Assembly: GCA_944382965.1 (NCBI GenBank)
Contig: CALWOA010000007.1
Coordinates: 1 to 64,000 of the forward strand
Direction: 5' to 3'
DNA from: an uncultured Oscillospiraceae bacterium
Lineage (GTDB): Bacteria; Bacillota; Clostridia; Oscillospirales; Oscillospiraceae
Length of the DNA stretch: 64,000 bases
Shown: piece after piece, positions 1 through 64,000 of the stretch
Layout of the letters: each line of letters opens with the position of its first letter
Position numbering within the stretch: the first letter of the stretch is position 1
Notes under the pieces: model-generated
Told to the model about the DNA's origin: nothing
What the model saw: only the letters and a program-made list of their open reading frames with translations
The model's database searches: none
Position numbers and translations under genes: made by a program

Positions 1-270
<270 letters not shown>

Positions 271-476
271 AAAATTGTATCTTAAAGCCGAAGCTCTAAA
301 ATCAAGTTTCTGAATAATTTGCTACTAGCATTTATTACTCAAGAATTTTCGTTGGCTGTTTTTTCGCTTACGCTTAAACAATCCATATAATTGTCCAAGG
401 TGTTTCTTGTTCGTCTTTGCGTTATTCAATTTACAAGGTACAGAACTCGCTATCCGCTCTCGCGGTTAGCTTGTTT
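271..476 (-). other. rRNA operon leader region
   Basis: This stretch lies between the most downstream rrn promoter and the 16S 5' end on the minus strand. It contains no credible gene. A stem-loop (GCTA-CCGC / GCGG-TAGC) sits at about 450-471 just after the presumed start site. The rest is AT-rich leader that would hold pre-rRNA processing and antitermination signals, but I cannot point to a convincing boxA. Confidence 0.6.
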
Positions 477-505
477 ATTCTAGCACGCTCAGTTCCATTT
501 GTCAA
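477..505 (-). promoter_or_regulatory. rrn promoter P3 (closest to 16S)
   Basis: On the minus strand a perfect -35 TTGACA (500-505) is followed after exactly 17 bp by TAGAAT (477-482). An A-rich tract precedes the -35 on the upstream side, which fits an UP element for the RNA polymerase alpha subunits. It is the third of three tandem promoters upstream of 16S. Confidence 0.85.
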
Positions 506-577
506 GAACTTTTTTCAAGTTTTTTCAAATTTCTTTGAGCTTTTTCGCTTGCCGTTGCTCGCTCGAGCAACTTTTAC

Positions 578-606
578 ATATTAGCACATCTTCCAGAGTT
601 TGTCAA
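578..606 (-). promoter_or_regulatory. rrn promoter P2
   Basis: On the minus strand TTGACA (601-606), a 17-bp spacer and TAATAT (578-583). The upstream flank has the same A-rich block ending in AAAAAAGTTC that precedes P3, so the P2 and P3 modules look like copies of each other about 101 bp apart. Confidence 0.85.
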
Positions 607-693
607 GAACTTTTTTCGAGTTCTTTTAAACTTTTTCGCTATGCGCTTTGCTGTCTTTCGTTCGGTTTGTTGCCCTCGCCAGAGGGCTTGCGT

Positions 694-722
694 AGTATAC
701 CACCGGGATTCCCATTTGTCAA
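694..722 (-). promoter_or_regulatory. rrn promoter P1 (farthest from 16S)
   Basis: On the minus strand TTGACA (717-722), a 17-bp spacer and TATACT (694-699), again with A-tracts upstream of the -35. Its -35 lies only about 30 bp beyond the stop codon of the gerA-type gene, with no obvious intrinsic terminator between them. Confidence 0.85.
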
Positions 723-751
723 TAGCTTTTTTTCAATTTTTTTACATTTTT

Positions 752-2158
752 TCAGTATTGGTTTTTCTTGTCCACAGGATTGAGATTGGGATCTCTTTCC
801 TTCTGGTTTTTCAGTCTTCTGCGCAGCAGTCCTCTTCCGCTGGGATAGGGTGTCAGGAATCTTACACCCAGGCATTTCAGCGTTGCCAGATGGTAGATCA
901 GGACTGCCGTTCCTGCTGCTACCCCCCAGATTCCACAGAAGGTTGCAATACACCCCAGTACAAATCGCCACACCCGGATTCCTTCCGCCAGATCCCGGTT
1001 GGGCAGCACAAAACCGCAGATACTCGCCACGCTGACCACAATCAGCACAATGGGAGAAAGCAGCCCCGCTTCTACCGCCGCAGTGCCCACCAAAATACCA
1101 CCCACGGTGGAGACTGACTGGCCGATGGCCTGAGGCAGATGGATACCCGCCTCCTGGAGCATTTCATAGGCAATCAACAGTCCCAGCACCTCAGCCGCAG
1201 TTGTAAAGGGTATGCCTTGTTTATTGTTCATAATGATATTCAAGAGCCCCTGGGGAATCCACTCCAAATGGAATTTTACCATGGCAATATAGATTCCCGG
1301 CAGCAGCAGTCCGATAATCAAAGCCGCATACCGCAGAACGCGGATGCAGGAAGCCGTCAGAAAATCCCGGCTCCGGTCTTCCGAGCTTTCCATCAGATAG
1401 CCCAGGTCAGCTGGTGCCAGATAAGCCAAGGGCAAACCATCCACCATAAGGCCCACTCTTCCATCCAGCAATCCTTGACAGAACCTGTCCGGTCGCTCGG
1501 TGTATTGCAGTAGCGGAAAAGCCGTCGCCCGGGAGCCGGTAATATACTCTTCCACCGATGCCGGGGAGATCATGCCATCAATATCAATGGTATCCAGCCG
1601 CTGCTTCATCTGTCTGACCAAGTCCGGGTTGGTAATGCCTTCAATCCAGATCACCGCCACATTGGTAAGACTGCGCCGCCCAACAGTGGCAGCGTACAGC
1701 CGCAGATCCGGGGTTCGCAAATGTCTGCGCAGGAGGCTGGTATTGATGCGGATGGTTTCCACAAAGGCATCCTTGGGACCTTTGATGGTGTTTTCCACCT
1801 CGGGAGCGGAAGGACCCCGGCTGACACTGGTTTTGATTTCGTATGCGATGGCCCCGACTTCCGGAAACAGCACCACGCAAAAACCGTTGACCAACTTCAT
1901 GGCCACGGTTTCCATACTGTCGCAGGCCGCCGCCACACTATTATAAATGCCGCCGCGGAGGGCATTGCGGTACAGCTGCTCCATGGAATTTCCTTTTAAG
2001 TTATTGGAGATAGGCTTGAGAATGTATTCGGACATATCCGCTCCGGAAATCAGGCCGTCAATGGCATAGGCATACAGGGTAAAATTGCCGCAGTCCAGTT
2101 CCCTGGCAATAAAATCTCCCGCTCCGTCAAATTGTTTGCGGATCTGCTCATCTGTCAT
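752..2158 (-). CDS. GerA-family spore germination protein
   Basis: A 468-residue member of the GerA family (GerAA/SpoVAF type), the membrane subunits of spore germinant receptors or associated channels in the inner spore membrane. The N-terminal soluble half (roughly residues 1-260) contains the family's conserved blocks, including a [19 protein letters not shown] segment, which resembles the core 'RGP..PxxExxxRGPKxxF' region. The C-terminal half has several hydrophobic spans (about residues 265-440) and a basic tail. The start is chosen at 2158 because GAGGTG lies 7-8 bp upstream; a longer reading frame runs further but would overlap the opposite-strand NUDIX gene. The length fits the family (about 480-490). 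No partner B or C subunit lies next to it, which suits a SpoVAF-like or orphan A subunit. Confidence 0.88.
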
Positions 2159-2190
2159 TTTCTTCACCTCTGGGCAATTATGCCCGGTTC

Positions 2191-2219
2191 TTGCTTTTTT
2201 ATTACGGAAATGGTATAAT
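2191..2219 (+). promoter_or_regulatory. sigma-A promoter for the NUDIX-mnmE-nifS group
   Basis: TTGCTT (2191-2196), 17-bp spacer, TATAAT (2214-2219), then about 30 bp to the start codon. It lies in the short divergent gap with the gerA-type gene. Confidence 0.7.
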
Positions 2220-2248
2220 TTTTCAAGATTATCTTGGGAGGAGTTGCC

Positions 2249-2857
2249 ATGAGCCGGATTGGACGTATTGAAAAGAAAACCGATACCCCCTATCTGAATT
2301 TCTACCAGTTGGAAGCGCAGCATCGGGACGGGCGAGTTTCCCCGTATTATATGGCATCCCGGGCAAAGGACATTGCGCATCTGAAAGCCGTCACCGGGAA
2401 AAATCCCCCCGACGGGGTAATTCTGTACGGTGTCTACGGCCCTGAGAAAGACAAACTGGTGCTGATTCGCCAGTACCGTTACCCTCTGGGCGGCTATGTG
2501 TATGAATTTCCCGCCGGTTTGATTGAGGATGGAGAGGATATGCTCAGCGCCGGCATCCGGGAAATGTATGAGGAAACCGGACTGTCTTTTGCGCCCAGAG
2601 AAAGCGGCTGCTACAGCCGCCCCTTCTTTACCACGGTGGGGATGACCGACGAAAGCTGTTCTATGGTATTCGGATACTGCTTGGGCATTCCCACCAACGC
2701 CCACCAGGAAGCGTCTGAAGAAATCCAGGTGGTATTGGCCGACCGGGCAGAATGCCGTCGGATTTTAAAAGAAGAAAATGTAGCCGTGATGTGCGCATAT
2801 ATGATGATGCACTTCATCGCAACTCCGGGAGATCCCCTGGATTTCCTGGAAGGGTAA
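2249..2857 (+). CDS. NUDIX hydrolase, ADP-ribose pyrophosphatase type
   Basis: A 202-residue NUDIX protein. The NUDIX box GX5EX7REUXEEXGU is readable as [23 protein letters not shown] at about residues 90-112, with the substrate-side LIRQYRYP segment just before it, as in ADP-ribose pyrophosphatases (NudF/YqkG type). It probably hydrolyses ADP-ribose or another nucleoside diphosphate derivative in the cytosol. ATG at 2249 is preferred to an in-frame TTG at 2234 because GGGAGGAG lies 5-6 bp upstream of the ATG. The gene is followed after 24 bp by mnmE, so the two are probably co-transcribed. Confidence 0.9.
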
Positions 2858-2881
2858 ACCAAGTATAAAGGAGTTTTTTCC

Positions 2882-4243
2882 ATGTCCCATACCATCGCCG
2901 CAGTCTCCACCGGCAATCAGGTCAGCGCCATTGGCATCGTCCGCCTGACCGGAGATGACTGCATTGCCGTTTGTGATCGGGTTTTTTCTCTGCAGTCCGG
3001 GAAAACCTTAGCCGAGATTCCCGACCGGAAGCTGATGCTGGGCGCTTTGCATGACAAGCAGGGCCGCACCGTAGATCAGTGCATGGCTGTGGTCAGCCGA
3101 GGCCCCCACAGTTATACCGGAGAAGATACGGTGGAATTTCACTGCCACGGCTCCCCCGCTGTGCTGGCCGCGGCACTGGAATCGCTGTATTTAGCCGGCG
3201 CCAAGCCTGCCCGCCGGGGAGAATTTACCAAGCGGGCCTTTCTCAACGGCAAGCTGGATCTGACCCAGGCGGAAGCGGTAATCGATTTGATTGAAGCGGA
3301 CACCGCCGACGCTGCCGCCAATGCCGCCGGACAGGTAGGCGGTGTATTGCAAAAGAAGCTGGCCCCCATTTACGATGACCTGACCAACCTGTGCAGCCAT
3401 TTCCACGCGGTGCTGGACTATCCCGATGAAGATATTGAGGATTTCGCCTTGGAAAATTACAGTGCCCTCCTGCGAAAAAACGCCAAGGCGTTGTATGCTC
3501 TGCTGCAAACTTACGGCCAAGGCCGGATTCTGCGTCAAGGTGTAGCTGCCGCCATTGTGGGCAAACCCAACGTGGGCAAGTCCAGTCTCCTGAACGCTCT
3601 GGCAGGCTATGACCGGGTGATTGTCACCGACATTCCCGGCACCACCCGGGACACGGTGGAGGAAACGGTGTTGCTGGGCCACACCCGGCTGCGGCTGATT
3701 GACACCGCCGGCATCCGGGAAACCGAGGATCAAGTAGAGGCCATGGGCATTCAGCGCTCCAAAGAAGCGGTGGAAAACGCCGACCTGGTGCTGTTTGTCT
3801 GTGACGGTTCCCAGCCGCTGACCCAGGAGGATCAGGACATCATCGACCTGTGCTTGGAGTGCGAGAACGCCATTGCTCTGGTGAACAAATCCGACCTGGG
3901 CGCTCAGGTTGCTCCGGGAGATCTGCCGTTTCTGGCCGTTATTTCCATCTGTGCCAAAACCGGTCAGGGTCTGGATCAGCTGGCGGATATGGTGGATACC
4001 CTGTTTGAAGGAAAAAGCCCCTGTGACGGCTCCATCCTCACCAACGCCCGGCAATTTGACGCCTGCCGCCGGGCATACGAAGCCATGCTGCGCTGTATGC
4101 AGGGCATGCAGCTGGGGCTTACCCCCGATGCGGTACTCACCGATGTGGAGGAAGCCATGCAGGCTATGGGCGAAGTCACTGGCGCTACCGTGCGGGAAGA
4201 TATCACCGCCCGGATTTTTGAGCGCTTCTGTGTTGGAAAGTAA
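2882..4243 (+). CDS. mnmE: tRNA modification GTPase MnmE
   Basis: A 453-residue MnmE (TrmE). With MnmG it installs the (carboxymethyl)aminomethyl group at the 5 position of wobble uridine-34. The N-terminal tetrahydrofolate-binding domain starts with the typical TIAAVSTG segment; the G domain carries G1 GKPNVGKSS (about 227-235), the G3 DTAG, and an NKSD G4; the C-terminus ends in FCVGK, matching the FC(I/V)GK signature with its functional cysteine. Length is as expected. An AAGGAG site precedes the ATG. It sits between a NUDIX gene and a cysteine desulfurase gene in one transcription unit; the desulfurase could supply sulfur for the 2-thio part of the same wobble base via MnmA (24685-25767). 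Confidence 0.97.
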   Translation: MSHTIAAVSTGNQVSAIGIVRLTGDDCIAVCDRVFSLQSGKTLAEIPDRKLMLGALHDKQGRTVDQCMAVVSRGPHSYTGEDTVEFHCHGSPAVLAAALESLYLAGAKPARRGEFTKRAFLNGKLDLTQAEAVIDLIEADTADAAANAAGQVGGVLQKKLAPIYDDLTNLCSHFHAVLDYPDEDIEDFALENYSALLRKNAKALYALLQTYGQGRILRQGVAAAIVGKPNVGKSSLLNALAGYDRVIVTDIPGTTRDTVEETVLLGHTRLRLIDTAGIRETEDQVEAMGIQRSKEAVENADLVLFVCDGSQPLTQEDQDIIDLCLECENAIALVNKSDLGAQVAPGDLPFLAVISICAKTGQGLDQLADMVDTLFEGKSPCDGSILTNARQFDACRRAYEAMLRCMQGMQLGLTPDAVLTDVEEAMQAMGEVTGATVREDITARIFERFCVGK

Positions 4244-4279
4244 CGCTTTCCCATATTCAATATACAAAGGAAGAAAACC

Positions 4280-6911
<2,632 letters not shown>

Positions 6912-6923
6912 CAAACCTACACG

Positions 6924-6955
6924 GGAGGAAGCGCAAGATGCGCTTCCTCCTTTTT
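6924..6955 (+). terminator. intrinsic terminator of gdhA
   Basis: Perfect 11-bp stem GGAGGAAGCGC / GCGCTTCCTCC (6924-6934 with 6940-6950), five-base loop, TTTTT tail. Confidence 0.9.
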
Positions 6956-7026
6956 GTCCAGCCAACTGCTTGCTGGATACTGGGAATTGGGTAAAAAAGA
7001 AATCCCCCGAAATTTTTCTTTCCTGG

Positions 7027-7055
7027 TTGAAAACGGGAGCAAATTGTGGTATCTT
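7027..7055 (+). promoter_or_regulatory. promoter of the anion permease gene
   Basis: TTGAAA (7027-7032), 17 bp, TATCTT (7050-7055), 34 bp before the start codon. The -10 is imperfect. Confidence 0.5.
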
Positions 7056-7089
7056 ACAAGGCGGATTTTGTGAATTTGGAGGCGTTGAA

Positions 7090-8199
7090 ATGCTCACGCG
7101 TGTGCGCACTTTCTTTCAAAAAGAAATGGTGCTCTATATTGCCGCCCTGTGTGCCGGGGCGACCATGTTTTTGATCCCCCCGGATGGGGCTTATCTGGGA
7201 TACATTGATTTTCGGGTGCTGTGTCTGCTGCTGTGCCTGATGGCTGTGGTGGCTGGGTTTCAGGCGGTAGGCGTCTTCCGCTACATCACCTACCAGCTGC
7301 TGCGGAAGATTCACAACGGCCGGGTTCTGGGCGTAACCATGGTACTGCTTCCCTTTTTTGCTTCCATGGTGGTCACCAACGATGTGGCTCTGCTGATTTT
7401 CGTTCCCTTTTCCCTGGGGCTTTTGCAGCAGCTGGACTGCAAGAAGGCGGTCATTCCCATGCTGGTGCTGCAAACCATTGCCGCCAACCTGGGCAGTATG
7501 GCAACGCCTGTGGGCAATCCCCAGAATTTGTTCCTTTACGCTGCCTATCAGCTGTCGGCGGGAGATTTTTTTGCCGTGATGCTGCCGCTGAGTGCAGTCA
7601 GTCTTGTTTGCCTTGCCGCCGCTGCACTGCCCGTTCTTCCCGGCAGCCTGCCTCAGCTGAGCCTGAATCCTGAGTCTTTAAGCAGCCGGGGTCGGCTGGG
7701 AGTCTACGTACTTCTGTTTATCCTGTGTTTGCTGACGGTTTTCCGGCTGGTTCCTTACGTTCTGACCACGGTGGTAGTGTTGGTATGCGTAGCCTGGCTG
7801 AATCGGGAACTGCTGAAAGAACTGGACTTTGCCCTGCTAGCCACCTTTGTATGCTTCTTCATTGTGTCGGGTAATCTAGCCCGTGTGGAAGCGGTTCGTA
7901 CTTTCCTGGAGCAGCTGCTGTCTCGCAGTACCCTGCTCACATCTGTCGCTACCAGCCAGATTATCAGTAACGTTCCCGCTGCGGTTTTGCTCTCCAGCTT
8001 TACCGATCAGTGGAAGCCGCTGTTGGAAGGCGTGAACATCGGCGGCCTGGGCACCCCCATCGCATCCCTGGCCAGCCTGATTACTTTGAAGTTATACCTG
8101 CGTTCCCCTCAGGCCCACGCCGGGAAATTTCTGGGCGTGTTCCTGCTGGCAAATGTGGCAGGCCTGGTAATTCTGCTGCTGACCACCGCCGTGATCTAA
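7090..8199 (+). CDS. ArsB/CitM-superfamily membrane permease
   Basis: A 369-residue polytopic membrane protein with about ten hydrophobic helices, of the ion transporter superfamily that includes ArsB, NhaD and citrate carriers. Family-like signatures are FASMVVTNDVALL (about 95-107, the conserved TND motif) and a second, partner motif SQIISNVPAAVLL (about 281-293), plus ATPVGNPQNLF. These repeated TND/SNVP motifs form the substrate site in relatives. The substrate (dicarboxylate, arsenite or another anion) cannot be told from sequence. The start at 7090 follows a GGAGGCG site; the longer frame upstream overlaps the gdhA end and terminator. It is flanked by terminators, so it stands alone. 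Confidence 0.85.
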   Translation: MLTRVRTFFQKEMVLYIAALCAGATMFLIPPDGAYLGYIDFRVLCLLLCLMAVVAGFQAVGVFRYITYQLLRKIHNGRVLGVTMVLLPFFASMVVTNDVALLIFVPFSLGLLQQLDCKKAVIPMLVLQTIAANLGSMATPVGNPQNLFLYAAYQLSAGDFFAVMLPLSAVSLVCLAAAALPVLPGSLPQLSLNPESLSSRGRLGVYVLLFILCLLTVFRLVPYVLTTVVVLVCVAWLNRELLKELDFALLATFVCFFIVSGNLARVEAVRTFLEQLLSRSTLLTSVATSQIISNVPAAVLLSSFTDQWKPLLEGVNIGGLGTPIASLASLITLKLYLRSPQAHAGKFLGVFLLANVAGLVILLLTTAVI

Positions 8200-8209
8200 T
8201 CCCCTGCAC

Positions 8210-8250
8210 AAGAAAAAATCAGTGCCTTCGCCGGAAACAGCGAAGGCACT
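8210..8250. terminator. bidirectional terminator between permease and sdaA genes
   Basis: Perfect 11-bp stem AGTGCCTTCGC / GCGAAGGCACT (8221-8231 with 8240-8250). A run of A (8212-8217) on one side gives a U tract on the minus strand, and TTT follows on the plus strand. It serves two convergent genes. Confidence 0.85.
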
Positions 8251-8255
8251 TTTGG

Positions 8256-9479
8256 TTACATGAGCTGATTGCGCTTTCGGTTGTAAAGCTTGGCAAGACC
8301 GCCTTCGCTGGTTTCCCGGAAGCGGTGATCCAGGTTGATGCCGGTTTCCTTCATGGCCCGGCAGACCATATCGTAGCTGATATTCCGGGAGCCGGTGAGA
8401 AAATAGCTGAGGTTGCAGGCATTCATGGCCCGAACCGCCGCCACAGCGTTGCGTTCAATGCAGGGAATCTGCACCAGTCCGCAAATGGGATCACAAGTCA
8501 GGCCCAGATGGTGTTCCATAGCCACTTCTGCGGCGTACTCCACCTGATCCAGCTGCTGATGATACAGTTCTGCCAGTGCAGCGGCAGCCATGGAGCAGGC
8601 AGTACCAATCTCCGCCTGGCAGCCGCACTCAGCGCCGGAGATGGAAGCGTTGGTCTTGGTCAGGTTACCGATGATGCCCGCTGTGGCCAGTCCCCGGCAG
8701 ATCTCCTGGTCGGTAAAGCCTTGGGTGACCTGGGCATATTTCAGCACCGCCGGCAGAACGCCGCAGGCCCCGCAGGTAGGTGCGGTGACAACGGTGCCGT
8801 TGTCCGCATTCTGCTCCGCCACCGCATAGGCATAAGCGGCAATCATCTGAAATTCCTTCAGCGCCGGTTTGTCATCCCCCACGGTTTTCTCCATCAGGTA
8901 CTTGGCCTTCCGCTGGACATTCAGGCCCCCGGGCAGAACGCCGGTTTTGGACAGGCCCTCGTCAATGGAGTTTTTCATCACCTGCCAGACTTCCATCAGG
9001 AAGTCCCAGATTCCCGCCCCTTCGTTCAATTCCACATATTCACTCAGGGTCTGGATGTAGCGCCACTTGCAGAAATAGGCGATTTCCGCAAAGGAATGCT
9101 CCACATACACCTCTTCCGACGGCCCTTTCTGGGTTTCCCCGGGAATCCGGATATCTCCGCCGCCGATGGATTCCACCCGCAGACTGCCGATTTCGATATC
9201 CTGGTGGAAGGCGGAAAAGTCCATAGTATTGGGGTGCATCCCCTCCCAGGTCTGGTTGGAGAACACAACCTTCGTCCGGTCCCGGCCCAAGGTATCCAGC
9301 AGCACCCGGTCGGTACCGTGTCCCACGCCGGTTTTGCTCAGGGAGCCGTACAGGGTCACCTGGAAGGAGGTAGCCTGGGGATAACGCTGCAAAAATTCCT
9401 TGGCAGCCCGTTCCGGCCCCATGGTGTGGGAGGAAGAGGGGCCCTTGCCAATTTTATATATTTCTCGGATGGATTTCAT
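8256..9479 (-). CDS. sdaA: L-serine ammonia-lyase (Fe-S L-serine dehydratase, fused beta-alpha)
   Basis: A 407-residue single-chain L-serine dehydratase that converts serine to pyruvate and ammonia with a labile [4Fe-4S] cluster. The N-terminal beta part begins MKSIREIYKIGKGPSSSHT (the SSSHT phosphate/substrate motif); the alpha part contains APTCGACGVLPAV and later cysteines (GLTCDPICGLVQIPC) that would ligate the cluster. In Bacillus the two parts are separate sdaAB and sdaAA genes, so this is the fused form. It has its own upstream region (divergent to proS) and ends at a bidirectional terminator. With gdhA it points to amino-acid fermentation. Confidence 0.95.
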   Translation of the reverse strand: MKSIREIYKIGKGPSSSHTMGPERAAKEFLQRYPQATSFQVTLYGSLSKTGVGHGTDRVLLDTLGRDRTKVVFSNQTWEGMHPNTMDFSAFHQDIEIGSLRVESIGGGDIRIPGETQKGPSEEVYVEHSFAEIAYFCKWRYIQTLSEYVELNEGAGIWDFLMEVWQVMKNSIDEGLSKTGVLPGGLNVQRKAKYLMEKTVGDDKPALKEFQMIAAYAYAVAEQNADNGTVVTAPTCGACGVLPAVLKYAQVTQGFTDQEICRGLATAGIIGNLTKTNASISGAECGCQAEIGTACSMAAAALAELYHQQLDQVEYAAEVAMEHHLGLTCDPICGLVQIPCIERNAVAAVRAMNACNLSYFLTGSRNISYDMVCRAMKETGINLDHRFRETSEGGLAKLYNRKRNQLM

Positions 9480-9621
9480 GGATACAGCTCCGTTTCAAGT
9501 ATTCTTTCAGCAGTATACCAAATTTCCGCCTCCATGACAACGGTTTTGCCAAAAGAAATCCTTCCATGGCAGCAGAAAATTTCCAAAGGCGTAAAAGTTG
9601 CATTTTTTCCTCCCGCCCTTC

Positions 9622-9650
9622 TTGCAGTTTTTGCAAACCTGTGCTAGAAT
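9622..9650 (+). promoter_or_regulatory. proS promoter
   Basis: TTGCAG (9622-9627), 17 bp, TAGAAT (9645-9650), 43 bp before the start codon. The leader is too short for a T-box. Confidence 0.65.
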
Positions 9651-9693
9651 AATCCTTACGAAATTTTCAAAAAACCTGAGAGGATGAAATAAA

Positions 9694-11130
9694 ATGGCAA
9701 AAGAAAAGAAGGTCGAGCAAATCACCGATATGGAGGTAGACTTTGCCCAATGGTTTACCGACGTATGTAAAAAAGCCCAGCTGATTGACTACTCTTCCAT
9801 CAAAGGCGTGTTCGTTTACCGTCCCTATGGCTACGCCATCTGGGAGAATATCCAGAACATCATGGACAAGGAGTTCAAGAAGGTGGGTGTGGAGAATGTC
9901 TACATGCCCATGCTGATTCCCGAAAGCCTGCTGCAGAAGGAAAAGGATCATGTGGAAGGCTTCGCTCCGGAGTGCGCCTGGGTAACCATGGGCGGCAGCG
10001 AAAAGCTGGAAGAGCGCTACTGCATCCGTCCTACCTCTGAAACCCTGTTCTGCGAGCATTTCGCCCAGGTGATTCAGTCCCACCGGGATCTGCCCATGAA
10101 GTACAACCAGTGGTGCAGCGTGCTGCGCTGGGAGAAGACCTCCCGTCCCTTCCTGCGCCACCGGGAATTTTTGTGGCAGGAAGGCCACACCATGCATGCT
10201 ACCGCTGAGGAAGCCAAGGCTTTCACCGAGCAGATGCTGAACATCTACGCCGACTTCTGCGAAAATGTACTGGCCATGCCCGTAACCCGGGGTCAGAAGA
10301 CCGATAAGGAGAAGTTCAACGGTGCTGAGGCTACCTACACCATCGAGTGCATGATGCACGACCGCAAGGCCCTGCAGGCCGGTACTTCCCACTACTTTGG
10401 CGACGGCTTTGCCAAGGCCTTCGACATTACTTTTACCGATAAGAACAACCAGCGGGTCAATCCCCACCAGACTTCCTGGGGTGTGTCTACCCGTCTGATT
10501 GGCGGCATTATTATGACCCACGGCGATAACAACGGCCTGGTGCTGCCGCCCAAGGTTGCTCCCATCCAGGTGGTGGTTCTGCCCGTTGCCCAGCACAAGC
10601 CCGGTGTTCTGGAAGGTGCGGAGAACCTGAAGAACCGCCTGATTGCTGCCGGTTACCGTGTCAAGATGGATGACTCCGACAACTCCATGGGCTGGAAGTG
10701 CGCTGAGTACGAGATGAAGGGCGTGCCCCTGCGTGTGGAGTGCGGCCCCCGGGATCTGGAGAACGGTCAGTGCGTACTGGTTCGCCGCAACGACGGTGTC
10801 AAGACCGTTGTCAAGCTGGAGGAGCTGGAAAGCGCCGTTGCCCAGCAGCTGGAACTGGTGCATCAGGGCATGTACGAGCGGGCCAAGAAGAATCTGGAAG
10901 AGCATATCTACGAAGCCCACTCCCTGGAAGAAGCCAAGCAGCTTCAGGAAGCCAATGGCGGATTTGTCAAGACCATGTGGTGCGGTGATGTGGAATGCGA
11001 GTTGAAGATGAAGGAAGTAGCCGGTATGTCCTCTCGCTGCATCCCCTTTGCTCAGGAGCATCTGGGCGACACCTGCGCCTGCTGCGGCAAGCCCGCCAGC
11101 AAGATGATCTACTGGGGCGTAGCTTATTAA
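9694..11130 (+). CDS. proS: prolyl-tRNA synthetase (archaeal/eukaryotic type)
   Basis: A 478-residue class II prolyl-tRNA synthetase of the ProS type 3 (archaeal/eukaryote-like) group: no editing insertion, the class II motif 2 region around [20 protein letters not shown] (about 148-167), and a C-terminal zinc-binding-like domain with cysteines near the end ([10 protein letters not shown]). It ends in a tyrosine (GVAY), as in this group. Length is right (about 475-480). This form is common in Clostridia in place of the longer bacterial ProS. It is a single-gene unit with a promoter and a terminator. Confidence 0.97.
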
Positions 11131-11140
11131 GAATAACGAA

Positions 11141-11174
11141 ACAAAAACAGGTCTGGTACCAGGCCTGTTTTTGT
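11141..11174 (+). terminator. terminator after proS
   Basis: Long dyad: ACAAAAACAGGTCTGG and its near-perfect complement (one G-U pair), 11141-11156 with 11159-11174, with TTTTT in the right arm. Confidence 0.8.
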
Positions 11175-11189
11175 GTAAAGGAGGCGAAT

Positions 11190-11690
11190 ATGGATCGGAT
11201 TCTCATTATCGGGTGCTCCTGCAGTGGAAAATCCACCCTAGCCAGAGCCATGGGTAAAAAATTGCGGCTGCCGGTTGTACATCTGGATCAGCTTTGGTGG
11301 AGAGAAGGATGGCACAATGTCACCCTGGAGGAGTTTGATTCCCAGCTGGCGCAAGCCCTGAAGCAGGACCGCTGGATTATCGACGGCAACTATAGCCGCA
11401 CCATCGAGCAGCGGCTATCTCGCTGTGACACCATTATATATCTGGATTTCAGCCGCTGGACTTGTCTGTGGGGAATGTGTCAGCGTGTGCTGGGAAGCTA
11501 TGGAAAGGTGCGCCCGGATATGAGCGCAGGCTGCCCAGAACGATTTGATTGGTCTTTTGTCCGCTGGATCTGGAATTTCAATCAGGAAAACCGGGTTCAG
11601 AACTACCTGTGGATTGCCAAGGCAAAGCACGCCCAATCGGTGGTGCTGAAAAATCGGAAAGAATTGCGCAGGTTCCTGGCCTCCCTGTAA
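11190..11690 (+). CDS. P-loop NTPase, adenylate-kinase-like (FlaR/DNA topology modulation type)
   Basis: A 166-residue small P-loop kinase-like protein. Walker A is GCSCSGKSTLA at about residues 8-18; further conserved-looking segments are HLDQLWW (about 36-42) and WIIDGNYS, which are typical of the AAA_17/FlaR-like family annotated as putative DNA topology modulation protein or shikimate/adenylate kinase-like. The actual substrate is unknown. The start at 11190 follows AAAGGAGG. It lies between the proS terminator and a bidirectional terminator, perhaps expressed by read-through from proS. Confidence 0.8.
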   Translation: MDRILIIGCSCSGKSTLARAMGKKLRLPVVHLDQLWWREGWHNVTLEEFDSQLAQALKQDRWIIDGNYSRTIEQRLSRCDTIIYLDFSRWTCLWGMCQRVLGSYGKVRPDMSAGCPERFDWSFVRWIWNFNQENRVQNYLWIAKAKHAQSVVLKNRKELRRFLASL

Positions 11691-11752
11691 CGTCAAAGCC
11701 ACAAGAAAAGTTCCCCTGATCAAGCACCAATTTTTACTTTACTAAGCAAGTA

Positions 11753-11785
11753 AAAGCGCAGAGAGAAAAATTCTCTCTGCGCTTT
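11753..11785. terminator. bidirectional terminator between P-loop kinase and isomerase genes
   Basis: Perfect 15-bp stem AAAGCGCAGAGAGAA / TTCTCTCTGCGCTTT (11753-11767 with 11771-11785) with T-rich flanks on both strands (CGCTTTTT to the right). Confidence 0.85.
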
Positions 11786-11820
11786 CGCTTTTTACTATAC
11801 TTGTCCTCGGGATAATTCTC

Positions 11821-13308
11821 TTAGCAGAAGGGGTTCTCCGTGGGGTAAGGCAGGTTCTTGGGCTGATTGTAGGCAATGTCTGCCACACCCAGGAACTTGA
11901 ACACCTCGAACAGGTACTTGCCCACATGGGAGAAGGCCACAGCGCCGTGGTGGGGATAACCCTTCTGGATGAGAACATGGCGGTAGAACCGGCCCATTTC
12001 CGGGATGGCAAAGACGCCGATACCGCCGAAGGACTTGGTGGCAACATCCAGCACCTCGCCCTGGGCAATGTAAGCCCGGAGGTCACCGTTGCTGTCACAC
12101 TGAAGACGATAGAAGGTGATGTCGCTGGCGGCGATATCGCCTTCCAGAGTACCACGGGAGATATCCGGCTCGCTGCCTGCAGGCTCCAGAACACGATGCT
12201 GAATCAGCTGATACTTAACCGCACGGTCGGGACACATCTTGCAGGAGGGAGTGTTGCCGCAGTGGAAGCCCATGAAGGTATCGGTATGGACATAGTTCTG
12301 GTAACGGCCCTTGATGTCCTCTTCAAACATGGAAGCAGGAACGGAGTTGTTGATATCCAGCAGGGTAACGGTGTCACCGGAGACACACATGCCGATATAC
12401 TCGCTCAGAGCGCCGTAAACGTCAACCTCACAGGCAACAGGAATGCCACGGGTTACCAGACGGGAGTTGACATAGCAGGGCTCAAAACCAAACTGGCTGG
12501 GGAAAGCGGGCCAGCACTTGTCAGCAAAGGCCACGTACTTCCGGGCGCCTTTGTGCTGCTCTGCCCAGTCCAGCAGGGTCAGCTCAAACTGTGCCATACG
12601 GGCATTGAGGTCAGCATAGTACTTTCCTTCGCCCATTTCCTTTGCCATGTCAGCGCAAACCTCGGGGATACGGGGATCATTCTCATGTGCCTTGTAAGCA
12701 ACCAGCAGATCCAGCTCGGAGTTCTCTTCAATCTCCACGCCCAGCTCGTAAAGGCCCTTGATGGGGGCGTTGCAGGCAAAGAAGTCCTGAGGCCGGGGAC
12801 CGAAGGTGATGATCTTCAGATTCCGGACACCGATGACCGCACGGGCAATGGGCACGAACTGTGCAATCATGTCCGCAATCTCAGATGCAGTACCAACGGG
12901 ATATTCGGGGATATAGCCCTTGAGCTTGCGCATACCCAGGTTGTAGGAGCAGTTGAGCATACCGCAGTAAGCGTCACCACGGCCGTCAATCAGGTCGCCG
13001 TCACCCTCGGCAGCTGCAACAAACATGCAGGGGCCATCAAAGTACTTGGCAATCAGAGTTTCGGGAGTCTCAGGACCGAAGTTGCCCAGGAAAACCACCA
13101 GTGCGTTGCAGCCGGCCTTGGTTACATCCTCCACAGCCTTCAGCATGTCGTTTTCGTTCTCCACGGTGACAGGGCACTCGTAGAGGGATTCTCCACGGTA
13201 AGCCTGCACAATGTTGCTTCTGCGCTTTTCGGACAGCGCAATGGGGAAGCAGTCACGGGATACGGCAATGATACCCAGTTTGACAACAGGAATATTACTA
13301 CCCAGCAT
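11821..13308 (-). CDS. L-fucose/L-arabinose isomerase family protein
   Basis: A 495-residue sugar isomerase of the FucI/AraA superfamily, metal-dependent aldose-ketose isomerases. The three-domain layout is suggested by an N-terminal nucleotide-fold part, a middle part and a C-terminal barrel; likely metal ligands are the acidic residues in ACEVDVYGALSEY (about 295-307) and a histidine in MGFHCGNTPSCKMCP. It is the last gene of a transporter-kinase-isomerase unit. Because the kinase next door is a xylulokinase, the ketose product is probably D-xylulose, so D-xylose, D-lyxose or a related pentose are candidate substrates; no xylA is seen here. Classical FucI or AraA function is possible but fits the kinase less well. 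Confidence 0.85.
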   Translation of the reverse strand: MLGSNIPVVKLGIIAVSRDCFPIALSEKRRSNIVQAYRGESLYECPVTVENENDMLKAVEDVTKAGCNALVVFLGNFGPETPETLIAKYFDGPCMFVAAAEGDGDLIDGRGDAYCGMLNCSYNLGMRKLKGYIPEYPVGTASEIADMIAQFVPIARAVIGVRNLKIITFGPRPQDFFACNAPIKGLYELGVEIEENSELDLLVAYKAHENDPRIPEVCADMAKEMGEGKYYADLNARMAQFELTLLDWAEQHKGARKYVAFADKCWPAFPSQFGFEPCYVNSRLVTRGIPVACEVDVYGALSEYIGMCVSGDTVTLLDINNSVPASMFEEDIKGRYQNYVHTDTFMGFHCGNTPSCKMCPDRAVKYQLIQHRVLEPAGSEPDISRGTLEGDIAASDITFYRLQCDSNGDLRAYIAQGEVLDVATKSFGGIGVFAIPEMGRFYRHVLIQKGYPHHGAVAFSHVGKYLFEVFKFLGVADIAYNQPKNLPYPTENPFC

Positions 13309-13339
13309 AACAAAAATCCTTTCTTAACGTAAAATAAAT

Positions 13340-13978
13340 TCAGATATCTTCTGCAATATCCAGATTGATACCCTTCAGACCCACAACCGCACCGGCTTTT
13401 GCCTCAGAGGAATCCTCATGGGCCAGGAGCCACTTGTTTCGCGCAGTCATCAGGGTATCCTCCCGATTTTTCGGGGTAAACTGAGGCTTTTCGGTATTGG
13501 TGCCCTTGGGAAGCGCCACCAGCACTTTGAAGCCCTGACCTTTTTTAGCGCTGCAGGGTGCGTAGTGAAGGGAGGTGGCAAAGACTTCCACCAGTACACC
13601 GGCGGGGACCAAAAAAGCCTTGGTATTCTTGGTGTCGAACAGCCCGTCCGCTTCAATCTCACCCTGCTTGCCCAGCAGGAGAATAAAGTCTTCCGTGCCG
13701 AAGTTTACCTCGCTGTCACGATGGTACTCCAGGCAGTTGAGCTTGGTATTGTGACCGTTGCACCAGCCCATCTGAACCGGCATTCCGCCGTAGAACCGGT
13801 CCCGAATCTCCGTCGTGATGGGAAGGTTCTGCAGTTCGGGCTGCTCGGGAACATAGTCAACGCCCTCCGGCAGCGGGGTAGCTGCGTCCAGCGTTTTCTT
13901 CAGTTCCTCCGTCTCGTAGCCGGTGATCACCTGACCGTAGTCTTTGAATTCTGCATCGTAAACCGAATAGATCTTCAC
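13340..13978 (-). CDS. DUF4867 family protein (cupin-like, with sugar isomerase)
   Basis: A 212-residue protein of the DUF4867 family, which is usually found beside FucI-like isomerases. The predicted fold is mostly beta, with a segment NCLEYHRDSEVNFGTEDFILLLG (metal-binding histidine and acidic residues likely; about 81-103) that resembles a cupin/epimerase active site. It begins with GTG at 13978, preceded by AGGAGGAA at 7-8 bp. It could be a mutarotase, lyase or accessory enzyme feeding the isomerase; the reaction is not known. It lies between xylulokinase (12 bp gap) and the isomerase (31 bp gap), so it is co-transcribed. Confidence 0.8.
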   Translation of the reverse strand: MKIYSVYDAEFKDYGQVITGYETEELKKTLDAATPLPEGVDYVPEQPELQNLPITTEIRDRFYGGMPVQMGWCNGHNTKLNCLEYHRDSEVNFGTEDFILLLGKQGEIEADGLFDTKNTKAFLVPAGVLVEVFATSLHYAPCSAKKGQGFKVLVALPKGTNTEKPQFTPKNREDTLMTARNKWLLAHEDSSEAKAGAVVGLKGINLDIAEDI

Positions 13979-13990
13979 AGAATTTCCTCC

Positions 13991-15466
13991 TTACTGGATT
14001 TCCGGGAATAGCTGTTTTACAGCGGGATAAATTTTCCGGAATTGCTGATACCGTTTTTCGTAAGCTGCAGTGAGGGCGGGGTCGGGTTCAACCGTGGAAG
14101 CAACGCTGACCAACGCATCCGCTGCCGCCTGAACACTTTCAAACTGCCCGCAGCCAACCATCGCCAGCATGGCGCCGCCATATCCCGGGCCCTGCTCCGT
14201 CTTTACAATCTCCAGGGGAATGCCCAGAACATTGGCGAAAATGGTTTTCCACAGGGGGGATTTGCTGCCGCCGCCGCAGATTTTCGTGGTGGGAATGGCA
14301 ATTCCCAAAGACCGGGCCACCTCAAAGGAATCCCGGATGGCGAAGGCCACGCCTTCCAGAACCGCCTGTACCAGATCCGCCCGGGTGGTGTCCATGGTCA
14401 TGCCGATAAAGGTTCCCCGGGCATTGGTGTCGTTGATGGGGCTGCGTTCGCCCATCAGGTAGGGCAGGAAAAATACATGGTTTTCTCCCAGCTTTTCCGG
14501 AGTGATGTCCTGCTGCTCCTTGGCATAATCCGTGGTTTTCAGGATCTCATCACACAGCCACTTGTTGCAGGAAGCTGCCGAGAGCATACATCCCATCAGG
14601 TGCCAGCCGCCGTCAGCATGGGCAAATGCGTGCAGGGCATTGTTGGGATCCACGCCGAAGGTGTCCGAGGAAATGAAAATAGTTCCCGAAGTACCCAGGG
14701 AAATATTACATCCCCCATTGCCTACCACGCCGGTACCCACTGCCGCTGCAGCATTGTCTCCGGCACCGGCCACCACTTTCGCAGTCTGGGGAATTCCCAA
14801 CTGCCGGGCCATTTCCGGCGTAATATTTCCGATACACTGGTAGCTTTCAAACAGCTGGGGCATCTGCTCCTGGGTAATGCCGCAGATTTCCAGCATCCGC
14901 TGGCTCCAGCATTTATTCTGTACATCCAGCAGCAGCATGCCGGAAGCATCGGAATAATCGCAGCTGTGAACGCCTGTCAGAACATAGTTGATGTAGTCCT
15001 TGGGCAGCATGATTTTTGCAATCCGGGCAAAATTCTCCGGTTCGTTTTCCCGCATCCAGAGAATCTTCGGTGCAGTAAATCCGGCGAAGGCAATATTCGC
15101 CGTAAGCTGAGACAGTGTCTGCCGCCCAATCTGCTCATTCAGGTAATCCACCTGCTTGGCGGTACGGCCGTCGTTCCACAAAATAGCGGGGCGGATCACC
15201 TGATCCTGATCATCCAGCACCACCAGTCCGTGCATCTGACCGCCGCAGCCGATTCCCGCGACCTGGCTTCCGTCGAAGCCTTCCAGCAGCTGGGGGATTC
15301 CCTCCAACACTGCCTTGCGCCAATCCTCGGGATTCTGCTGGCTCCAGCCGGGCTGAGGAAATTCCAGGGGATATTCCTTGGTAACACTGTTGCAGATCTG
15401 TCCGTCCTCCGCCACCAGCAGCAGCTTTACGGCAGAAGTTCCCAGATCGATACCAATGTAGTACAT
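13991..15466 (-). CDS. xylB: xylulokinase (FGGY carbohydrate kinase)
   Basis: A 491-residue FGGY-family kinase that phosphorylates D-xylulose to xylulose 5-phosphate for the pentose phosphate pathway. It starts YIGIDLGTSAVK (phosphate-1 motif), has the xylulokinase-type GIGCGGQMHGLVVLD segment with the MHG motif (about 71-86), the WNDGRT motif, the catalytic aspartate in GAGDNAAAAVG (about 236-246) and the C-terminal ICGGGSKSPLW. Length matches XylB. It is 13 bp downstream of the permease gene with a moderate ribosome site (AAAGGG). Confidence 0.93.
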   Translation of the reverse strand: MYYIGIDLGTSAVKLLLVAEDGQICNSVTKEYPLEFPQPGWSQQNPEDWRKAVLEGIPQLLEGFDGSQVAGIGCGGQMHGLVVLDDQDQVIRPAILWNDGRTAKQVDYLNEQIGRQTLSQLTANIAFAGFTAPKILWMRENEPENFARIAKIMLPKDYINYVLTGVHSCDYSDASGMLLLDVQNKCWSQRMLEICGITQEQMPQLFESYQCIGNITPEMARQLGIPQTAKVVAGAGDNAAAAVGTGVVGNGGCNISLGTSGTIFISSDTFGVDPNNALHAFAHADGGWHLMGCMLSAASCNKWLCDEILKTTDYAKEQQDITPEKLGENHVFFLPYLMGERSPINDTNARGTFIGMTMDTTRADLVQAVLEGVAFAIRDSFEVARSLGIAIPTTKICGGGSKSPLWKTIFANVLGIPLEIVKTEQGPGYGGAMLAMVGCGQFESVQAAADALVSVASTVEPDPALTAAYEKRYQQFRKIYPAVKQLFPEIQ

Positions 15467-15479
15467 AATAAACCCTTTC

Positions 15480-16652
15480 TCAACGGGATTCGTTGCGCTT
15501 GGAGATTACATCGAAGATAACGGCTGCCAGCAGGACGCCGCCCTTAACCACCTTCTGGAAGTTCTGGTCGATGCCCATGATGCTCATACCCAGGTTGATG
15601 ATGCCCATCAGAACCGCACCAATGATAACGCCGGGAACGGTACCTACGCCGCCGTAGGCAGAAGCGCCGCCGATGAAGCAGGCGCCGATGGCGTCCATTT
15701 CGTAGCTGTCACCGTAGGTAGGCTGCGCAGAGGCCATCCGGGCGATGGTCAGAACGCCAGCCAAAGCCGCCAGAAAACCCATATTGGTATAGGCCAGGAA
15801 GTACACCTTTTTGGTGTCGATACCGGACAGTTTGGTTGCCTTTTCATTACCGCCTACTGCATACAGGTGACGGCCAATGGTAGTCTTGGAGGTAATGTAA
15901 GCGTAGACACAGATTACCAGTGCCACCCACAGCAGCGCGCTGGGAATGCCCTTGTACTGCGCCAGCTTTACGGAGAAGAACATGATCGCCGCCACAATCA
16001 CTACGCTGCGGCCAATGACTGCAGCCAGAGACTCCACAGCATAGCCCTTCTTCTGCCGGTTCCAGCGGCTGCGGAAGGTCAGCGCCAGATACAATGCGCA
16101 GGCAACCACACCTACCAGCACACACAGCACATTGATTCCTTCTCCGCCGAAAATATCGGGGATGTAGCAGGTAGCGCCACCGCCGAAGATATCCTTAAAA
16201 GCCTGGTCAGATACCGACTGGGTCCGGCCATTCAGCACCACATTGGACAGGCCACGGAAGATCAGCATGCCCGCCAAGGTGGTAATGAAGGGCGGAACCC
16301 GCACATAGGCAATCCAGTAAGCCTGGAAAGCACCAATGGCCAGACCGATCAGCAGCATGGCGCCCACAGCCAGCCACATATTCATACCGCTGGCCATCAG
16401 CAGCGCACCGATCGCACCGGTGAAACAAACCACAGAGCCAACGGACAGGTCGATGTTGCCGCCGGTGAGGATACACAGCAGCATACCGGTAGCCAGGATA
16501 AATACGTACGCATTCTGAGCAATCAGGTTGGTAATATTCTGCGGCATGAGAATCTTGCCATCCGTCTGCCAGGCAAAGAACAGAACCATCAGCACCAGAA
16601 TCAGAACCATGGTGTTTTTCTGGAGCCAACTCATCACTTTCTCTTTCGTCAC
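15480..16652 (-). CDS. sugar ABC transporter permease (MmsB/GguB/XylH type)
   Basis: A 390-residue inner-membrane permease of the BPD_transp_2 family, with about ten hydrophobic segments. It shows the family's GG-NIDLSVGS segment (about 63-72) and GGASAYGGVGTVPGVIIGA (about 327-345). It is longer than RbsC (about 320), fitting the multiple-monosaccharide permeases (MmsB/XylH). It starts with GTG at 16652 behind GGGGAGAG. It forms a homodimeric channel with the ATPase encoded just upstream (16668-18203) and the binding protein. Confidence 0.92.
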   Translation of the reverse strand: MTKEKVMSWLQKNTMVLILVLMVLFFAWQTDGKILMPQNITNLIAQNAYVFILATGMLLCILTGGNIDLSVGSVVCFTGAIGALLMASGMNMWLAVGAMLLIGLAIGAFQAYWIAYVRVPPFITTLAGMLIFRGLSNVVLNGRTQSVSDQAFKDIFGGGATCYIPDIFGGEGINVLCVLVGVVACALYLALTFRSRWNRQKKGYAVESLAAVIGRSVVIVAAIMFFSVKLAQYKGIPSALLWVALVICVYAYITSKTTIGRHLYAVGGNEKATKLSGIDTKKVYFLAYTNMGFLAALAGVLTIARMASAQPTYGDSYEMDAIGACFIGGASAYGGVGTVPGVIIGAVLMGIINLGMSIMGIDQNFQKVVKGGVLLAAVIFDVISKRNESR

Positions 16653-16667
16653 AATTATCTCTCCCCT

Positions 16668-18203
16668 TTATTTGGCCGCGGATTTCAAGATACAGGCCAT
16701 AATGCTTTCCTGAGACGCTTCTTCTTTTCCAAACTCTCCCACAATCTGCCCGTTGTTCATCACATAGATTCTGTCACTCATGCCCAGAATCTCCGGCAGC
16801 TCGGAAGAAATCATAATCACGGATTTGCCCTCCGCCACCAACTGATTGATGATGCAGTAAATCTCATACTTGGCACCAACGTCAATGCCTCGGGTGGGTT
16901 CGTCCAGAATCAGCACATCCGGGTTGGTGAACATCCACTTGGCCAGCAGCACCTTCTGCTGATTGCCGCCGGACAGATTACCGATCGTCTGTTCCACGCC
17001 GGTGCATTTTGTATGCAGCTTCTGTCGGTAGTCATCGGAAACGGCATATTCCTTGTCCGTATCCACCACCGTATTGTGGGAAACTCCCTCCAAATTTGCC
17101 AGCGTGGTATTAACGCGAATGGGGTTGGACAAAATCAAGCCATTGCCCTTGCGGTCCTCCGTTACATAGGCAAGACCATGCCGAATGGCGTCTTTTTCGT
17201 TCTTCAGCACGACCTCCTTACCGCCCAGCGTCAGAGTGCCGCTGATGCCGGATCCATAGCTGTGACCGAACAAACTCATGGCAAGTTCCGTCCGACCGGC
17301 GCCCATCAAGCCGGAAATACCAACCACTTCGCCCTTTCGTACATAGAAGGAAACATCGTCCACCACTTTTTTCTCCCGATAAATCGGATGGTGTACCGTC
17401 CAATTTTTCACTTCCATGCACACATCCCCGATAACTACATCCGGACGCTTGGGGAATCGGTCGGCAATCTCCCGTCCCACCATTCCCCGGATGATTCGGT
17501 CCTCGGAAATGTCGTCCACTCCCTGATGGAGGGTTTCAATGGTTTTACCGTCCCGGATGACGGTAATGTCATCGGCCACATAAGCCACTTCGTTCAGCTT
17601 ATGGGAAATAATAATACAGGTCATGCCCTCACGCTTGAATTGCAGCAGCAAATCCAGCAGGGCCTTGGAATCCGATTCATTCAAAGAAGAGGTCGGCTCG
17701 TCCAGAATCAGCAGCCGGGCATTCTTTGCCAATGCTTTGGCAATCTCCACCAACTGCTGCTTACCCACGCCGATGTCCTTCACCAGCGTCCGGGAAGATT
17801 CCTGCAAGCCGATAATTTTCAGGTATTTGTCTGCTTCGGCATAGGTCGTATCCCAGTCAATGGAGAATGCCTTTCCCCGTTCGTTGCCCAGGAACATATT
17901 TTCGCCGATGGTCATGTAAGGAATCAATGCAAGCTCCTGATGGATGATGACGATTCCTTTCGATTCACTGTCCGTGATTTTGGAGAACTTGCAAACTTCT
18001 CCGTCATAAATAATGTCACCGGTATAGGTGCCATAGGGATAAATGCCGCTCAGGACATTCATCAGTGTAGATTTACCAGCACCGTTCTCGCCAACCAGGG
18101 CGTGGATGCTGCCTTTTTTCACCTGCAGATTCACATCGTCCAGAGCACGGACACCAGGAAACAGCTTGGTGATATTTCTCATTTCCAGAATATTTTCCGA
18201 CAC
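16668..18203 (-). CDS. sugar ABC transporter ATP-binding protein (MmsA/GguA/XylG type)
   Basis: A 511-residue protein with two tandem ABC domains. The first has Walker [10 protein letters not shown] (about 38-46), signature [13 protein letters not shown] and Walker [12 protein letters not shown]; the second has the usual degenerate P-loop ([11 protein letters not shown]), signature [14 protein letters not shown] and [13 protein letters not shown]. This is the layout of RbsA/XylG/MmsA. It starts with GTG at 18203, behind GAGGTGA. It follows the binding-protein gene after a 90-bp gap holding a stable hairpin, and precedes the permease gene by 15 bp. Confidence 0.95.
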
Positions 18204-18227
18204 GATGTCACCTCATTTTGCGGGGTT

Positions 18228-18259
18228 CCGGGCAAGACGGGTTGCCCCATCTTGCCCGG
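18228..18259 (-). other. hairpin between binding-protein and ATPase genes
   Basis: Stem CCGGGCAAGA / TCTTGCCCGG (18228-18237 with 18250-18259) continuing with a GGG/CCC inner stem, and no U tract. Such hairpins often protect the 3' end of a binding-protein transcript and lower expression of the downstream transporter genes. Confidence 0.6.
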
Positions 18260-18293
18260 ATGCAAGGAAGAAAAATCACAATGTGCAGTCAGA

Positions 18294-19430
18294 TCAGCCC
18301 TGCAGATCAGCCTCGGTGTAGTAACCGGAATCGATCAGCAATTCCTGATAGTTGTCAATGGTGCAGGCCTTGGGCTCGCAAAGGTAGCTGGGGATAACGC
18401 CGGTGCCGTTGTCGTAGGTCTCGGTGTCGTTGACGGGAGGCTCGGTGCCCTTCATCAGTGCGTCCACCATTTCCACAGTCTTGGCAGCCAAGTCACGAGT
18501 GTCCTTGAACACGGACATGGACTGCAGTCCGTTGACCATGTTCTTGACGCTGGCGATATCGCAGTCCTGACCGGTCAGAACGGGATAGTTGCCGGTGTAG
18601 GAGGAAGCCAGAGCGTTGGCAACGCCCAGAGCGGTGGAGTCGTTGGAAGCCAGAACTGCATCCAGCTGGGTGCCGTCAGAGTAGTAGGAAGCCAGAATGT
18701 TCTCAAAACGAGCCTGAGCAGCGTCAGTTGCCCAGTTGGCGGTAGCTACGGTCTGCTTCTCGGTCTGACCGGAGGGGCAAACCAGAGTGCCGGCATCGAT
18801 GTAGGGCTGCAGGACGCTCAGAGCGCCGTCGAAGAAGAAGTTGATGTTGTTGTCGCCGGGGTCGCCGGTGATGTACTCGATGTTGTAGGTCTTATCGCCT
18901 GCATTTTCCAGGTCCAGTGCTTCCACAATGTACTCGCCCTGCTTCATGCCAACATCCCAGTTGTCGAAGGTTGCGTAGTAGCTGATAGCATCAGAGCCCA
19001 TGATCAGACGGTCATATGCGATAACCGGGATGCCGGCTTCCTTGGCCTGGTCCAGAACCGTGCCCAGAGCCTCGCCGTCGATAGAGGCGATGACCAGAAC
19101 CTGGCAGCCATTGGCGATCATGTTTTCAATCTGAGAAACCTGAGTAGGAATGTCGTTGGCAGCGTACTGCAGATCCACAGTATAGCCGGCAGCTTCCAGC
19201 TGCTCTTTCATGTTGGCGCCGTCCTGGTTCCAACGCTGCAGATCCTTGGTAGGCATAGCCACGCCCACCAGACCGCCTTCTGCGGCGGCAGCTTCGGTGC
19301 CGGCAGGTGCTTCCGTGGCGGCAGGAGCCTCCGTTACGGGTGCTTCAGTGGATGCGGGAGCCCCAGAACCGCAGGCACACAGGCCAAGAACCATTGCCAG
19401 GGCCATCAAAAGTGCAAGTGCTTTTTTCAT
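18294..19430 (-). CDS. sugar-binding lipoprotein (ChvE/MmsE-type)
   Basis: A 378-residue substrate-binding protein of the ribose/galactose-binding fold (Peripla_BP_4). It has a lipoprotein signal: basic-hydrophobic start and lipobox LGLCACG with the lipidated cysteine at about residue 18 or 20, then a low-complexity linker rich in A, P, T and E (residues 24-50) that acts as a tether. The mature domain contains MPTKDLQRWNQDG, close to the ChvE/multiple monosaccharide-binding proteins. It is the first gene of the unit and carries the operator/promoter at 19473-19508. Substrate is probably a pentose or several aldoses. Confidence 0.92.
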   Translation of the reverse strand: MKKALALLMALAMVLGLCACGSGAPASTEAPVTEAPAATEAPAGTEAAAAEGGLVGVAMPTKDLQRWNQDGANMKEQLEAAGYTVDLQYAANDIPTQVSQIENMIANGCQVLVIASIDGEALGTVLDQAKEAGIPVIAYDRLIMGSDAISYYATFDNWDVGMKQGEYIVEALDLENAGDKTYNIEYITGDPGDNNINFFFDGALSVLQPYIDAGTLVCPSGQTEKQTVATANWATDAAQARFENILASYYSDGTQLDAVLASNDSTALGVANALASSYTGNYPVLTGQDCDIASVKNMVNGLQSMSVFKDTRDLAAKTVEMVDALMKGTEPPVNDTETYDNGTGVIPSYLCEPKACTIDNYQELLIDSGYYTEADLQG

Positions 19431-19472
19431 TGTGGTATCTCTTTTTCATTTTTCGGCATCACTCATTGCCGT

Positions 19473-19508
19473 TGAGTAAATTTTACTCATATATTTTGTC
19501 ATTGTCAA
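19473..19508 (-). promoter_or_regulatory. sugar operon promoter with palindromic operator candidate
   Basis: On the minus strand, TTGACA (19503-19508), 17 bp, TAAAAT (19480-19485). A palindrome TGAGTAAA-T-TTTACTCA (19473-19489) covers the -10, where a LacI-family repressor would block transcription. A second weak dyad TGATA-TTT-TATCA lies just upstream of the -35 (19510-19522). The divergent lacI-type gene at 19729 is the obvious candidate regulator. Confidence 0.7.
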
Positions 19509-19670
19509 CTGATATTTTATCATTTTTTCTCTTTTTGTCTATGATTTACTATTTTCATCTATTAAAATTGTGCATATAGACCGTTACTCAGCATTTGGCC
19601 AGGGCGTATACCAGGAAATTTCTATAGAATTTTAAATAAATATTTATCTAAAATTGCCACTACAATTTAG

Positions 19671-19699
19671 TTGCAAATATCCCTTCCTTACGCTATAAT
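19671..19699 (+). promoter_or_regulatory. promoter of the LacI-family regulator gene
   Basis: TTGCAA (19671-19676), 17 bp, TATAAT (19694-19699), 30 bp before the start codon. The intergenic span 19431-19728 is otherwise AT-rich regulatory DNA with no gene. Confidence 0.75.
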
Positions 19700-19728
19700 G
19701 AAAGAAAAGTCTGAAAGAGGTATGTGAA

Positions 19729-20775
19729 ATGGCAGGAATTACCGCAAAAGATATTGCCGCAAAGTTGGGAATTTCCCCCTCTGCTGTTTCCCTGGCATTA
19801 AACGGCAAGCCAGGCGTCAGCGAATCCACACGCAGCCTGGTTGTGGAAACCGCCATGCAGATGGGATATGTCCGAGCGGAAACCACGCCCGTCCATCAGT
19901 CCAGGAAAACCATCTGCTTCGTACGCTATGCCGGTGAAATTGTCAGCATTGCCGAGCACACCTCCTTTTCCTCCTTCGTACTTCAGGGAGTGGAATCCAG
20001 AGCTACTGAACTGGGGTATAACACTCAGGTGCGCTATCTCAATGCCGGAGATATGTACAACCGCCAAACTCTGGAGGTCTTCCGCAATGCAGCCGGTATT
20101 ATCTTCCTAGGTACAGACATTGTAGAGGATCGCCTGCCGGAAATTGAGCAGCTGTTTGAATCCATGGACAACACCCCTATTGTGGTTGTAGACAGTTTTC
20201 TTCTGGACAACCGAGTGGACTGCGTCGGAAACGACAGCTTCGGCGGCTCCAAGGCCGCCGCAGAATATCTGATTCAAACCGGCCACCATCGGATCGGCTA
20301 TGTCCGGGCCAAGCAGAGAATCCGCAACCTGATGGACCGTCAGGAAGGAGTACAGGCAGCTTTGGACTGTGCAGGGCTTTCTTTGGATGTTCTGGTAGAT
20401 GTAGATGTTTCCTCAGAAGGTGCCTTCCAGGATTTCGATGCCTGGATCAAGCAGAATCCTTCTTTGCCCGACGCAATTTTTGCAGAAAACGACATTCTGG
20501 CCGCTGCGGTTATTCGGGTACTGAAAAAGCACGGCTATCAGGTTCCCGGGGATGTTTCTGTGGTTGGCTTTGATGATATTCCCGTTTGTGAAATGCTGGA
20601 CCCACCCCTGTCAACCGTCCATTCCTTTAAGAACGAATTGGGCATTGTTGCGGTAGAGCATCTGCACCGTCGGATTGTCCGCGGGGAAATCCCTCACAAA
20701 ACCAGTTCTATCGGTCTGCTTCGCACCACACTATCCACCAAATTCATAACCCGTTTCAGTGTGAAACAGCGTTGA
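19729..20775 (+). CDS. LacI-family transcriptional regulator
   Basis: A 348-residue LacI/GalR-type regulator. The N-terminal helix-turn-helix reads ITAKDIAAKLGISPSAVSLA with the hinge-proximal LNGKPGVSESTR (residues 4-35), followed by a periplasmic-binding-protein-like effector domain (SVVGFDDIPVCEMLDPPLST near the C-terminal part). It is divergently transcribed from the sugar operon and most simply represses it, being released by the transported sugar or a metabolite of it. RBS AAAGAGGT lies before the ATG. Confidence 0.92.
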   Translation: MAGITAKDIAAKLGISPSAVSLALNGKPGVSESTRSLVVETAMQMGYVRAETTPVHQSRKTICFVRYAGEIVSIAEHTSFSSFVLQGVESRATELGYNTQVRYLNAGDMYNRQTLEVFRNAAGIIFLGTDIVEDRLPEIEQLFESMDNTPIVVVDSFLLDNRVDCVGNDSFGGSKAAAEYLIQTGHHRIGYVRAKQRIRNLMDRQEGVQAALDCAGLSLDVLVDVDVSSEGAFQDFDAWIKQNPSLPDAIFAENDILAAAVIRVLKKHGYQVPGDVSVVGFDDIPVCEMLDPPLSTVHSFKNELGIVAVEHLHRRIVRGEIPHKTSSIGLLRTTLSTKFITRFSVKQR

Positions 20776-20790
20776 TTACTCCTGTGAAAC

Positions 20791-20822
20791 AAAAATCCCG
20801 GCCCTTGAGGGTCGGGATTTTT
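20791..20822 (+). terminator. terminator of the LacI-type gene
   Basis: Stem AAAAATCCCG-GCCC / GGGT-CGGGATTTTT with T tail (20791-20822). Confidence 0.85.
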
Positions 20823-20832
20823 AGGTTCTTAC

Positions 20833-20866
20833 AAGAAAACACCCCCGCAGCTTCCTGCGGGGGTGT
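20833..20866 (-). terminator. terminator of the SH3-repeat protein gene
   Basis: Perfect 12-bp stem ACACCCCCGCAG / CTGCGGGGGTGT (20839-20850 with 20855-20866), four-base loop, U-rich tail TTTTCTT on the minus strand. Confidence 0.85.
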
Positions 20867-20878
20867 CTGTAGCTTTGC

Positions 20879-23800
20879 TTACAGCAGGTTGTCGGTATGC
20901 ACCCAGCCCTTATCGGTACGGGCCATTTTGCCGACGATTTCATAAATGTCCACAACAGACATTCTTGCATAGGTGCCGGCAGTCTCTTTGCCATTTACAT
21001 CCTTGTAGATGATGGTGTTATCCTGATACACAACCCGGGCATCCACTGCACCTTCAATGCAGGGAGTCAGGTCAACATAGTACAGGTAAACCCAGCCTGC
21101 ATCGCAGCGGCCCCAAGCCATATTCTCAGAAATTGTGGTCTCATAAACCACCAGGCTTGCGCCACGCTTCAAGGTGGTAGTGATGCTGCTGCCAGTGGAA
21201 GCAGTAGAACGAACATTCAGTTCCTCGGTATTGATAACCTTGCCGGTGTAGCGGTAACCGCCGCTGTTGTTCACAAAGCCGCCATCACCAGTGTTCCCAT
21301 TATCACCAATCGGAGGTGTGGTGGGAGTGGTGGGGGTAGTGGGTTTCTCTTCCGGAATGGTCACCGCGCCGGGGGTAGCGTAGGCCAGACTGATCCAGCC
21401 TTCACCCTTATCGCTCTCAATGAATCCCCAGACATTACCCAGGACAACCTTCAGCTGTGTCACAGTCACCTGATCGCCCTTAGACAGTTTGAATCCTGCC
21501 TTATCCTGATCCGTACCCGGTTCCTTACGCACATTCAACGTATCAGTTTCGGTAACGGTATAGGTCTTCTCGTCCAGAGTATCCAGCTTCAAATTCTCAG
21601 CGGGATTCTGGATATAGCCATCATTCACACGAGCCCAATAGGTAGTGGTGTAGACAGCCACAGTTTCTCCGTTTTCATTCTGCTTCTCGCCTGTTTTGGT
21701 CTTCACAGACCGCAGTTCATGAATGGTCACGGGATCGCCCTTGCCCAGGGTACGAACAGTCTCGGAGTTGGAATCTGTAGTCTTGTGCACAGAAACCTTC
21801 GTGTTGGCAGTACCGGTGTAAATTGCACTTTCCGTGACAGTACCGGAGCCGCCGGTGCTGCCGCCGGAAGAACCAGAGCTGCCGCCTTCAATGGGATAGT
21901 TGGAAATCATGGTAACGTAGTCCATGCAGATCCAGCCCTTTTCCGTCTTGCCCCACTTGCTTGCGCCGCCGGTCTTCACTTCCGTGATCTCCACCTTGGT
22001 ACCTGTCAGAAGCTTGCCGACCAAACCGTAGCCGATGCCAGGGCCGGAACGGACATTCACGCCGGTATAGGTGTTGGCCACAATGCCGGTGCCGGTTTCC
22101 ACTGTGGTGCTGCCGGAGTTGCCGCTGCCGGAACTACCGGAGCTGCCACTGCCGGAGGTGCTGCCATCCCGGACATCCAGATAGTCGCCGTATACCCAGC
22201 TGCCGGTATCGGGATTCTTGTCCACATCCACATCCAGCTCGTACCAACCGTCCTTCTCGCGCAGGACGTTGTAGGTAGAGCCACGGCTCAGCTTACCGAT
22301 CAGTTTGCCGTAAGTAGCGCCGGTATTGCGCACATTTACAGAATCGGTATTGATAATGGTAGCAATCTTACCGGTGGGAGATGTCGTACCGTCTTCATCG
22401 TCTTCATCCAGAGAAGGAATACCGTTACGGGACACATACTTGCTGGCCAGGTTCACCCAGCCCTTGGTTACACCCTCCTCGTTTATCTCCTCAGCGTAAC
22501 CCCAAATGGTCTCACCCACTACAACAATCTGGTGGGAATCATTGACATTGAACTCAACACCCTTGCTGAGTGTGCTCACCCGTGCTGCATCGGTGGAAGG
22601 ATTCTCACGAACCGTAACCGTGTCAGCCGCAGTAACGTATTTCGCGATGTCCAGATTGACATCCTTGGGAGTACCCTTCTTGTCGGAGATCATAACCCAA
22701 CCCTTGGAGGTCTTGCCCCAAGTATTGCCCTTGCTATCCCGAGTCAGGTTGGTAACTGTCACAGCAGTATCCACACCAACCTTGATTTGCTCTGCATCTT
22801 CCGAGGGGGATGCGTATACACATTCGGTATTCATCTTTCCAGTAAAAGCATAAGCTGTCAGGCCCAGATCACTGGAAGTGCCTTCATCGGACAGGTTAGA
22901 AACTTCTGCGTAAGTCAAGCAGAACCAACCGCTCTTGCAGCGGCCCCAACGGATGCCGTTTACGTACTTGGTTTCATACAGGTCAACCTGAGTGCCGTCG
23001 GGCAACGCACCCACGATCTGATTGTCAGTGCCGGCATCACTGCGGACATTGACATAGCCATTTACCCGAATAGTTGCTTTCGCCACAACCTTGGAATTAT
23101 CGGAGCCACCCTGATCCTTAACGGACTCATAGTTGGTGTACATCAGAGCAACCCAGCACACAGGAGTGTTGTCCGTTGCGCTCTTGGCAACCTGGCCCCA
23201 CAGGAAGCCGTCGCCATTGGCAGTGTTGATAATACGCAGCTTATCGCCTTGCTTATAGGAGCCAACCTGAGCACTGAAGATACTTGCATTCGCACGGGAG
23301 TTCACATAGGAGTTGGTAACAGTAACAGTCAAATCCATAGCCAGTCCGGTGTCACCAGAAGTGATACCGCCGTTGACCGTTGTCTTGAATTTCACCCAGT
23401 CCTCCCGCTTTGCCTCGGGAGCAGACACGCGACCCCAGCGAACACCCTTCTGGTCCACGAAGTCCTTATAGATCCAAATTAAATCATCGTCGTCAGCCTG
23501 CAAAGTCTTATTACGCTTATCTCCGCCAACCTTCTTATACAGGGTCTTGGAAGCCAGGTCGGATACAGGCACCTGATAATAGACCGGGTTAACGCTATCA
23601 TAATTGTTCTGCCAGCGAGCTACCAGTGTGGCGCCATCATGGCTCTGGGTAACCTTGGTAATCATCTCGCCCATCTCGCCCATCTCGCCGTCTTCCTTGT
23701 CCAGATACCAGCCCATGAAGATCTGACTGCCGTTGGTCGGAACGGCATCCACAGGCTGAGCGGTGGCAACATCATAATACCGGGTAGTTGCGCCCGACAC

Positions 23801-24385
23801 ACTGCCGCCATTGGGATCCAGTTTCACCATGATGAACTGGGCGGGCTTGGAGATGGAATACACGCCGTTGAGGTACATGTTGGCCTCCACCATCCGGCGC
23901 TGGTCATCTGCCGTGCTGCTGTCCCACCAGCAGATGGCGTTGAGGAATTTGCTTCCGGTAGCGCCGCTGGTAACGGCCGCCTGCAAATCACCGGTGCCGT
24001 TGGCCCAAGCCGTGCCGTTGGCGAAGGAGAACAGAACCAAAGCATCATGCTTCTGCTGATTCAGGCTCAGGCCCTTTCTGCTGGCAAAGCTGTTGATGGC
24101 CTCGTCCAGAGTTTCCAGTTCTTTGCGCAGAGCCGCATCTGCCTTGGCCTGAGTGATGGTATGCTTGCCATTACCATGCTTCCCATCCTTCTGGGTGCAG
24201 CGAGTACCATAGCCAATATAACCATTCTCATCACACTTGTCAGAGAAACTCTCCAACTGCTTCAAAACCGTGATTGCTCTTTCACTGATTTTGAGCGTAG
24301 CTGCTGATGCAGTCAAAGCCGTGGCAGGGACCAGGCTGACCAGCATAAGCAGAGTCAATAATAAGCACACAAGTCTCTTCTTCAT
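20879..24385 (-). CDS. secreted lysozyme-like protein with InlB-type repeat and about eleven SH3-like modules
   Basis: An 1168-residue exported protein. A signal peptide (KKRLVCLLLTLLMLV...ALTASAA, residues 1-29) is followed by a T4-lysozyme-like (GH24) domain at about 33-180, with E45 in LKQLESFSDKCDENGYIGYG and D52 as candidate catalytic residues. Residues about 185-260 look like a Listeria-Bacteroides InlB B repeat (KLDPNGGSVSGATTRYYDV...GWYLD). The rest is a chain of SH3b-type modules, recognisable by repeated (V/L)NVR(S/K)..., (K/R)G, and W-G-(R/K/Y)...GW(V/I) motifs, with Ser-Gly and Thr-Pro-rich linkers at about 760-780, 850-870 and 1020-1045. It probably binds and cuts peptidoglycan or hydrolyses it at the cell surface; no sortase motif or S-layer domain is seen. 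It has its own promoter and terminator. Confidence 0.85.
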   Translation of the reverse strand: MKKRLVCLLLTLLMLVSLVPATALTASAATLKISERAITVLKQLESFSDKCDENGYIGYGTRCTQKDGKHGNGKHTITQAKADAALRKELETLDEAINSFASRKGLSLNQQKHDALVLFSFANGTAWANGTGDLQAAVTSGATGSKFLNAICWWDSSTADDQRRMVEANMYLNGVYSISKPAQFIMVKLDPNGGSVSGATTRYYDVATAQPVDAVPTNGSQIFMGWYLDKEDGEMGEMGEMITKVTQSHDGATLVARWQNNYDSVNPVYYQVPVSDLASKTLYKKVGGDKRNKTLQADDDDLIWIYKDFVDQKGVRWGRVSAPEAKREDWVKFKTTVNGGITSGDTGLAMDLTVTVTNSYVNSRANASIFSAQVGSYKQGDKLRIINTANGDGFLWGQVAKSATDNTPVCWVALMYTNYESVKDQGGSDNSKVVAKATIRVNGYVNVRSDAGTDNQIVGALPDGTQVDLYETKYVNGIRWGRCKSGWFCLTYAEVSNLSDEGTSSDLGLTAYAFTGKMNTECVYASPSEDAEQIKVGVDTAVTVTNLTRDSKGNTWGKTSKGWVMISDKKGTPKDVNLDIAKYVTAADTVTVRENPSTDAARVSTLSKGVEFNVNDSHQIVVVGETIWGYAEEINEEGVTKGWVNLASKYVSRNGIPSLDEDDEDGTTSPTGKIATIINTDSVNVRNTGATYGKLIGKLSRGSTYNVLREKDGWYELDVDVDKNPDTGSWVYGDYLDVRDGSTSGSGSSGSSGSGNSGSTTVETGTGIVANTYTGVNVRSGPGIGYGLVGKLLTGTKVEITEVKTGGASKWGKTEKGWICMDYVTMISNYPIEGGSSGSSGGSTGGSGTVTESAIYTGTANTKVSVHKTTDSNSETVRTLGKGDPVTIHELRSVKTKTGEKQNENGETVAVYTTTYWARVNDGYIQNPAENLKLDTLDEKTYTVTETDTLNVRKEPGTDQDKAGFKLSKGDQVTVTQLKVVLGNVWGFIESDKGEGWISLAYATPGAVTIPEEKPTTPTTPTTPPIGDNGNTGDGGFVNNSGGYRYTGKVINTEELNVRSTASTGSSITTTLKRGASLVVYETTISENMAWGRCDAGWVYLYYVDLTPCIEGAVDARVVYQDNTIIYKDVNGKETAGTYARMSVVDIYEIVGKMARTDKGWVHTDNLL
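23660..23688. repeat. 9-bp tandem repeat inside the secreted protein gene
   Basis: Three consecutive copies of a 9-base unit (ATCTCGCCC on the plus strand) encode GEM-GEM-GEM in the InlB-repeat-like domain. Copy number could vary by slippage in frame. Confidence 0.7.
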
Positions 24386-24421
24386 AGCTACTTACTCCTT
24401 TTTTCTTATGTAAGTAACGGT

Positions 24422-24450
24422 ATTATAACAGACCTGATTACAAAATGCAA
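24422..24450 (-). promoter_or_regulatory. promoter of the secreted SH3-repeat protein gene
   Basis: On the minus strand TTGCAT (24445-24450), 17 bp, TATAAT (24422-24427), 36 bp from the start codon. Confidence 0.75.
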
Positions 24451-24621
24451 CCCCTTTTTTCTAAAAAATTACATTTCTGTTACTAATTATTTCTTAAGAT
24501 TGTAACCTTTTTCTTAAAACAAGGCCAACAAGGTATTTCGTTTACATTTCTCCTTTTTTAATTTAAGGAATCAGAAATATTTTGTCTACCTTTGTTACAA
24601 TTTTTCCCTTGGGATTTGGGA

Positions 24622-24650
24622 TTGACTTTCCCTGCGCCGCTTTGTATACT
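24622..24650 (+). promoter_or_regulatory. mnmA promoter
   Basis: TTGACT (24622-24627), 17 bp, TATACT (24645-24650). Between this and the divergent promoter at 24422-24450 the DNA is AT-rich and shows no gene. Confidence 0.75.
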
Positions 24651-24684
24651 CGGTAACAAATAAACCCCGATCGGAGGAAAACAC

Positions 24685-25767
24685 ATGGCGCAAAAGAAGG
24701 CAATGATCGGCATGAGCGGCGGCGTGGACAGTTCTGTGGCCGCTTACCTGATGCTTCGCAGCGGCTGCAGCTGTATCGGCGCCACCATGCGGTTGTATGA
24801 TAACGCCTTGCTTCCGGACAATTCCGGAACTTGCTGCTCTTTAGATGACGTGGAAGATGCCCGCAGTGTAGCATATCGGCTGGGAATTTCCCACTATGTC
24901 TTTAACTTCAAGGAAGCTTTCGAACAGCAAGTGATTCAAAAATTCGTCTCCAGCTACGAATGCGGCCTTACTCCCAACCCCTGTATTGACTGCAATCGCC
25001 ATCTGAAATTCCGCGCTCTACTGGACCGGGCGCTGATCTTAGGCTGCGATTATGTGGTATCCGGACACTATGCCCGGATTCGCCAGGATAAAGAAAGCGG
25101 CCGCTATCTTCTGTGTAAGGCCAAAGATGCAGCCAAAGACCAGACCTATTTTCTGGCCTGTTTGGATCAGGAGCAGATGTCCCACATTCAGTTCCCCTTG
25201 GGTGATCTGACAAAGGAAGAGGTCCGGCAAATCGCAGCAGAGCAAGGCTTTCTCAACGCCCGCAAGCATGACAGTCAGGATATTTGCTTTGTTCCCGATG
25301 GGGATTACGCTGCTTTCCTCTCCCGCTACACCGGCAAAACCTATCCGACCGGAGATTACCTGGATCTCGACGGCAAGGTGGTGGGCACCCACCGGGGTGC
25401 GGTGTGCTACACACTGGGTCAGCGCAAGGGCCTGGGCATCGCCCTGGGCGAACCGGTTTATGTCTGCAAAAAGGACATGGAGCACAACACCGTCACTGTC
25501 GGCCCCAACGAAGCGCTGTTTTCTTCCGCCCTTTTGGCCGGGGATTGGAACTGGTTCCCTTTCCCCACTTTGACGGAACCACTGAGCGTCACCGCCAAAA
25601 TCCGCCACTCCCAGCACGAGCAAAGTGCCACCGTGTACCCAGAGGCAGACGGCATGGCCAGAGTAGTGTTTGACGCACCACAGCGAGCCATCACCCCAGG
25701 ACAAGCTGTGGTGCTCTACCAAGGAGATATGGTCATCGGCGGCGGCACCATTACCCAAGCGCTGTAA
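24685..25767 (+). CDS. mnmA: tRNA-specific 2-thiouridylase MnmA
   Basis: A 360-residue MnmA, which adds sulfur at position 2 of wobble uridine-34 in tRNA(Lys/Glu/Gln). The PP-loop SGGVDSSV is at residues 11-18; the two catalytic cysteines are visible in NPCIDCN (C100 or C103 region) and SQDICFVPDG (about C198). RBS CGGAGG precedes the ATG. It acts on the same base as MnmE (2882-4243), and needs a cysteine desulfurase such as the one at 4280-5407. Confidence 0.97.
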   Translation: MAQKKAMIGMSGGVDSSVAAYLMLRSGCSCIGATMRLYDNALLPDNSGTCCSLDDVEDARSVAYRLGISHYVFNFKEAFEQQVIQKFVSSYECGLTPNPCIDCNRHLKFRALLDRALILGCDYVVSGHYARIRQDKESGRYLLCKAKDAAKDQTYFLACLDQEQMSHIQFPLGDLTKEEVRQIAAEQGFLNARKHDSQDICFVPDGDYAAFLSRYTGKTYPTGDYLDLDGKVVGTHRGAVCYTLGQRKGLGIALGEPVYVCKKDMEHNTVTVGPNEALFSSALLAGDWNWFPFPTLTEPLSVTAKIRHSQHEQSATVYPEADGMARVVFDAPQRAITPGQAVVLYQGDMVIGGGTITQAL

Positions 25768-25779
25768 TAATACCATTAT

Positions 25780-25809
25780 AAAAGGAGGAGCCTACCGGCT
25801 CCTCCTTTT
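25780..25809. terminator. bidirectional terminator between mnmA and yfhO-type genes
   Basis: Perfect 13-bp stem AAAAGGAGGAGCC / GGCTCCTCCTTTT (25780-25792 with 25797-25809), four-base loop. Confidence 0.9.
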
Positions 25810-25810
25810 G

Positions 25811-28543
25811 TTATTTCTGAAATTTGCCCCGCTTGCCGGTTTTGTCGATGGGTTTTCGTTGGTACTGCATCCATACCAACCAAGCAAATACAGCCGCGCA
25901 GACCAGGCTGACTTTCCAGCCCAGAGAGAAAGCTTGATTGCGATAGGTGCAGGAAACACTGTGCGCACCTTCCGTCAGTTCCACACCGATCATGCAGTCT
26001 CCCACCAGACGAATCTGGGCAGGTGCGCCATCCACACTTACGCTCCAATTTCCGTTTTGCGGAATGGACAGATACAGCAGTCCATCACGGTCACAGTCAA
26101 TGGTGCCTTCCACACGGGTACTGTCAAACCGGTTCAATTCCAAGGTGGAAGCGTTCAGAACTTCATACCCTTCCCAGAAATGCTCCTGATTCAAAATGGC
26201 AGCGTTCACCGTCATGGTGCTGCCTTCTCCTTTGTCACAGACAATCCGGATGTCCAGCACATCTCCGGTCTTCAAATCTCCCACTGCCAGCATCTGGGGC
26301 AGGCTGATACTCTCGCTGTACAACTCCACTCCATTGACACTGACATAGAAGTTGTTTCGCTCCGGCAGGTTCAGATGAATGCAAGCAAAACCGTCCCGGT
26401 CTGCAACATAGGTATACGTCACGTCCGAGCCACTGGTTGCCCCACTATAACGGCAGAAACCGCTGTTGTTGCTCTCGTCAATGGACACACCGTTTCCGGT
26501 AATGGTCACATTCTCCTCCGGGAAGCGGTGCCAAACCTCTCCGTCAAGCCCTGTTGCAGCAGCAAACAGGTCATCCTGGAACTGGAAAGCATTTGCCGAG
26601 GTATCGAAGGTGAGATCTGCCAGAGACAATTCTGCCAAGAATCCCAGGGGCAGGTAAGCCTGATTTTCCAGCAAGGTGGTATCTCCAAAAGAGTTGACCT
26701 CAGCAAACATGGAACTGGTTTTGTCCTTGCCGTCCCGCTCAATCATATATTTCAGCCCCAAGAACAGGTTGGACACCGGGGAACTTTCTTCAAACAGGTA
26801 CCGGTTGTAGGTGTTCTTGGCGCCATAACCAAGGGCCTGCATAAACAAGGTGGTTTTCACATTGGCGGAACTGGTAAAGGCAGAAACACCGTTATAGCCG
26901 TTCAGCGCCCCGTCATTCAGGGTCTGAGAATGGGTAGTTTCCGCCCGGAAGAAGGGGTTATACTTCTCTCGCTCGTACATATAGCGGATCACGGAAGCGG
27001 TATAGGTGGTGCCCTTGGGGTAGTTGGACACGCCGGTACCGGTAAAATACAGACCAAAGCAGATTAGGTTGGCAATCAACTCGATGCCCATAATGCCCCA
27101 CACCAGATTTCTGGAGCGTCTTCTCTGGCGGCTGCGCTCCGTGCGGATCTGGCTAACCAGCACCGGGTCGGCATCCTCCGGGATGTCCGCCTCCACGCTG
27201 CCGCAGAGCATCGCCAGCAGATACAGCACCAGGAACGCCCCGTTGTATACAAGATACAGCGGGAAATCCACTTCCCAGGAAAAAATGGTCAGAGGAATGG
27301 TTTCGGTCAATTCATTGGAACAGGCCAGAATTCCCGACGCCAGCACCCCGGCACCGATGATCTGCCAGGGAGAGAATTTTCGGCGCATCACCCAGGCCCG
27401 GTAGGCCATATACAGGACCACAAAGCTATACAGGAAGCTGAACCGGTAGGGAATCATATTGGTAAAGTGGAAGCCATGCCAGATATAGTCCAGCTGACGG
27501 ATGATGAAACTGACATTGAAAAACAGCAGCAGTACCACGGTGCAGATCTTTTCCCGCAGGGAAACACCCTTCGCCATCAAATACAGGAACATCAGCATCA
27601 CACTGATGATGCCGCAGTACACATTGGGCAGTCCTTCTTTGAAGTTCGGCTCCAAGGCGCCGCCCATATTGCCCGCCACCTGGCGCATGCCATCCAGCAG
27701 TCCCAGGAAGGTGTTGGAGCTGGCAATGTTCAGCCGGAAACCGGTGGGGAACTGGTTGACGCTGGACTGGGTGGTCTGCAGTGCCGCCAGAGCTGGCAGT
27801 TCCAGGATTGCGGTCATGCCGATAGCCAAAGCGGAGAACAAGGCAATCCGGCACAGATCCGTAAAGAACTTCTTCCATCCGCCCCAGCAGCAAATCTGGT
27901 AGACGAAGAACAGCAGGAATACGAAAATACAGGTAAAGAACCCGATATAGTAGTTAGCGAAAATGGAAGCAAACAGGCTCAGAGTATACAGCCGGAACTT
28001 TTTTTCCTTCAGCAGTGACACAGTTCCAAGAGCCACCAGCGGCAGCAGCGCAAAGGTATCCAGCCACATAATATTCCACTGAAATCCCAGCGCCCAGGCG
28101 CACAGCCCATAGAAGCCTCCGAACAAGGAGATAGAAAAATCATCCCTGCCGAACATCTTCTTCAGGAAAATGCCAAAGAACAGTCCGGCAAATCCCAGTT
28201 TGATCGGCACCAGCAAAGAGAAGAATTCCAGCAGCCACCCTTCCGGTACCAACACGCTGAGCAGATTCAGGGGTGACGCCAGATAGTAGGCAATCAGGCC
28301 CAGATAATCCATACCCATACCTACGCTCCAGGTATACAGCAATCCCTCGCCATTGCGCAAAGCCCGGCGGAAGGCTACGAAAAACGGATAGTACTGGTGA
28401 TACATATCCGAATACAGCATAGAATATTTGCCAAATGGCTCATACTGACTGATGAGCATTACAAACAGCATTCCCACGCACGGCAGGGCAAATGCCAGCG
28501 CCAGGTAGTTCCATTTGATCGGTTTCCTTTGGGCCAGTGTCAT
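25811..28543 (-). CDS. YfhO-family membrane protein
   Basis: A 910-residue polytopic membrane protein of the YfhO family (GT-C-like fold). About twelve hydrophobic helices occupy residues 10-540, with acidic and aromatic motifs such as YSDMYHQYYPFF (about 44-55) in the first external loop; a long extracytoplasmic beta-rich part follows, and one last helix (about 878-896) precedes a basic tail. In Bacillus YfhO is needed for lipoteichoic acid glycosylation, in Listeria a related protein for wall sugar; a role in moving or adding sugars at the membrane surface is inferred. The start at 28543 has GGAGGAA 7 bp upstream; the longer frame upstream is not needed. Confidence 0.88.
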   Translation of the reverse strand: MTLAQRKPIKWNYLALAFALPCVGMLFVMLISQYEPFGKYSMLYSDMYHQYYPFFVAFRRALRNGEGLLYTWSVGMGMDYLGLIAYYLASPLNLLSVLVPEGWLLEFFSLLVPIKLGFAGLFFGIFLKKMFGRDDFSISLFGGFYGLCAWALGFQWNIMWLDTFALLPLVALGTVSLLKEKKFRLYTLSLFASIFANYYIGFFTCIFVFLLFFVYQICCWGGWKKFFTDLCRIALFSALAIGMTAILELPALAALQTTQSSVNQFPTGFRLNIASSNTFLGLLDGMRQVAGNMGGALEPNFKEGLPNVYCGIISVMLMFLYLMAKGVSLREKICTVVLLLFFNVSFIIRQLDYIWHGFHFTNMIPYRFSFLYSFVVLYMAYRAWVMRRKFSPWQIIGAGVLASGILACSNELTETIPLTIFSWEVDFPLYLVYNGAFLVLYLLAMLCGSVEADIPEDADPVLVSQIRTERSRQRRRSRNLVWGIMGIELIANLICFGLYFTGTGVSNYPKGTTYTASVIRYMYEREKYNPFFRAETTHSQTLNDGALNGYNGVSAFTSSANVKTTLFMQALGYGAKNTYNRYLFEESSPVSNLFLGLKYMIERDGKDKTSSMFAEVNSFGDTTLLENQAYLPLGFLAELSLADLTFDTSANAFQFQDDLFAAATGLDGEVWHRFPEENVTITGNGVSIDESNNSGFCRYSGATSGSDVTYTYVADRDGFACIHLNLPERNNFYVSVNGVELYSESISLPQMLAVGDLKTGDVLDIRIVCDKGEGSTMTVNAAILNQEHFWEGYEVLNASTLELNRFDSTRVEGTIDCDRDGLLYLSIPQNGNWSVSVDGAPAQIRLVGDCMIGVELTEGAHSVSCTYRNQAFSLGWKVSLVCAAVFAWLVWMQYQRKPIDKTGKRGKFQK

Positions 28544-28680
28544 AGGGTTCCTCCAGTGAGACAGATTCCAGTATAGTCTACCACTTTTTCCCGTCGGGGT
28601 AAAGGTCTTGGCAAGGTTATTTTCCCCTTCTGGCTTTAATATTTTCTTAAGCCGAGGGCAGTTTTCCGGGCATCCTGCAC

Positions 28681-28711
28681 AAAAAGAAGGCACGCATCCC
28701 TGCGTGCCTTC
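28681..28711 (-). terminator. terminator after the PH-domain gene
   Basis: Perfect stem GAAGGCACGCA / TGCGTGCCTTC (28686-28696 with 28701-28711), U tract from 28681-28685 on the minus strand. Confidence 0.8.
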
Positions 28712-28734
28712 CTTTATATTTAAGGTATATGCAA

Positions 28735-29136
28735 TTAGGCTTCGCCGTCCGGATCGTCCGGTTCTCCGTCGCCGTCTGCGTCGGTGGTCATGATTTCTCC
28801 CAGCCGGACTCGGCGGGCAATCTTCACTTCCTCCACCTGACGGTGAATCAGTTCCTTGACAAACACCGGATCTTTCACATTCTTCAGCACCAGGTTGGGC
28901 ATGGTTTTATCCGAAGAGATCACCGTCACCGTTCCCACACCGAAAATCCGCTGCCACAGGCTGCGCCGGGTGTCGATGTCCCGGACCCGGTACAAAAGCA
29001 CCTCATCGTCCTTGATGCTCAGAAGGCCCACCGACAGAAACAGCCGATCCTCCGACAGGCTGTAGCGGGTAAAGCTCAGCGGCAGCCCAAAATAGCGTTT
29101 GCGGTCTTTCCACAGGTATTGAATGGTCACAGACAT
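28735..29136 (-). CDS. bacterial PH-domain protein (YdbS/bPH_2-like)
   Basis: A 133-residue protein with a single bacterial pleckstrin-homology-like fold: a basic N-terminus, the segment LPLSFTRYSLSEDRLFLSVG (about 18-37) and YRVRDIDTRRSLWQRIFGVGTV (about 49-70), which resembles the Y.DI.. R...QR.FG.G motif of bPH_2 proteins, though no membrane helix is present. The tail is acidic (DADGDGEPDDPDGEA). RBS AAGGAGGG. The role is unknown; relatives are often membrane-associated or help in cell envelope functions. It is 54 bp downstream of spoIVA on the same strand, so perhaps co-transcribed in sporulation. Confidence 0.78.
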   Translation of the reverse strand: MSVTIQYLWKDRKRYFGLPLSFTRYSLSEDRLFLSVGLLSIKDDEVLLYRVRDIDTRRSLWQRIFGVGTVTVISSDKTMPNLVLKNVKDPVFVKELIHRQVEEVKIARRVRLGEIMTTDADGDGEPDDPDGEA

Positions 29137-29190
29137 GGCGCAGCCCTCCTTTTTTCTATATATTACCCTGCCCCCTGGGACTTGTCAAGG

Positions 29191-30654
29191 TCAGAGAATC
29201 AGGCAGATCAGTCCTGTTGCCCCTTCGTTGACAATCCGGGTCAAAGTTCCCCGGAATTTTCCCCGGACGTCTTCGGGCATCTGTACCAGTTTGGCTGTCA
29301 GGCCTTCCTGGATCAGGTCATACACGGACTTTCCAAAAATATTGCTCTGCCACAGCTGCTCCGGGTCCTCCCCGGTCAGATGGGTAATCAGATCCCGGGA
29401 CTGCTTTTCATCCCCGACCATGGGACTGATTTCCGTATCGATGTCCACCCGCACCATGTGGATGGAGGGGGCTCCGGCCTTCAGCTTCACCCCAAAGGCA
29501 CCGCCTTTGCGGATGATTTCCGGGGTTTCCAGCTTCATCTCCTCCGCCGTGGGCATCACCACGCCGTAGCCGGTGGCCTTCACTGCGGACAAAGCATCAG
29601 AAATCTTGTCATACTCCTGCTTGACCCGGGCCAGCTCCATCAAAAGCGACAGCAGCTGGGCATCGTTCTCAATAGGAAGCCCCGCTTTGCTGCTGAGAAT
29701 TTCATAGTACAGCGTTTCCGGCAGAGCAATGACGCAGGTCACGGTGCCGTCGGCCAGATCCACGCTGCGCAGGGAATAATCCTGCACCACGTCCAGATCC
29801 TGAATCCCGCTGAGGGCCTGTTCTGCCTGGCCCAGAGTGCGGATCTCTCCGGAGCGCTGGAGCAGCGCCTGATAAATGCCGCTCTTAATGGGATGATCTG
29901 CTTCCAGGGCATCCAGCCACCGGGGCAGATGGACCCGCAGCTGGGTCATGGGGAAGCTGTAAAGCAGGGCCTTGAGCATCTGGGCAATGCCGCCCAAATC
30001 CAAACTCTGGCAGTCCGCCACCATGGGCTGGAGGCCAAAGTCCTGCTCCATCTGCCGCTTCACTTCCTGTGCCGCATCCCCACCGGGATTGCGGGAATTG
30101 ATAATCACCAGGAAGGGTTTTCCGGTTTTCTGCATGTCGCTGATGGCTTTTCGCTCTGCGGCAACATAGTCCTCCCGGGGAATGTCCGTAATGGTGCCGT
30201 CAGTAGTCACCACCAGGCCGATGGAGCTGTGGTCTTCCATCACCTTCTTGGTCCCCAGCTCCGCCGCTTCCGTCATGGGAATTTCATGGTCAAACCAGGG
30301 CGTGGTCACCATCCGGGGGCTGCCGTCTTCCTCCGCCCCCACGGCGCCGTTTACCATATAGCCTACCGAATCGATAAGCCGAACCCGCAGCTTGGCGGTG
30401 CCGTCGGGGGAAATCTCCACCGCCTCTTCCGGGACGAACTTGGGTTCCGAGGTCATAATGGTCTTTCCCGAGCCGCTTTGGGGCAGCTCATCCCGGGCCC
30501 GTTCCTTGCGATAGGGGTCGTCAATGCCGGGGATCACCAATTCTTCCATGATCCGCTTGATGAGGGTGGACTTTCCGGTTCGCACCGGGCCAACCACACC
30601 GATATAGACATTTCCGCCGGTTCGCATTCCAATGTCCTGATAAATTGTATCCAT
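29191..30654 (-). CDS. spoIVA: stage IV sporulation protein A
   Basis: A 487-residue SpoIVA, the ATP-driven polymerising protein that builds the base layer of the spore coat on the forespore surface in the mother cell. The P-loop is GPVRTGKSTLIKR (about 22-34); a Walker-B-like IDSVGYMVNGAVG segment follows (about 93-105). The C-terminus, where membrane and SpoVM contacts are made in Bacillus, is hydrophobic (EGATGLICLIL). Length is close to the Bacillus protein (492). Sporulation sigma-E control is expected; a candidate site is at 30704-30730. Together with the gerA-type gene it shows that the organism can form endospores. Confidence 0.97.
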   Translation of the reverse strand: MDTIYQDIGMRTGGNVYIGVVGPVRTGKSTLIKRIMEELVIPGIDDPYRKERARDELPQSGSGKTIMTSEPKFVPEEAVEISPDGTAKLRVRLIDSVGYMVNGAVGAEEDGSPRMVTTPWFDHEIPMTEAAELGTKKVMEDHSSIGLVVTTDGTITDIPREDYVAAERKAISDMQKTGKPFLVIINSRNPGGDAAQEVKRQMEQDFGLQPMVADCQSLDLGGIAQMLKALLYSFPMTQLRVHLPRWLDALEADHPIKSGIYQALLQRSGEIRTLGQAEQALSGIQDLDVVQDYSLRSVDLADGTVTCVIALPETLYYEILSSKAGLPIENDAQLLSLLMELARVKQEYDKISDALSAVKATGYGVVMPTAEEMKLETPEIIRKGGAFGVKLKAGAPSIHMVRVDIDTEISPMVGDEKQSRDLITHLTGEDPEQLWQSNIFGKSVYDLIQEGLTAKLVQMPEDVRGKFRGTLTRIVNEGATGLICLIL

Positions 30655-30703
30655 AGCCAGCCTCCTCTTCCGGCAGAAAATCCTCCTGCCATGGGTTTAC
30701 CAC

Positions 30704-30730
30704 AGGGTATGTCCGTATCTTCTCAAATAG
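30704..30730 (-). promoter_or_regulatory. candidate sigma-E promoter of spoIVA
   Basis: On the minus strand TTCTATTT with its end at 30725, then 13 bp, then CATACCCT (30704-30711). This resembles the sigma-E -35 (ATATT) and -10 (CATACAnT) elements, with mismatches. It lies 50 bp before the spoIVA start. Confidence 0.4.
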
Positions 30731-30819
30731 AACCGCCGTCTTTTCTTCCGCTGACTGCCCCTGCCTGGAATGGGCTGGTCTTTTTTCCGGAAAAGCCAAA
30801 GATTTTGTAAAAAAAATGT

Positions 30820-30848
30820 TTGACAAACCAGAAGAAACCCTATATAAT
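30820..30848 (+). promoter_or_regulatory. strong yceD-rpmF promoter
   Basis: Consensus TTGACA (30820-30825), 17 bp, TATAAT (30843-30848), 32 bp before the start codon. Confidence 0.9.
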
Positions 30849-30880
30849 ATCTAGGCACGACTGTGAGAAGGGGGAAAAGT

Positions 30881-31381
30881 ATGCTGTTAGGACTTTCCAA
30901 GATCATTGACTGTCCCGGTACCAGCGTCCCTTTCTCTGCCAGCGTGGATCTGCGGGATCTTCGCTACGGTGTAACCAATCCCGTTTCGGAGCCGGTTCTG
31001 GCCTCCGGTACGGTGCGCAACACCGCAGGTGTCCTGGTGATGACCGGTGAGATTACCACCTGCATTCACGGCATCTGTGACCGCTGCGCCAGCGCCTTTG
31101 ACCGGGAGATTCACTTCCCCATCAATGTGGTTCTGGTAACGGAAATGGCTAACGAAGAGAACGAAGACGAGTGGGTATTCCCTCTGGAGGGAGACAGCGC
31201 CGATCTGGATGACATTGTACGGACGGTTTTTGTCCTGAATCTGGATTCCAAGCTGCTGTGCAAGGAAGACTGCAAGGGGCTGTGCCACCGCTGTGGCAAG
31301 AACCTGAACGAAGGTCCCTGCAATTGCCAGAAGGAGCTCGATCCCCGATTTGCTGCTTTGAAGCAGCTTCTTGAGAAGTAA
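30881..31381 (+). CDS. yceD: YceD/DUF177 family protein (23S rRNA accumulation)
   Basis: A 166-residue DUF177 protein. The family includes YceD, linked to 23S rRNA accumulation in E. coli and plants, and is nearly always just upstream of rpmF, as here. Two cysteine pairs are visible: CIHGICDRC (about 63-71) and CKEDCKGLCHRCGKNLNEGPCNC near the end, which match the family's zinc-binding-like C-terminal region (CRxDCKGLCPxCG). ATG at 30881 follows GGGGGAA. It shares a consensus promoter with rpmF. Confidence 0.92.
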   Translation: MLLGLSKIIDCPGTSVPFSASVDLRDLRYGVTNPVSEPVLASGTVRNTAGVLVMTGEITTCIHGICDRCASAFDREIHFPINVVLVTEMANEENEDEWVFPLEGDSADLDDIVRTVFVLNLDSKLLCKEDCKGLCHRCGKNLNEGPCNCQKELDPRFAALKQLLEK

Positions 31382-31429
31382 GTCCAAAATGAATGCTGTA
31401 AAAAGCAGTTTGACCAAGGAGGTGTCACC

Positions 31430-31615
31430 ATGGCTGTCCCTAAGTGTAAAGTGTCCAAGGCCCGCCGCGATAAGCGCCGTGGCTCCAACTGGAAGCTGTC
31501 TGCTCCCAGCGTTGTGGCTTGCCCCAAGTGCGGTGAGCCCGTCATGCCCCACAGAGCTTGCAAGGCTTGCGGTACCTACAACGGCCGCCAGGTTCTGTCC
31601 GTCGAGGCAGAGTAA
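31430..31615 (+). CDS. rpmF: 50S ribosomal protein L32
   Basis: A 61-residue L32. It starts MAVPKCKVSKARRDKRRGSN with the basic RNA-binding N-terminus and contains the zinc ribbon CPKC...CKAC (about 31-46), so it is the zinc-binding (C+) form. AAGGAGG precedes the start. A terminator follows 17 bp downstream. Confidence 0.98.
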   Translation: MAVPKCKVSKARRDKRRGSNWKLSAPSVVACPKCGEPVMPHRACKACGTYNGRQVLSVEAE

Positions 31616-31632
31616 GGAAAAAGCGGAAATGC

Positions 31633-31662
31633 AGAGGAAGGCTTTCGGGTCTTCCTCTTTTT
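31633..31662 (+). terminator. terminator of yceD-rpmF
   Basis: Stem AGAGGAAG / CTTCCTCT (31633-31640 with 31651-31658) with T5. Confidence 0.75.
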
Positions 31663-31748
31663 CCGTCTTTTGGGATTTCAAACGACGATTTTGTTGCAAA
31701 AAACAAGGAAAAATGTCTGTAAATTTTGTATGAATGGGCATTTTCCCA

Positions 31749-31777
31749 TTGCTTTTGCCGGGAAGATATGTCATAAT
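31749..31777 (+). promoter_or_regulatory. candidate der promoter
   Basis: TTGCTT (31749-31754), 17 bp, CATAAT (31772-31777). If used, the palindromic element at 31794-31958 would be in the 5' leader of the der transcript. Confidence 0.45.
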
Positions 31778-31793
31778 GAATTATATTTTATCT

Positions 31794-31958
31794 ATGGAAC
31801 CTCTGATTCAATCGGCAAGAGCTGACGGCAGAAGATTTTGGCTCAGCCGAAAGTTCTGGAAATGGAGGAATACTGTATGTATTTCCCATTTCCAAAACTG
31901 CACGGATGGGGCAAAATATTCGCCGCTCAGCCGAAGACGAATGATTCAGAGGTTCCAT
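31794..31958. repeat. 165-bp imperfect palindromic element (MITE-like)
   Basis: The ends are inverted repeats: ATGGAACCTCTGATTCA (31794-31810) and TGATTCAGAGGTTCCAT (31942-31958), 16 of 17 paired. Inner parts also pair (GGCTCAGCCG near 31841 with CGCTCAGCCG near 31924, and TTCTGGAAATGG near 31855 with CCATTTCCAAAA near 31887), so the whole unit folds to one long hairpin centred at about 31876. TA dinucleotides flank both ends, as in insertions of Tc1/mariner-IS630 type. There is no protein-coding capacity. Small non-autonomous element or other intergenic repeat; no second copy found in this window. Confidence 0.7.
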
Positions 31959-31992
31959 ATATATCAGGATATGCGGAAAGGAAGTGTTTTTC

Positions 31993-33327
31993 ATGGCCAA
32001 GCCCTTAGTGGCAATCGTTGGACGCCCCAACGTGGGCAAGTCCATGTTATTCAATAAACTCACCGGTCAGCGAACCTCCATTGTAGAGGACACCCCCGGC
32101 GTTACCCGGGACCGGATCTATGGTCAGTGTGAATGGTGCGGACGCACCTTCTCTCTGGTGGACACCGGCGGCATTGAGCCGGGCACGGACAGCGACATGC
32201 TGAAATTCATGCGCCGTCAGGCAGAAATCGGCATTGAACTGGCTGATGCCATTATTATGGTGGCCGACGTGCGCAGCGGTGTCACCGCTGCCGACCAGGA
32301 TGTGGCTACCATGCTGCGCAAATCCGGCAAGCCCGTTGCTCTGGCGGTGAACAAGTGCGACTCCATCGGTCTGGTCAACCCCGACGCCTTCGAGTTCTAC
32401 TCTCTGGGCATTGGCGACCTGTTTGAAACCTCCGCCGTTCACGGTCACGGCACCGGCGATCTGCTGGACTGGGTCCTGGCGAACATCCCCGAAAACGACG
32501 AGGAAGAGGACGACAGCGACGTCATCAAAGTCGCCATCGTAGGCAAGCCCAACGTGGGAAAAAGCAGCCTGCTGAACCGGATTCTGGGAGAAGAGCGGGT
32601 CATCGTCTCCAATGTGGCCGGCACCACCCGGGACGCCATTGACTCTTACTTTGAAAACGAAACCGGGCGGTACTGCTTCATTGACACCGCCGGTATGCGC
32701 CGGAAAAACAAGGTCGATGACGCCATCGAGAAATATTCCAACATGCGCTCCATCAGTGCCATTGACCGGGCGGATGTGTGCCTGATTTTGATTGACGCCA
32801 ACGACGGCGTTACCGAGCAGGACACCAAAATCGCAGGTCTGGTTCACGAGGCGGGCAAAGCTGCCATCATCGTAGTGAACAAGTGGGACGCGGTGGAAAA
32901 CAAGGAAACCAACACCATGCGGGATATGGAAGCCCAGGTGCGCAACGGTCTGAGCTATATGCTCTACGCTCCGGTGCTGTTCCTGTCCGCCCTCACCGGT
33001 TCCCGGGTAGAAAAGCTGTTCCAGCTGATTCAGGACGTGCATACCCAGAACACCAGCCGGATCACCACCGGTGCGCTGAACAGTGTGCTGGCAGACGCCA
33101 CCGCCCGGGTGCAGCCGCCTACGGACAAAGGTCGCCGTCTGAAGATTTACTACATGACCCAGGCTGGTACCAAGCCGCCCCATTTTGTGATTTTCTGCAA
33201 CGACGCCAGACTCTTCCACTTCTCCTACCAGCGATATCTGGAAAACCAGATTCGGGAAGTCTTTGGCCTGAGCGGTACCCCCATCCGAATTACCATCCGT
33301 CAGAAAGGCGATAAGGAGGACAGCTGA
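31993..33327 (+). CDS. der: ribosome biogenesis GTPase Der (EngA)
   Basis: A 444-residue double GTPase needed for 50S subunit assembly. The first G domain has GRPNVGKSMLF (about 9-19), DTPGVTRD and NKCD; the second has GKPNVGKSSLL (about 182-192), AGTTRD and NKWD; a KH-like C-terminal domain follows. The start is ATG 31993 with GGAAAGGAAG upstream; a GTG nine bases earlier would add three residues. Its stop codon overlaps the start of plsY (TGATG), so translation is coupled. Confidence 0.97.
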   Translation: MAKPLVAIVGRPNVGKSMLFNKLTGQRTSIVEDTPGVTRDRIYGQCEWCGRTFSLVDTGGIEPGTDSDMLKFMRRQAEIGIELADAIIMVADVRSGVTAADQDVATMLRKSGKPVALAVNKCDSIGLVNPDAFEFYSLGIGDLFETSAVHGHGTGDLLDWVLANIPENDEEEDDSDVIKVAIVGKPNVGKSSLLNRILGEERVIVSNVAGTTRDAIDSYFENETGRYCFIDTAGMRRKNKVDDAIEKYSNMRSISAIDRADVCLILIDANDGVTEQDTKIAGLVHEAGKAAIIVVNKWDAVENKETNTMRDMEAQVRNGLSYMLYAPVLFLSALTGSRVEKLFQLIQDVHTQNTSRITTGALNSVLADATARVQPPTDKGRRLKIYYMTQAGTKPPHFVIFCNDARLFHFSYQRYLENQIREVFGLSGTPIRITIRQKGDKEDS

Positions 33328-33953
33328 TGCTTACTTATACGTTGATCGTCACCGCTCTGGTGTGTTATTTTCTGGGCAATCACAACGGCGCTATCTGCGT
33401 TTCGGCCATGCTGCACGACGATGTGCGCAGCCACGGCAGCGGCAATGCGGGCCTGACCAATTTCATCCGCAGCTACGGCACCGGCCGGGCGCTTCTGGTA
33501 ATTCTCATTGACGTGGGCAAAGCCGTACTGGCCTGCCTGATTGCGGGTATCGCCTTGGCTCCCTTCGGATATGAACTGGAAGGTCGGGTACTGGGCGGTA
33601 TCTGTGTGATGCTGGGCCACGACTTCCCTGCCCTGCAGGGTTTCCGGGGCGGCAAAGGCATTCTCAGCGGCTGGTTCATTGCCTGGATGGTGGACTGGCG
33701 AATCGGCGCCATGATTTTTGTGGTGTTCGCCGTGGTTTACGCCCTGACTCGTTATGTCTCTCTGGCCTCCGTTCTGGCGGCAGTGACTTTTGGTCTTGGC
33801 TTTCTGCTGTTCCACTGGAACAACCTGCTGGTTCTGTTTGGCGGCGTATTTATGAGCCTTCTGACCATCTTCATGCACCGGGGCAACATTTCCCGTCTGC
33901 TGAAGGGCCAGGAGCGGAAAACAAACCTATTTGCGAAAGGAAGCAAGCAATGA
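33327..33953 (+). CDS. plsY: acyl-phosphate glycerol-3-phosphate acyltransferase PlsY
   Basis: A 208-residue membrane enzyme that makes lysophosphatidic acid from acyl phosphate and glycerol 3-phosphate. About five hydrophobic helices are visible. Motif 1-like SHGSGNAGLTNFIRSYG (about 32-48), motif 2-like GHDFPALQGFRGGKGI (about 94-109) and a third near the C-terminus identify the family. Overlaps der by one base and gpsA by four, in a lipid-precursor gene group: GpsA makes its substrate. Confidence 0.95.
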   Translation: MLTYTLIVTALVCYFLGNHNGAICVSAMLHDDVRSHGSGNAGLTNFIRSYGTGRALLVILIDVGKAVLACLIAGIALAPFGYELEGRVLGGICVMLGHDFPALQGFRGGKGILSGWFIAWMVDWRIGAMIFVVFAVVYALTRYVSLASVLAAVTFGLGFLLFHWNNLLVLFGGVFMSLLTIFMHRGNISRLLKGQERKTNLFAKGSKQ

Positions 33954-34948
33954 AAGCAGCTGTCATTGGCAGCGGTGCCTGGGGCACCGCCCTGGCTCTG
34001 CGGCTGTGCCAAAACGGTCACCAGGTAAGCCTCTGGTGCCATGACCCCAGCCGGGTTCCGCAAATGGCAGCCAGCCGCTGCAATCCCCGGCTGCCCGGTG
34101 TTACGCTGCCGGAGAACTTAACCATCAGCGGCGATTTTGCCTGCGCCAAAGGCTGCAAATTGGTCGTGATCGCCAGTCCTTCCTTCCCGCTGCGCAGCGT
34201 CAGCCGGGGTGTGGCCCCTTATATCGACCAGGATGCGGTGGTGGTATCCGTCACCAAGGGATTGGAGGAAGGTACCCATCTGCGGATGAGCCAGGTAGTG
34301 GCCCAGGAAACGGGCAAAGATGTGGTGGTGCTCACCGGCCCCAGCCATGCCGAAGAAGTGGCCCGCAATATCCCCACCGGCCTTCTGTCGGCCAGTGAAA
34401 ACCAGGCTCTGGCAGAATTTGTCCAGGATGCCTTTATGGCAGACACCCTGCGGGTCTACACCAGTCCAGATCCGGTGGGTGCGGAGCTTGGCGGTGCGCT
34501 GAAAAACGTCATTGCCCTGTGCGCTGGCATCACCGATGGTCTGGGCTTTGGGGACAACAGCAAAGCCATGCTGATGACCCGGGGGCTGACGGAAACCGCC
34601 CGGCTGGGTGTGGCCCTGGGTGCCCAGAAGGAGACCTTTACCGGCCTTGCCGGTGTTGGGGATCTGATTGTAACCTGCACCTCCATGCACTCCCGGAACC
34701 GCCGGGCCGGCATTCTCATCGGTCAGGGCAAAACCGCCCAGGAGGCCATGGCAGAGGTAGGCGCTGTAGTGGAAGGCTACTACGCTGCAAAATCCGCCTA
34801 TGAACTGGGCAAGGCCAAGGGCATTGACATGCCCATTACGGCAGCTGCCTACCGGGTACTCTATGAAAATACAGACGTAAAACAGGCCGTCCAGGGGCTT
34901 CTGAACCGGCAGCGCAAAGCCGAAACCGAGAACCCTGGCTGGCTGTAA
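33950..34948 (+). CDS. gpsA: glycerol-3-phosphate dehydrogenase [NAD(P)+]
   Basis: A 332-residue GpsA, which reduces dihydroxyacetone phosphate to sn-glycerol 3-phosphate for phospholipids. N-terminal nucleotide site GSGAWGTALA (about 7-16), SVTKGLEEGT (about 98-107, with the catalytic-region lysine), LTGPSHAEEVA, and GGALKNVIALCAGI (about 180-193, second conserved lysine). ATGA overlap with plsY. Followed after 10 bp by a YitT gene. Confidence 0.97.
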   Translation: MKAAVIGSGAWGTALALRLCQNGHQVSLWCHDPSRVPQMAASRCNPRLPGVTLPENLTISGDFACAKGCKLVVIASPSFPLRSVSRGVAPYIDQDAVVVSVTKGLEEGTHLRMSQVVAQETGKDVVVLTGPSHAEEVARNIPTGLLSASENQALAEFVQDAFMADTLRVYTSPDPVGAELGGALKNVIALCAGITDGLGFGDNSKAMLMTRGLTETARLGVALGAQKETFTGLAGVGDLIVTCTSMHSRNRRAGILIGQGKTAQEAMAEVGAVVEGYYAAKSAYELGKAKGIDMPITAAAYRVLYENTDVKQAVQGLLNRQRKAETENPGWL

Positions 34949-34958
34949 GGATTTCTCT

Positions 34959-35939
34959 ATGAAAAACAAAGCAAAAAAGTCTCCGCAGATGCTGCGAAGA
35001 CTCTCTCAGTGGATTGCCGGACTTCGGCAGGGTTTGGTTACACTATCCGCCCGATTGGGGCTGAAGCAGCTGAAAAAACTGCGCTGGCAGAATTTTCTGC
35101 TGCTGATCGTCGCCGGCTGCATCAATGCTGTAGGCGTGACCATGTTCCTGGCGCCGGTAAACTTGTATGACAGTGGCATTTCCGGCACCTCCATGCTTCT
35201 GTGGCAGGTGACCCCGGAGCAGTACAGTCTTTCCCTATTTCTGGTGATTCTGAACGTGCCGCTGTTTCTGTTCGGTCTGCGCAAGCAGGGCTTGTGCTTT
35301 ACCGTCTACTCCATCTGGGCAGTCATGATCTACTCCGCCGCTTCCTATCTGATTACGGACATCCTGCCGGTGGACGTGTCCGTGGCCTCTCCCTTTGCCG
35401 GACAGGATCTGCTGCTGTGCGCCATTTTCGGCGGCCTGGTTTCCGGTGCGGGAAGCGGCCTGACCATCCGGTTAGGCGGTGCCATCGACGGCATGGAAGT
35501 TCTGGGCGTGACCTTCGCCAAGGGCTTAGGGCTGACCGTAGGCAGCTTTGTGATGATTTACAATGTGATTTTGTACCTATTTATCGGTCTGAGCTTCAAC
35601 AGCTGGGTGCTGCCTCTTTACTCCATTGTCACCTACTTTGTGGGCAACAAAACCATCGACTTTATTGTAGAAGGTCTGGACAAGGCCAAGTCCGTGATGA
35701 TCGTCACCATGCAGGAAGATCCCATCTGTCAGGCACTGTCGGAAGAATTCGGTCGGGGCATTACCCAGATTCCCGCCAAGGGCTACTTCTCCGGCGGGGA
35801 TAAGTGCGTGATTTACTTTGTGGTAAACCGCTTCCAGATCCCCAAGGTCAAGAACCTGGTAACAGAAATTGACCCCATGGCCTTCATCACCGTCACGGAA
35901 ATCTCCGACGTAATGGGCACCAGCATCAAGCAGAAATAG
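34959..35939 (+). CDS. YitT family membrane protein
   Basis: A 326-residue YitT-family protein (DUF161 plus C-terminal DUF2179). A basic N-terminal extension of about 45 residues precedes roughly five membrane helices (45-225), then a cytosolic domain with the segment RGITQIPAKGYFSGGDKCVIYFVVNR (about 263-288) characteristic of DUF2179. Function in the family is unproven, proposed as a transporter. Last gene of the der-plsY-gpsA unit; ends at a very stable hairpin that overlaps the convergent gene. Confidence 0.9.
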   Translation: MKNKAKKSPQMLRRLSQWIAGLRQGLVTLSARLGLKQLKKLRWQNFLLLIVAGCINAVGVTMFLAPVNLYDSGISGTSMLLWQVTPEQYSLSLFLVILNVPLFLFGLRKQGLCFTVYSIWAVMIYSAASYLITDILPVDVSVASPFAGQDLLLCAIFGGLVSGAGSGLTIRLGGAIDGMEVLGVTFAKGLGLTVGSFVMIYNVILYLFIGLSFNSWVLPLYSIVTYFVGNKTIDFIVEGLDKAKSVMIVTMQEDPICQALSEEFGRGITQIPAKGYFSGGDKCVIYFVVNRFQIPKVKNLVTEIDPMAFITVTEISDVMGTSIKQK

Positions 35940-35942
35940 ATT

Positions 35943-36704
35943 TTATTCTCCCGCCTCTTCCGGTGCTGCCGAGGCAGCACCGGAAGAGGCGTTTTTCCTG
36001 GGAGAAAAATCCCCCAATTCCTGATACAGCCCCACCCCGGCAGCAACCCCCAGGTTCTGCGCTTCCGTCAGCAGATCTTGCAGGTCTTCCTCTGTCCGCC
36101 AAAGATGAAACTGGGCCTGCTGCTCTGTTACCTCCGCCCGGTAATGGCAGTGAAGTTTTTCCTCCTTCTGCCCCGATTGCTGTGCGACCCGTTCCAAGGG
36201 CTTGCTTATCGCACCGGTTTCGGTCAGCGATATCTCCATACCATCCAGAGCCAGTTCCAGCCAGATCTCTCTTCCATGCCAGGGGTTGAGATAGGTTTCC
36301 AGCCCCATGTCCAGCGGCACCGGTGGCAGGAAAACAGGGCAGTCCAGTTCGGCAGCATAGCTGTGGGATACCGCCAGCGGAAAAGCGTTCTTCTCCACCA
36401 GATAGTTTACCAACGCCGCCGTCTCTTTTTGCTCCAGTCTCTGAAAGTCCAGCAGCACCCCACGGCATCCCAGATTCTGTACGCTCTGGCGCAGTTGCTT
36501 GCCGATCCACTCCGGGTCGTGGCCATGAATGGGCGTGCGGTCATTGACCATCAGCACCGATCCCGGCGGCAGGGCTTTGGGAAGATTGGAAAGTCCTGTG
36601 CCGTAAGGAGAAAAATGGCAGGCCATCCAGGCGATACGCGCCGAAGGTTGGCAGGCCATTCGCATTTCTGCCGCCGTCATGGCAAGATAACACGCAATCG
36701 CCAT
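35943..36704 (-). CDS. hypothetical protein
   Basis: A 253-residue protein that I do not recognise with certainty. The N-terminal region (MAIACYLAMTAAEM, then ARIAWMACHFSPYGTGLSNLP) and the central region (VLLDFQRLEQKE, FPLAVSHSYA, FLPPVPLDMGLE, PWHGREIWLELALD) suggest an alpha/beta barrel-like domain of the kind seen in small glycosidase-like or spore-germination-associated proteins, with the DFQR segment in the place of a catalytic strand. No signal peptide cut site or membrane helix. The start at 36704 has AAAGGATGA 6-7 bp upstream; an in-frame TTG lies 6 bp earlier. The last residues are encoded inside the yitT terminator hairpin. The promoter region of yqeG overlaps its start. Confidence 0.65.
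   Translation of the reverse strand: MAIACYLAMTAAEMRMACQPSARIAWMACHFSPYGTGLSNLPKALPPGSVLMVNDRTPIHGHDPEWIGKQLRQSVQNLGCRGVLLDFQRLEQKETAALVNYLVEKNAFPLAVSHSYAAELDCPVFLPPVPLDMGLETYLNPWHGREIWLELALDGMEISLTETGAISKPLERVAQQSGQKEEKLHCHYRAEVTEQQAQFHLWRTEEDLQDLLTEAQNLGVAAGVGLYQELGDFSPRKNASSGAASAAPEEAGE
35953..35995 (+). terminator. terminator of the der-plsY-gpsA-yitT unit
   Basis: Perfect 18-base arms GCCTCTTCCGGTGCTGCC / GGCAGCACCGGAAGAGGC (35953-35970 with 35973-35990) followed by GTTTTT. It lies within the 3' coding part of the convergent gene. Confidence 0.9.
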
Positions 36705-36732
36705 GGACAAATCATCCTTTCCGTGGTATAAT
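36704..36732 (+). promoter_or_regulatory. yqeG-pepP promoter
   Basis: TGGACA (36704-36709), 17 bp, TATAAT (36727-36732). The -35 overlaps the start codon of the divergent hypothetical gene. Confidence 0.65.
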
Positions 36733-36811
36733 CAACGAAAATTGGGCGTTCCTGTACCCACCGGAAAGCCCAAGTGCTCTACCAGAACTATATCAAGGAA
36801 CGGAGGCCAAT

Positions 36812-37315
36812 ATGCCCTTTTCTCTGCTGCCCAAACTGACGACCGACAAACTGACGGACCTGACCCCCCAGCTTCTGGCGGATCATGACATCCGGCTGCT
36901 GATGATGGATTTCGACAACACCATTGTCCCCTATTCCACCGACATTCCCTCGGAACAAATGTGCCGATGGATGGAGGAGATGAAAGCCTCGGGAATCCAG
37001 CTTTGCATTGTCTCCAACAGTCACAAACAGCGGGTTCCGGAGTTCTGCCGTCAGAATGATCTTGACTGCATCACCCATGCCCGCAAGCCCTTCTCCAAAG
37101 GAATCCGCCAGTGTCTGGATCGATACGGCATTGCCCCTTCCCAGGCTGCTCTGGTAGGCGATCAGATTTACACCGACACCTTGGGTTCCAACTGCATTGG
37201 CGTGACCTCCATACTGGTCAAGGCCATTGACAACCATAATTTCTGGCTGAAAGCACGTAATGTGCTGGAATTGCCATTTAGATTTGCTGCAAGAAACAGG
37301 AGGATTGAACTATGA
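36812..37315 (+). CDS. yqeG: YqeG family HAD IIIA-type phosphatase
   Basis: A 167-residue HAD-superfamily hydrolase of the YqeG/Gep4 type. Motif I is MDFDNTIVP (about 32-40, nucleophile aspartate then DNT), motif II SNS (about 69-71), the motif III lysine in ARKPFSKG (about 90-97), motif IV VGDQIYTD (about 112-119). The fungal relative Gep4 is a phosphatidylglycerophosphate phosphatase, so a lipid role is possible; in Bacillus the gene lies with ribosome-assembly genes. Its end overlaps the next start (ATGA). Confidence 0.93.
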   Translation: MPFSLLPKLTTDKLTDLTPQLLADHDIRLLMMDFDNTIVPYSTDIPSEQMCRWMEEMKASGIQLCIVSNSHKQRVPEFCRQNDLDCITHARKPFSKGIRQCLDRYGIAPSQAALVGDQIYTDTLGSNCIGVTSILVKAIDNHNFWLKARNVLELPFRFAARNRRIEL

Positions 37316-38376
37316 AAAATCTGGAAAAATATCGTTCCCTGCTGGACGGTGAAGTCGACGGTCTGCTTCTGACTTCCCGCTACAGCCGCCACTACGGCGC
37401 CGAATTTGACATTGCCGAAGGCGTTGCCATCGTCACAAAAAAGGGCTGCCGCTACTTTACCGACAGCCGCTACATTGAGTCCGCCCAGAACAACATCAAA
37501 GACTTTGAAGTACTGGATGTGCACCAGGGCTGCGGATATTTCCAGCGTCTGAACGACGCCATTGCCGATTTCGGCGTTACCGCTCTGGGCTACGAAGAAA
37601 ACTACCTCACCGTTGCCGAGCTGATGGGCTACGAAAAGAACCTGAATGCCAAGCTGATTCCTTACAACAAGGAAATCAACGGCTTCCGGGGCATGAAGGA
37701 AGAATGGGAGCTGGCGCTGATGCGCAAGGCCCAGACCATCACCGACAAGGCCTTCTCCGAAGTGCTGGGCCGCATCAAGGCAGGCATGACCGAGCTGGAG
37801 CTGCAGGCAGAGCTGATTTACTGCATGTACAAAAACGGCGGTACCGGCCTGGCCTTTGACCCCATCGTGGTGTCCGGCCCCAACACCAGCCTGCCCCACG
37901 GCGTTGCCGGTGAGCGGGTCATCCAGCCCGGTGATTTCGTCACCATGGACTTCGGCGCCTCTTACATGGGCTACTGCTCCGATATGACCCGGACCGTTGC
38001 CGTGGGCTTTGCCACCGAGGAAATGAAAACCGTTTATGATACCGTCCTGAAGGCCCAGGAGTCTGCCATTGCCGCCACCAAGGCCGGTGTCCCCGGCAAG
38101 GACATTGACGCCGTGGCCCGGAAGGTGATTGCCGACGCCGGTTACGGCCAGTACTTCGGCCATGGCTACGGCCACAGCCTGGGTCTGGAAATCCACGAGG
38201 CTCCCAACGTCAACACCAGCAACGCCAATCCCCTGCCCGTCGGCGCCGTCTGCTCTGCCGAGCCCGGTATTTATCTGCCCGGCAAATTCGGTGTCCGGAT
38301 TGAGGACGTGACCATCCTCACCGAGGACGGCTGCGAGGACATCACCGCCAGCCCCAAACACCTGATCATTGTTTAA
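37312..38376 (+). CDS. pepP: M24 family aminopeptidase P (Xaa-Pro peptidase)
   Basis: A 354-residue Xaa-Pro aminopeptidase/dipeptidase. N-terminal creatinase-like domain (residues 1-125) and a pita-bread catalytic domain with the dinuclear metal ligands visible in VTMDFGASYMGYCSDMTRT (two aspartates, about 212-223), the histidine in GHGYGHSLGLEIHEAP (about 282-297) and glutamates in SAEPGIYL and VRIEDVTIL. Typically removes N-terminal residues before proline. ATGA overlap with yqeG; upstream of efp, a usual pair in Firmicutes. Confidence 0.95.
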   Translation: MKNLEKYRSLLDGEVDGLLLTSRYSRHYGAEFDIAEGVAIVTKKGCRYFTDSRYIESAQNNIKDFEVLDVHQGCGYFQRLNDAIADFGVTALGYEENYLTVAELMGYEKNLNAKLIPYNKEINGFRGMKEEWELALMRKAQTITDKAFSEVLGRIKAGMTELELQAELIYCMYKNGGTGLAFDPIVVSGPNTSLPHGVAGERVIQPGDFVTMDFGASYMGYCSDMTRTVAVGFATEEMKTVYDTVLKAQESAIAATKAGVPGKDIDAVARKVIADAGYGQYFGHGYGHSLGLEIHEAPNVNTSNANPLPVGAVCSAEPGIYLPGKFGVRIEDVTILTEDGCEDITASPKHLIIV

Positions 38377-38419
38377 TCGGGGCAAGCGCAAAATATCCTG
38401 AAAATTTTCCCATTTCCTC

Positions 38420-38448
38420 TTGCATATTTCGGAATTTTGCGTTAAACT
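38420..38448 (+). promoter_or_regulatory. efp promoter
   Basis: TTGCAT (38420-38425), 17 bp, TAAACT (38443-38448). A small GGAAGG hairpin lies in the leader (about 38468-38491). Confidence 0.55.
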
Positions 38449-38516
38449 ATATGAAGTAGAACTATGTACACAAATCCCCTTCCGGAGGGAAGGGCAGTCT
38501 TAGGAGGATAAAGATA

Positions 38517-39080
38517 ATGATTTCTGCAGGTGAATTTAGAAACGGTATTACCTTTGACATGGATGGCAAGGTCATGCAGGTCGTGGAATTCCAGCATGTG
38601 AAACCCGGTAAGGGTGCCGCTTTCGTCCGTGTGAAGATGAAGAACGTCATCACCGGCGGCGTTACCGAAACCAGCTTCAACCCTACCGCAAAGTTCCCCA
38701 CCGCTTTCATTGAGCGCAAGAAGATGGAGTATTCCTACAACGATGGTTCCCTGTACTACTTCATGGACCAGGAAACCTATGAGCTGGAGCCTCTGGATGC
38801 CTCTGCTCTGGACGATTCTTTCAAGTTCGTCAAGGAAAACGACGTTTGCACCATCATGAGCTACAAGGGCAAGGTCTTCGGCGTGGAAGTGCCCAACTTT
38901 GTTGACCTGGTGGTCACCAAGACCGAGCCTGGCTTCGCCGGCAATACCGCTACCAACGTAACCAAGCCTGCCACCGTGGAAACCGGCGCCGAGGTGAAGG
39001 TGCCCCTGTTCATCAACGAGGGCGACAAGATTCAGATCGACACCCGCACCGGTGAGTACCTGGGTCGTTCCAAGGCCTAA
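38517..39080 (+). CDS. efp: elongation factor P
   Basis: A 187-residue EF-P that relieves ribosome stalling at proline stretches. Three beta domains; the loop that reaches the peptidyl centre reads [14 protein letters not shown] with a lysine at position 32, the residue that is post-translationally extended in many bacteria. The C-terminus ([18 protein letters not shown]) is the family signature. Strong AGGAGGA RBS. Followed closely by the CD1247-like gene. Confidence 0.98.
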
Positions 39081-39098
39081 TTTTTGAGGAGGGATCGT

Positions 39099-39551
39099 AT
39101 GACGATTTCTGAAAAGTCCGCCTACCTGAAGGGTTTGATGGATGGTCTGTCCCTGAACACCGAAACCAATGAGGGCAAGATGATTGCCGCCATTGTGGAT
39201 CTGCTGGGAGACGTGACCAAGCGGGTCACCGATATTGAGGAGACCACCATTGCCATCTCCGACGAGCTGGATGAGATCGAAGAAGATCTGGATGCCATCG
39301 AGGACTACATCCTGGACGAAGACGATGACGACTTCGACTACGAGGATGAGGACTACGAGGACGACTGGGACGAGGACGAAGAGGAGCCGGAAGAAGGCTT
39401 CGACTTTGGCGATGAGGACACCACCATCTACGAGGTACAGTGTGCCTGCGGTGAGGTCATCAACTTCGACGAGGAAACCCTGGAAAAGGGCAGCATCGTC
39501 TGTCCCAACTGCGGAGAGACTTTGGAGTTCTCTCTGGAAGACGAAGAATAA
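39099..39551 (+). CDS. CD1247-type acidic protein with C-terminal zinc ribbon
   Basis: A 150-residue protein. Residues 1-75 match the N-terminal domain of the CD1247 family of Clostridia (ISEKSAYLKGLMDGLSLN, then a helical coiled-coil-like region TKRVTDIEETTIAISDELDEIEEDLD). Residues about 70-107 are extremely acidic (D/E with Y), and 112-150 hold a CxC...CPNCG ribbon (CACGEV, CPNCGETLEF). The role is unknown. ATG at 39099 behind GAGGAGGG. It is 18 bp after efp and shares its terminator, so a link with translation or with RNA polymerase/ribosome is conceivable. Confidence 0.85.
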   Translation: MTISEKSAYLKGLMDGLSLNTETNEGKMIAAIVDLLGDVTKRVTDIEETTIAISDELDEIEEDLDAIEDYILDEDDDDFDYEDEDYEDDWDEDEEEPEEGFDFGDEDTTIYEVQCACGEVINFDEETLEKGSIVCPNCGETLEFSLEDEE

Positions 39552-39558
39552 TTCCCAG

Positions 39559-39588
39559 AAGCCGCCGGATATCCGGCGGCTTTTCTTT
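39559..39588 (+). terminator. terminator of efp unit
   Basis: Perfect palindrome AAGCCGCCGGAT/ATCCGGCGGCTT (39559-39582) followed by TTCTTTT. Confidence 0.85.
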
Positions 39589-39728
39589 TGCCGGCTTTGG
39601 CTTTCTGCTAAGGCCGGCTTTACTTTTCCCCCAGAGGCGCACTATTTTCGTTATAATGTCCATAATTTTAGCTTTTCTTCTCATTCTCTTATGTATTATA
39701 CACAAAACCTTTTCCCGTATTTCTGCAA

Positions 39729-39776
39729 CTTATATTGCCGTGCAAGTTGAAATCCTGATTTGGGGAAGAGTACAAT
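39729..39776 (+). promoter_or_regulatory. operator-like motif and promoter of the molybdenum-hydroxylase operon
   Basis: The motif ACTTATATTG-CCG-TGCAAGTTG spans 39728-39749, with flanking arms CAACTT...AAGTTG. It reaches into a candidate promoter TTGAAA (39747-39752), 18 bp, TACAAT (39771-39776). The same motif with a different 3-base centre lies at 50080-50101. The rest of 39589-39828 is AT-rich intergenic DNA without a gene. Confidence 0.6.
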
Positions 39777-39828
39777 GATATTGAGGCAGGCACCGCCTTT
39801 GAATCGCCATGCTAAGGAGAGGAAAGAC

Positions 39829-40080
39829 ATGGACGAACCCGTTTTTGAAATTTCCGCTCAGGAAGTTACCCTGGAGGTAGTGGATGCCCGCACCGGCAGA
39901 CACTACCGCAGAACCTTGCCCATTGATTACTATGAAACCGCCAACACCCTGGTACTTCGGGGAGAAAATCTGGATGGGAGCTTTTCCCAGTTGGTTTTTT
40001 ACTCCGACCGAGGTGCCCAGCGACTGCAGGATCTGACCGGAAAGGGCGCTGATCAGGACCCCTGCGGCACACACGTCTAA
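39829..40080 (+). CDS. small hypothetical protein at head of Mo-hydroxylase operon
   Basis: An 83-residue protein I do not recognise. It starts MDEPVFEISAQEVTLEVVDA and contains a beta-rich pattern (RHYRRTLPIDYYETANTL, LRGENLDGSFSQLVFYSD) ending in a short tail with one cysteine (DPCGTHV). No signal peptide. ATG at 39829 follows AAGGAGAGGAA. It ends 36 bp before the aldehyde-oxidoreductase-type gene and shares its promoter, so it may be a small accessory or regulatory subunit of that enzyme. Confidence 0.65.
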   Translation: MDEPVFEISAQEVTLEVVDARTGRHYRRTLPIDYYETANTLVLRGENLDGSFSQLVFYSDRGAQRLQDLTGKGADQDPCGTHV

Positions 40081-40116
40081 CCCGCCCCACATCTGGTACA
40101 AAAAGGAGGAAATGGT

Positions 40117-42873
40117 ATGATCAAGAAAACGCTGATTATCAACGGCGTCACCCGGACGCTGCTGGTGGAAGAGAACGAAACCCTTGCCTCTGTACTCCGG
40201 GAGCGGCTGCTGCTCACCGGATGCAAAATCGGCTGCGGCGAAGGTCACTGCGGTGCCTGTAATGTGATCGTCGACGGAAAAGTAACCCGTTCGTGTATTG
40301 TCAAGATGAGCCGTATCAAAGACGGCGCAGAAATCACCACCATCGAGGGCATCGGCACCATTTCCGACATGCACCCGCTGCAGGTAGCCTGGATGGCCCA
40401 CGGCTGTGCCCAGTGCGGCTTCTGTTCTCCCGGCTTTATTATGAGCGCCAAGGTGCTGCTGGACAACAATCCCTCCCCCACCCGTCAAGAGGTTCGGGAC
40501 TGGTTCCAAAAAAACCGGAATCTGTGCCGCTGCACCGGCTATAAACCCCTGATTGATGCCGTTATGGATGCCGCTCGGGTCATCCGGGGCGAAATCACCA
40601 AAGAAGATCTGGTATTCAAGCCCACTGGTGACTCCATTGTTGGCACCAAATACATCCGTCCCTCTGCCGCCCAGAAGGTCACCGGCACCTGGGACTTTGG
40701 CGCTGACGACGCGCTGAAAATGCCCGCCGATACCCTGCGTCTTGCTCTGGTGCAGGCTAAGGTCAGCCACGCCCTGATCAAAGGTATCGACACCTCCGCC
40801 GCGGAGAAAATGCCCGGTGTATTCCGGATCATCACCGCCAAGGACATCGTGGCCGCCGGCGGCAAAAACCGGATCAACGGTCTGGTCATGCTGCCGCTGA
40901 ACAACAAGTGCGACGGCTGGGACCGTCCGGTGCTGTGTGACGAAAAGATTTTCCAGTTCGGTGACGCCATTGCCATCGTCGCCGCCGACACCGAAGCCCA
41001 TGCCCGGGCCGCCGCCGATGCGGTGATAGTGGATATTGAGCAGCTGCCGGCCTACATGAATGCCATGGACGCCATTGCCGAGGACGCCATTGAGATCCAC
41101 CCAGGTACTCCCAACGCCTACTACGAAACCAACTGTATCAAGGGCCCGGACTTTGATTTTGATTCTGCCCCCAATGTGGTGGAAATTGAATCCTACTGCT
41201 CCCGTCAGCCCCATCTGCATCTGGAACCGGACTGCGGCTATGCCTACATCGACGAGGACGGCATGGTCACCGTCCACTCCAAGTCCATCGGCATCCATCT
41301 GCATATGCCCATGATTGCCGACGGCATCGGTGTGCCCATGGAGAAGCTGCGTCTGGTGCAGAACCATTCCGGCGGTACCTTCGGCTACAAGTTCTCCCCC
41401 ACCAACGAAGCCATTCTGGGCGCCGCTGCCAAGATTCTGCAGCGTCCTGTTTCCCTGGTGTTTAACCAGTTCCAGAATATCACCTATACCGGCAAACGAA
41501 GCCCCGCCTTTATGCATATCAAGCTGGCTGCCGACGAAAACGGCAAGCTGCTGGGTCTATGGGGCAACAACTACATTGACCATGGCCCGTACTCCGAGTT
41601 CGGTGACCTGCTGACCCATCGCCTGAGCCAGTTTGTGGGCGCCGGCTACCACATTCCCACCATCCGCAACAAGTCCACTACTGTCTTTACCAACCACGCC
41701 TGGGGCTCCGCCTTCCGGGCCTACGGTTCTCCCCAGTCCTTCATGGGCTCGGAAATCGCCATTGACGTACTGGCAGCCAAGATAGGCATTGATCCTTTCG
41801 ACATCCGGGAACGCAACTGCTATAAGGAATCCGAGCATTCCACCATCCCCACCGGCTATGCCCCCGATGTCTACTGTCTGGAAGAAATGTACAAGGTAGC
41901 TCGTCCTCTGTATGAGGCAGGTAAGAAGCGGGTTGCCGAGAAAAATGCCGCCTCCGACGGCCGGTTCAAGTACGGCATCGGTGTTTCCTCCGGTGTCTAC
42001 GGCTGCGGTCTGGACGGCGTGGATGCTTCCCAGGCCTATGCGGAACTGAATCCCGACGGCACCGTCACCATGTACGCTTCCTGGGAAGATCATGGTCAGG
42101 GTGCAGATATGGGTGTTCTGGTTTCCGCCCACGAAACCCTGCGTCAGGCCGGTATCAAGCCGGAGCAGATCCGTTTGGTAATGAACGACACCAAGATTAC
42201 CCCCAACTCTGGTCCCGCCGGTGGTTCCCGGAGCCAGGTCATGTCCGGTAATGCCTGCCGTCTGGCTGCGGAAAACCTACTGGCTGCCATGAAGAAAGAC
42301 GACGGCACCTACCGCACCTACGAAGAAATGAAGGCGGAAGGAATCGAAACCAAGGTTCAAGGTCAGTGGGTCACCACCTACTGTGCCGAGCATCCTGTGG
42401 ATCAGGCCACCGCTCAGGGTGAACCCTTCGCCACCTACATGTACACCCTGTTCCTGCCGGAGGTCTGCGTGGACACCCAGACCGGTAAAGTCACCGTTGA
42501 AAAGTTCACCTGTGTGGCTGACGTGGGCACCATTATGAACAAGCTGCTGGTAGACGGCAACTTCTACGGCGGTCTGGCTCAGGGCATCGGCCTGGCACTG
42601 AGCGAAGATTTCGACGATCTGAGCAAACATACCAGCCTGAAAAACTGCGGCATTCCCTACCCGAAGGACATTCCCGACGATATCGAACTGCACTACACCC
42701 AGACCTATCGTCCCAATGGTCCTTACGGTGCGGCAGGCTGCGGCGAAGCACCTCTGGATGCTCCTCATCCCGCCATCCTCAACGCCATTTTCAACGCCAC
42801 CGGCGCCCGGATCACCCGGGTTCCCGCTCTGCCGGAGGTTGTGCTGGCAGCACTGAAGGAACTGAAGGCATAA
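40117..42873 (+). CDS. mop: molybdenum aldehyde oxidoreductase (MOP type, xanthine oxidase family)
   Basis: A 918-residue single-chain molybdopterin hydroxylase. The plant-type [2Fe-2S] cysteines are C40, C45, C48, C60 and the second cluster's are C100, C103, C137, C139, the same numbers known for the Desulfovibrio gigas aldehyde oxidoreductase. The Mo-cofactor domains follow from about 180, with GGTFGYKFSP, RAYGSPQ, GPAGGSRSQ and the catalytic glutamate in AAGCGEAP (E877). No FAD domain, unlike xanthine dehydrogenase, so electrons must leave through another protein. Likely oxidises aldehydes or N-heterocycles to acids or hydroxylated products. RBS AAGGAGG. First large gene of a seven- or eight-gene unit whose later genes seem made for it. 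Confidence 0.93.
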   Translation: MIKKTLIINGVTRTLLVEENETLASVLRERLLLTGCKIGCGEGHCGACNVIVDGKVTRSCIVKMSRIKDGAEITTIEGIGTISDMHPLQVAWMAHGCAQCGFCSPGFIMSAKVLLDNNPSPTRQEVRDWFQKNRNLCRCTGYKPLIDAVMDAARVIRGEITKEDLVFKPTGDSIVGTKYIRPSAAQKVTGTWDFGADDALKMPADTLRLALVQAKVSHALIKGIDTSAAEKMPGVFRIITAKDIVAAGGKNRINGLVMLPLNNKCDGWDRPVLCDEKIFQFGDAIAIVAADTEAHARAAADAVIVDIEQLPAYMNAMDAIAEDAIEIHPGTPNAYYETNCIKGPDFDFDSAPNVVEIESYCSRQPHLHLEPDCGYAYIDEDGMVTVHSKSIGIHLHMPMIADGIGVPMEKLRLVQNHSGGTFGYKFSPTNEAILGAAAKILQRPVSLVFNQFQNITYTGKRSPAFMHIKLAADENGKLLGLWGNNYIDHGPYSEFGDLLTHRLSQFVGAGYHIPTIRNKSTTVFTNHAWGSAFRAYGSPQSFMGSEIAIDVLAAKIGIDPFDIRERNCYKESEHSTIPTGYAPDVYCLEEMYKVARPLYEAGKKRVAEKNAASDGRFKYGIGVSSGVYGCGLDGVDASQAYAELNPDGTVTMYASWEDHGQGADMGVLVSAHETLRQAGIKPEQIRLVMNDTKITPNSGPAGGSRSQVMSGNACRLAAENLLAAMKKDDGTYRTYEEMKAEGIETKVQGQWVTTYCAEHPVDQATAQGEPFATYMYTLFLPEVCVDTQTGKVTVEKFTCVADVGTIMNKLLVDGNFYGGLAQGIGLALSEDFDDLSKHTSLKNCGIPYPKDIPDDIELHYTQTYRPNGPYGAAGCGEAPLDAPHPAILNAIFNATGARITRVPALPEVVLAALKELKA

Positions 42874-42890
42874 CACATGTTACCTTACCC

Positions 42891-42918
42891 ATTGAGAGGC
42901 GGGAAACCGCCTCTCAAT
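42891..42918 (+). other. hairpin between mop and the dicluster gene
   Basis: Perfect 12-bp stem ATTGAGAGGCGG / CCGCCTCTCAAT with a GAAA tetraloop, no T tract. More likely a transcript-processing or stability element than a terminator; it may set a higher level of the enzyme relative to its accessory proteins. Confidence 0.65.
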
Positions 42919-42949
42919 TCGCAATCCTGGCAAAAAGGAAGTGACTGCC

Positions 42950-45220
42950 GTGAAAATTGAAGAACGCGCCTCCACCCATGTCTATCGTCAGAAGCGGATG
43001 TTCACCAAAGAGGAACTGGAAGCCCGGGAACGTCTGTGCGTCCACGAGCAGCCGCCCTACTGCAATGCCGCTTGCCCACTGAAATTGGATGTCAAGACCA
43101 TGACCGCCGCCATCGCTGGAGGAGATTTTGACAAAGCTTTGGGGCTGTACGAAAAAATCACTCCCTTTCCCCATCTGCTGTCCGCCGGATGCGAAGCCCC
43201 TTGTGAGGGAAAATGCAAGCTCTGTTCCCTGGGAGAAGGCATCGCCATCCGGGAACTGGAGCGTGCTGCCATTGCCTATGGCTCCCGCACTCGCAGCCGA
43301 AGTCTGCTTCGAAAAAAGAATACCAAAATCGGCATTTTCGGCGGGGATTTGTTCACTCTGTTTTTGGCGGGAGAACTGGCCAAGAAGCGGTATCCGGTCA
43401 GTCTGTTCTGTTCCCAGACCGATGGGGATGCTCTGGCAGCGTCCTGTGCCCCGGACTTTTCGGAAGCGGTACGCACCGCCACCGCCCGTACCCTGTCCAA
43501 TCTGGATATTGAGGTTTTCTGGAATACCGATCCCAGCCAAGCATATCGGCAACATTCCTGCCAGTTTGATTTGACCGCCGCGGCTTTTTCCGTTGCCAGG
43601 CAACTGTTTCCCGAAATTGTTCCCGACGAAGCTGTAATGGTCAGCCGGGAACATCATCTGATCACCGGCCCCACCCAGGGAGTCCTGGGCGCTGCCTTCG
43701 GCGCAAAAAAAGCGGCCCTGTCCGCTGACCGTTTGGCTCAGCACCTGGACCCGTCCAATACCCGCGGGGAAGAAGGCAGTGTGGAAACCCGGCTCTATAC
43801 TGACCTGGAGGGAGTCCTTCCTTCTCTGCGAATCGCCGTTTCCGGTCCCGATTCTGCCAAAGCCGAAGCGCTCCGGTGCATCCAATGCCAGTGCGACGTA
43901 TGCATCCGGGGGTGTGCGTATCTGCGGCACTATCAGACGTTCCCCCGACTGCTGACTCGGGAAATCTACAACAATGTGTCCATCATCATGGGCGATCACA
44001 TGATGAACAAACCCATCAACGCCTGCTCTTTGTGCGGGCAATGCAGCGTGCTTTGCCCCAACGGCTACGACATGGGCGAAATTTGTCATATTGCCCGACA
44101 GAATATGGTTACCACAGGCAAGATGCCCCTGGCTCCCCATGAGTTTGCCCTGATGGACATGCTGTTTTCCAACGAGGAAGCCTTCCTCTGCCGCCCTCAG
44201 CCAGGGCATCAACAGTGCCGCTATGTCTTTTTCCCCGGCTGTCAGGCAGCCGCCATTGCTCCGGCCACCGTCCGGGCAGCGTATCTGGATCTGTGCCGCC
44301 GGTTGGAAGGGGGCATTGCCCTGATTCTGGGCTGCTGCGGTGCCATCTGCGATTGGGCGGGGCGGTATGAACTCTACGACCAAACTGCCGCTTTTCTGGA
44401 CAATGCCCTGGCGCAGTTGGGCAATCCCAAAATCATCGCCGGATGCCCCACCTGCAAAAAAGAACTCTCCTCCCATCCCGGTTTGGAAATCGCCGGAATT
44501 TGGGAGATTCTGGAACAAATTGGCCTGCCAGAAAAGGCCCATCCGCCTGCCCGTCCGGTTGCGCTGCACGATGCCTGCGGCGCCCGGGGAGACCCCAGAA
44601 CCCAACGGAGCATCCGCACACTTGCCCAAAAGCTGGGCTGTCACGTGGTAGATACCCCTTACTCCGGTGACCAGTCCCCCTGCTGCGGCTATGGCGGTCT
44701 GACCCAGTATACCAACCGAGAGGTGGCGAAAAAAATGACCGAAGCCTGTCTGGAGCGTTCGGATCTTCCCTATTTGAGCTACTGCATGGCATGCCGGGAT
44801 CGGTTTGCCCGGGAAGGGCGGGAATCCATGCACCTGCTGGAACTGGTCTACGGCACCAGTGCCGACCACTGTCCGGACATCAGCGCCAAGCGTTTTAACC
44901 GGCTGCGGCTGAAGCAGGAACTTCTGAAAGAATACTGGCACGAGGAGGTAGACACTGTGCAGCTGGGCTTTACCATCCGCTATGCCCCGGGGGCGGAAGC
45001 CCTGATGGATGAGCGGATGATCCTGAAATCCGACGTAATTGCGGTTTTGCAGCATCTGCGAAGCACCGGCGAAGCCATCGCCGATGCGGACACCGGCCTG
45101 TGCATCACCCGGGCAAGGCTGGGCAATGTGACATTCTGGGTAAAGTATCAGGAAACAGAGGACGGATATCTGGTCTTCAGCGCCTACAGCCACCGTATGA
45201 ATGTGGTCAATCGGCAGTAA
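42950..45220 (+). CDS. multi-cluster Fe-S protein of the pyridine nucleotide-disulfide oxidoreductase/dicluster-binding family (DVU_1558-like)
   Basis: A 756-residue iron-sulfur protein. N-terminal dihydropyrimidine-dehydrogenase-like cysteine region (CNAACPLKLDV, then CEAPCEGKCKLC); a degenerate Rossmann region (KIGIFGGDLFTLFLAGELA) where FAD-dependent relatives have GxGxxG; a ferredoxin-like pair CIQCQCDVCIRGC and CSLCGQCSVLCPNG (about 308-370); then two CCG-type motifs of the heterodisulfide-reductase kind (FFPGCQAAA...GCCGA, GCPTC, DACGARG...CCGYGG). It could carry electrons from the Mo enzyme to a cell acceptor. Start GTG 42950, with AAGGAA 9-10 bp upstream; an earlier GTG at 42941 is poorly spaced. 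The final 90 residues are a separate small domain of unknown role. Family name from memory. Confidence 0.82.
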   Translation: MKIEERASTHVYRQKRMFTKEELEARERLCVHEQPPYCNAACPLKLDVKTMTAAIAGGDFDKALGLYEKITPFPHLLSAGCEAPCEGKCKLCSLGEGIAIRELERAAIAYGSRTRSRSLLRKKNTKIGIFGGDLFTLFLAGELAKKRYPVSLFCSQTDGDALAASCAPDFSEAVRTATARTLSNLDIEVFWNTDPSQAYRQHSCQFDLTAAAFSVARQLFPEIVPDEAVMVSREHHLITGPTQGVLGAAFGAKKAALSADRLAQHLDPSNTRGEEGSVETRLYTDLEGVLPSLRIAVSGPDSAKAEALRCIQCQCDVCIRGCAYLRHYQTFPRLLTREIYNNVSIIMGDHMMNKPINACSLCGQCSVLCPNGYDMGEICHIARQNMVTTGKMPLAPHEFALMDMLFSNEEAFLCRPQPGHQQCRYVFFPGCQAAAIAPATVRAAYLDLCRRLEGGIALILGCCGAICDWAGRYELYDQTAAFLDNALAQLGNPKIIAGCPTCKKELSSHPGLEIAGIWEILEQIGLPEKAHPPARPVALHDACGARGDPRTQRSIRTLAQKLGCHVVDTPYSGDQSPCCGYGGLTQYTNREVAKKMTEACLERSDLPYLSYCMACRDRFAREGRESMHLLELVYGTSADHCPDISAKRFNRLRLKQELLKEYWHEEVDTVQLGFTIRYAPGAEALMDERMILKSDVIAVLQHLRSTGEAIADADTGLCITRARLGNVTFWVKYQETEDGYLVFSAYSHRMNVVNRQ

Positions 45221-45233
45221 AAGGAGCATTTCC

Positions 45234-45452
45234 ATGGCAGATAAGAATTACTATACCATCGACCCGGAAGGGAAATTGACCTGCATGAAGTGCCGGTGTG
45301 CGCTGGAAAAAGGCAAGGCTAAATTTCTGTATCTGGACAACGGCTTTCCGGTAGAGCTTCCGGTGTGTCCCCAGTGCGGCTTTGTCTACGTTCCGGAGGA
45401 GCTGGCTCTGGGCAAGGTCCTCTCCGTGGAGAAAGCATTGGAGGACAAATGA
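45234..45452 (+). CDS. small CxxC redox protein (DVU_1557 family)
   Basis: A 72-residue protein with two CxxC motifs: CMKCRCALEKGKAKFLYL (about 17-34) and PVCPQCGFVYVPEEL (about 45-60), that is, a zinc-ribbon or rubredoxin-like metal site. The family is annotated as a redox protein in the Desulfovibrio DVU1551-1559 neighbourhood (from memory). ATG at 45234 behind AAGGAG. Its end overlaps or touches the methyltransferase start. Probably a small electron carrier or metal-site donor. Confidence 0.8.
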   Translation: MADKNYYTIDPEGKLTCMKCRCALEKGKAKFLYLDNGFPVELPVCPQCGFVYVPEELALGKVLSVEKALEDK

Positions 45453-45967
45453 TGAATACCCACCCTGGCGGCGAAGAACACAGCCGCTATCTCATGGAGC
45501 TTTCCTTTCTGCCGCCGGGAAGCCGGGTGCTGGATATGGGCGCCGGTGACGGCAGAACGGTAAACCTGCTGCGAAAGCTTGGCTATGCAGCAGTGGGAAT
45601 CGATATTGCGCCCAGAAGTGATGATGTGGAAGCGGGAGATTTTCTGCATCTGCCCTACCCATCGGAGCACTTTGACGGCGTGATTTCCCAGTGCAGCTTC
45701 TTCGTCAGCGACGATGTCCCCGGTGCTCTGGCAGAAGCCGCCCGGGTATTGCGTCCCGGGGGAAAGCTGGTCTTTTCCGACGTGACCCGGGATGTGGTGC
45801 AGCTTCTTTCTCAGGTTCGTCAGGCAGGCTTCGCCGTGCGGCACCTGGAGGATCTGACCCCAGCCTGGCAGGAATATTACCTGGAAGCCCTGTGGAAAAG
45901 CCAGGACTGCACCCTGCCCACAGGAAAAGCGGTGCAATATGTGCTGTTTGTCTGCGAAAGGAAGTGA
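45452..45967 (+). CDS. trsM: SAM-dependent methyltransferase, TrsM/DVU_1556 type
   Basis: A 171-residue class I methyltransferase. Motif I is VLDMGAGDGRT (about 25-35), motif II GIDIAPRS, motif IV-like GVISQCSFFVSDD (about 71-83), then LRPGGKLVFSD. It is short and has no evident substrate domain. Two start codons overlap the previous stop (ATGATG); 45452 gives a 7-bp gap to GGAGG and 45449 a 4-bp gap. It sits between the redox protein and the C-GCAxxG-C-C protein, as in the TrsM/TrsS neighbourhoods. The methyl acceptor is unknown. Confidence 0.82.
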   Translation: MNTHPGGEEHSRYLMELSFLPPGSRVLDMGAGDGRTVNLLRKLGYAAVGIDIAPRSDDVEAGDFLHLPYPSEHFDGVISQCSFFVSDDVPGALAEAARVLRPGGKLVFSDVTRDVVQLLSQVRQAGFAVRHLEDLTPAWQEYYLEALWKSQDCTLPTGKAVQYVLFVCERK

Positions 45968-45971
45968 CGGT

Positions 45972-46397
45972 ATGGACTTAACCCAACGAATTCTGGAACT
46001 TTCTCAGTATGGCTATTTCTGCTCCCAGATTTTGGCCATTTTGCTGCTGGAAACCATCGGCGAGGAGAATCCCAAACTGGTGCAGGCCATGGCAGGATTA
46101 AATGGGGGCGTGGGATTTTCCGGAGGTGTCTGCGGCTGCATGACCGGCGGCTGCTGTTTGCTATCCTATTTTACGGGAAAACCTGACGATTCCCATTACG
46201 ACAGTCCCCACCACAAGCCTGCCCTATCAGAATTTACCCGCTGGTTTACCGAGGAAATGGAGATGGAATACCAGTCCATAGACTGCCGGGACATCACCAA
46301 AGGAAATCCTGCCAAGCGGGTACAGTACTGCCCGGAAATCATCGCGCAAACCTATGAAAAATGTATGGAAATTTTAGAAAGCAAAGGATTTCTTTAA
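45972..46397 (+). CDS. C-GCAxxG-C-C family protein (DVU_1555-like)
   Basis: A 141-residue protein with the C_GCAxxG_C_C type cysteine pattern, readable as FSGGVCGCMTGGCCLLSYF (about 49-67), and an earlier cysteine at about 18 (YFCSQILA). These cysteines may hold a metal or Fe-S cluster; the family is often described as possible redox or oxidoreductase. ATG at 45972 with AAAGGAAG upstream. Followed directly by the radical SAM gene with no gap. Role inferred only from position. Confidence 0.78.
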   Translation: MDLTQRILELSQYGYFCSQILAILLLETIGEENPKLVQAMAGLNGGVGFSGGVCGCMTGGCCLLSYFTGKPDDSHYDSPHHKPALSEFTRWFTEEMEMEYQSIDCRDITKGNPAKRVQYCPEIIAQTYEKCMEILESKGFL

Positions 46398-47714
46398 ATG
46401 ATAATTGGAAAAACCGAAAGCGTCTGTCCGGTGTGCCTTGGTCGGATTCCGGCAAAAAAAGTTGTGGGCAGGGACGGCTTCGTTTATCTGGAAAAAAGCT
46501 GCCCGGACCATGGGGAATTTTCCGCGCTGATCTGGGAGGACACGGCAGACAGCTATCTGTCCTGGGGCAGCCAGGATACCCCAGGAAAAGTCCTCCCAGC
46601 AGGTGCCCAGCTGCCGGAGCGAGGCTGTCCCTATGACTGCGGGCTGTGCCAAAATCACGAACGGGACGGCTGCTGTGTGCTGCTGGAACTGACCAACCGT
46701 TGTAACCTGCGCTGCCCGGTGTGCTTCGCCAGTGCGGGTGATGCTGCACCGCAGGATCTTACTTTGGAGGAAATCGGCAGGCAGTATGACCTGCTGATGC
46801 AGCGGGGCGGCCCCTTCAACATCCAGCTGTCCGGCGGAGAACCCACTCTGCGGGATGACCTGCCGGAAATTGTGGCTCTGGGTCGTGAAAAGGGCTTTTC
46901 CTTCTTTCAGCTCAACACCAACGGATTGCGGCTGGGCCAGGAGGATGGGTATGCCCAACACCTGGCACAGGCCGGGGTCAGCACCGTGTTTTTGCAGTTT
47001 GACGGATTGGATGACGAAATTTATCAGGCCCTCCGGGGCACAGCCCTATACGAAAAAAAATGCCGCGCCATCGCTGCCTGCGAAAAAGCCAATCTTCCGG
47101 TGGTACTGGTTCCCACCATCGTCCCCGGTATCAACGATCAGGCGCTGGGGCAAATAATCCGCTTTGGACTGGAACACGCCCCACATGTCCGTGGTGTCCA
47201 TATGCAGCCGGTATCCTACTTTGGCCGCTGCGATCTGCACACTCCGCCTCGACATCTGACAATTCCCGGAGTTTTGCGGCGTATCGAAACGCAAACCCAA
47301 GGAAAATTGAAGGCCGCCGATTTTGGCGGCGGCGGTGCGGAGAGCCCCTATTGCTCCTTCCACGCCAGTTATCTGCATCGAGAGGATGGCAGCTGGAAGG
47401 CCCTTCCCCGGCGCAGAAATGCCTGCTGCTGCGTCAAAAGCAGCGATGCCCGGGAAGCCGTCTCCCGGCAGTGGAGCGGGCGCCTTTCCTCTGGGGATGC
47501 GGACCCGGATACTGCATCGCTGGATGCCTTTCTGGCGCAAATCGTGCGCAATACCTTTACCGTCTCCGGCATGGTGTTTCAGGATGCCTATAACCTGGAT
47601 CTGGAACGTCTGCGCCGGTGCTACATCTGCGAAGCGGACAGCCGGTATGGCATGGTTCCCTTCTGCGCCTACAATCTGACCGACAATTCCGGTCGTTCCT
47701 TGTATCGAAGATGA
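46398..47714 (+). CDS. trsS: radical SAM protein TrsS type (DVU_1554-like)
   Basis: A 438-residue radical SAM enzyme. An N-terminal zinc-ribbon-like part (CPVCLGRIP, then CPDHGEF and CPYDCGLC) precedes the SAM cluster motif in NRCNLRCPVCFASAGD (CxxxCxxC, about 99-106), GGEPTLRDD and the barrel. The C-terminal region has a cluster of cysteines (RNACCCVKSS, about 335-344, and CYICEADSRYG, FCAYNL) that may bind auxiliary clusters. The TrsS family includes selenoproteins; this copy has no in-frame stop, so it is the all-cysteine form. Product unknown; probable modification of a protein or cofactor in the Mo system. Overlaps the ligase start (ATGA). Confidence 0.82.
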   Translation: MIIGKTESVCPVCLGRIPAKKVVGRDGFVYLEKSCPDHGEFSALIWEDTADSYLSWGSQDTPGKVLPAGAQLPERGCPYDCGLCQNHERDGCCVLLELTNRCNLRCPVCFASAGDAAPQDLTLEEIGRQYDLLMQRGGPFNIQLSGGEPTLRDDLPEIVALGREKGFSFFQLNTNGLRLGQEDGYAQHLAQAGVSTVFLQFDGLDDEIYQALRGTALYEKKCRAIAACEKANLPVVLVPTIVPGINDQALGQIIRFGLEHAPHVRGVHMQPVSYFGRCDLHTPPRHLTIPGVLRRIETQTQGKLKAADFGGGGAESPYCSFHASYLHREDGSWKALPRRRNACCCVKSSDAREAVSRQWSGRLSSGDADPDTASLDAFLAQIVRNTFTVSGMVFQDAYNLDLERLRRCYICEADSRYGMVPFCAYNLTDNSGRSLYRR

Positions 47715-48916
47715 AGAAAAGCAATTTGGACAACTGGATTATGCAAACCGAGTCTCTTCCCGAGCTGACCCGGGCGGGACTGGAGGCGCTGCAGCTTCGC
47801 AAACTGAACCAAACCCTGTCCCGGGCCAAAAGCCATGGCGGGATTTATGCCCATTATCCGGATCATATCGAATCTTTGCAAGACCTGCAAACCCTTCCCT
47901 TCACTACTGCGCAAATGCTGAGCGCTGGAGCAGGAAATTTCCTGCTCTGCTCCCAATCTCAAGTCAGCCGGGTAATCTCTGGCAGCACCTCCGGCACCTC
48001 TGGCCCGGCGAAGCGAGTATTCTATACCCAGGACGATTTGGAACACACGGTAGGGTTCTTTGCAGCGGGCATCGGGGAAATGCTGCATCCGGGAGAACGC
48101 TGCTTCATTGCCTTTCCTTTCAGCGGCCCTTTCGGCCTTGGCGATCTGATTGCCCAGGCTGTGGAGCGTCTCAAGGGCATTCCCATCCGGGCAGGCTTTG
48201 GGCAAAGCTGGGGAGATGTATGCCGCCTAGTGAGGCAAACCCAGCCCCAGACCTACATTGGCTTTCCGGTTCCCTTGTTGGGTCTGGCTCGGGTATATGA
48301 CAAGGACTTTCCCATTCAGCGGGCCTTGGTTTCTGCCGATGCCTGCCCGGCGGGGGTAATGCAGGCCCTGGAACAGATTTTGGGCAGCAAACTCTATCCC
48401 CACTACGGCAGCCGGGAATGCGGTTTGGGTGGCGCTATTACCTGCCCCGCCTTCCAGGGGATGCACCTGCGGGAAAATCACATCATTGGAGAAATTGTGG
48501 ATGCCCACGGCACCGCTGTGCCGGAAGGCGCTTATGGAGAATTGGTGATTACTACCATTGGTTTGGAAGCCATGCCCCTGATCCGCTACCGCACCGGGGA
48601 CTACACCCGATTTCTGCCCCCTTGTCCCTGCGGAAGTGTTACACGGCGCATTGACACCGTCTCCCGAAAATCTGGCCCTATCTCCATGGAAGCTCTGGAC
48701 AGCGCCCTGTTTTCCCTGCCGGGAGTCATCGACTACCAAGCCAGACTGGATGGTCGTTTGCTTCTGGACGTCCGGGTATCGGAACCGGGGTTAGAAGAAA
48801 TCATCCGGGCAAAGGCAGCTGTCTGCTGTCCCCGCCAGTCCATTCAGGTTCAAACCACCCCTTTTTCTTACCAGGATACGCCCTTCTATTCGGGAAAACG
48901 TCGGATTTTGGAATAA
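47711..48916 (+). CDS. AMP-dependent CoA ligase-like protein (PaaK-like, DVU_1553 family)
   Basis: A 401-residue adenylate-forming enzyme related to phenylacetate-CoA ligase. The ATP loop is SGSTSGTSGPAKRVFYT (about 91-107), followed by YGSRECGLGGA (about 233-243), YRTGDYTRF and a small C-terminal domain. It is shorter than PaaK (about 430-440). The substrate, perhaps a carboxylic acid formed by the aldehyde oxidoreductase, is an inference: aldehyde to acid to acyl-AMP or acyl-CoA would be a sensible chain. It ends the first Mo operon. Confidence 0.82.
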   Translation: MKKSNLDNWIMQTESLPELTRAGLEALQLRKLNQTLSRAKSHGGIYAHYPDHIESLQDLQTLPFTTAQMLSAGAGNFLLCSQSQVSRVISGSTSGTSGPAKRVFYTQDDLEHTVGFFAAGIGEMLHPGERCFIAFPFSGPFGLGDLIAQAVERLKGIPIRAGFGQSWGDVCRLVRQTQPQTYIGFPVPLLGLARVYDKDFPIQRALVSADACPAGVMQALEQILGSKLYPHYGSRECGLGGAITCPAFQGMHLRENHIIGEIVDAHGTAVPEGAYGELVITTIGLEAMPLIRYRTGDYTRFLPPCPCGSVTRRIDTVSRKSGPISMEALDSALFSLPGVIDYQARLDGRLLLDVRVSEPGLEEIIRAKAAVCCPRQSIQVQTTPFSYQDTPFYSGKRRILE

Positions 48917-48926
48917 CATATGAGAA

Positions 48927-48963
48927 TTGCCCAGGACCTGCCTGCCGGACAGATCCTGGGCAA
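48927..48963. terminator. convergent hairpin after the ligase gene
   Basis: Stem TTGCCCAGGA / TCCTGGGCAA (48927-48936 with 48954-48963), with a long loop that can pair further (GGCAGG / CCTGCC type). No clear T run, so terminator action is uncertain; lies between convergent genes. Confidence 0.5.
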
Positions 48964-48970
48964 ATTGCGC

Positions 48971-49936
48971 TTATCGCGTTTTCCCAACTTTACATAGTAC
49001 CAGAGTGCCATTCCGGTCCGGAATCGGAACTGCCGGAATCGGTTGTCCAAGTTCCTGCTGATAACGATCCAGTGCTTGGGCTATCCCCGGCAATGCAGGA
49101 TTGCCCCAGTCATGGAGCAGGAGAAATCCTCCCCCGTGGATTCTGGGCCAAAACCAGCGCAGCCCTTCCAAAGTACTGCCGAAAAAATCCACGTCCAGTG
49201 ACACCAGGCAGAACCCCTCCTCCACCTCACGGGCAGAATCGGGAAAAAATCCCGGACATATCACCGCCTGGTCAGGAAAGGGCAGTACTGCCTTCACCCC
49301 CTCCACCGTGGTCTGCTTGTGCGCTTCCTGCAACCCAGCGGTGGGGGCATCTTTCGGAGAAAACCCGGAAAAGCTGTCGAACAAATAGAGTTTTCGCTCC
49401 GGCATCAAAAAATTGATGCACCGGGCAAACATCCCTTTGTATACTCCCAGCTCCGCTGCCGCCCCGCTGATCTGCGCCGCCTGACGGCACAGCAGTTCCA
49501 GAGAGGCCAGCCGGACATAATCCCCCGCCAGCCACCGGTCCGGAAGCCGGGAGTGGCGTAATTGTCCCGGGCAGGCAACCACCTGCTGCCGGGGCAGCAG
49601 CTTGTCCAGCAGCTCATCTCCCAGCAGGTCTGATGCGATTTGGCAATGTTGGTTCCGGTCCGCTATCTCCCAGGAGTTCTTCAAAAATAGCATCCGTTCC
49701 CGGGGGATTCCCAACGCTTCACATTGCCGGGCAATCTGCTCTGTTTGTCGGCTGGTAACGATCACCAGATCGCAGTTCTCCACAGGCAACTTTTCCGGAA
49801 GCAATACCGGCCTTCCCAAAAAGGTTTCCCCGAATGGGGCGTTATCCACAAATGCCGCAATCTGCTCCGGCTTCAGCCCCTGCTCCACCAGTTCCGACGC
49901 ACCGCACCCCGTTCCCCATACGTAGATACCCGCCAT
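48971..49936 (-). CDS. TylF/MycF-type methyltransferase with N-terminal nucleotide-fold domain
   Basis: A 321-residue protein. The first ~115 residues are a Rossmann-like part (GIYVWGTGCGASELV, VDNAPFGETFLGRPV, LVIVTSRQTEQIA) such as is found fused to sugar-modifying methyltransferases; the rest resembles macrocin O-methyltransferase (AAELGVYKGMFARCINFLMP, LFDSFSGF, and VSLDVDFFGSTLEGLRWFWPRIHGGGFLLLHDWG, with metal-binding aspartates). It probably methylates a glycan or secondary metabolite. ATG at 49936 behind GGGAGGGATC. On the opposite strand between the two Mo operons, it seems unrelated to them or inserted. Confidence 0.75.
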   Translation of the reverse strand: MAGIYVWGTGCGASELVEQGLKPEQIAAFVDNAPFGETFLGRPVLLPEKLPVENCDLVIVTSRQTEQIARQCEALGIPRERMLFLKNSWEIADRNQHCQIASDLLGDELLDKLLPRQQVVACPGQLRHSRLPDRWLAGDYVRLASLELLCRQAAQISGAAAELGVYKGMFARCINFLMPERKLYLFDSFSGFSPKDAPTAGLQEAHKQTTVEGVKAVLPFPDQAVICPGFFPDSAREVEEGFCLVSLDVDFFGSTLEGLRWFWPRIHGGGFLLLHDWGNPALPGIAQALDRYQQELGQPIPAVPIPDRNGTLVLCKVGKTR

Positions 49937-50079
49937 TGTGATCCCTCCCTTTCTTTTCTCTATTTCCGCTGCCTTTGACGAAATTTTCTTTTCCATTATA
50001 TCAAATATGCACAAACTTTCAATATCATCGAAAGAGTATATTTACATATCATCCAATCTACGCTATAGTGTTTGCAAGG

Positions 50080-50115
50080 ACTTATATTGAAATGCAAGTT
50101 GCTTTTTGATACAAT
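50080..50115 (+). promoter_or_regulatory. operator-like motif and promoter of the MocA-ModE / transporter operon
   Basis: Motif ACTTATATTG-AAA-TGCAAGTTG at 50080-50101 overlaps the -35 TTGAAA (50087-50092); 17 bp later comes TACAAT (50110-50115), 18 bp before the start codon. Matches the motif at 39728-39749 in 19 of 22 positions (only the central triplet differs). Candidate autoregulatory site for the ModE-like domain of the gene that follows. Confidence 0.65.
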
Positions 50116-50133
50116 TTAGAGGAGGTTGTTCCC

Positions 50134-51060
50134 ATGCAGACTGCCGCCTTAATCGTTGCCGCAGGCAAATCCTCCCGAATGGGACAGTTCAAGCCTATGC
50201 TCAGCATCGGGTCCATTTCCGTAGCTCAGCGTGTTGTGGCTACGCTGAGCCAGGCTGGTGTGAGCAAAATTGTCATGGTCACCGGCTGCAATGCCACCAT
50301 GCTGGAACGCCATCTCAGTGGAAACGGAATTATTTTCCTGCGCAATGAGCAGTACGCCACCACCCAGATGTTTGACTCCGCTAAAATCGGCCTTGCTTAC
50401 TTGCAGGACAAGTGTGACCGGGTGTTGTTTACCCCGGTGGACGTGCCGCTCTTCACCGCCGGTACTGTCCGGGCGCTGCTGGATTCCGATGCGGCGTTGG
50501 CCTGTCCGGAATGTAGAGGGCAGCAGGGGCACCCCATTTTAATCAGCGCCGCCCTGATTCCGGAAATTCTGGCAGACTGCGGCGCCCAGGGTCTGCGGGG
50601 CGCCTTGGAGCGATGTTCCCAGCCCATTGTCCCTGTTGCGGTGGATGATCCAGGCACCCTCCAGGATGCCGATACCCCCGAGGATTTTTCCGCCCTGCTG
50701 GAGTACCACAACGCACAACTGGTTCGCCCGGTGGTCAGTGTATCGCTATACAAGGAAAAACTATTTTTCGACAGCAAAATCGCCATGCTGCTGATGTTGA
50801 TTTCGGAGACCAGCTCCGTTCGTGCTGCAGGGCAGCGGATGCAGCTGAGTTATTCCAGCTGCTGGAATATCATCCGAACCCTGGAAAGCCAATTGGGATA
50901 CTCCCTGGTTGCCCGCAGTCAGGGCGGCGCCGGGGGCAGTACCAGCATGTTAACCGAGCAGGGCAAACAGCTGCTGGCCCAATACACCGCCTACGAGCAG
51001 CGCCTGAAAGACCTGGCCAATCAGCTGTATGACGACTATTTTGGAGGGTTGTTTCCATGA
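50134..51060 (+). CDS. MocA-like nucleotidyltransferase fused to ModE-like DNA-binding domain (DVU_1551 family)
   Basis: A 308-residue two-domain protein. Residues 1-190 are a MobA-like NTP transferase (molybdenum cofactor cytidylyl/guanylyltransferase): AALIVAAGKSSRMGQFKPML (about 3-22), and TPVDVPLF (about 99-106). After a linker, residues about 210-300 match the N-terminal domain of ModE, the molybdate-responsive repressor: a winged-helix (MQLSYSSCWNIIRTLE) and the ModE hallmark GGAGGSTSMLTEQG (compare GGKGGGGAVLT in E. coli). The molybdate-sensing MOP domain of ModE is absent. It may load CMP or GMP onto Mo cofactor for the Mop enzyme and control its operons. First gene of a tightly packed unit. 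Confidence 0.88.
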   Translation: MQTAALIVAAGKSSRMGQFKPMLSIGSISVAQRVVATLSQAGVSKIVMVTGCNATMLERHLSGNGIIFLRNEQYATTQMFDSAKIGLAYLQDKCDRVLFTPVDVPLFTAGTVRALLDSDAALACPECRGQQGHPILISAALIPEILADCGAQGLRGALERCSQPIVPVAVDDPGTLQDADTPEDFSALLEYHNAQLVRPVVSVSLYKEKLFFDSKIAMLLMLISETSSVRAAGQRMQLSYSSCWNIIRTLESQLGYSLVARSQGGAGGSTSMLTEQGKQLLAQYTAYEQRLKDLANQLYDDYFGGLFP

Positions 51061-51611
51061 AACGGGTCTATCTGATTCGTCACGGGCTGCCGGACTTCCC
51101 CCAAGGGCAGCGGATGTGCCTGGGACGAACCGATCTTCCCCTGGGCGTGACTGGGTTGGAGCAGGCCCGTGCCATGGCGGCTTCTCTGCCGCCGGTAAGC
51201 GCCGTATTTTCCAGCCCCCTGCAAAGAGCGCTGCAAACCGCCCAGGCCATTGGCAATCCTATCATCGTGGAGGGCTTACAGGAACTTTCCGCCGGGTATT
51301 GGGACGGGCTGCTTTTCTCAGAGATTCAGCAGCGCTATCCAGCACTGTACGCTGCCCGGGGAATTACCCCCGGTCTGCCCCTTCCCAACGGGGAGTCGGA
51401 TGAATCGGGGCTTCTTCGCTTCTGCCAGGCCATGGAGCAGGCCGCCGGGATGGCCTCCGGCGATTTCGCCGTGGTGTCCCATGGCGGCGTAATCCGGCTG
51501 TTTCTTCGTCATTTGGGCGGGCATCCCCGGAAACCAGCCTATACAGAAGTTGTCCCACTACTTTACGAAAACGGCAATTTTATTCTACAGGAGGAAATGC
51601 CCCATGCGTAA
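51057..51611 (+). CDS. histidine phosphatase family protein
   Basis: A 184-residue phosphoglycerate-mutase-like phosphatase. RHG motif YLIRHGLPDFP (about 4-14) with the nucleophile histidine, FSSPLQRALQTAQAIG (about 50-65), catalytic glutamate in ELSAGYWDG, and the second histidine in VVSHGGVIR (about 144-152). The family includes CobC-type alpha-ribazole phosphatases and many unspecified enzymes. ATGA overlap with the previous gene and an 8-base overlap with xdhC, so it is part of the Mo operon; its substrate there is unclear. Confidence 0.88.
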   Translation: MKRVYLIRHGLPDFPQGQRMCLGRTDLPLGVTGLEQARAMAASLPPVSAVFSSPLQRALQTAQAIGNPIIVEGLQELSAGYWDGLLFSEIQQRYPALYAARGITPGLPLPNGESDESGLLRFCQAMEQAAGMASGDFAVVSHGGVIRLFLRHLGGHPRKPAYTEVVPLLYENGNFILQEEMPHA

Positions 51612-52596
51612 TATGCTGAAACTAATGCAATCCCACCTGGAGCAGGGAGAAGACTTGGTACTCCTCACCGTCATCGCCGCCTCCGGCGCTACGCCCCGGG
51701 GCACCGGTGCCAGAATGCTGGTAGGCCCCGGCGGACGGCTGTGCGGCACCATTGGCGGCGGCGCAGTAGAATACCGCTCCCAGCAGATTGCCAAAAAGGT
51801 TCTGGAGGAAAAAAGCTCCTACGGTCACGACTTCTCTCTGACCAAGGACGATGTACAGAACTTAGGAATGATCTGCGGCGGCGCTGTCACCGTTTATTTT
51901 CACTACATTCCCGCCGGAGATCCGGAAACCATTGCCCTGGCCCAGGAGGCAGAACGGCGGTTTTCTCTGGATCAGGACCTGTGGCTGGTCAGCGACATTG
52001 CCGCAGGCGGCACACTTTCTCTGACTGACCGGACCAATACCGAACTGGCACCTCACCTGACCCGCCACCCCCACCGGATTCAGGAAGATGGAAAAGACCT
52101 TTACATTGAACAGATTCACTCCGCCGGAAAGGTGTACATCTTCGGCGGCGGTCATGTGGCCCAGGAATTGGTGCCGGTACTGGCCCATGTGGGCTTCCGC
52201 TGCGTGGTGATGGACGACCGGGCGGAATTTACCCGTCCGGAGCTGTTCCCCGGCGCCCAGCATGTAATCCAGGGAGATCTGCGCAAAATTTCTGATTACC
52301 TGACCATTGGCAGTGAAGATTATGTTTGCGTTATGACCCGGGGGCATGCCTTTGATACTCTGGTACAGGCCCAGGTTCTGAAGTGCCGCCCCTGCTACTG
52401 CGGCGTCATCGGCAGCCGTGCCAAGGCCGCCGGAGTCCGGAAGGTGCTGAAAGAAGAATACGGCCTGACGGATGCAGAACTGGATCTGGTCACCACTCCC
52501 ATCGGCCTGGACATCAAGGGCGAAACCCCGGCGGAAATCGCCATTTCCATCGCCGCCCAGATGATTCTCCACCGGGCGGAGCGAAATTGTCAATGA
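51604..52596 (+). CDS. xdhC: XdhC/CoxI family protein (Mo cofactor sulfuration/insertion)
   Basis: A 330-residue XdhC-type protein that binds Mo cofactor and promotes its sulfuration and insertion into xanthine-oxidase-family enzymes. The N-terminal XdhC_CoxI domain has GATPRGTGARMLV (about 28-40) and GTIGGGAVE (about 48-56); the Rossmann domain (PF13478 type) begins KVYIFGGGHVAQELVPVL (about 177-194) and ends near TTPIGLDIKGETPAEIAISIAAQ (about 299-321). ATG 51604; overlaps both neighbours. The probable client is the Mop-type enzyme at 40117-42873. Confidence 0.92.
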   Translation: MRNMLKLMQSHLEQGEDLVLLTVIAASGATPRGTGARMLVGPGGRLCGTIGGGAVEYRSQQIAKKVLEEKSSYGHDFSLTKDDVQNLGMICGGAVTVYFHYIPAGDPETIALAQEAERRFSLDQDLWLVSDIAAGGTLSLTDRTNTELAPHLTRHPHRIQEDGKDLYIEQIHSAGKVYIFGGGHVAQELVPVLAHVGFRCVVMDDRAEFTRPELFPGAQHVIQGDLRKISDYLTIGSEDYVCVMTRGHAFDTLVQAQVLKCRPCYCGVIGSRAKAAGVRKVLKEEYGLTDAELDLVTTPIGLDIKGETPAEIAISIAAQMILHRAERNCQ

Positions 52597-53156
52597 GGCG
52601 GCGGCTGTTTCTAACCGGGCCTATGGGCTGCGGAAAAAGCACCGCCATTGCCCAGGCCCTGGGCAGCCAAAGTCAGCTGGGAGGCGGATTCTTCACCCGG
52701 CGCAGTGTTGATCCGGATGGACATGCCCGGTCCTTTTTTCTGGAAACCCCGGACGGCAAGGAAAAGGCGGTTTTTCTGGACGTATCTCAAGGGCATCCTG
52801 TGGTGCATGCGGACGTTTTTTCCCGGCTTGGGGCAAGGCTGCTGGATGACAATACCGCCAGATTCGTGATTCTGGATGAAATCGGCGGCATTGAAGTACT
52901 GTGTCCTGCCTTCATGGAGGCGTTGGAGCGGCTGTGGCAGCGAAACATTCCCTGCATTGGGGTCATCAAGGGTCAGGCCCCGGCCGCTGCCCTGATCCGC
53001 GCTCTGGGTCTGCCGGAAGAATATGCCAAAGTCGCCGGAAATCTGCGGGATTTCCTGGAGAACGATCCGGACACCCTGGTGTATCACAGCGAGTATTTTG
53101 ATGAAACGGCACGGAACTTGGCAATCCAGTGGTGCCGGGAGTATGCATATGAATGA
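52593..53156 (+). CDS. nucleoside-triphosphatase (THEP1-like P-loop NTPase)
   Basis: A 187-residue P-loop protein of the NTPase_1/THEP1 kind. Walker A TGPMGCGKSTA (about 8-18), Walker B FVILDEIGGIEVL (about 91-103), and the segment LGGGFFTRR (about 29-37), which fits family members with a KxxGxxT...E pattern. Its ATGA start overlaps xdhC and it overlaps the DUF364 gene by 8 bases. In other Mo clusters a similar NTPase (e.g. mobB-like or YqeC-like) helps cofactor handling; the role here is inferred only from position. Confidence 0.85.
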   Translation: MRRRLFLTGPMGCGKSTAIAQALGSQSQLGGGFFTRRSVDPDGHARSFFLETPDGKEKAVFLDVSQGHPVVHADVFSRLGARLLDDNTARFVILDEIGGIEVLCPAFMEALERLWQRNIPCIGVIKGQAPAAALIRALGLPEEYAKVAGNLRDFLENDPDTLVYHSEYFDETARNLAIQWCREYAYE

Positions 53157-53889
53157 TTTTTTCGCGCTTTATGATGTCCTGCTGGAAGGTGTTCCGGATC
53201 TGCCTGTTTTGAATGCTTTGTCCTGCGACTGCTGGACGGGGGTGGAAACCCAAGATGGCTTCGGTCTTGCCATGACCACCCCGGGAGATACCATTGCCCC
53301 CATGTTGTTCCGGCCCTATGATGCCTTATCTCTGAGAGAACTCTCCCAGGGAGTAAAAAGCTGGAATTTCACAGAAGCCGGCTTTTCCATGGCCGCCATC
53401 AACGCGGGGTACAATACCGAAGGGCATTTGCAGCAGCTGCAAGCCCTGGAACCCTTTGAACACTACTGCACCCGGGGACTGGATGTAAGCGGTAAGCGCA
53501 TCGGCGTGGTGGGGCATCTGAACATGCCGGAATTTATCCGCCTGGAGGCCAAAGAAGTATGGATTCTGGAGCGTAAACCCCAACCCGGGGACTACCCGGA
53601 CTCCGCCTGTGAGTTGCTGCTTCCCCGGTGCGATATTGTTCTGATTACCGCAAGCACCCTGGTAAACAAAACCCTGCCCCGGCTTCTGGAGCTTTGTGCC
53701 GACGCTTACACCATTCTTACCGGCCCCACCTGCCCAATGTGTCCGGCACTGCTGGACATGGGATTTGACCGTCTGGCGGGACTGGTGGTTACGAACCGCC
53801 CCGGCATGAAAGAAAAAATCTCCGCCAACCTGCCCGGCCCGCCCTATCCCCTGGGCCAGCCGTTTCTGCTGACGAGGGAACGCCTATGA
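53149..53889 (+). CDS. DUF364 (heavy-metal chelation-like) family protein
   Basis: A 246-residue protein with N-terminal DUF4213-like and C-terminal DUF364 parts: GFGLAMTTPGDT (about 35-46), AAINAGYN (about 80-87), a Rossmann-like strand GKRIGVVGHLNMPEF (about 113-127), then VLITASTLVNKTLPRLLEL (about 162-180) and LTGPTCPMCPALLDMG (about 188-203). Members are often near metal-transport genes and are thought to bind metals, without proof. ATG 53149 with GGGAG 7 bp upstream is preferred to the ATG six bases earlier. ATGA overlap with the permease gene. Confidence 0.82.
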   Translation: MNDFFALYDVLLEGVPDLPVLNALSCDCWTGVETQDGFGLAMTTPGDTIAPMLFRPYDALSLRELSQGVKSWNFTEAGFSMAAINAGYNTEGHLQQLQALEPFEHYCTRGLDVSGKRIGVVGHLNMPEFIRLEAKEVWILERKPQPGDYPDSACELLLPRCDIVLITASTLVNKTLPRLLELCADAYTILTGPTCPMCPALLDMGFDRLAGLVVTNRPGMKEKISANLPGPPYPLGQPFLLTRERL

Positions 53890-54911
53890 AACAAACCTTT
53901 CTCACCCCCCGCAACAAAATCATTCTGCTGGCAGTGCTTCTGATTGTGTGCATCCTGGGTTCGTTCACCCTGGGGCACTACCCGGTTCCCCTGCCCCAGC
54001 TGCTGGGCATTCTGGGTGAGCGCTTGGGGCTGCCAATCCAGCCCTTCTGGACAACCCAGATGGAAACGGCGGTATGGAATATCCGCCTGCCCCGGGTGCT
54101 GCTGAGCGTTCTGGTGGGAGCCTGTCTTGCCGGAGCCGGTGCCAGCTATCAAGGCATTTTCCAAAACCCTATGGCCTCCCCGGATATCTTGGGCGCTTCC
54201 GCCGGAGCGGGATTCGGCGCTGCCCTGGCCATTCTGGCAGGTTTTTCCAGTGTGGGTATTACCCTAGGGGCTTTTGTGTGCAGCCTGGGCACGGTGGCTC
54301 TGGTATTCACCGTCAGCCGCCACGCCAAAGGTGATCGGATTCTGGGACTGGTACTGGCAGGAATTATGGTTAGCTCTCTGTTCCAAGCCGGAACCTCCTT
54401 TATCAAGTTGGTGGCAGACCCTACCAACAAACTGCCTCAGATTACTTACTGGCTCATGGGCAGCCTGTCCGGGGCCAAATGGCAGGAGCTTGGGTTCGTC
54501 CTGATTCCCATGCTGGCAGGACTGATTCCCCTGCTTTTGCTGCGCTGGCAGCTGAACGTGGTCACCATGGGCGACGACGAAGCCCGGGCCATGGGTGTCA
54601 ACGCCCCGAAAGTACGGCTTTGGGTGGTACTGTGTTCCACCCTTGTCACCGCCTCCGCCGTCTCCGTCAGCGGTATGATCGGCTGGGTGGGACTGGTGAT
54701 TCCCCATATGCTCCGGCGGCTGGTGGGTTCAGATTACCGCTACCTCATGCCCGGCTCTATGCTGGGCGGCAGTGTGTTTTTGCTGATCGTAGACAACGTC
54801 TCCCGCAATGCCACCACGGCGGGCATCCCCATCGGCATCCTTACCGCCTTCATCGGCGCGCCCTTCTTCCTGTGGCTGATTACCGGAAAGGGGGATCATT
54901 ATGAGCATTGA
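53886..54911 (+). CDS. FecCD/BtuC-type ABC transporter permease (probable molybdate/tungstate)
   Basis: A 341-residue permease with about nine to ten hydrophobic helices of the iron-siderophore/B12 importer family. Recognisable: RLPRVLLSVLVGACLAGAGASYQGIFQNP (about 67-95) and GMIGWVGLVIPHMLRR (about 263-278). Same architecture as MolB of Haemophilus (HI1471), which imports molybdate/tungstate. Overlaps both neighbours (4 and 11 bases). Substrate is inferred from the operon. Confidence 0.88.
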   Translation: MKQTFLTPRNKIILLAVLLIVCILGSFTLGHYPVPLPQLLGILGERLGLPIQPFWTTQMETAVWNIRLPRVLLSVLVGACLAGAGASYQGIFQNPMASPDILGASAGAGFGAALAILAGFSSVGITLGAFVCSLGTVALVFTVSRHAKGDRILGLVLAGIMVSSLFQAGTSFIKLVADPTNKLPQITYWLMGSLSGAKWQELGFVLIPMLAGLIPLLLLRWQLNVVTMGDDEARAMGVNAPKVRLWVVLCSTLVTASAVSVSGMIGWVGLVIPHMLRRLVGSDYRYLMPGSMLGGSVFLLIVDNVSRNATTAGIPIGILTAFIGAPFFLWLITGKGDHYEH

Positions 54912-55695
54912 AGTTCGGAACCTGGGTTTTTCCTACGACTCCCGGCAGGTGCTGCACGACATCAGCTTTTCCGTGGGAAAAGGGGAGTTTTTATCCATTC
55001 TTGGCCCCAACGGTGTAGGAAAAAGCACCCTGTTTCGCTGCATTCTGGGACTTTTGTCCGGCTATACCGGAACCGTCATGGTCGATGGTGTAGATGCCCG
55101 GAGCTTTTCCGTCCGGGAAGCTGCCAAGCACATCGCCTACATTCCCCAATCCAGTCGTCCCATTTTCAATTACAGCGTATTCGACATCGTCCTTATGGGA
55201 CGCAGCAGCAGCCTGTCCCCCTTCCGCAGCCCCAGCAAGCAGGATAATGACCGCTGCCGCTGGGCACTGGAAAAGGTGGGTATTTCCCATCTGTCCCAAC
55301 GGTGCTATCACCGGCTCTCCGGCGGTGAACAGCAGCTGGTGCTCATCGCCCGGGCTTTGGTGCAAGATGCCCCCATTCTCATGCTGGACGAACCCACCGC
55401 CAACCTGGACTTCGGCAATCAGCTGCTGGTGCTGGAACAGGCCCGCAGTCTGGCTCTGGAAGGCTACACCGTCATTCAGACCACCCACCACCCGGAGCAG
55501 AGCTACCTGTTCTCCCACCGCATCCTGGCCATCCAGAACGGGCAGGTGCTGACCCAAGGCACCCCCGCCCAAGTACTCACTCCAGAAACCATGAAACTTC
55601 TGTATGGTGTCGACGTGGATGTGGTCAGTCTGTATGAAGATAAAGCCCGAATCTGCATTCCCAAAAATATTACACGTCAGGAGGTATCGTCATGA
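54901..55695 (+). CDS. ABC transporter ATP-binding protein (MolC/BtuD-like)
   Basis: A 264-residue ATPase. Walker A GPNGVGKST (about 37-45), Q-loop PQSSRP (about 82), signature LSGGEQQLVLIARAL (about 139-153), Walker B PILMLDEPTANLD (about 157-169), switch histidine in TTHH. Pairs with the FecCD-type permease. Its start lies inside the end of the permease gene and its end overlaps the binding-protein gene by 4 bases. Confidence 0.94.
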   Translation: MSIEVRNLGFSYDSRQVLHDISFSVGKGEFLSILGPNGVGKSTLFRCILGLLSGYTGTVMVDGVDARSFSVREAAKHIAYIPQSSRPIFNYSVFDIVLMGRSSSLSPFRSPSKQDNDRCRWALEKVGISHLSQRCYHRLSGGEQQLVLIARALVQDAPILMLDEPTANLDFGNQLLVLEQARSLALEGYTVIQTTHHPEQSYLFSHRILAIQNGQVLTQGTPAQVLTPETMKLLYGVDVDVVSLYEDKARICIPKNITRQEVSS

Positions 55696-56759
55696 AACGA
55701 ATTGCGCTGTGTCTTGCGTTGGTGCTCAGTCTGCTGCTGGCGGCCTGCGCCCCGGCCCCCCAGGCAGAGGCCGCCCCCACCCGGGAGTTTACCGACTCCA
55801 CCGGGCGGACCGTCACCATCCCCGAAACCGTAACCAAAATCGCCATTTCCGGCCCCCTGAGTCAGGTTTACATTCTGCCCTTGGCGGGAGATATGCTGGT
55901 AGGCGTCAGCAACGCCTATGCCGAAGATGCCGCCGAGTATCTGCCCGATTACCTGTTTGAAATCACCGAGATCGGACAACTCTACGGTGGCAAAGGAGAA
56001 ATGGATCTGGAAGCCCTGCTGTCAGCAGCCCCGGATGTGGTCATTGACATTGGTGACGCCAAAAGCACCGTCGTGGAAGACATGGACGCCCTGACGGAGC
56101 AGACCGGCATTCCTTTTGTCCATATTGATGCCACAGTAGCTACGGCTCCGGAGGCCTACCGCCTGCTGGGGCAGCTGCTGGGCCGGGAGGAAAAGGCAGA
56201 GGAATTGGCATCCTGGTGTGAAAATACCTATTCGGAACTGACGAAAGTCATGGAGCAGGTAGATGCCGATGGTGCCCGGAAAACCATGCTCTACTGTCTG
56301 GGCGATAAGGGGACCAATGTAATCGCTGAAGGCTCCTTCCACGCCGAAACCGTGAACATGATGAGCCGGAATCTGGCTGTTGTAGAGGACGTGGTATCCA
56401 ACGGCTTAGGCAACGAAGTGGATCTGGAACAGATTCTGTCCTGGGACCCAGACGTAATCATTTTTGCCCCGGACAGCTGTTATGAGGATGTGGGGACTTC
56501 TGCCCAGTGGCAGGGTGTTCGTGCCATTGCGGAAGGCAACTATTACAAGACCCCCTATGGCCCCTACGGCTGGCTGTCCTCTCCCCCTTCCGTCCAGCGG
56601 TATTTAGGCATGCTGTGGCTGGGTGCCTTGCTGTATCCGGAATATATCCAGTACGATCTGCAGGAAGCGGTCACGGAGTACTATAAGCTTTTCTACGACT
56701 GTGATCTGACGGATGAAGCTTATCAGCATCTGATGGAAAACGCCATGCCCGAAACCTGA
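55692..56759 (+). CDS. substrate-binding lipoprotein, TroA-like fold (MolA/BtuF type)
   Basis: A 355-residue class III binding protein. Lipoprotein signal with lipobox LLLAACAPA (lipidated cysteine at about 19). The mature part starts EFTDSTGRTVTIPETVTKIA, the usual opening of this family; two lobes are joined by a long helix around 150-185. The segment GPYGWLSSPPSVQRYLGMLWLGALLYP (about 297-323) resembles the anion-binding region of MolA-like proteins, which bind molybdate/tungstate. Last gene of the second Mo operon; a hairpin follows 8 bp later. Confidence 0.88.
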   Translation: MKRIALCLALVLSLLLAACAPAPQAEAAPTREFTDSTGRTVTIPETVTKIAISGPLSQVYILPLAGDMLVGVSNAYAEDAAEYLPDYLFEITEIGQLYGGKGEMDLEALLSAAPDVVIDIGDAKSTVVEDMDALTEQTGIPFVHIDATVATAPEAYRLLGQLLGREEKAEELASWCENTYSELTKVMEQVDADGARKTMLYCLGDKGTNVIAEGSFHAETVNMMSRNLAVVEDVVSNGLGNEVDLEQILSWDPDVIIFAPDSCYEDVGTSAQWQGVRAIAEGNYYKTPYGPYGWLSSPPSVQRYLGMLWLGALLYPEYIQYDLQEAVTEYYKLFYDCDLTDEAYQHLMENAMPET

Positions 56760-56766
56760 ACAAAGC

Positions 56767-56815
56767 GCCAGCTGGTACGTTGCTTCTGTACCGGCTGGCA
56801 AATTTTGTCTTTCCT
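56767..56815 (+). terminator. terminator of the second Mo operon
   Basis: Stem GCCAGC-T-GGTAC / GTACC-G-GCTGGC (56767-56778 with 56788-56799), followed by AAATTTTGTCTTT. Confidence 0.7.
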
Positions 56816-56888
56816 GTATGGTCAAATAACAGGATTTGTACAGCATCAGCAGTACCTTTTCATTTCCCAGAAAAATCTTTACACCCTG

Positions 56889-56917
56889 TTCACCACAAGC
56901 AAAGCTTTGTGTATTAC
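56889..56917 (+). promoter_or_regulatory. weak promoter candidate for the alarmone synthetase gene
   Basis: TTCACC (56889-56894), 17 bp, TATTAC (56912-56917). Both elements deviate from consensus. Confidence 0.35.
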
Positions 56918-56963
56918 ACTTTTCGTATTGCACATGAAAATACGGGAAGGATGATCAGCCCAC

Positions 56964-57659
56964 ATGAAAGAAGCGAAAAAGATAGACGAGCTTCCCCGAT
57001 ATCTGGATCGGGAAATACTCAGCCAGGAGATAGTCAGCCCGGAAATGTTATCCTTTCGCAGTGAGGTCAACCGCATTCGCCAGCTCTACAGCAGCGCCAT
57101 GCAGGTAGCCTCCACCCAGCTGAACATCCTGGATGCGGAATTTTCCTCCGTTTATGACCATTCCCCCATTCACCATTTGGAGTGCCGGGTGAAAAAGCTG
57201 GACAGTATCATTGAAAAACTCCTGCGAAAGGGTTACGAGGTCACGCCGGACAACTTTCACCGCATCCGGGACATTGCCGGTATTCGGGTCATCTGCAACT
57301 ATGTGGACGATATCTACTACCTGCGCAATCTGCTCATTGGCAACAGCGGCTTCCAGCTGCTGCGGGAGCGGGATTATATTCAGCAGCCGAAGGAGAACGG
57401 GTATCGAAGTCTGCACCTGATTTTGAATGTGCCGTTCATGATTGCCGAAGGACGGATGGCCCTGCCTGTGGAAATTCAGCTGCGCACCATCGCCATGGAT
57501 ATGTGGGCCAGCCTGGAACATGAGCTGCGCTACAAATCCAACCGGGATTTTTCCACCCAGGAATCCCGGCAGCTGTTGGAGTGCGCCCAAACCCTGGCGG
57601 ATTTGGATCAGAAGATGCAAGTTTTGTTCCGCGGCAAGGAAGACTCCTCGGAAGAATAG
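56964..57659 (+). CDS. small alarmone synthetase, RelA/SpoT domain (RelQ/YjbM type)
   Basis: A 231-residue stand-alone (p)ppGpp synthetase. The RelA/SpoT domain is evident: HLECRVKKLDSIIEKLLRKG (about 72-91), DIAGIRVICNYVDDIY (about 103-118), QQPKENGYRSLHLIL (about 140-154, with the conserved ENGYRSLH), and VEIQLRTIAMDMWASLEHEL (about 169-188). There is no HD hydrolase domain, TGS or ACT domain, so it makes alarmone only. A G-rich RBS (GGAAGGA) precedes the ATG at about 12 bp. Single gene. Confidence 0.92.
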   Translation: MKEAKKIDELPRYLDREILSQEIVSPEMLSFRSEVNRIRQLYSSAMQVASTQLNILDAEFSSVYDHSPIHHLECRVKKLDSIIEKLLRKGYEVTPDNFHRIRDIAGIRVICNYVDDIYYLRNLLIGNSGFQLLRERDYIQQPKENGYRSLHLILNVPFMIAEGRMALPVEIQLRTIAMDMWASLEHELRYKSNRDFSTQESRQLLECAQTLADLDQKMQVLFRGKEDSSEE

Positions 57660-57678
57660 GCAGATTTTGGAACTCTAC

Positions 57679-57701
57679 CGGCAGTAGAATTGCCGTTTTT
57701 T
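57679..57701 (+). terminator. terminator of the alarmone synthetase gene
   Basis: Short stem CGGCA / TGCCG (57679-57683 with 57691-57695) followed by TTTTTT. Confidence 0.6.
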
Positions 57702-57732
57702 CTCTCCTGTGACTTCCGATTTGCCTGGTTTC

Positions 57733-57761
57733 TTTACTTTTTCACCCGAAAGTGTTACACT
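57733..57761 (+). promoter_or_regulatory. promoter candidate of the DegV gene
   Basis: TTTACT (57733-57738), 17 bp, TACACT (57756-57761), 32 bp before the start. Confidence 0.5.
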
Positions 57762-57793
57762 GGTTTTAAGATATTTCACTTGGAGGGGTTTAT

Positions 57794-58663
57794 ATGCCTT
57801 TTACTGTCTTTACTGACGGATGTTCCAATCTGCCCGGGCGGCTGCTTTCGGAGCTGGACATCCGTGTTCTTCCGTGCAGCTACATTCTCGACGGCCAGCC
57901 AGGAACCTTTACCGGAGACATTGACGGTTTGGACACCCACGCCTACTATGATAAGCTCCGCGGCGGCTCCACACTGAAAACCAGCCTGCTGAATACCCAT
58001 CTGTTTCTGGAACATTTCCGTCCGGAACTAGAAGCCGGAAGGGATATTGTGTATGTAGGCATGTCCTCCGGCATCAGCGGCACCATTCAGGCCGCCCGGA
58101 TCGCCGCTGAAGAGCTGTCCGAAGAATTTCCCGATCGCACCGTACGGATTGTGGATTCTCTTGGTGCCGGTTTTGGCACCGGACTTCTGACCTGCCGGGC
58201 TGCAGACCTGCGTAACGAAGGGAAGACCGCAGCTCAAGCCGGTGAGATTCTGGACGGAGAAGTGATGCACCTGCTGCAATACTTTACCGTGGATGATCTG
58301 AACTTCCTGAAACGCACCGGTCGGGTCAGCGGCGCCACCGCTGCCATCGGCACCATTCTGAACATCAAACCCCTGCTTTGGGGCGACGCCACCGGACACA
58401 TTGTCTCCTGCGGCAAATACCGGGGCCGAAAAAAAGCTATGGAAGCCATTGTGGAAATGTACCGCACCAAGGCCGTCCATCCGGAAACCCAGCGGGTTGC
58501 CATAACCCACGGCGACTGTCCCGAGGAAGCCCAGCTTCTTGCTCAGCAGATTCAGGAGGTCTGCCCGCCCAAGGAACTGATTGTCTGTCCTCACGAACCC
58601 TTCACCGGCGCCCATGTGGGCCCGGGCATGCTGGCACTGTTCTTCTTTGGTCAGCACAGATAA
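57794..58663 (+). CDS. DegV family fatty-acid-binding protein
   Basis: A 289-residue DegV (FakB-like) protein, which binds a fatty acid for phosphorylation by the FakA kinase. Typical segments are TDGCSNLPGRLL (about 7-18), a loop where STLKTSLLNTHLFLEHF resembles the TSQPS region, YVGMSSGISGTIQAA (about 87-101), RIVDSLGAGFGTGLL, and DDLNFLKRTGRVSGATAAIG (about 167-186). RBS GGAGGG. No FakA gene is adjacent. Confidence 0.93.
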   Translation: MPFTVFTDGCSNLPGRLLSELDIRVLPCSYILDGQPGTFTGDIDGLDTHAYYDKLRGGSTLKTSLLNTHLFLEHFRPELEAGRDIVYVGMSSGISGTIQAARIAAEELSEEFPDRTVRIVDSLGAGFGTGLLTCRAADLRNEGKTAAQAGEILDGEVMHLLQYFTVDDLNFLKRTGRVSGATAAIGTILNIKPLLWGDATGHIVSCGKYRGRKKAMEAIVEMYRTKAVHPETQRVAITHGDCPEEAQLLAQQIQEVCPPKELIVCPHEPFTGAHVGPGMLALFFFGQHR

Positions 58664-58673
58664 CAAATAACGT

Positions 58674-58711
58674 ACAGGAGGATGCTAAAAAAGCACCTCC
58701 TGTTTTCTTTC
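58674..58711 (+). terminator. terminator of the DegV gene
   Basis: Stem ACAGGAGG-AT-GCT / AGC-A-CCTCCTGT (58674-58686 with 58692-58703), then TTTTCTTT. Confidence 0.8.
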
Positions 58712-58772
58712 TCCAACTTTTCCTGGCAAATTTCGAAGGAATTGTGAACAAACATCGGATACTTTGTGAATT

Positions 58773-58815
58773 TTAGCACTCTAGCCTTGACAGCGCTAAA
58801 ATTCAGTGCTATAGT
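58773..58815 (+). promoter_or_regulatory. hsp20 promoter with CIRCE-like operator
   Basis: TTAGCACTC (58773-58781), exactly nine bases, then CAGCGCTAA (58791-58799): this is the CIRCE layout TTAGCACTC-N9-GAGTGCTAA with two mismatches in the right arm. A consensus-like promoter TTGACA (58787-58792), 17 bp, TATAGT (58810-58815) overlaps it, so an HrcA-type repressor would cover the -35. Confidence 0.7.
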
Positions 58816-58922
58816 ACAGGTGTTCCTTGAAAGAGGAATGAAAAAACCAAACGGTAACAAAAGTTCGCCTACGCCCGACATTCTGTCAGACGCCCACGAA
58901 AGATTGAATGGAGGAATGACTT

Positions 58923-59363
58923 ATGTTGCCTAGCATTTTTGGTGAGAACCTGTTTGATGATTTCTTTACGGATCCCTTTGGTATGATGCCTCGGGGAAAT
59001 GATCCTCTGTACGGCAAACACGCCAGAAACATGATGAAGACCGATGTCCGGGAACTGGACAATACCTATGAACTGGATATGGATCTTCCCGGCTTCAAGA
59101 AAGATGAGATCACTGTGGATCTGAAGAACGGCTATCTGACCGTACAGGCCGCCAAGGGCCTGGACAAGGATCAGCAGGATCAGGCCGGCAATTATATCCG
59201 CAGAGAGCGCTATGCCGGTGTTTGCAGTCGCAGCTTCTATGTCGGCGACACCCTGCGTCCTGAGGATATCGGTGCCAAGTATGAAGACGGCATTCTGAGA
59301 CTGTCCGTACCCAAGGCGGCAAAGCGGGAGCTGCCGGAAAGCACTTCCATCACCGTCCTGTAA
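58923..59363 (+). CDS. Hsp20/alpha-crystallin small heat shock protein
   Basis: A 146-residue small heat-shock chaperone that holds unfolded proteins. The alpha-crystallin domain spans about 38-140: MKTDVRELDNTYELDMDLPG (about 38-57), KKDEITVDLKNGYLTVQA and the closing YEDGILRLSVPKAA with the G-x-L motif. The C-terminal tail ends with SITVL, where the I-x-I/V motif for oligomer contacts is expected. RBS GGAGGAATG. Controlled by a CIRCE-like operator upstream. Confidence 0.96.
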   Translation: MLPSIFGENLFDDFFTDPFGMMPRGNDPLYGKHARNMMKTDVRELDNTYELDMDLPGFKKDEITVDLKNGYLTVQAAKGLDKDQQDQAGNYIRRERYAGVCSRSFYVGDTLRPEDIGAKYEDGILRLSVPKAAKRELPESTSITVL

Positions 59364-59373
59364 TCGAACCAAA

Positions 59374-59405
59374 GCCCTCCGGCGGGAATCGCCGGAGGGC
59401 CTTTT
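59374..59405. terminator. terminator between hsp20 and exonuclease genes
   Basis: Perfect 11-bp stem GCCCTCCGGCG / CGCCGGAGGGC (59374-59384 with 59390-59400) then CTTTTT; probably useful to both convergent genes. Confidence 0.85.
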
Positions 59406-59410
59406 TCTGT

Positions 59411-59962
59411 TTATAATGGGATGTAGTTTTGAATGCTGTGCCCCAGCAGCGCCATGATCCGCAGTTCATCCATGGCGTCATACAGGGCATTATGGGTTTC
59501 GCAATAGCATTCGTCACAGGAAAGCATCCGCAGCATGGATTCTACTCCGTATCCCCGCTTCAATCGGCCGGTGGAAAAGCATGGTGCATGGCGGGGAATT
59601 CGGGGATTGTGCTGCCGGTAGGCCGCCATACGCATAATGTCGTACCACTGCAGATGTCCCAGCTCCGGCAGGTGGTTCCGGTCAAACCCGGCGTTGTAGG
59701 CAAACATCCGCTGGACATCGTAGCCGCCCAGGAGGTCCTTCAGCTCCTTCAGGGCTTCCCGCCGACTGCAAATGCTGGGCTTCAAGCGGCTGTCAGGAAA
59801 CAAGACGCTGCTGAACATTCCCCCAGCCTGGTATTCCGGGGTAATAACGTGATATCGTGCATCCACCATTTGAAAGCGGTCACTGTCTGCAATGATGGTG
59901 CCGATGGACATCACACGGTTGTCCCAAGTAGTCTCCGTGTCAATGACTGCAAAATACTCCAT
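59411..59962 (-). CDS. exonuclease-superfamily (DEDD) protein
   Basis: A 183-residue protein with the DEDD exonuclease fold: motif I FAVIDTETT (about 4-12, D-x-E), a middle aspartate in FAYNAGFDRNHLPEL (about 87-101), and a final block ETHNALYDAMDELRIM (about 155-170, H-x4-D type). Similar to the DnaQ/RNase T group but short and divergent. It may cut nucleic acid from the 3' end; the substrate is unknown. ATG at 59962; lies 21 bp downstream of the MATE gene on the same strand. Confidence 0.78.
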   Translation of the reverse strand: MEYFAVIDTETTWDNRVMSIGTIIADSDRFQMVDARYHVITPEYQAGGMFSSVLFPDSRLKPSICSRREALKELKDLLGGYDVQRMFAYNAGFDRNHLPELGHLQWYDIMRMAAYRQHNPRIPRHAPCFSTGRLKRGYGVESMLRMLSCDECYCETHNALYDAMDELRIMALLGHSIQNYIPL

Positions 59963-59983
59963 TTCTCTCTCCTCTTTTGGGGA

Positions 59984-61321
59984 TCAAACCCCTCTGGATC
60001 TGTTCCGCCGCAGGTAAAACAGCACGCCTGCCCCATCTGCCAGGAACCAGCCAATGGGAATGGAGCACCAAATGGCAACCACGCCCAGGGGCGTTGTGGG
60101 TGCCAGGGCGTAAGACAACACCACCCGGGTGCCCAGGGAGATGATGGTCAGAATCAGGGAGATATGGGGTTTTCCCACGCCCCGGAAATAACCGTACCAG
60201 AGGAACAGCACGCCGATGCCGACATACATGGCCCCTTCAATCCGCAGATACCGAATACCTTCTGCCACAATGGCAGTCTCTTCCGGGTCAATGAACAGCA
60301 GCATCAGATTCCGGGCAAACAGCCAGATCAGCACCGAAATCACGGCACAGAACAGCGCCGACACCAAAAAGGAAATTTTCGTTCCCTGGCGGATCCGCTC
60401 TTCCTGCTTGGCCCCGTAGTTCTGGGAGACGAACATGGAATAGGCATTGCCAAACTCCTGTGCAGGCATGTAGGCAATGGTATCAATTTTTACTGCGGCG
60501 GCAAAGGATGCCATGATGGTGGCGCCGAAACTGTTGACCAGCCCCTGAATCATCAGGATGCCAAAGTTCATCACTGACTGCTGGATGCCGGTGGCTACAT
60601 CGTTGAGGATGATTTCTTTCAGTCTGGGCATGTTCCACTTTCTGCTTTCTTTATCCAGCCGCAGCAGCGGAAGCCTCCCTGCCGCATATACCGCAATGCC
60701 CACACCAGAGGCCGCCTGGGCAATCACCGTAGCCCAGGCGGCACCGGCTACGCCCATATGCAGACCGGCTACAAACCAGATATCCAAAACCACATTGATA
60801 AGGGAAGAAATGGCCAGGAAAATCAGCGGCACCACCGAATTGCCCATAGCACGGAGCAGAAAGGAAAAGAAGTTATACAAAAAGACAAACAAAATTCCCA
60901 CAAACACCGCTGCCACATACTCCCGGGTCATGTCCATCAATTCTGCGGGGGTTTGCAGCAGTTTCAGAATCGGCTCCATCCCTGGGTAGAGAATCAGGTA
61001 CAGCCCAACCGTTACCGCCAGAATAAACCAGAACGACAGCCAGATATCCCCTTTCAGCTTTTCTTCGTCTCTGGCGCCGTAATCCGTGGAGAAAAACGCG
61101 CCGCTGCCCATGCAAAGCCCGATGATGATGGAGGTCAAAAATACCATCAGCGTATAGGCTGACCCCACCGCTGCCAGAGCGTTGGCACCAATGCATTTGC
61201 CCACCACCAGGGTATCCACCAGATTGTAGATCTGCTGCAGCAGGTTTCCTGCGATCATAGGCAGGGAAAACCGCAGCAGCTTCTGGAAAATAGGACCCTG
61301 GGTCAGATTCTCTTCTTTCAA
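59984..61321 (-). CDS. MATE family efflux transporter
   Basis: A 445-residue multidrug/toxin extrusion-type exporter with twelve predicted helices. Typical parts: FSLPMIAGNLLQQIYNLVDTLVVGKCIG (about 18-45), ALAAVGSAYTLMVF, and the repeat-half segment QQSVMNFGILMIQGLVNSFG (about 248-267). It uses a sodium or proton gradient; the substrate cannot be told. It starts with TTG at 61321, with GGAGGT 7-8 bp upstream, an unusual start that may lower expression. Confidence 0.93.
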   Translation of the reverse strand: MKEENLTQGPIFQKLLRFSLPMIAGNLLQQIYNLVDTLVVGKCIGANALAAVGSAYTLMVFLTSIIIGLCMGSGAFFSTDYGARDEEKLKGDIWLSFWFILAVTVGLYLILYPGMEPILKLLQTPAELMDMTREYVAAVFVGILFVFLYNFFSFLLRAMGNSVVPLIFLAISSLINVVLDIWFVAGLHMGVAGAAWATVIAQAASGVGIAVYAAGRLPLLRLDKESRKWNMPRLKEIILNDVATGIQQSVMNFGILMIQGLVNSFGATIMASFAAAVKIDTIAYMPAQEFGNAYSMFVSQNYGAKQEERIRQGTKISFLVSALFCAVISVLIWLFARNLMLLFIDPEETAIVAEGIRYLRIEGAMYVGIGVLFLWYGYFRGVGKPHISLILTIISLGTRVVLSYALAPTTPLGVVAIWCSIPIGWFLADGAGVLFYLRRNRSRGV

Positions 61322-61495
61322 CGTTGTACCTCCGGTTGTTTTCTTACTATGTTATACCGGAAAACAGGGAAATTGCAAGAGGGAAATTGGAAGTTTTCTT
61401 CCAGTTGGACCTCGCTTTTGCAAGGAAAATACACCACCGTAAATAAGCGCTCGAAACCCTCCGCCAGATATTCTCACGGAAGGGGCTCAAAATAT

Positions 61496-61516
61496 GTTAT
61501 GAATTTTATTCATAAC
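61496..61516. promoter_or_regulatory. palindrome upstream of the LysR gene
   Basis: GTTATGAAT-TTT-ATTCATAAC, perfect 9-bp arms, about 40 bp before a TATAAT-like -10 (61558-61563) of the LysR gene at 61607. A plausible autoregulatory LysR site. The rest of 61322-61606 shows no gene. Confidence 0.55.
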
Positions 61517-61606
61517 TATATGAAAAATAACAGCTACCAAAATCACAAAATCTGCGCTATAATGTGAACCGCAGTTAGGGAATTCCAAAAGATTGCGAGG
61601 CAGAAA

Positions 61607-62542
61607 ATGCTGGATATATCCGTAAAACAAATGAAATACGCAGTGGAGATTGGTCGCTGCGGTTCCATCAACCAGGCCGCCCAGAACCTGTATGTTACCC
61701 AGTCCAGTCTGAGTAAGGCTATGAAGGAATTGGAAAGCGTACTGGGATATGCCGTCTTTCACCGCAGCCCCGGCGGCACCACGGTGACCAAAGAAGGCCG
61801 GGAGTTTTTGCAGATTGCCGAAGAAGTAGTCTACAAATTGGATTACCTGGAACGCCAGATCCATCTGCGGAAGGATCAGCAGGCTTCCATTAATATCTCC
61901 ATCCCCCGGGCGACTTATATCACTTACGCCTTTACGGAATTCTTTAAGGAAATCCAGAATTTGGAGCAAATTCAAATCAATTTCTCCGAAACCAACTCTG
62001 CCGAAGCGGTGGACAACATTCTTCATCACGGTTTTCATCTGGGCATCATCCGCTATCCGGATGTTCTGGAAGAAAACACAATCCACACCCTACAGCAGAA
62101 AAAGCTCCGTTTCCGGCGAATCTGGACCTTTGACTACATGCTCCTGGTTTCCAAAGCCTCCCCGCTGGCCAGCCACTCCGAAATCCATCCCAGCGATCTG
62201 CATGGATATATTGAGCTGCTGCATGGTGATACCAGCAACACCTTCCTGCCGGAACGTGCCGATGGTCCCGGCCAGGAGGAATCCGGCAAGCGGATTTACC
62301 TGTACGAGCGAGGCAGTCAGTTTGATTTTCTGAGCAATGTGCCCACCACCTACATGTGGGTATCTCCCCTTCCCGAGAAGGTGCTGCAGCAGCACGAGTT
62401 GGTTCAGATTCCCTGCCCCGATAACCGGTTCCGGTATAACGATATCCTGATCTATCACGAAGATTATCCCTTTGGCGGATATGCGGAGCAATTTTACAAC
62501 GTTCTGCTCCAGACAAAAGACGAAATTGAAAAAACAAAGTGA
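61607..62542 (+). CDS. LysR-family transcriptional regulator
   Basis: A 311-residue LysR-type regulator. N-terminal winged helix-turn-helix: MLDISVKQMKYAVEIGRCGS then QAAQNLYVTQSSLSKAMKELESVLGYAVFHR (about 23-53). The effector domain follows from about 90 (INISIPRATYITYAFTEFF). Target genes are not evident; the MATE gene lies upstream on the opposite strand and a small unknown gene downstream. RBS GAGGCAG. Confidence 0.92.
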   Translation: MLDISVKQMKYAVEIGRCGSINQAAQNLYVTQSSLSKAMKELESVLGYAVFHRSPGGTTVTKEGREFLQIAEEVVYKLDYLERQIHLRKDQQASINISIPRATYITYAFTEFFKEIQNLEQIQINFSETNSAEAVDNILHHGFHLGIIRYPDVLEENTIHTLQQKKLRFRRIWTFDYMLLVSKASPLASHSEIHPSDLHGYIELLHGDTSNTFLPERADGPGQEESGKRIYLYERGSQFDFLSNVPTTYMWVSPLPEKVLQQHELVQIPCPDNRFRYNDILIYHEDYPFGGYAEQFYNVLLQTKDEIEKTK

Positions 62543-62587
62543 TCTGCCCCGGCAGAATCCCACGTTTGCAGAAAGAAGATGCACCAT

Positions 62588-62926
62588 ATGGAAACTGAAA
62601 TGCATGTAACATTACATCCGGTACTTGCGCTGCATGGCTATGCCATGGACTTTTCCCAAGCTCCCGGCAAGGCAACCTATCGCTTTCACGTCAATTCCGG
62701 TGAAATTGAGATTCACCACCATAGCTATGACGGTGTAGCCGGACTGTGGTGCCTGCCTCCGGAATCCGGAGACGACGCAGTTCAGGTTCTGCACAGCGGT
62801 GACGAGGCAGAAATCACCTTTGACAGCCGCGTCCATGACGCCGAGCCGGACTTCATCGAAATTACCAACCACCACTATGGCAAGCGGGCGGAATTTTCCT
62901 ACAGCAAGGTAAAAGAATCCGCTTAA
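62588..62926 (+). CDS. small hypothetical protein, histidine-rich
   Basis: A 112-residue protein that I do not recognise. It is beta-rich with histidines and acidic residues (EIEIHHHSYDG about 41-51, EITNHHYGKRAEF about 94-106). No signal peptide, no membrane helix. ATG 62588 is preferred because AGAAAGAAG stands 9 bp before it; an in-frame ATG at 62579 is immediately next to that sequence. 45 bp after lysR, so perhaps co-transcribed. Confidence 0.6.
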   Translation: METEMHVTLHPVLALHGYAMDFSQAPGKATYRFHVNSGEIEIHHHSYDGVAGLWCLPPESGDDAVQVLHSGDEAEITFDSRVHDAEPDFIEITNHHYGKRAEFSYSKVKESA

Positions 62927-62966
62927 AAAGGCATATCTTCACTGGATTTTTTTCGTTTCTCATTGT

Positions 62967-63000
62967 ATACCCCCGGTTTTCCAAGGAAAGCCGGGGGTAT
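62967..63000. terminator. convergent terminator hairpin
   Basis: Arms ATACCCCCGGTTTTCC / GGAAAGCCGGGGGTAT (62967-62982 with 62985-63000), one mismatch; an A7 run at 62946-62952 region gives U's on the minus strand. Confidence 0.75.
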
Positions 63001-63057
63001 TTCTGTAGCAGCGATTTGAGATTGAAACCGGCAAATCCGAAGGTATCTGCATGGGCT

Positions 63058-63222
63058 TTATGCCCCTACCTCCGCTTTTCCTTTGCCGTTGGTTTGCAGG
63101 CCGGCTGTGTCGTCCACAAGCCCGGCCATTTGATTTTGAATCAGCGCAATGGTATCGTACCCACCGCCTGCGCTGAACAGCCCCATCTGAACATAGAAGA
63201 AAAACGACGCCATGCTCATCAT
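63058..63222 (-). pseudogene. probable remnant of a chromate transporter (ChrA family), 54 residues
   Basis: Minus-strand frame of 54 residues with a good ribosome site (GGAAAGGAAGG) before ATGATG at 63222. Its peptide FFFYVQMGLFSAGGGYDTIALIQNQM (quoted in part: QMGLFSAGGGY, IALIQNQM) strongly resembles the start of chromate-transporter domains (KIGLFSFGGGYAxxPLIQ). After about 30 residues the match is lost and the frame ends at 63058 in KAEVGA, with no continuation seen downstream. Chromate transporter genes in Clostridia are often divergent from a LysR gene, as here (63501). Could instead be a genuine small membrane peptide. Confidence 0.5.
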
Positions 63223-63406
63223 ATCCGTACCTTCCTTTCCGCATTACAGCTGACCCGGCATGTAAAATTCAGGCCGTAGTTGCCAGGAAATCCACCGTTA
63301 AAGCTGCCCCACCAAACAGAAACACTTGCACAAAATCGCTGCCACATCTGTGGGGGTGCCTGGTGTACCTCTCCCGGAAAATCTTTCCTTTGTTTTCGTT
63401 GCCGTT

Positions 63407-63474
63407 ACTATACCACAGAATATTCATAATGAAAAATTATTTATCTTTATTTCATTATAAATCTGTGTTATGAT
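63407..63474. promoter_or_regulatory. divergent promoter region with inverted repeat (LysR target candidate)
   Basis: Inverted repeat ATAATGAAA (63426-63434) ... TTTCATTAT (63450-63458), 15-base centre. On the plus strand TTTATT (63446-63451), 17 bp, TATGAT (63469-63474) leads to the LysR gene; on the minus strand a TATAGT -10 (63407-63412) leads towards the chromate-transporter remnant. No gene is seen in 63223-63500. Confidence 0.5.
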
Positions 63475-63500
63475 AAAGTCAAAAAAAGAGGAGGGGCACC

Positions 63501-64000
63501 ATGCTGGATTTTCGGATGGAAAGCTTTCTGGCGGTCTGCCGCCATATGAACTATACCCGGGCTGCGGAAGAACTGAATTTGACCCAGCCTGCCGTATCCC
63601 AGCACATTCGCTGGCTGGAAGACTACTACGCAGCGCCCCTGTTTTACTATACCAACAAACGGCTGAGCCTGACCCCGGCGGGGCAGCTGCTGCTGACTGC
63701 CGCCACCACCGTACAGCACGACCAGGCCCAGCTGAAACGGCAGATGCAGCAAACTCTTCAGCATCCCCAGGATCTTCGTTTCGGTGTCACCCCAACGGTA
63801 GGGATGTACCTGCTGCCAGGGCCGCTGGCAAACTATCACCGCACCTATCCCCAGGCCAATCTCTTCCTTCAGGTGAACAACACCCAGTCTCTCTGCGAGC
63901 AGCTGGACCGGGGAGAACTGGACTTTGCCATTGTGGAAGGATATGTGCGCAAGCGGGACTATGACACCCTGCTTTATTGCAGTGAACCGTATCAGGCAGT
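63501..64000 (+). CDS. LysR-family transcriptional regulator (cut by window end)
   Basis: The first 166 residues of a LysR regulator. HTH: MLDFRMESFLAVCRHMNYTR then AAEELNLTQPAVSQHIRWLEDYYAAPLFYY (about 21-50); the co-inducer domain starts near 90 (DLRFGVTPTVGMYLLPGPLANYHRTYPQANL). The start at 63501 has AGAGGAGGGG upstream. It lacks its C-terminal part because the window ends. Divergent from the probable chromate-transporter remnant. Confidence 0.92.
   Translation, partial: MLDFRMESFLAVCRHMNYTRAAEELNLTQPAVSQHIRWLEDYYAAPLFYYTNKRLSLTPAGQLLLTAATTVQHDQAQLKRQMQQTLQHPQDLRFGVTPTVGMYLLPGPLANYHRTYPQANLFLQVNNTQSLCEQLDRGELDFAIVEGYVRKRDYDTLLYCSEPYQA

Follow-up and report, generated by a model that had tools for sequence, protein, structure and literature searches.

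Two operons in the window, the whole 64,000-nucleotide stretch of DNA analyzed from an uncultured Oscillospiraceae gut bacterium, are best, if tentatively, explained as a molybdenum aldehyde oxidoreductase system that includes a dedicated regulator and a pathway for a small molecule. Sequence comparison shows a molybdopterin aldehyde oxidoreductase (MOP) of the D. gigas type, a heterodisulfide reductase (Hdr)-like dicluster protein (DIC), MocA, XdhC, an ABC importer, and an operator shared by both operons. In the reading favored here, the radical SAM protein TrsS, an acyl ligase and a methyltransferase would produce or modify a small carboxylic compound that is used alongside MOP. The features are as follows.

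39726-39749 (core 39728-39749), no strand: operator 1, CAACTTATA-N6-TGCAAGTTG, 16/18 to palindrome
39829-40080, +: 83-residue small protein, family unnamed; conserved ORF adjoining the cluster in relatives
40117-42873, +: MOP, molybdopterin aldehyde oxidoreductase (NF045668, 1529 bits, cut-off 1100; Pfam domains)
42941-45220, +: DIC, dicluster protein (NF045663, 780 bits, cut-off 530; Pfam Fer4_20, Fer4_17, CCG)
45234-45452, +: DVU_1557-family small redox protein with two CxxC (NF045645, 92 bits, cut-off 60; DUF7479)
45449-45967, +: DVU_1556-family SAM methyltransferase (TrsM-like, as named in the first-pass annotation) (NF045667, 119 bits, below cut-off 155)
45972-46397, +: DVU_1555-family C-GCAxxG-C-C protein (NF045669, 155.5 bits, cut-off 103)
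46398-47714, +: TrsS radical SAM protein (NF045646, 581 bits, cut-off 490)
47711-48916, +: AMP-dependent acyl ligase, PaaK-like (NF045666, 318 bits, cut-off 300)
48971-50014, -: TylF-like methyltransferase gene between the operons (PF05711, 43 bits, cut-off 23)
50078-50101, no strand: operator 2, 14/18 to palindrome, overlapping a predicted -35
50134-51060, +: MocA-type cytidylyltransferase (MobA-like) fused to a ModE/LysR-type helix-turn-helix (NTP_transf_3, 107 bits)
51057-51611, +: histidine phosphatase, CobC-like (PF00300, 117 bits; TIGR03162, 107 vs 163)
51604-52596, +: XdhC-family maturation factor (XdhC_C, 138 bits; NF045664, 289 vs cut-off 350)
52593-53156, +: NTPase (PF03266, 51 bits)
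53149-53889, +: DUF4213/DUF364 putative heavy-metal chelation protein (Pfam)
53886-54911, +: FecCD-type permease (PF01032, 300 bits)
54901-55695, +: ABC ATPase (PF00005, 118 bits)
55692-56759, +: periplasmic-binding-type protein (PF01497, 66 bits; lipobox-like start, by eye)

Profile searches match operon 1 to the NCBIfam DVU_155x families, with all genes on the forward strand and six of seven above cut-off; this cassette is already curated by name in NCBIfam. Start codons in operon 1 were chosen in this analysis, that of the redox protein (45234) being a likely one. The window holds the same kinds of gene as the Desulfovibrio vulgaris set (families DVU_1551-DVU_1557 and a DVU_1559-type MOP), whose order is read from the family names. 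It differs from that set in a methyltransferase, XdhC and MocA that fall below cut-off, in the fusion of MocA to a ModE-like domain and its place in the second operon, in the FecCD-type importer, NTPase and DUF364 protein of that operon, and in the extra 83-residue gene. Because XdhC (289 bits against 350) and MocA (183 against 315) miss the DVU-family cut-offs, the window cassette is a divergent copy. The second operon is followed by a terminator-like stem (56767-56799) 3' of the binding-protein gene, and the TylF-like gene between the operons is not judged part of the system.

The genes named for both operons in the first-pass annotation were all found in profile searches, in the order claimed, and the correspondence it drew to DVU1559-DVU1551 agrees with the family-name numbers (1557, 1556, 1555, 1553, and 1551 for MocA) at the level of names only. 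Its list for operon 1 holds for all seven genes but overlooks the 83-residue gene; for its MolABC-like importer, the transporter family is borne out but not the metal. The description of the system as complete and self-contained goes beyond the evidence, reaching past the genes examined to the sulfur donor and MPT synthesis. A cysteine-desulfurase-like gene lies inside or adjoins the cluster in 20 relatives. ORFs matching the overlooked gene occur in 43/120 loci, and in 34 of the 48 long named loci. Its product has no Pfam or NCBIfam match up to an E value of 1, and no PDB entry matches its AlphaFold model (pLDDT 88) in fold at E<=0.001. A role as a peptide precursor is unlikely, since the protein is modeled as a folded domain.

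The operator core occurs at just two sites in the 2.63-Mb assembly (<=3 mismatches), operator 1 and position 50080. The final three bases of operator 1 overlap the predicted -35 of a promoter-like sequence (TTGAAA-18-TACAAT, 39747-39776), and a similar sequence accompanies operator 2 (TTGAAA-17-TACAAT, 50087-50115). The start position given in the first-pass annotation, 39729, lies at the edge of operator 1. In relatives, 17 sites score at least 15/18, where 40 permuted half-sites gave 0.35 on average and never more than 3; the operator had been defined partly from the loci where it was counted. It is present in 11/16 loci with the MocA-ModE fusion and 1/23 with an unfused MocA, a link that may reflect one common clade. 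The helix-turn-helix of the fusion exceeds its cut-off (HTH_1, 35 bits; cut-off 26.6), whereas the ModE domain does not (TIGR00637, 60 bits; cut-off 98.5). The fusion is the probable regulator of both operons; it would bind the operator and tune both to the supply of molybdenum or Moco. An alternative is that the operons are merely co-located, the radical SAM part being unrelated and the motif a general molybdenum regulon signal. The opposite-strand gene does separate the operons, and the second half of the cluster varies among lineages, but each operon has a single operator copy and the genome holds no others; with this and the co-occurrence profile over 398 genomes, the alternative is highly improbable. 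The shared operator, together with the co-occurrence of TrsS, ligase and methyltransferase with MOP, bears out the earlier proposal of one system across both operons.

Like the aldehyde oxidoreductases (AORs) of D. gigas and D. desulfuricans (PDB entries 1sij, 1vlb and 1dgj), MOP contains two 2Fe-2S domains, and no FAD domain was found in the Pfam domain search. Full-length matches score 1167 bits to 1dgj and 1156 bits to 1sij/1vlb (1sij: residues 1-914). Assignment as a selenium-dependent molybdenum hydroxylase was rejected (TIGR03311, 416.5 bits; cut-off 830). DVU1559 itself appears as an aldehyde oxidoreductase by name in passages of two proteomics papers (PMC10920352, PMC11784015). The pterin rings are well defined in the 1.28 Å structure of the D. 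gigas enzyme, whose cofactor is MCD according to excerpts of a review, PMC10223205; the MocA gene near the window MOP is consistent with the same cofactor there. The same excerpts report that, in vitro, D. gigas AOR passes electrons from aldehydes to H2 in a chain with flavodoxin, cytochrome c3 and hydrogenase, and their account of this chain does not include DIC. In these excerpts flavodoxin is the partner studied for the D. gigas enzyme, whereas in the window a DIC gene lies next to MOP. Since the in vitro chain proceeds to H2 with no DIC mentioned in those excerpts, DIC is considered only a putative acceptor for MOP.

The N-terminus of DIC is of the GltD type with a degenerate Rossmann motif, and is followed by a dicluster ferredoxin and two CCG (HdrB-type) motifs. 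The cysteines of both CCG motifs are invariant in 91 sequences; GxGxxG is absent in eight (the window included) and kept in five of the 13 sequences shown. The dicluster and paired CCG motifs are shared with HdrBC and CCG-domain proteins, from which DIC differs in being a single chain with a GltD-type N-terminus. By these motifs DIC is an Hdr-like multi-cluster protein with putative thiol/disulfide chemistry. The model of the C-GCAxxG-C-C protein resembles split-Soret cytochrome c (1h21; probability 1.00, TMq 0.68), but with an E value of 0.053.

TrsS aligns with tetraether synthase (Tes, GDGT-MAS MJ0619; PDB entries 7tol and 7tom) over profile positions 1-434 of 441 (415 bits to 7tol) and is, by this alignment, its full-length homolog; against the Tes model NF045702 it scores 329 bits, below the cut-off of 450. 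Residues of all four metal sites (rubredoxin-type, N-cluster, radical SAM, C-cluster) align, and so does the labile Met. Across 104 TrsS sequences, each position matching a Tes ligand is conserved in 103-104, and the labile Met in 102. The metal ligands of the window TrsS are predicted to be C10, C13, C35 and H38; C77, C81, C84 and H87; C102, C106 and C109; and C319, C408, C423 and M392, where C-cluster Cys ligands apart from Met439 are assigned via alignment. TrsS differs from Tes in an extra invariant Cys92 and a variable linker ahead of the last motif. Tes Tyr459 (numbered as in this analysis; one alignment) is also substituted; its loss was rejected as a decisive difference, as Tes Y459F and Y459L remain active. 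The window TrsS has no Sec codon, its frame being open from end to end, and viral contigs yielded no TrsS (four pattern matches, none confirmed). In Tes, the substrate radical is trapped as a C-S bond on the C-terminal cluster, as described in excerpts of PMC9433317.

The ligase matches PaaK (4r1l) at 198 bits, and its adenylation residues and K396 are invariant in 21 sequences. In the methyltransferase, P6, G8 and Cys82 are invariant in 20 sequences; a specifically ArsM-like identity did not hold up, phosphoethanolamine methyltransferases scoring higher (87 vs 64 bits). Under the favored small-molecule pathway, MOP would oxidize an aldehyde and pass electrons via its 2Fe-2S centers to DIC. 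The ligase would adenylate a carboxylate, and TrsS would abstract hydrogen from an unactivated carbon of that molecule and trap the radical, as Tes does, on the 4Fe-4S cluster at its C-terminus, forming a C-S bond prior to release or C-C coupling. The methyltransferase would then complete the molecule. It may be a substrate or a product of MOP/DIC, or their redox carrier; on this view MOP itself is not modified by TrsS.

A PaaK-like ligase with its catalytic residues kept, and a solved TrsS relative that acts on lipids, would also suit a cassette that feeds a specific aldehyde to MOP or removes the acid as acyl-CoA, with TrsS and the methyltransferase preparing a lipid-like or aromatic substrate. 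The Tes stretch ahead of the last motif, which we guess to be lipid-pocket helices, however corresponds to the variable TrsS linker, shorter in the window TrsS, and a disulfide-type DIC is left unexplained; this role is rather unlikely. TrsS, ligase and methyltransferase might also build a new organosulfur redox cofactor, lipoate- or CoM/CoB-like, whose disulfide accepts, via DIC, the electrons that MOP takes from aldehydes, an idea we hold to be quite doubtful. Adenylation of a carboxylic acid would be followed by thiolation at an unactivated carbon, on the TrsS C-terminal 4Fe-4S cluster, and the product would be S-methylated or attached. If true, a dihydrolipoyl dehydrogenase gene adjoining TrsS, a TrsS-like gene and the ligase in genome G356 would follow the same logic.

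Among 398 genomes, TrsS, ligase and methyltransferase each pass their cut-offs in 24 and MOP in 26, with all four in 20. MOP passes in 22 of the 24 TrsS genomes (Fisher p 5e-30 over the 398 genomes, kinship ignored). The link to a molybdenum hydroxylase was not refuted by frequent occurrence of TrsS, methyltransferase and ligase without one: in these genomes they co-occur with MOP. The seven-gene set is complete and on one strand in 41/48 long named loci, most of which share the order MOP-DIC-small redox protein-methyltransferase-C-GCAxxG-C-C protein-TrsS-ligase. Lineages with the cassette include Oscillospiraceae, Blautia, Megasphaera, Sporomusa (S. ovata among them), Desulfotruncus and Anaerolineae.

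Such tight co-occurrence is also compatible with enzyme maturation, in which the target of TrsS and the methyltransferase would be MOP (at a cysteine or another residue) or its molybdopterin, and the ligase would supply an activated group. The near one-to-one pattern, the synteny with one MOP type and the molybdenum-related neighbors favor this, yet the parts of the cassette are separable. G207 has four MOPs above cut-off and no TrsS, ligase or methyltransferase above theirs. G356 (87% complete) has TrsS and ligase with a best MOP-like match of 343 bits, below cut-off; its gene row reads dihydrolipoyl dehydrogenase, TrsS, second TrsS-like gene, ligase, DUF5714. In part the same holds for its sister G334 (79% complete), where a TrsS-like gene end, ligase and DUF5714 protein recur. 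Nor is a modification described in the excerpts of PMC10223205 for D. gigas AOR, the full-length MOP relative with well-defined MCD, a point that carries weight only if D. gigas has the cassette. Modification of the enzyme or its cofactor, as first suggested for the radical SAM protein and methyltransferase, is thus not supported by these excerpts, G207 and G356, and is rather unlikely.

MOP-less cases of TrsS and ligase are few. Twenty-three named TrsS loci lack a MOP match in their stretch, of which 20 were checked genome-wide (L152, L164 and L177 left out). A MOP match lies elsewhere in 15 of the 20 genomes, several matches being partial, and none was found in G398, G399, G403 (L150), G410 (L132) or G417 (L106); in the last three, other cassette genes are at the contig start. 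The genomes of the four lone-TrsS loci (L142, L146, L148 and L149) all have a ligase above cut-off. In two of them a MOP is encoded at another place (G400, 1100 bits; G401, 1109 bits); the other two, G398 and G399 (completeness unstated), have none at E<=1e-100, and strict TrsS-MOP coupling is therefore disfavored.

In the literature on TrsS, DVU1551-1559-type genes and molybdenum hydroxylases, no functional study of the cassette was recognized, and matches for MocA/ModE were mostly off topic. An excerpt of PMC13188914 cites Haft and Tolstoy 2025 (10.1128/msystems.01417-24) for TrsS, and that paper may cover this gene neighborhood. Added here are the operator, the 83-residue gene, the genome-wide co-occurrence, the TrsS-Tes homology with its ligands, the HdrB-type motifs of DIC and the separating exceptions. 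The cassette adjoins a molybdenum enzyme type that has been under study for decades, while its radical SAM part is without a recognized functional study. Its function is now testable, given the operator defined here, the candidate regulator, the Tes-type reaction center, the Hdr-type partner and the genomes that hold some parts without the others.

Every gene named in the first-pass annotation was matched by Pfam or NCBIfam profiles at the place assigned to it, although the list had overlooked a small gene next to MOP. Operon 1 encodes, in order, a molybdopterin aldehyde oxidoreductase of the D. gigas type (MOP), a dicluster/CCG protein (DIC), a small CxxC redox protein, a methyltransferase, a C-GCAxxG-C-C protein (CGC), the radical SAM protein TrsS and an AMP ligase, with gene ends that overlap or lie close together. 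Six of the seven proteins pass their NCBIfam cut-offs; the methyltransferase falls below (119 vs 155). Operon 2 contains a MocA-ModE fusion, a phosphatase, XdhC, an NTPase, a DUF4213/DUF364 protein and a FecCD-type importer. Two genes lie beside operon 1:

39829-40080, small gene (83 aa), directly 5′ of MOP
48971-50014, minus strand, TylF-like gene separating operon 1 from operon 2

The window corresponds to contig 7 of the assembly, a 2.63-Mb genome in 60 contigs (90.8% complete). Among the best 80 of at least 572 TrsS relatives, the nearest named one, from Candidatus Faecousia faecavium, is 90% identical. The genome also encodes a second MoCoBD_1 protein (G000:C2:69159-69878; L001, L082) that scores 641 bits against the MOP profile and lies near a MocA-like gene; it may be a second Mo hydroxylase sharing the cofactor supply.

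The sequence ACTTATATTGNNNTGCAAGTTG precedes both operons, and a search of the whole 2.63-Mb assembly with up to three mismatches found no copy beyond these two sites; its reversed control pattern gave 0 matches. Each site overlaps a predicted -35 hexamer. In relatives a fuller palindrome, CAACTTGTA-N6-TACAAGTTG, is apparent. Its pattern derives in part from the same loci in which sites were counted, namely the window plus 80 named loci (1,386,765 bases), with 40 permuted half-sites as controls. Five sites match at 16/18 (controls: none), 17 at 15/18 (control mean 0.35, maximum 3) and 31 at 14/18 (control mean 4.3, maximum 16). Twenty-five of the 31 lie from 450 bp upstream to 60 bp inside the ORF of a system gene (small gene 17, mocA 6, MOP 1, binding protein 1), distances being approximate since ORFs were taken stop to stop; the other six lie outside. 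The motif occurs in 11 of 16 loci with fused MocA-ModE, in one of 23 with unfused MocA (L145, where a helix-turn-helix protein has its own gene) and in 7 of 41 without MocA in the stretch, a comparison that ignores relatedness of loci and excludes a 14/18 site in L160 away from system genes. Because the motif tracks with the fusion, the fused protein is the likely regulator. Overlapping copies 17 bp apart occur in four loci (L103, 13664/13681; L138, 1228/1245; L110, 2822/2839; L135, 3264/3281), as if more than one dimer bound.

Of the 80 best-scoring relatives kept from the genome-collection scan, 76 have at least one further core gene besides TrsS. In 48 loci the sequence extends 9.5 kb or more upstream of TrsS and at least 1.4 kb downstream; 41 of them carry all seven core genes on a single strand. 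Counted on either strand, these 48 include MOP in 43, DIC, redox protein, CGC and ligase in 44 each, methyltransferase in 45, and the accessory mocA in 33, small gene in 34, xdhC in 26 and phosphatase in 18. Our own profiles found the NTPase in 2, the DUF364 protein in 5 and the FecCD permease in 4 of 120 loci, many of which end too early to show them. Where at least four core genes are present, other proteins recur nearby: an aminotransferase-V protein resembling cysteine desulfurases in 20 loci, one with a molybdopterin-binding domain in 16, a TylF-like one in 15, and ModA- and ModB-like ones in 10 and 9. The ModA-, ModB- and desulfurase-like labels are our own, read from sequence; a single member each of the desulfurase-like, molybdopterin-binding-domain and TylF-like groups was checked against Pfam. 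Beside DIC in a Pelotomaculum cluster lies a PF02579 (dinitrogenase FeMo-cofactor-domain) protein (L162, 5605-6012), with similar proteins in L064, L065 and L102. In L076 (7194-11536; G300), a TrsS-like radical SAM gene adjoins a DVU1556/ArsM-like methyltransferase, a NapH/HgcAB-like ferredoxin and SelD, a sister cassette that may be linked to selenium.

In profile searches run over one set of 398 genomes from the phylum, TrsS exceeded its curated cut-off in 24, MOP in 26, ligase in 24 and methyltransferase in 24. The expected co-occurrence held: TrsS coincides with each of the other three in 22 genomes, and all four families in 20, an understatement since the window's own genome misses the methyltransferase cut-off. 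Fisher p values, with shared ancestry ignored, are 5e-30 for TrsS-MOP and 1e-31 each for TrsS-ligase and TrsS-methyltransferase. The exceptions are TrsS without MOP in G076 (MOP cut at a contig end, 953 bits) and G356; MOP without TrsS in G315 (TrsS 456 bits), G072 (470 bits), G083 (MOP cut by the contig; top TrsS-like match 332 bits) and G207; TrsS without ligase in G030 (281.5 bits) and G076; ligase without TrsS in G315 and G334; TrsS without methyltransferase in G000 and G356; and methyltransferase without TrsS in G072 and G315. MOP-like matches at E<=1e-150 occur in 61 genomes, 35 of them below the MOP cut-off, and only one of these 35 (G076) has TrsS over its cut-off; TrsS is therefore tied to the D. 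gigas-type MOP. The small gene is present in 6 of 80 genomes, all among the 26 with MOP over cut-off and none among the 54 others, and is thus tied to the MOP system, yet not universal in it.

That the TrsS part modifies MOP during maturation is rather unlikely. Genomes that separate MOP from TrsS and ligase lean against a purely maturational role. G207 has four MOPs (1130-1174 bits), one adjoined by DIC (L071), and its profile search gave no TrsS, ligase or methyltransferase over cut-off. G356 encodes consecutively dihydrolipoyl dehydrogenase, TrsS, a second TrsS-like gene, ligase and a DUF5714 protein (L063, 250-6253); MOP is absent from this row, and the best MOP-like match of the genome scores 343 bits. 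A 4-kb contig of G334, of the same genus, repeats the end of the TrsS-like gene, the ligase and the DUF5714 protein; proteins grouping with a DUF5714 protein adjoin TrsS in L100, L101 and L135-L137 (Pfam was run on L063 and L100 only). In the lone-TrsS genomes (G398-G401), DIC, redox protein and ligase are located elsewhere (DIC of G401 at a contig end), and two of the four lack a MOP match. A crystal-structure argument also speaks against modification of MOP, provided that D. gigas carries the cassette. In L200 (G401), the minus-strand ligase ORF near 8.7-10.0 kb joins a two-CxxC redox domain to the ligase in a single 428-aa frame, unlike the two genes of other loci; it is either a fusion or a frame artefact.

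Among solved proteins, the TrsS profile is nearest by far to the tetraether synthase Tes (MJ0619, 7tol), with 415 bits over the full length; the next scores 64. In 104 aligned TrsS sequences (the window's and 103 with at least 550 bits and more than 400 aa; nine matches of 400-550 bits excluded), the rubredoxin-site, N-cluster, radical SAM cluster and C-cluster residues of Tes are each kept in 103-104 and its labile Met in 102. The Tes paper gives ligands for the first three sites, plus Met439 (PMC9433317); which His ligates the N-cluster is our reading of it, and the C-cluster cysteines are putative ligands assigned from the Tes-TrsS alignment. Cys92 is invariant in the 104 TrsS and absent from Tes; Cys345 occurs in 90. 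That paper describes the Tes C-cluster as trapping the substrate radical as a carbon-sulfur bond (PMC9433317). The Tes stretch before the last motif aligns with a variable TrsS linker, often containing Cys, so a substrate smaller than that of Tes is possible. The ligase is nearest to PaaK, with invariant adenylation residues and Lys396, taken for the C-terminal catalytic lysine. In DIC, C434/C465-C466/C502-C505 and C546/C581-C582/C615-C618 are kept in 91 of 91 sequences; GxGxxG is missing from eight of 13 (the window and seven relatives) and present in L080, L165, L169, L180 and L181. The predicted CGC model is similar to split-Soret cytochrome c, at a probability of 1.00 but with an E of 0.053.

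The cassette itself is not new, since NCBIfam already has curated families for these genes and a 2025 paper is cited for TrsS; the operator, small gene, MocA-ModE fusion and dissociated forms may be. Sequence evidence supports well that the two operons form a single, jointly controlled MOP system. A cassette serving substrate supply or disposal is rather improbable; the best reading, adopted tentatively, takes a small molecule as the target of TrsS, ligase and methyltransferase.
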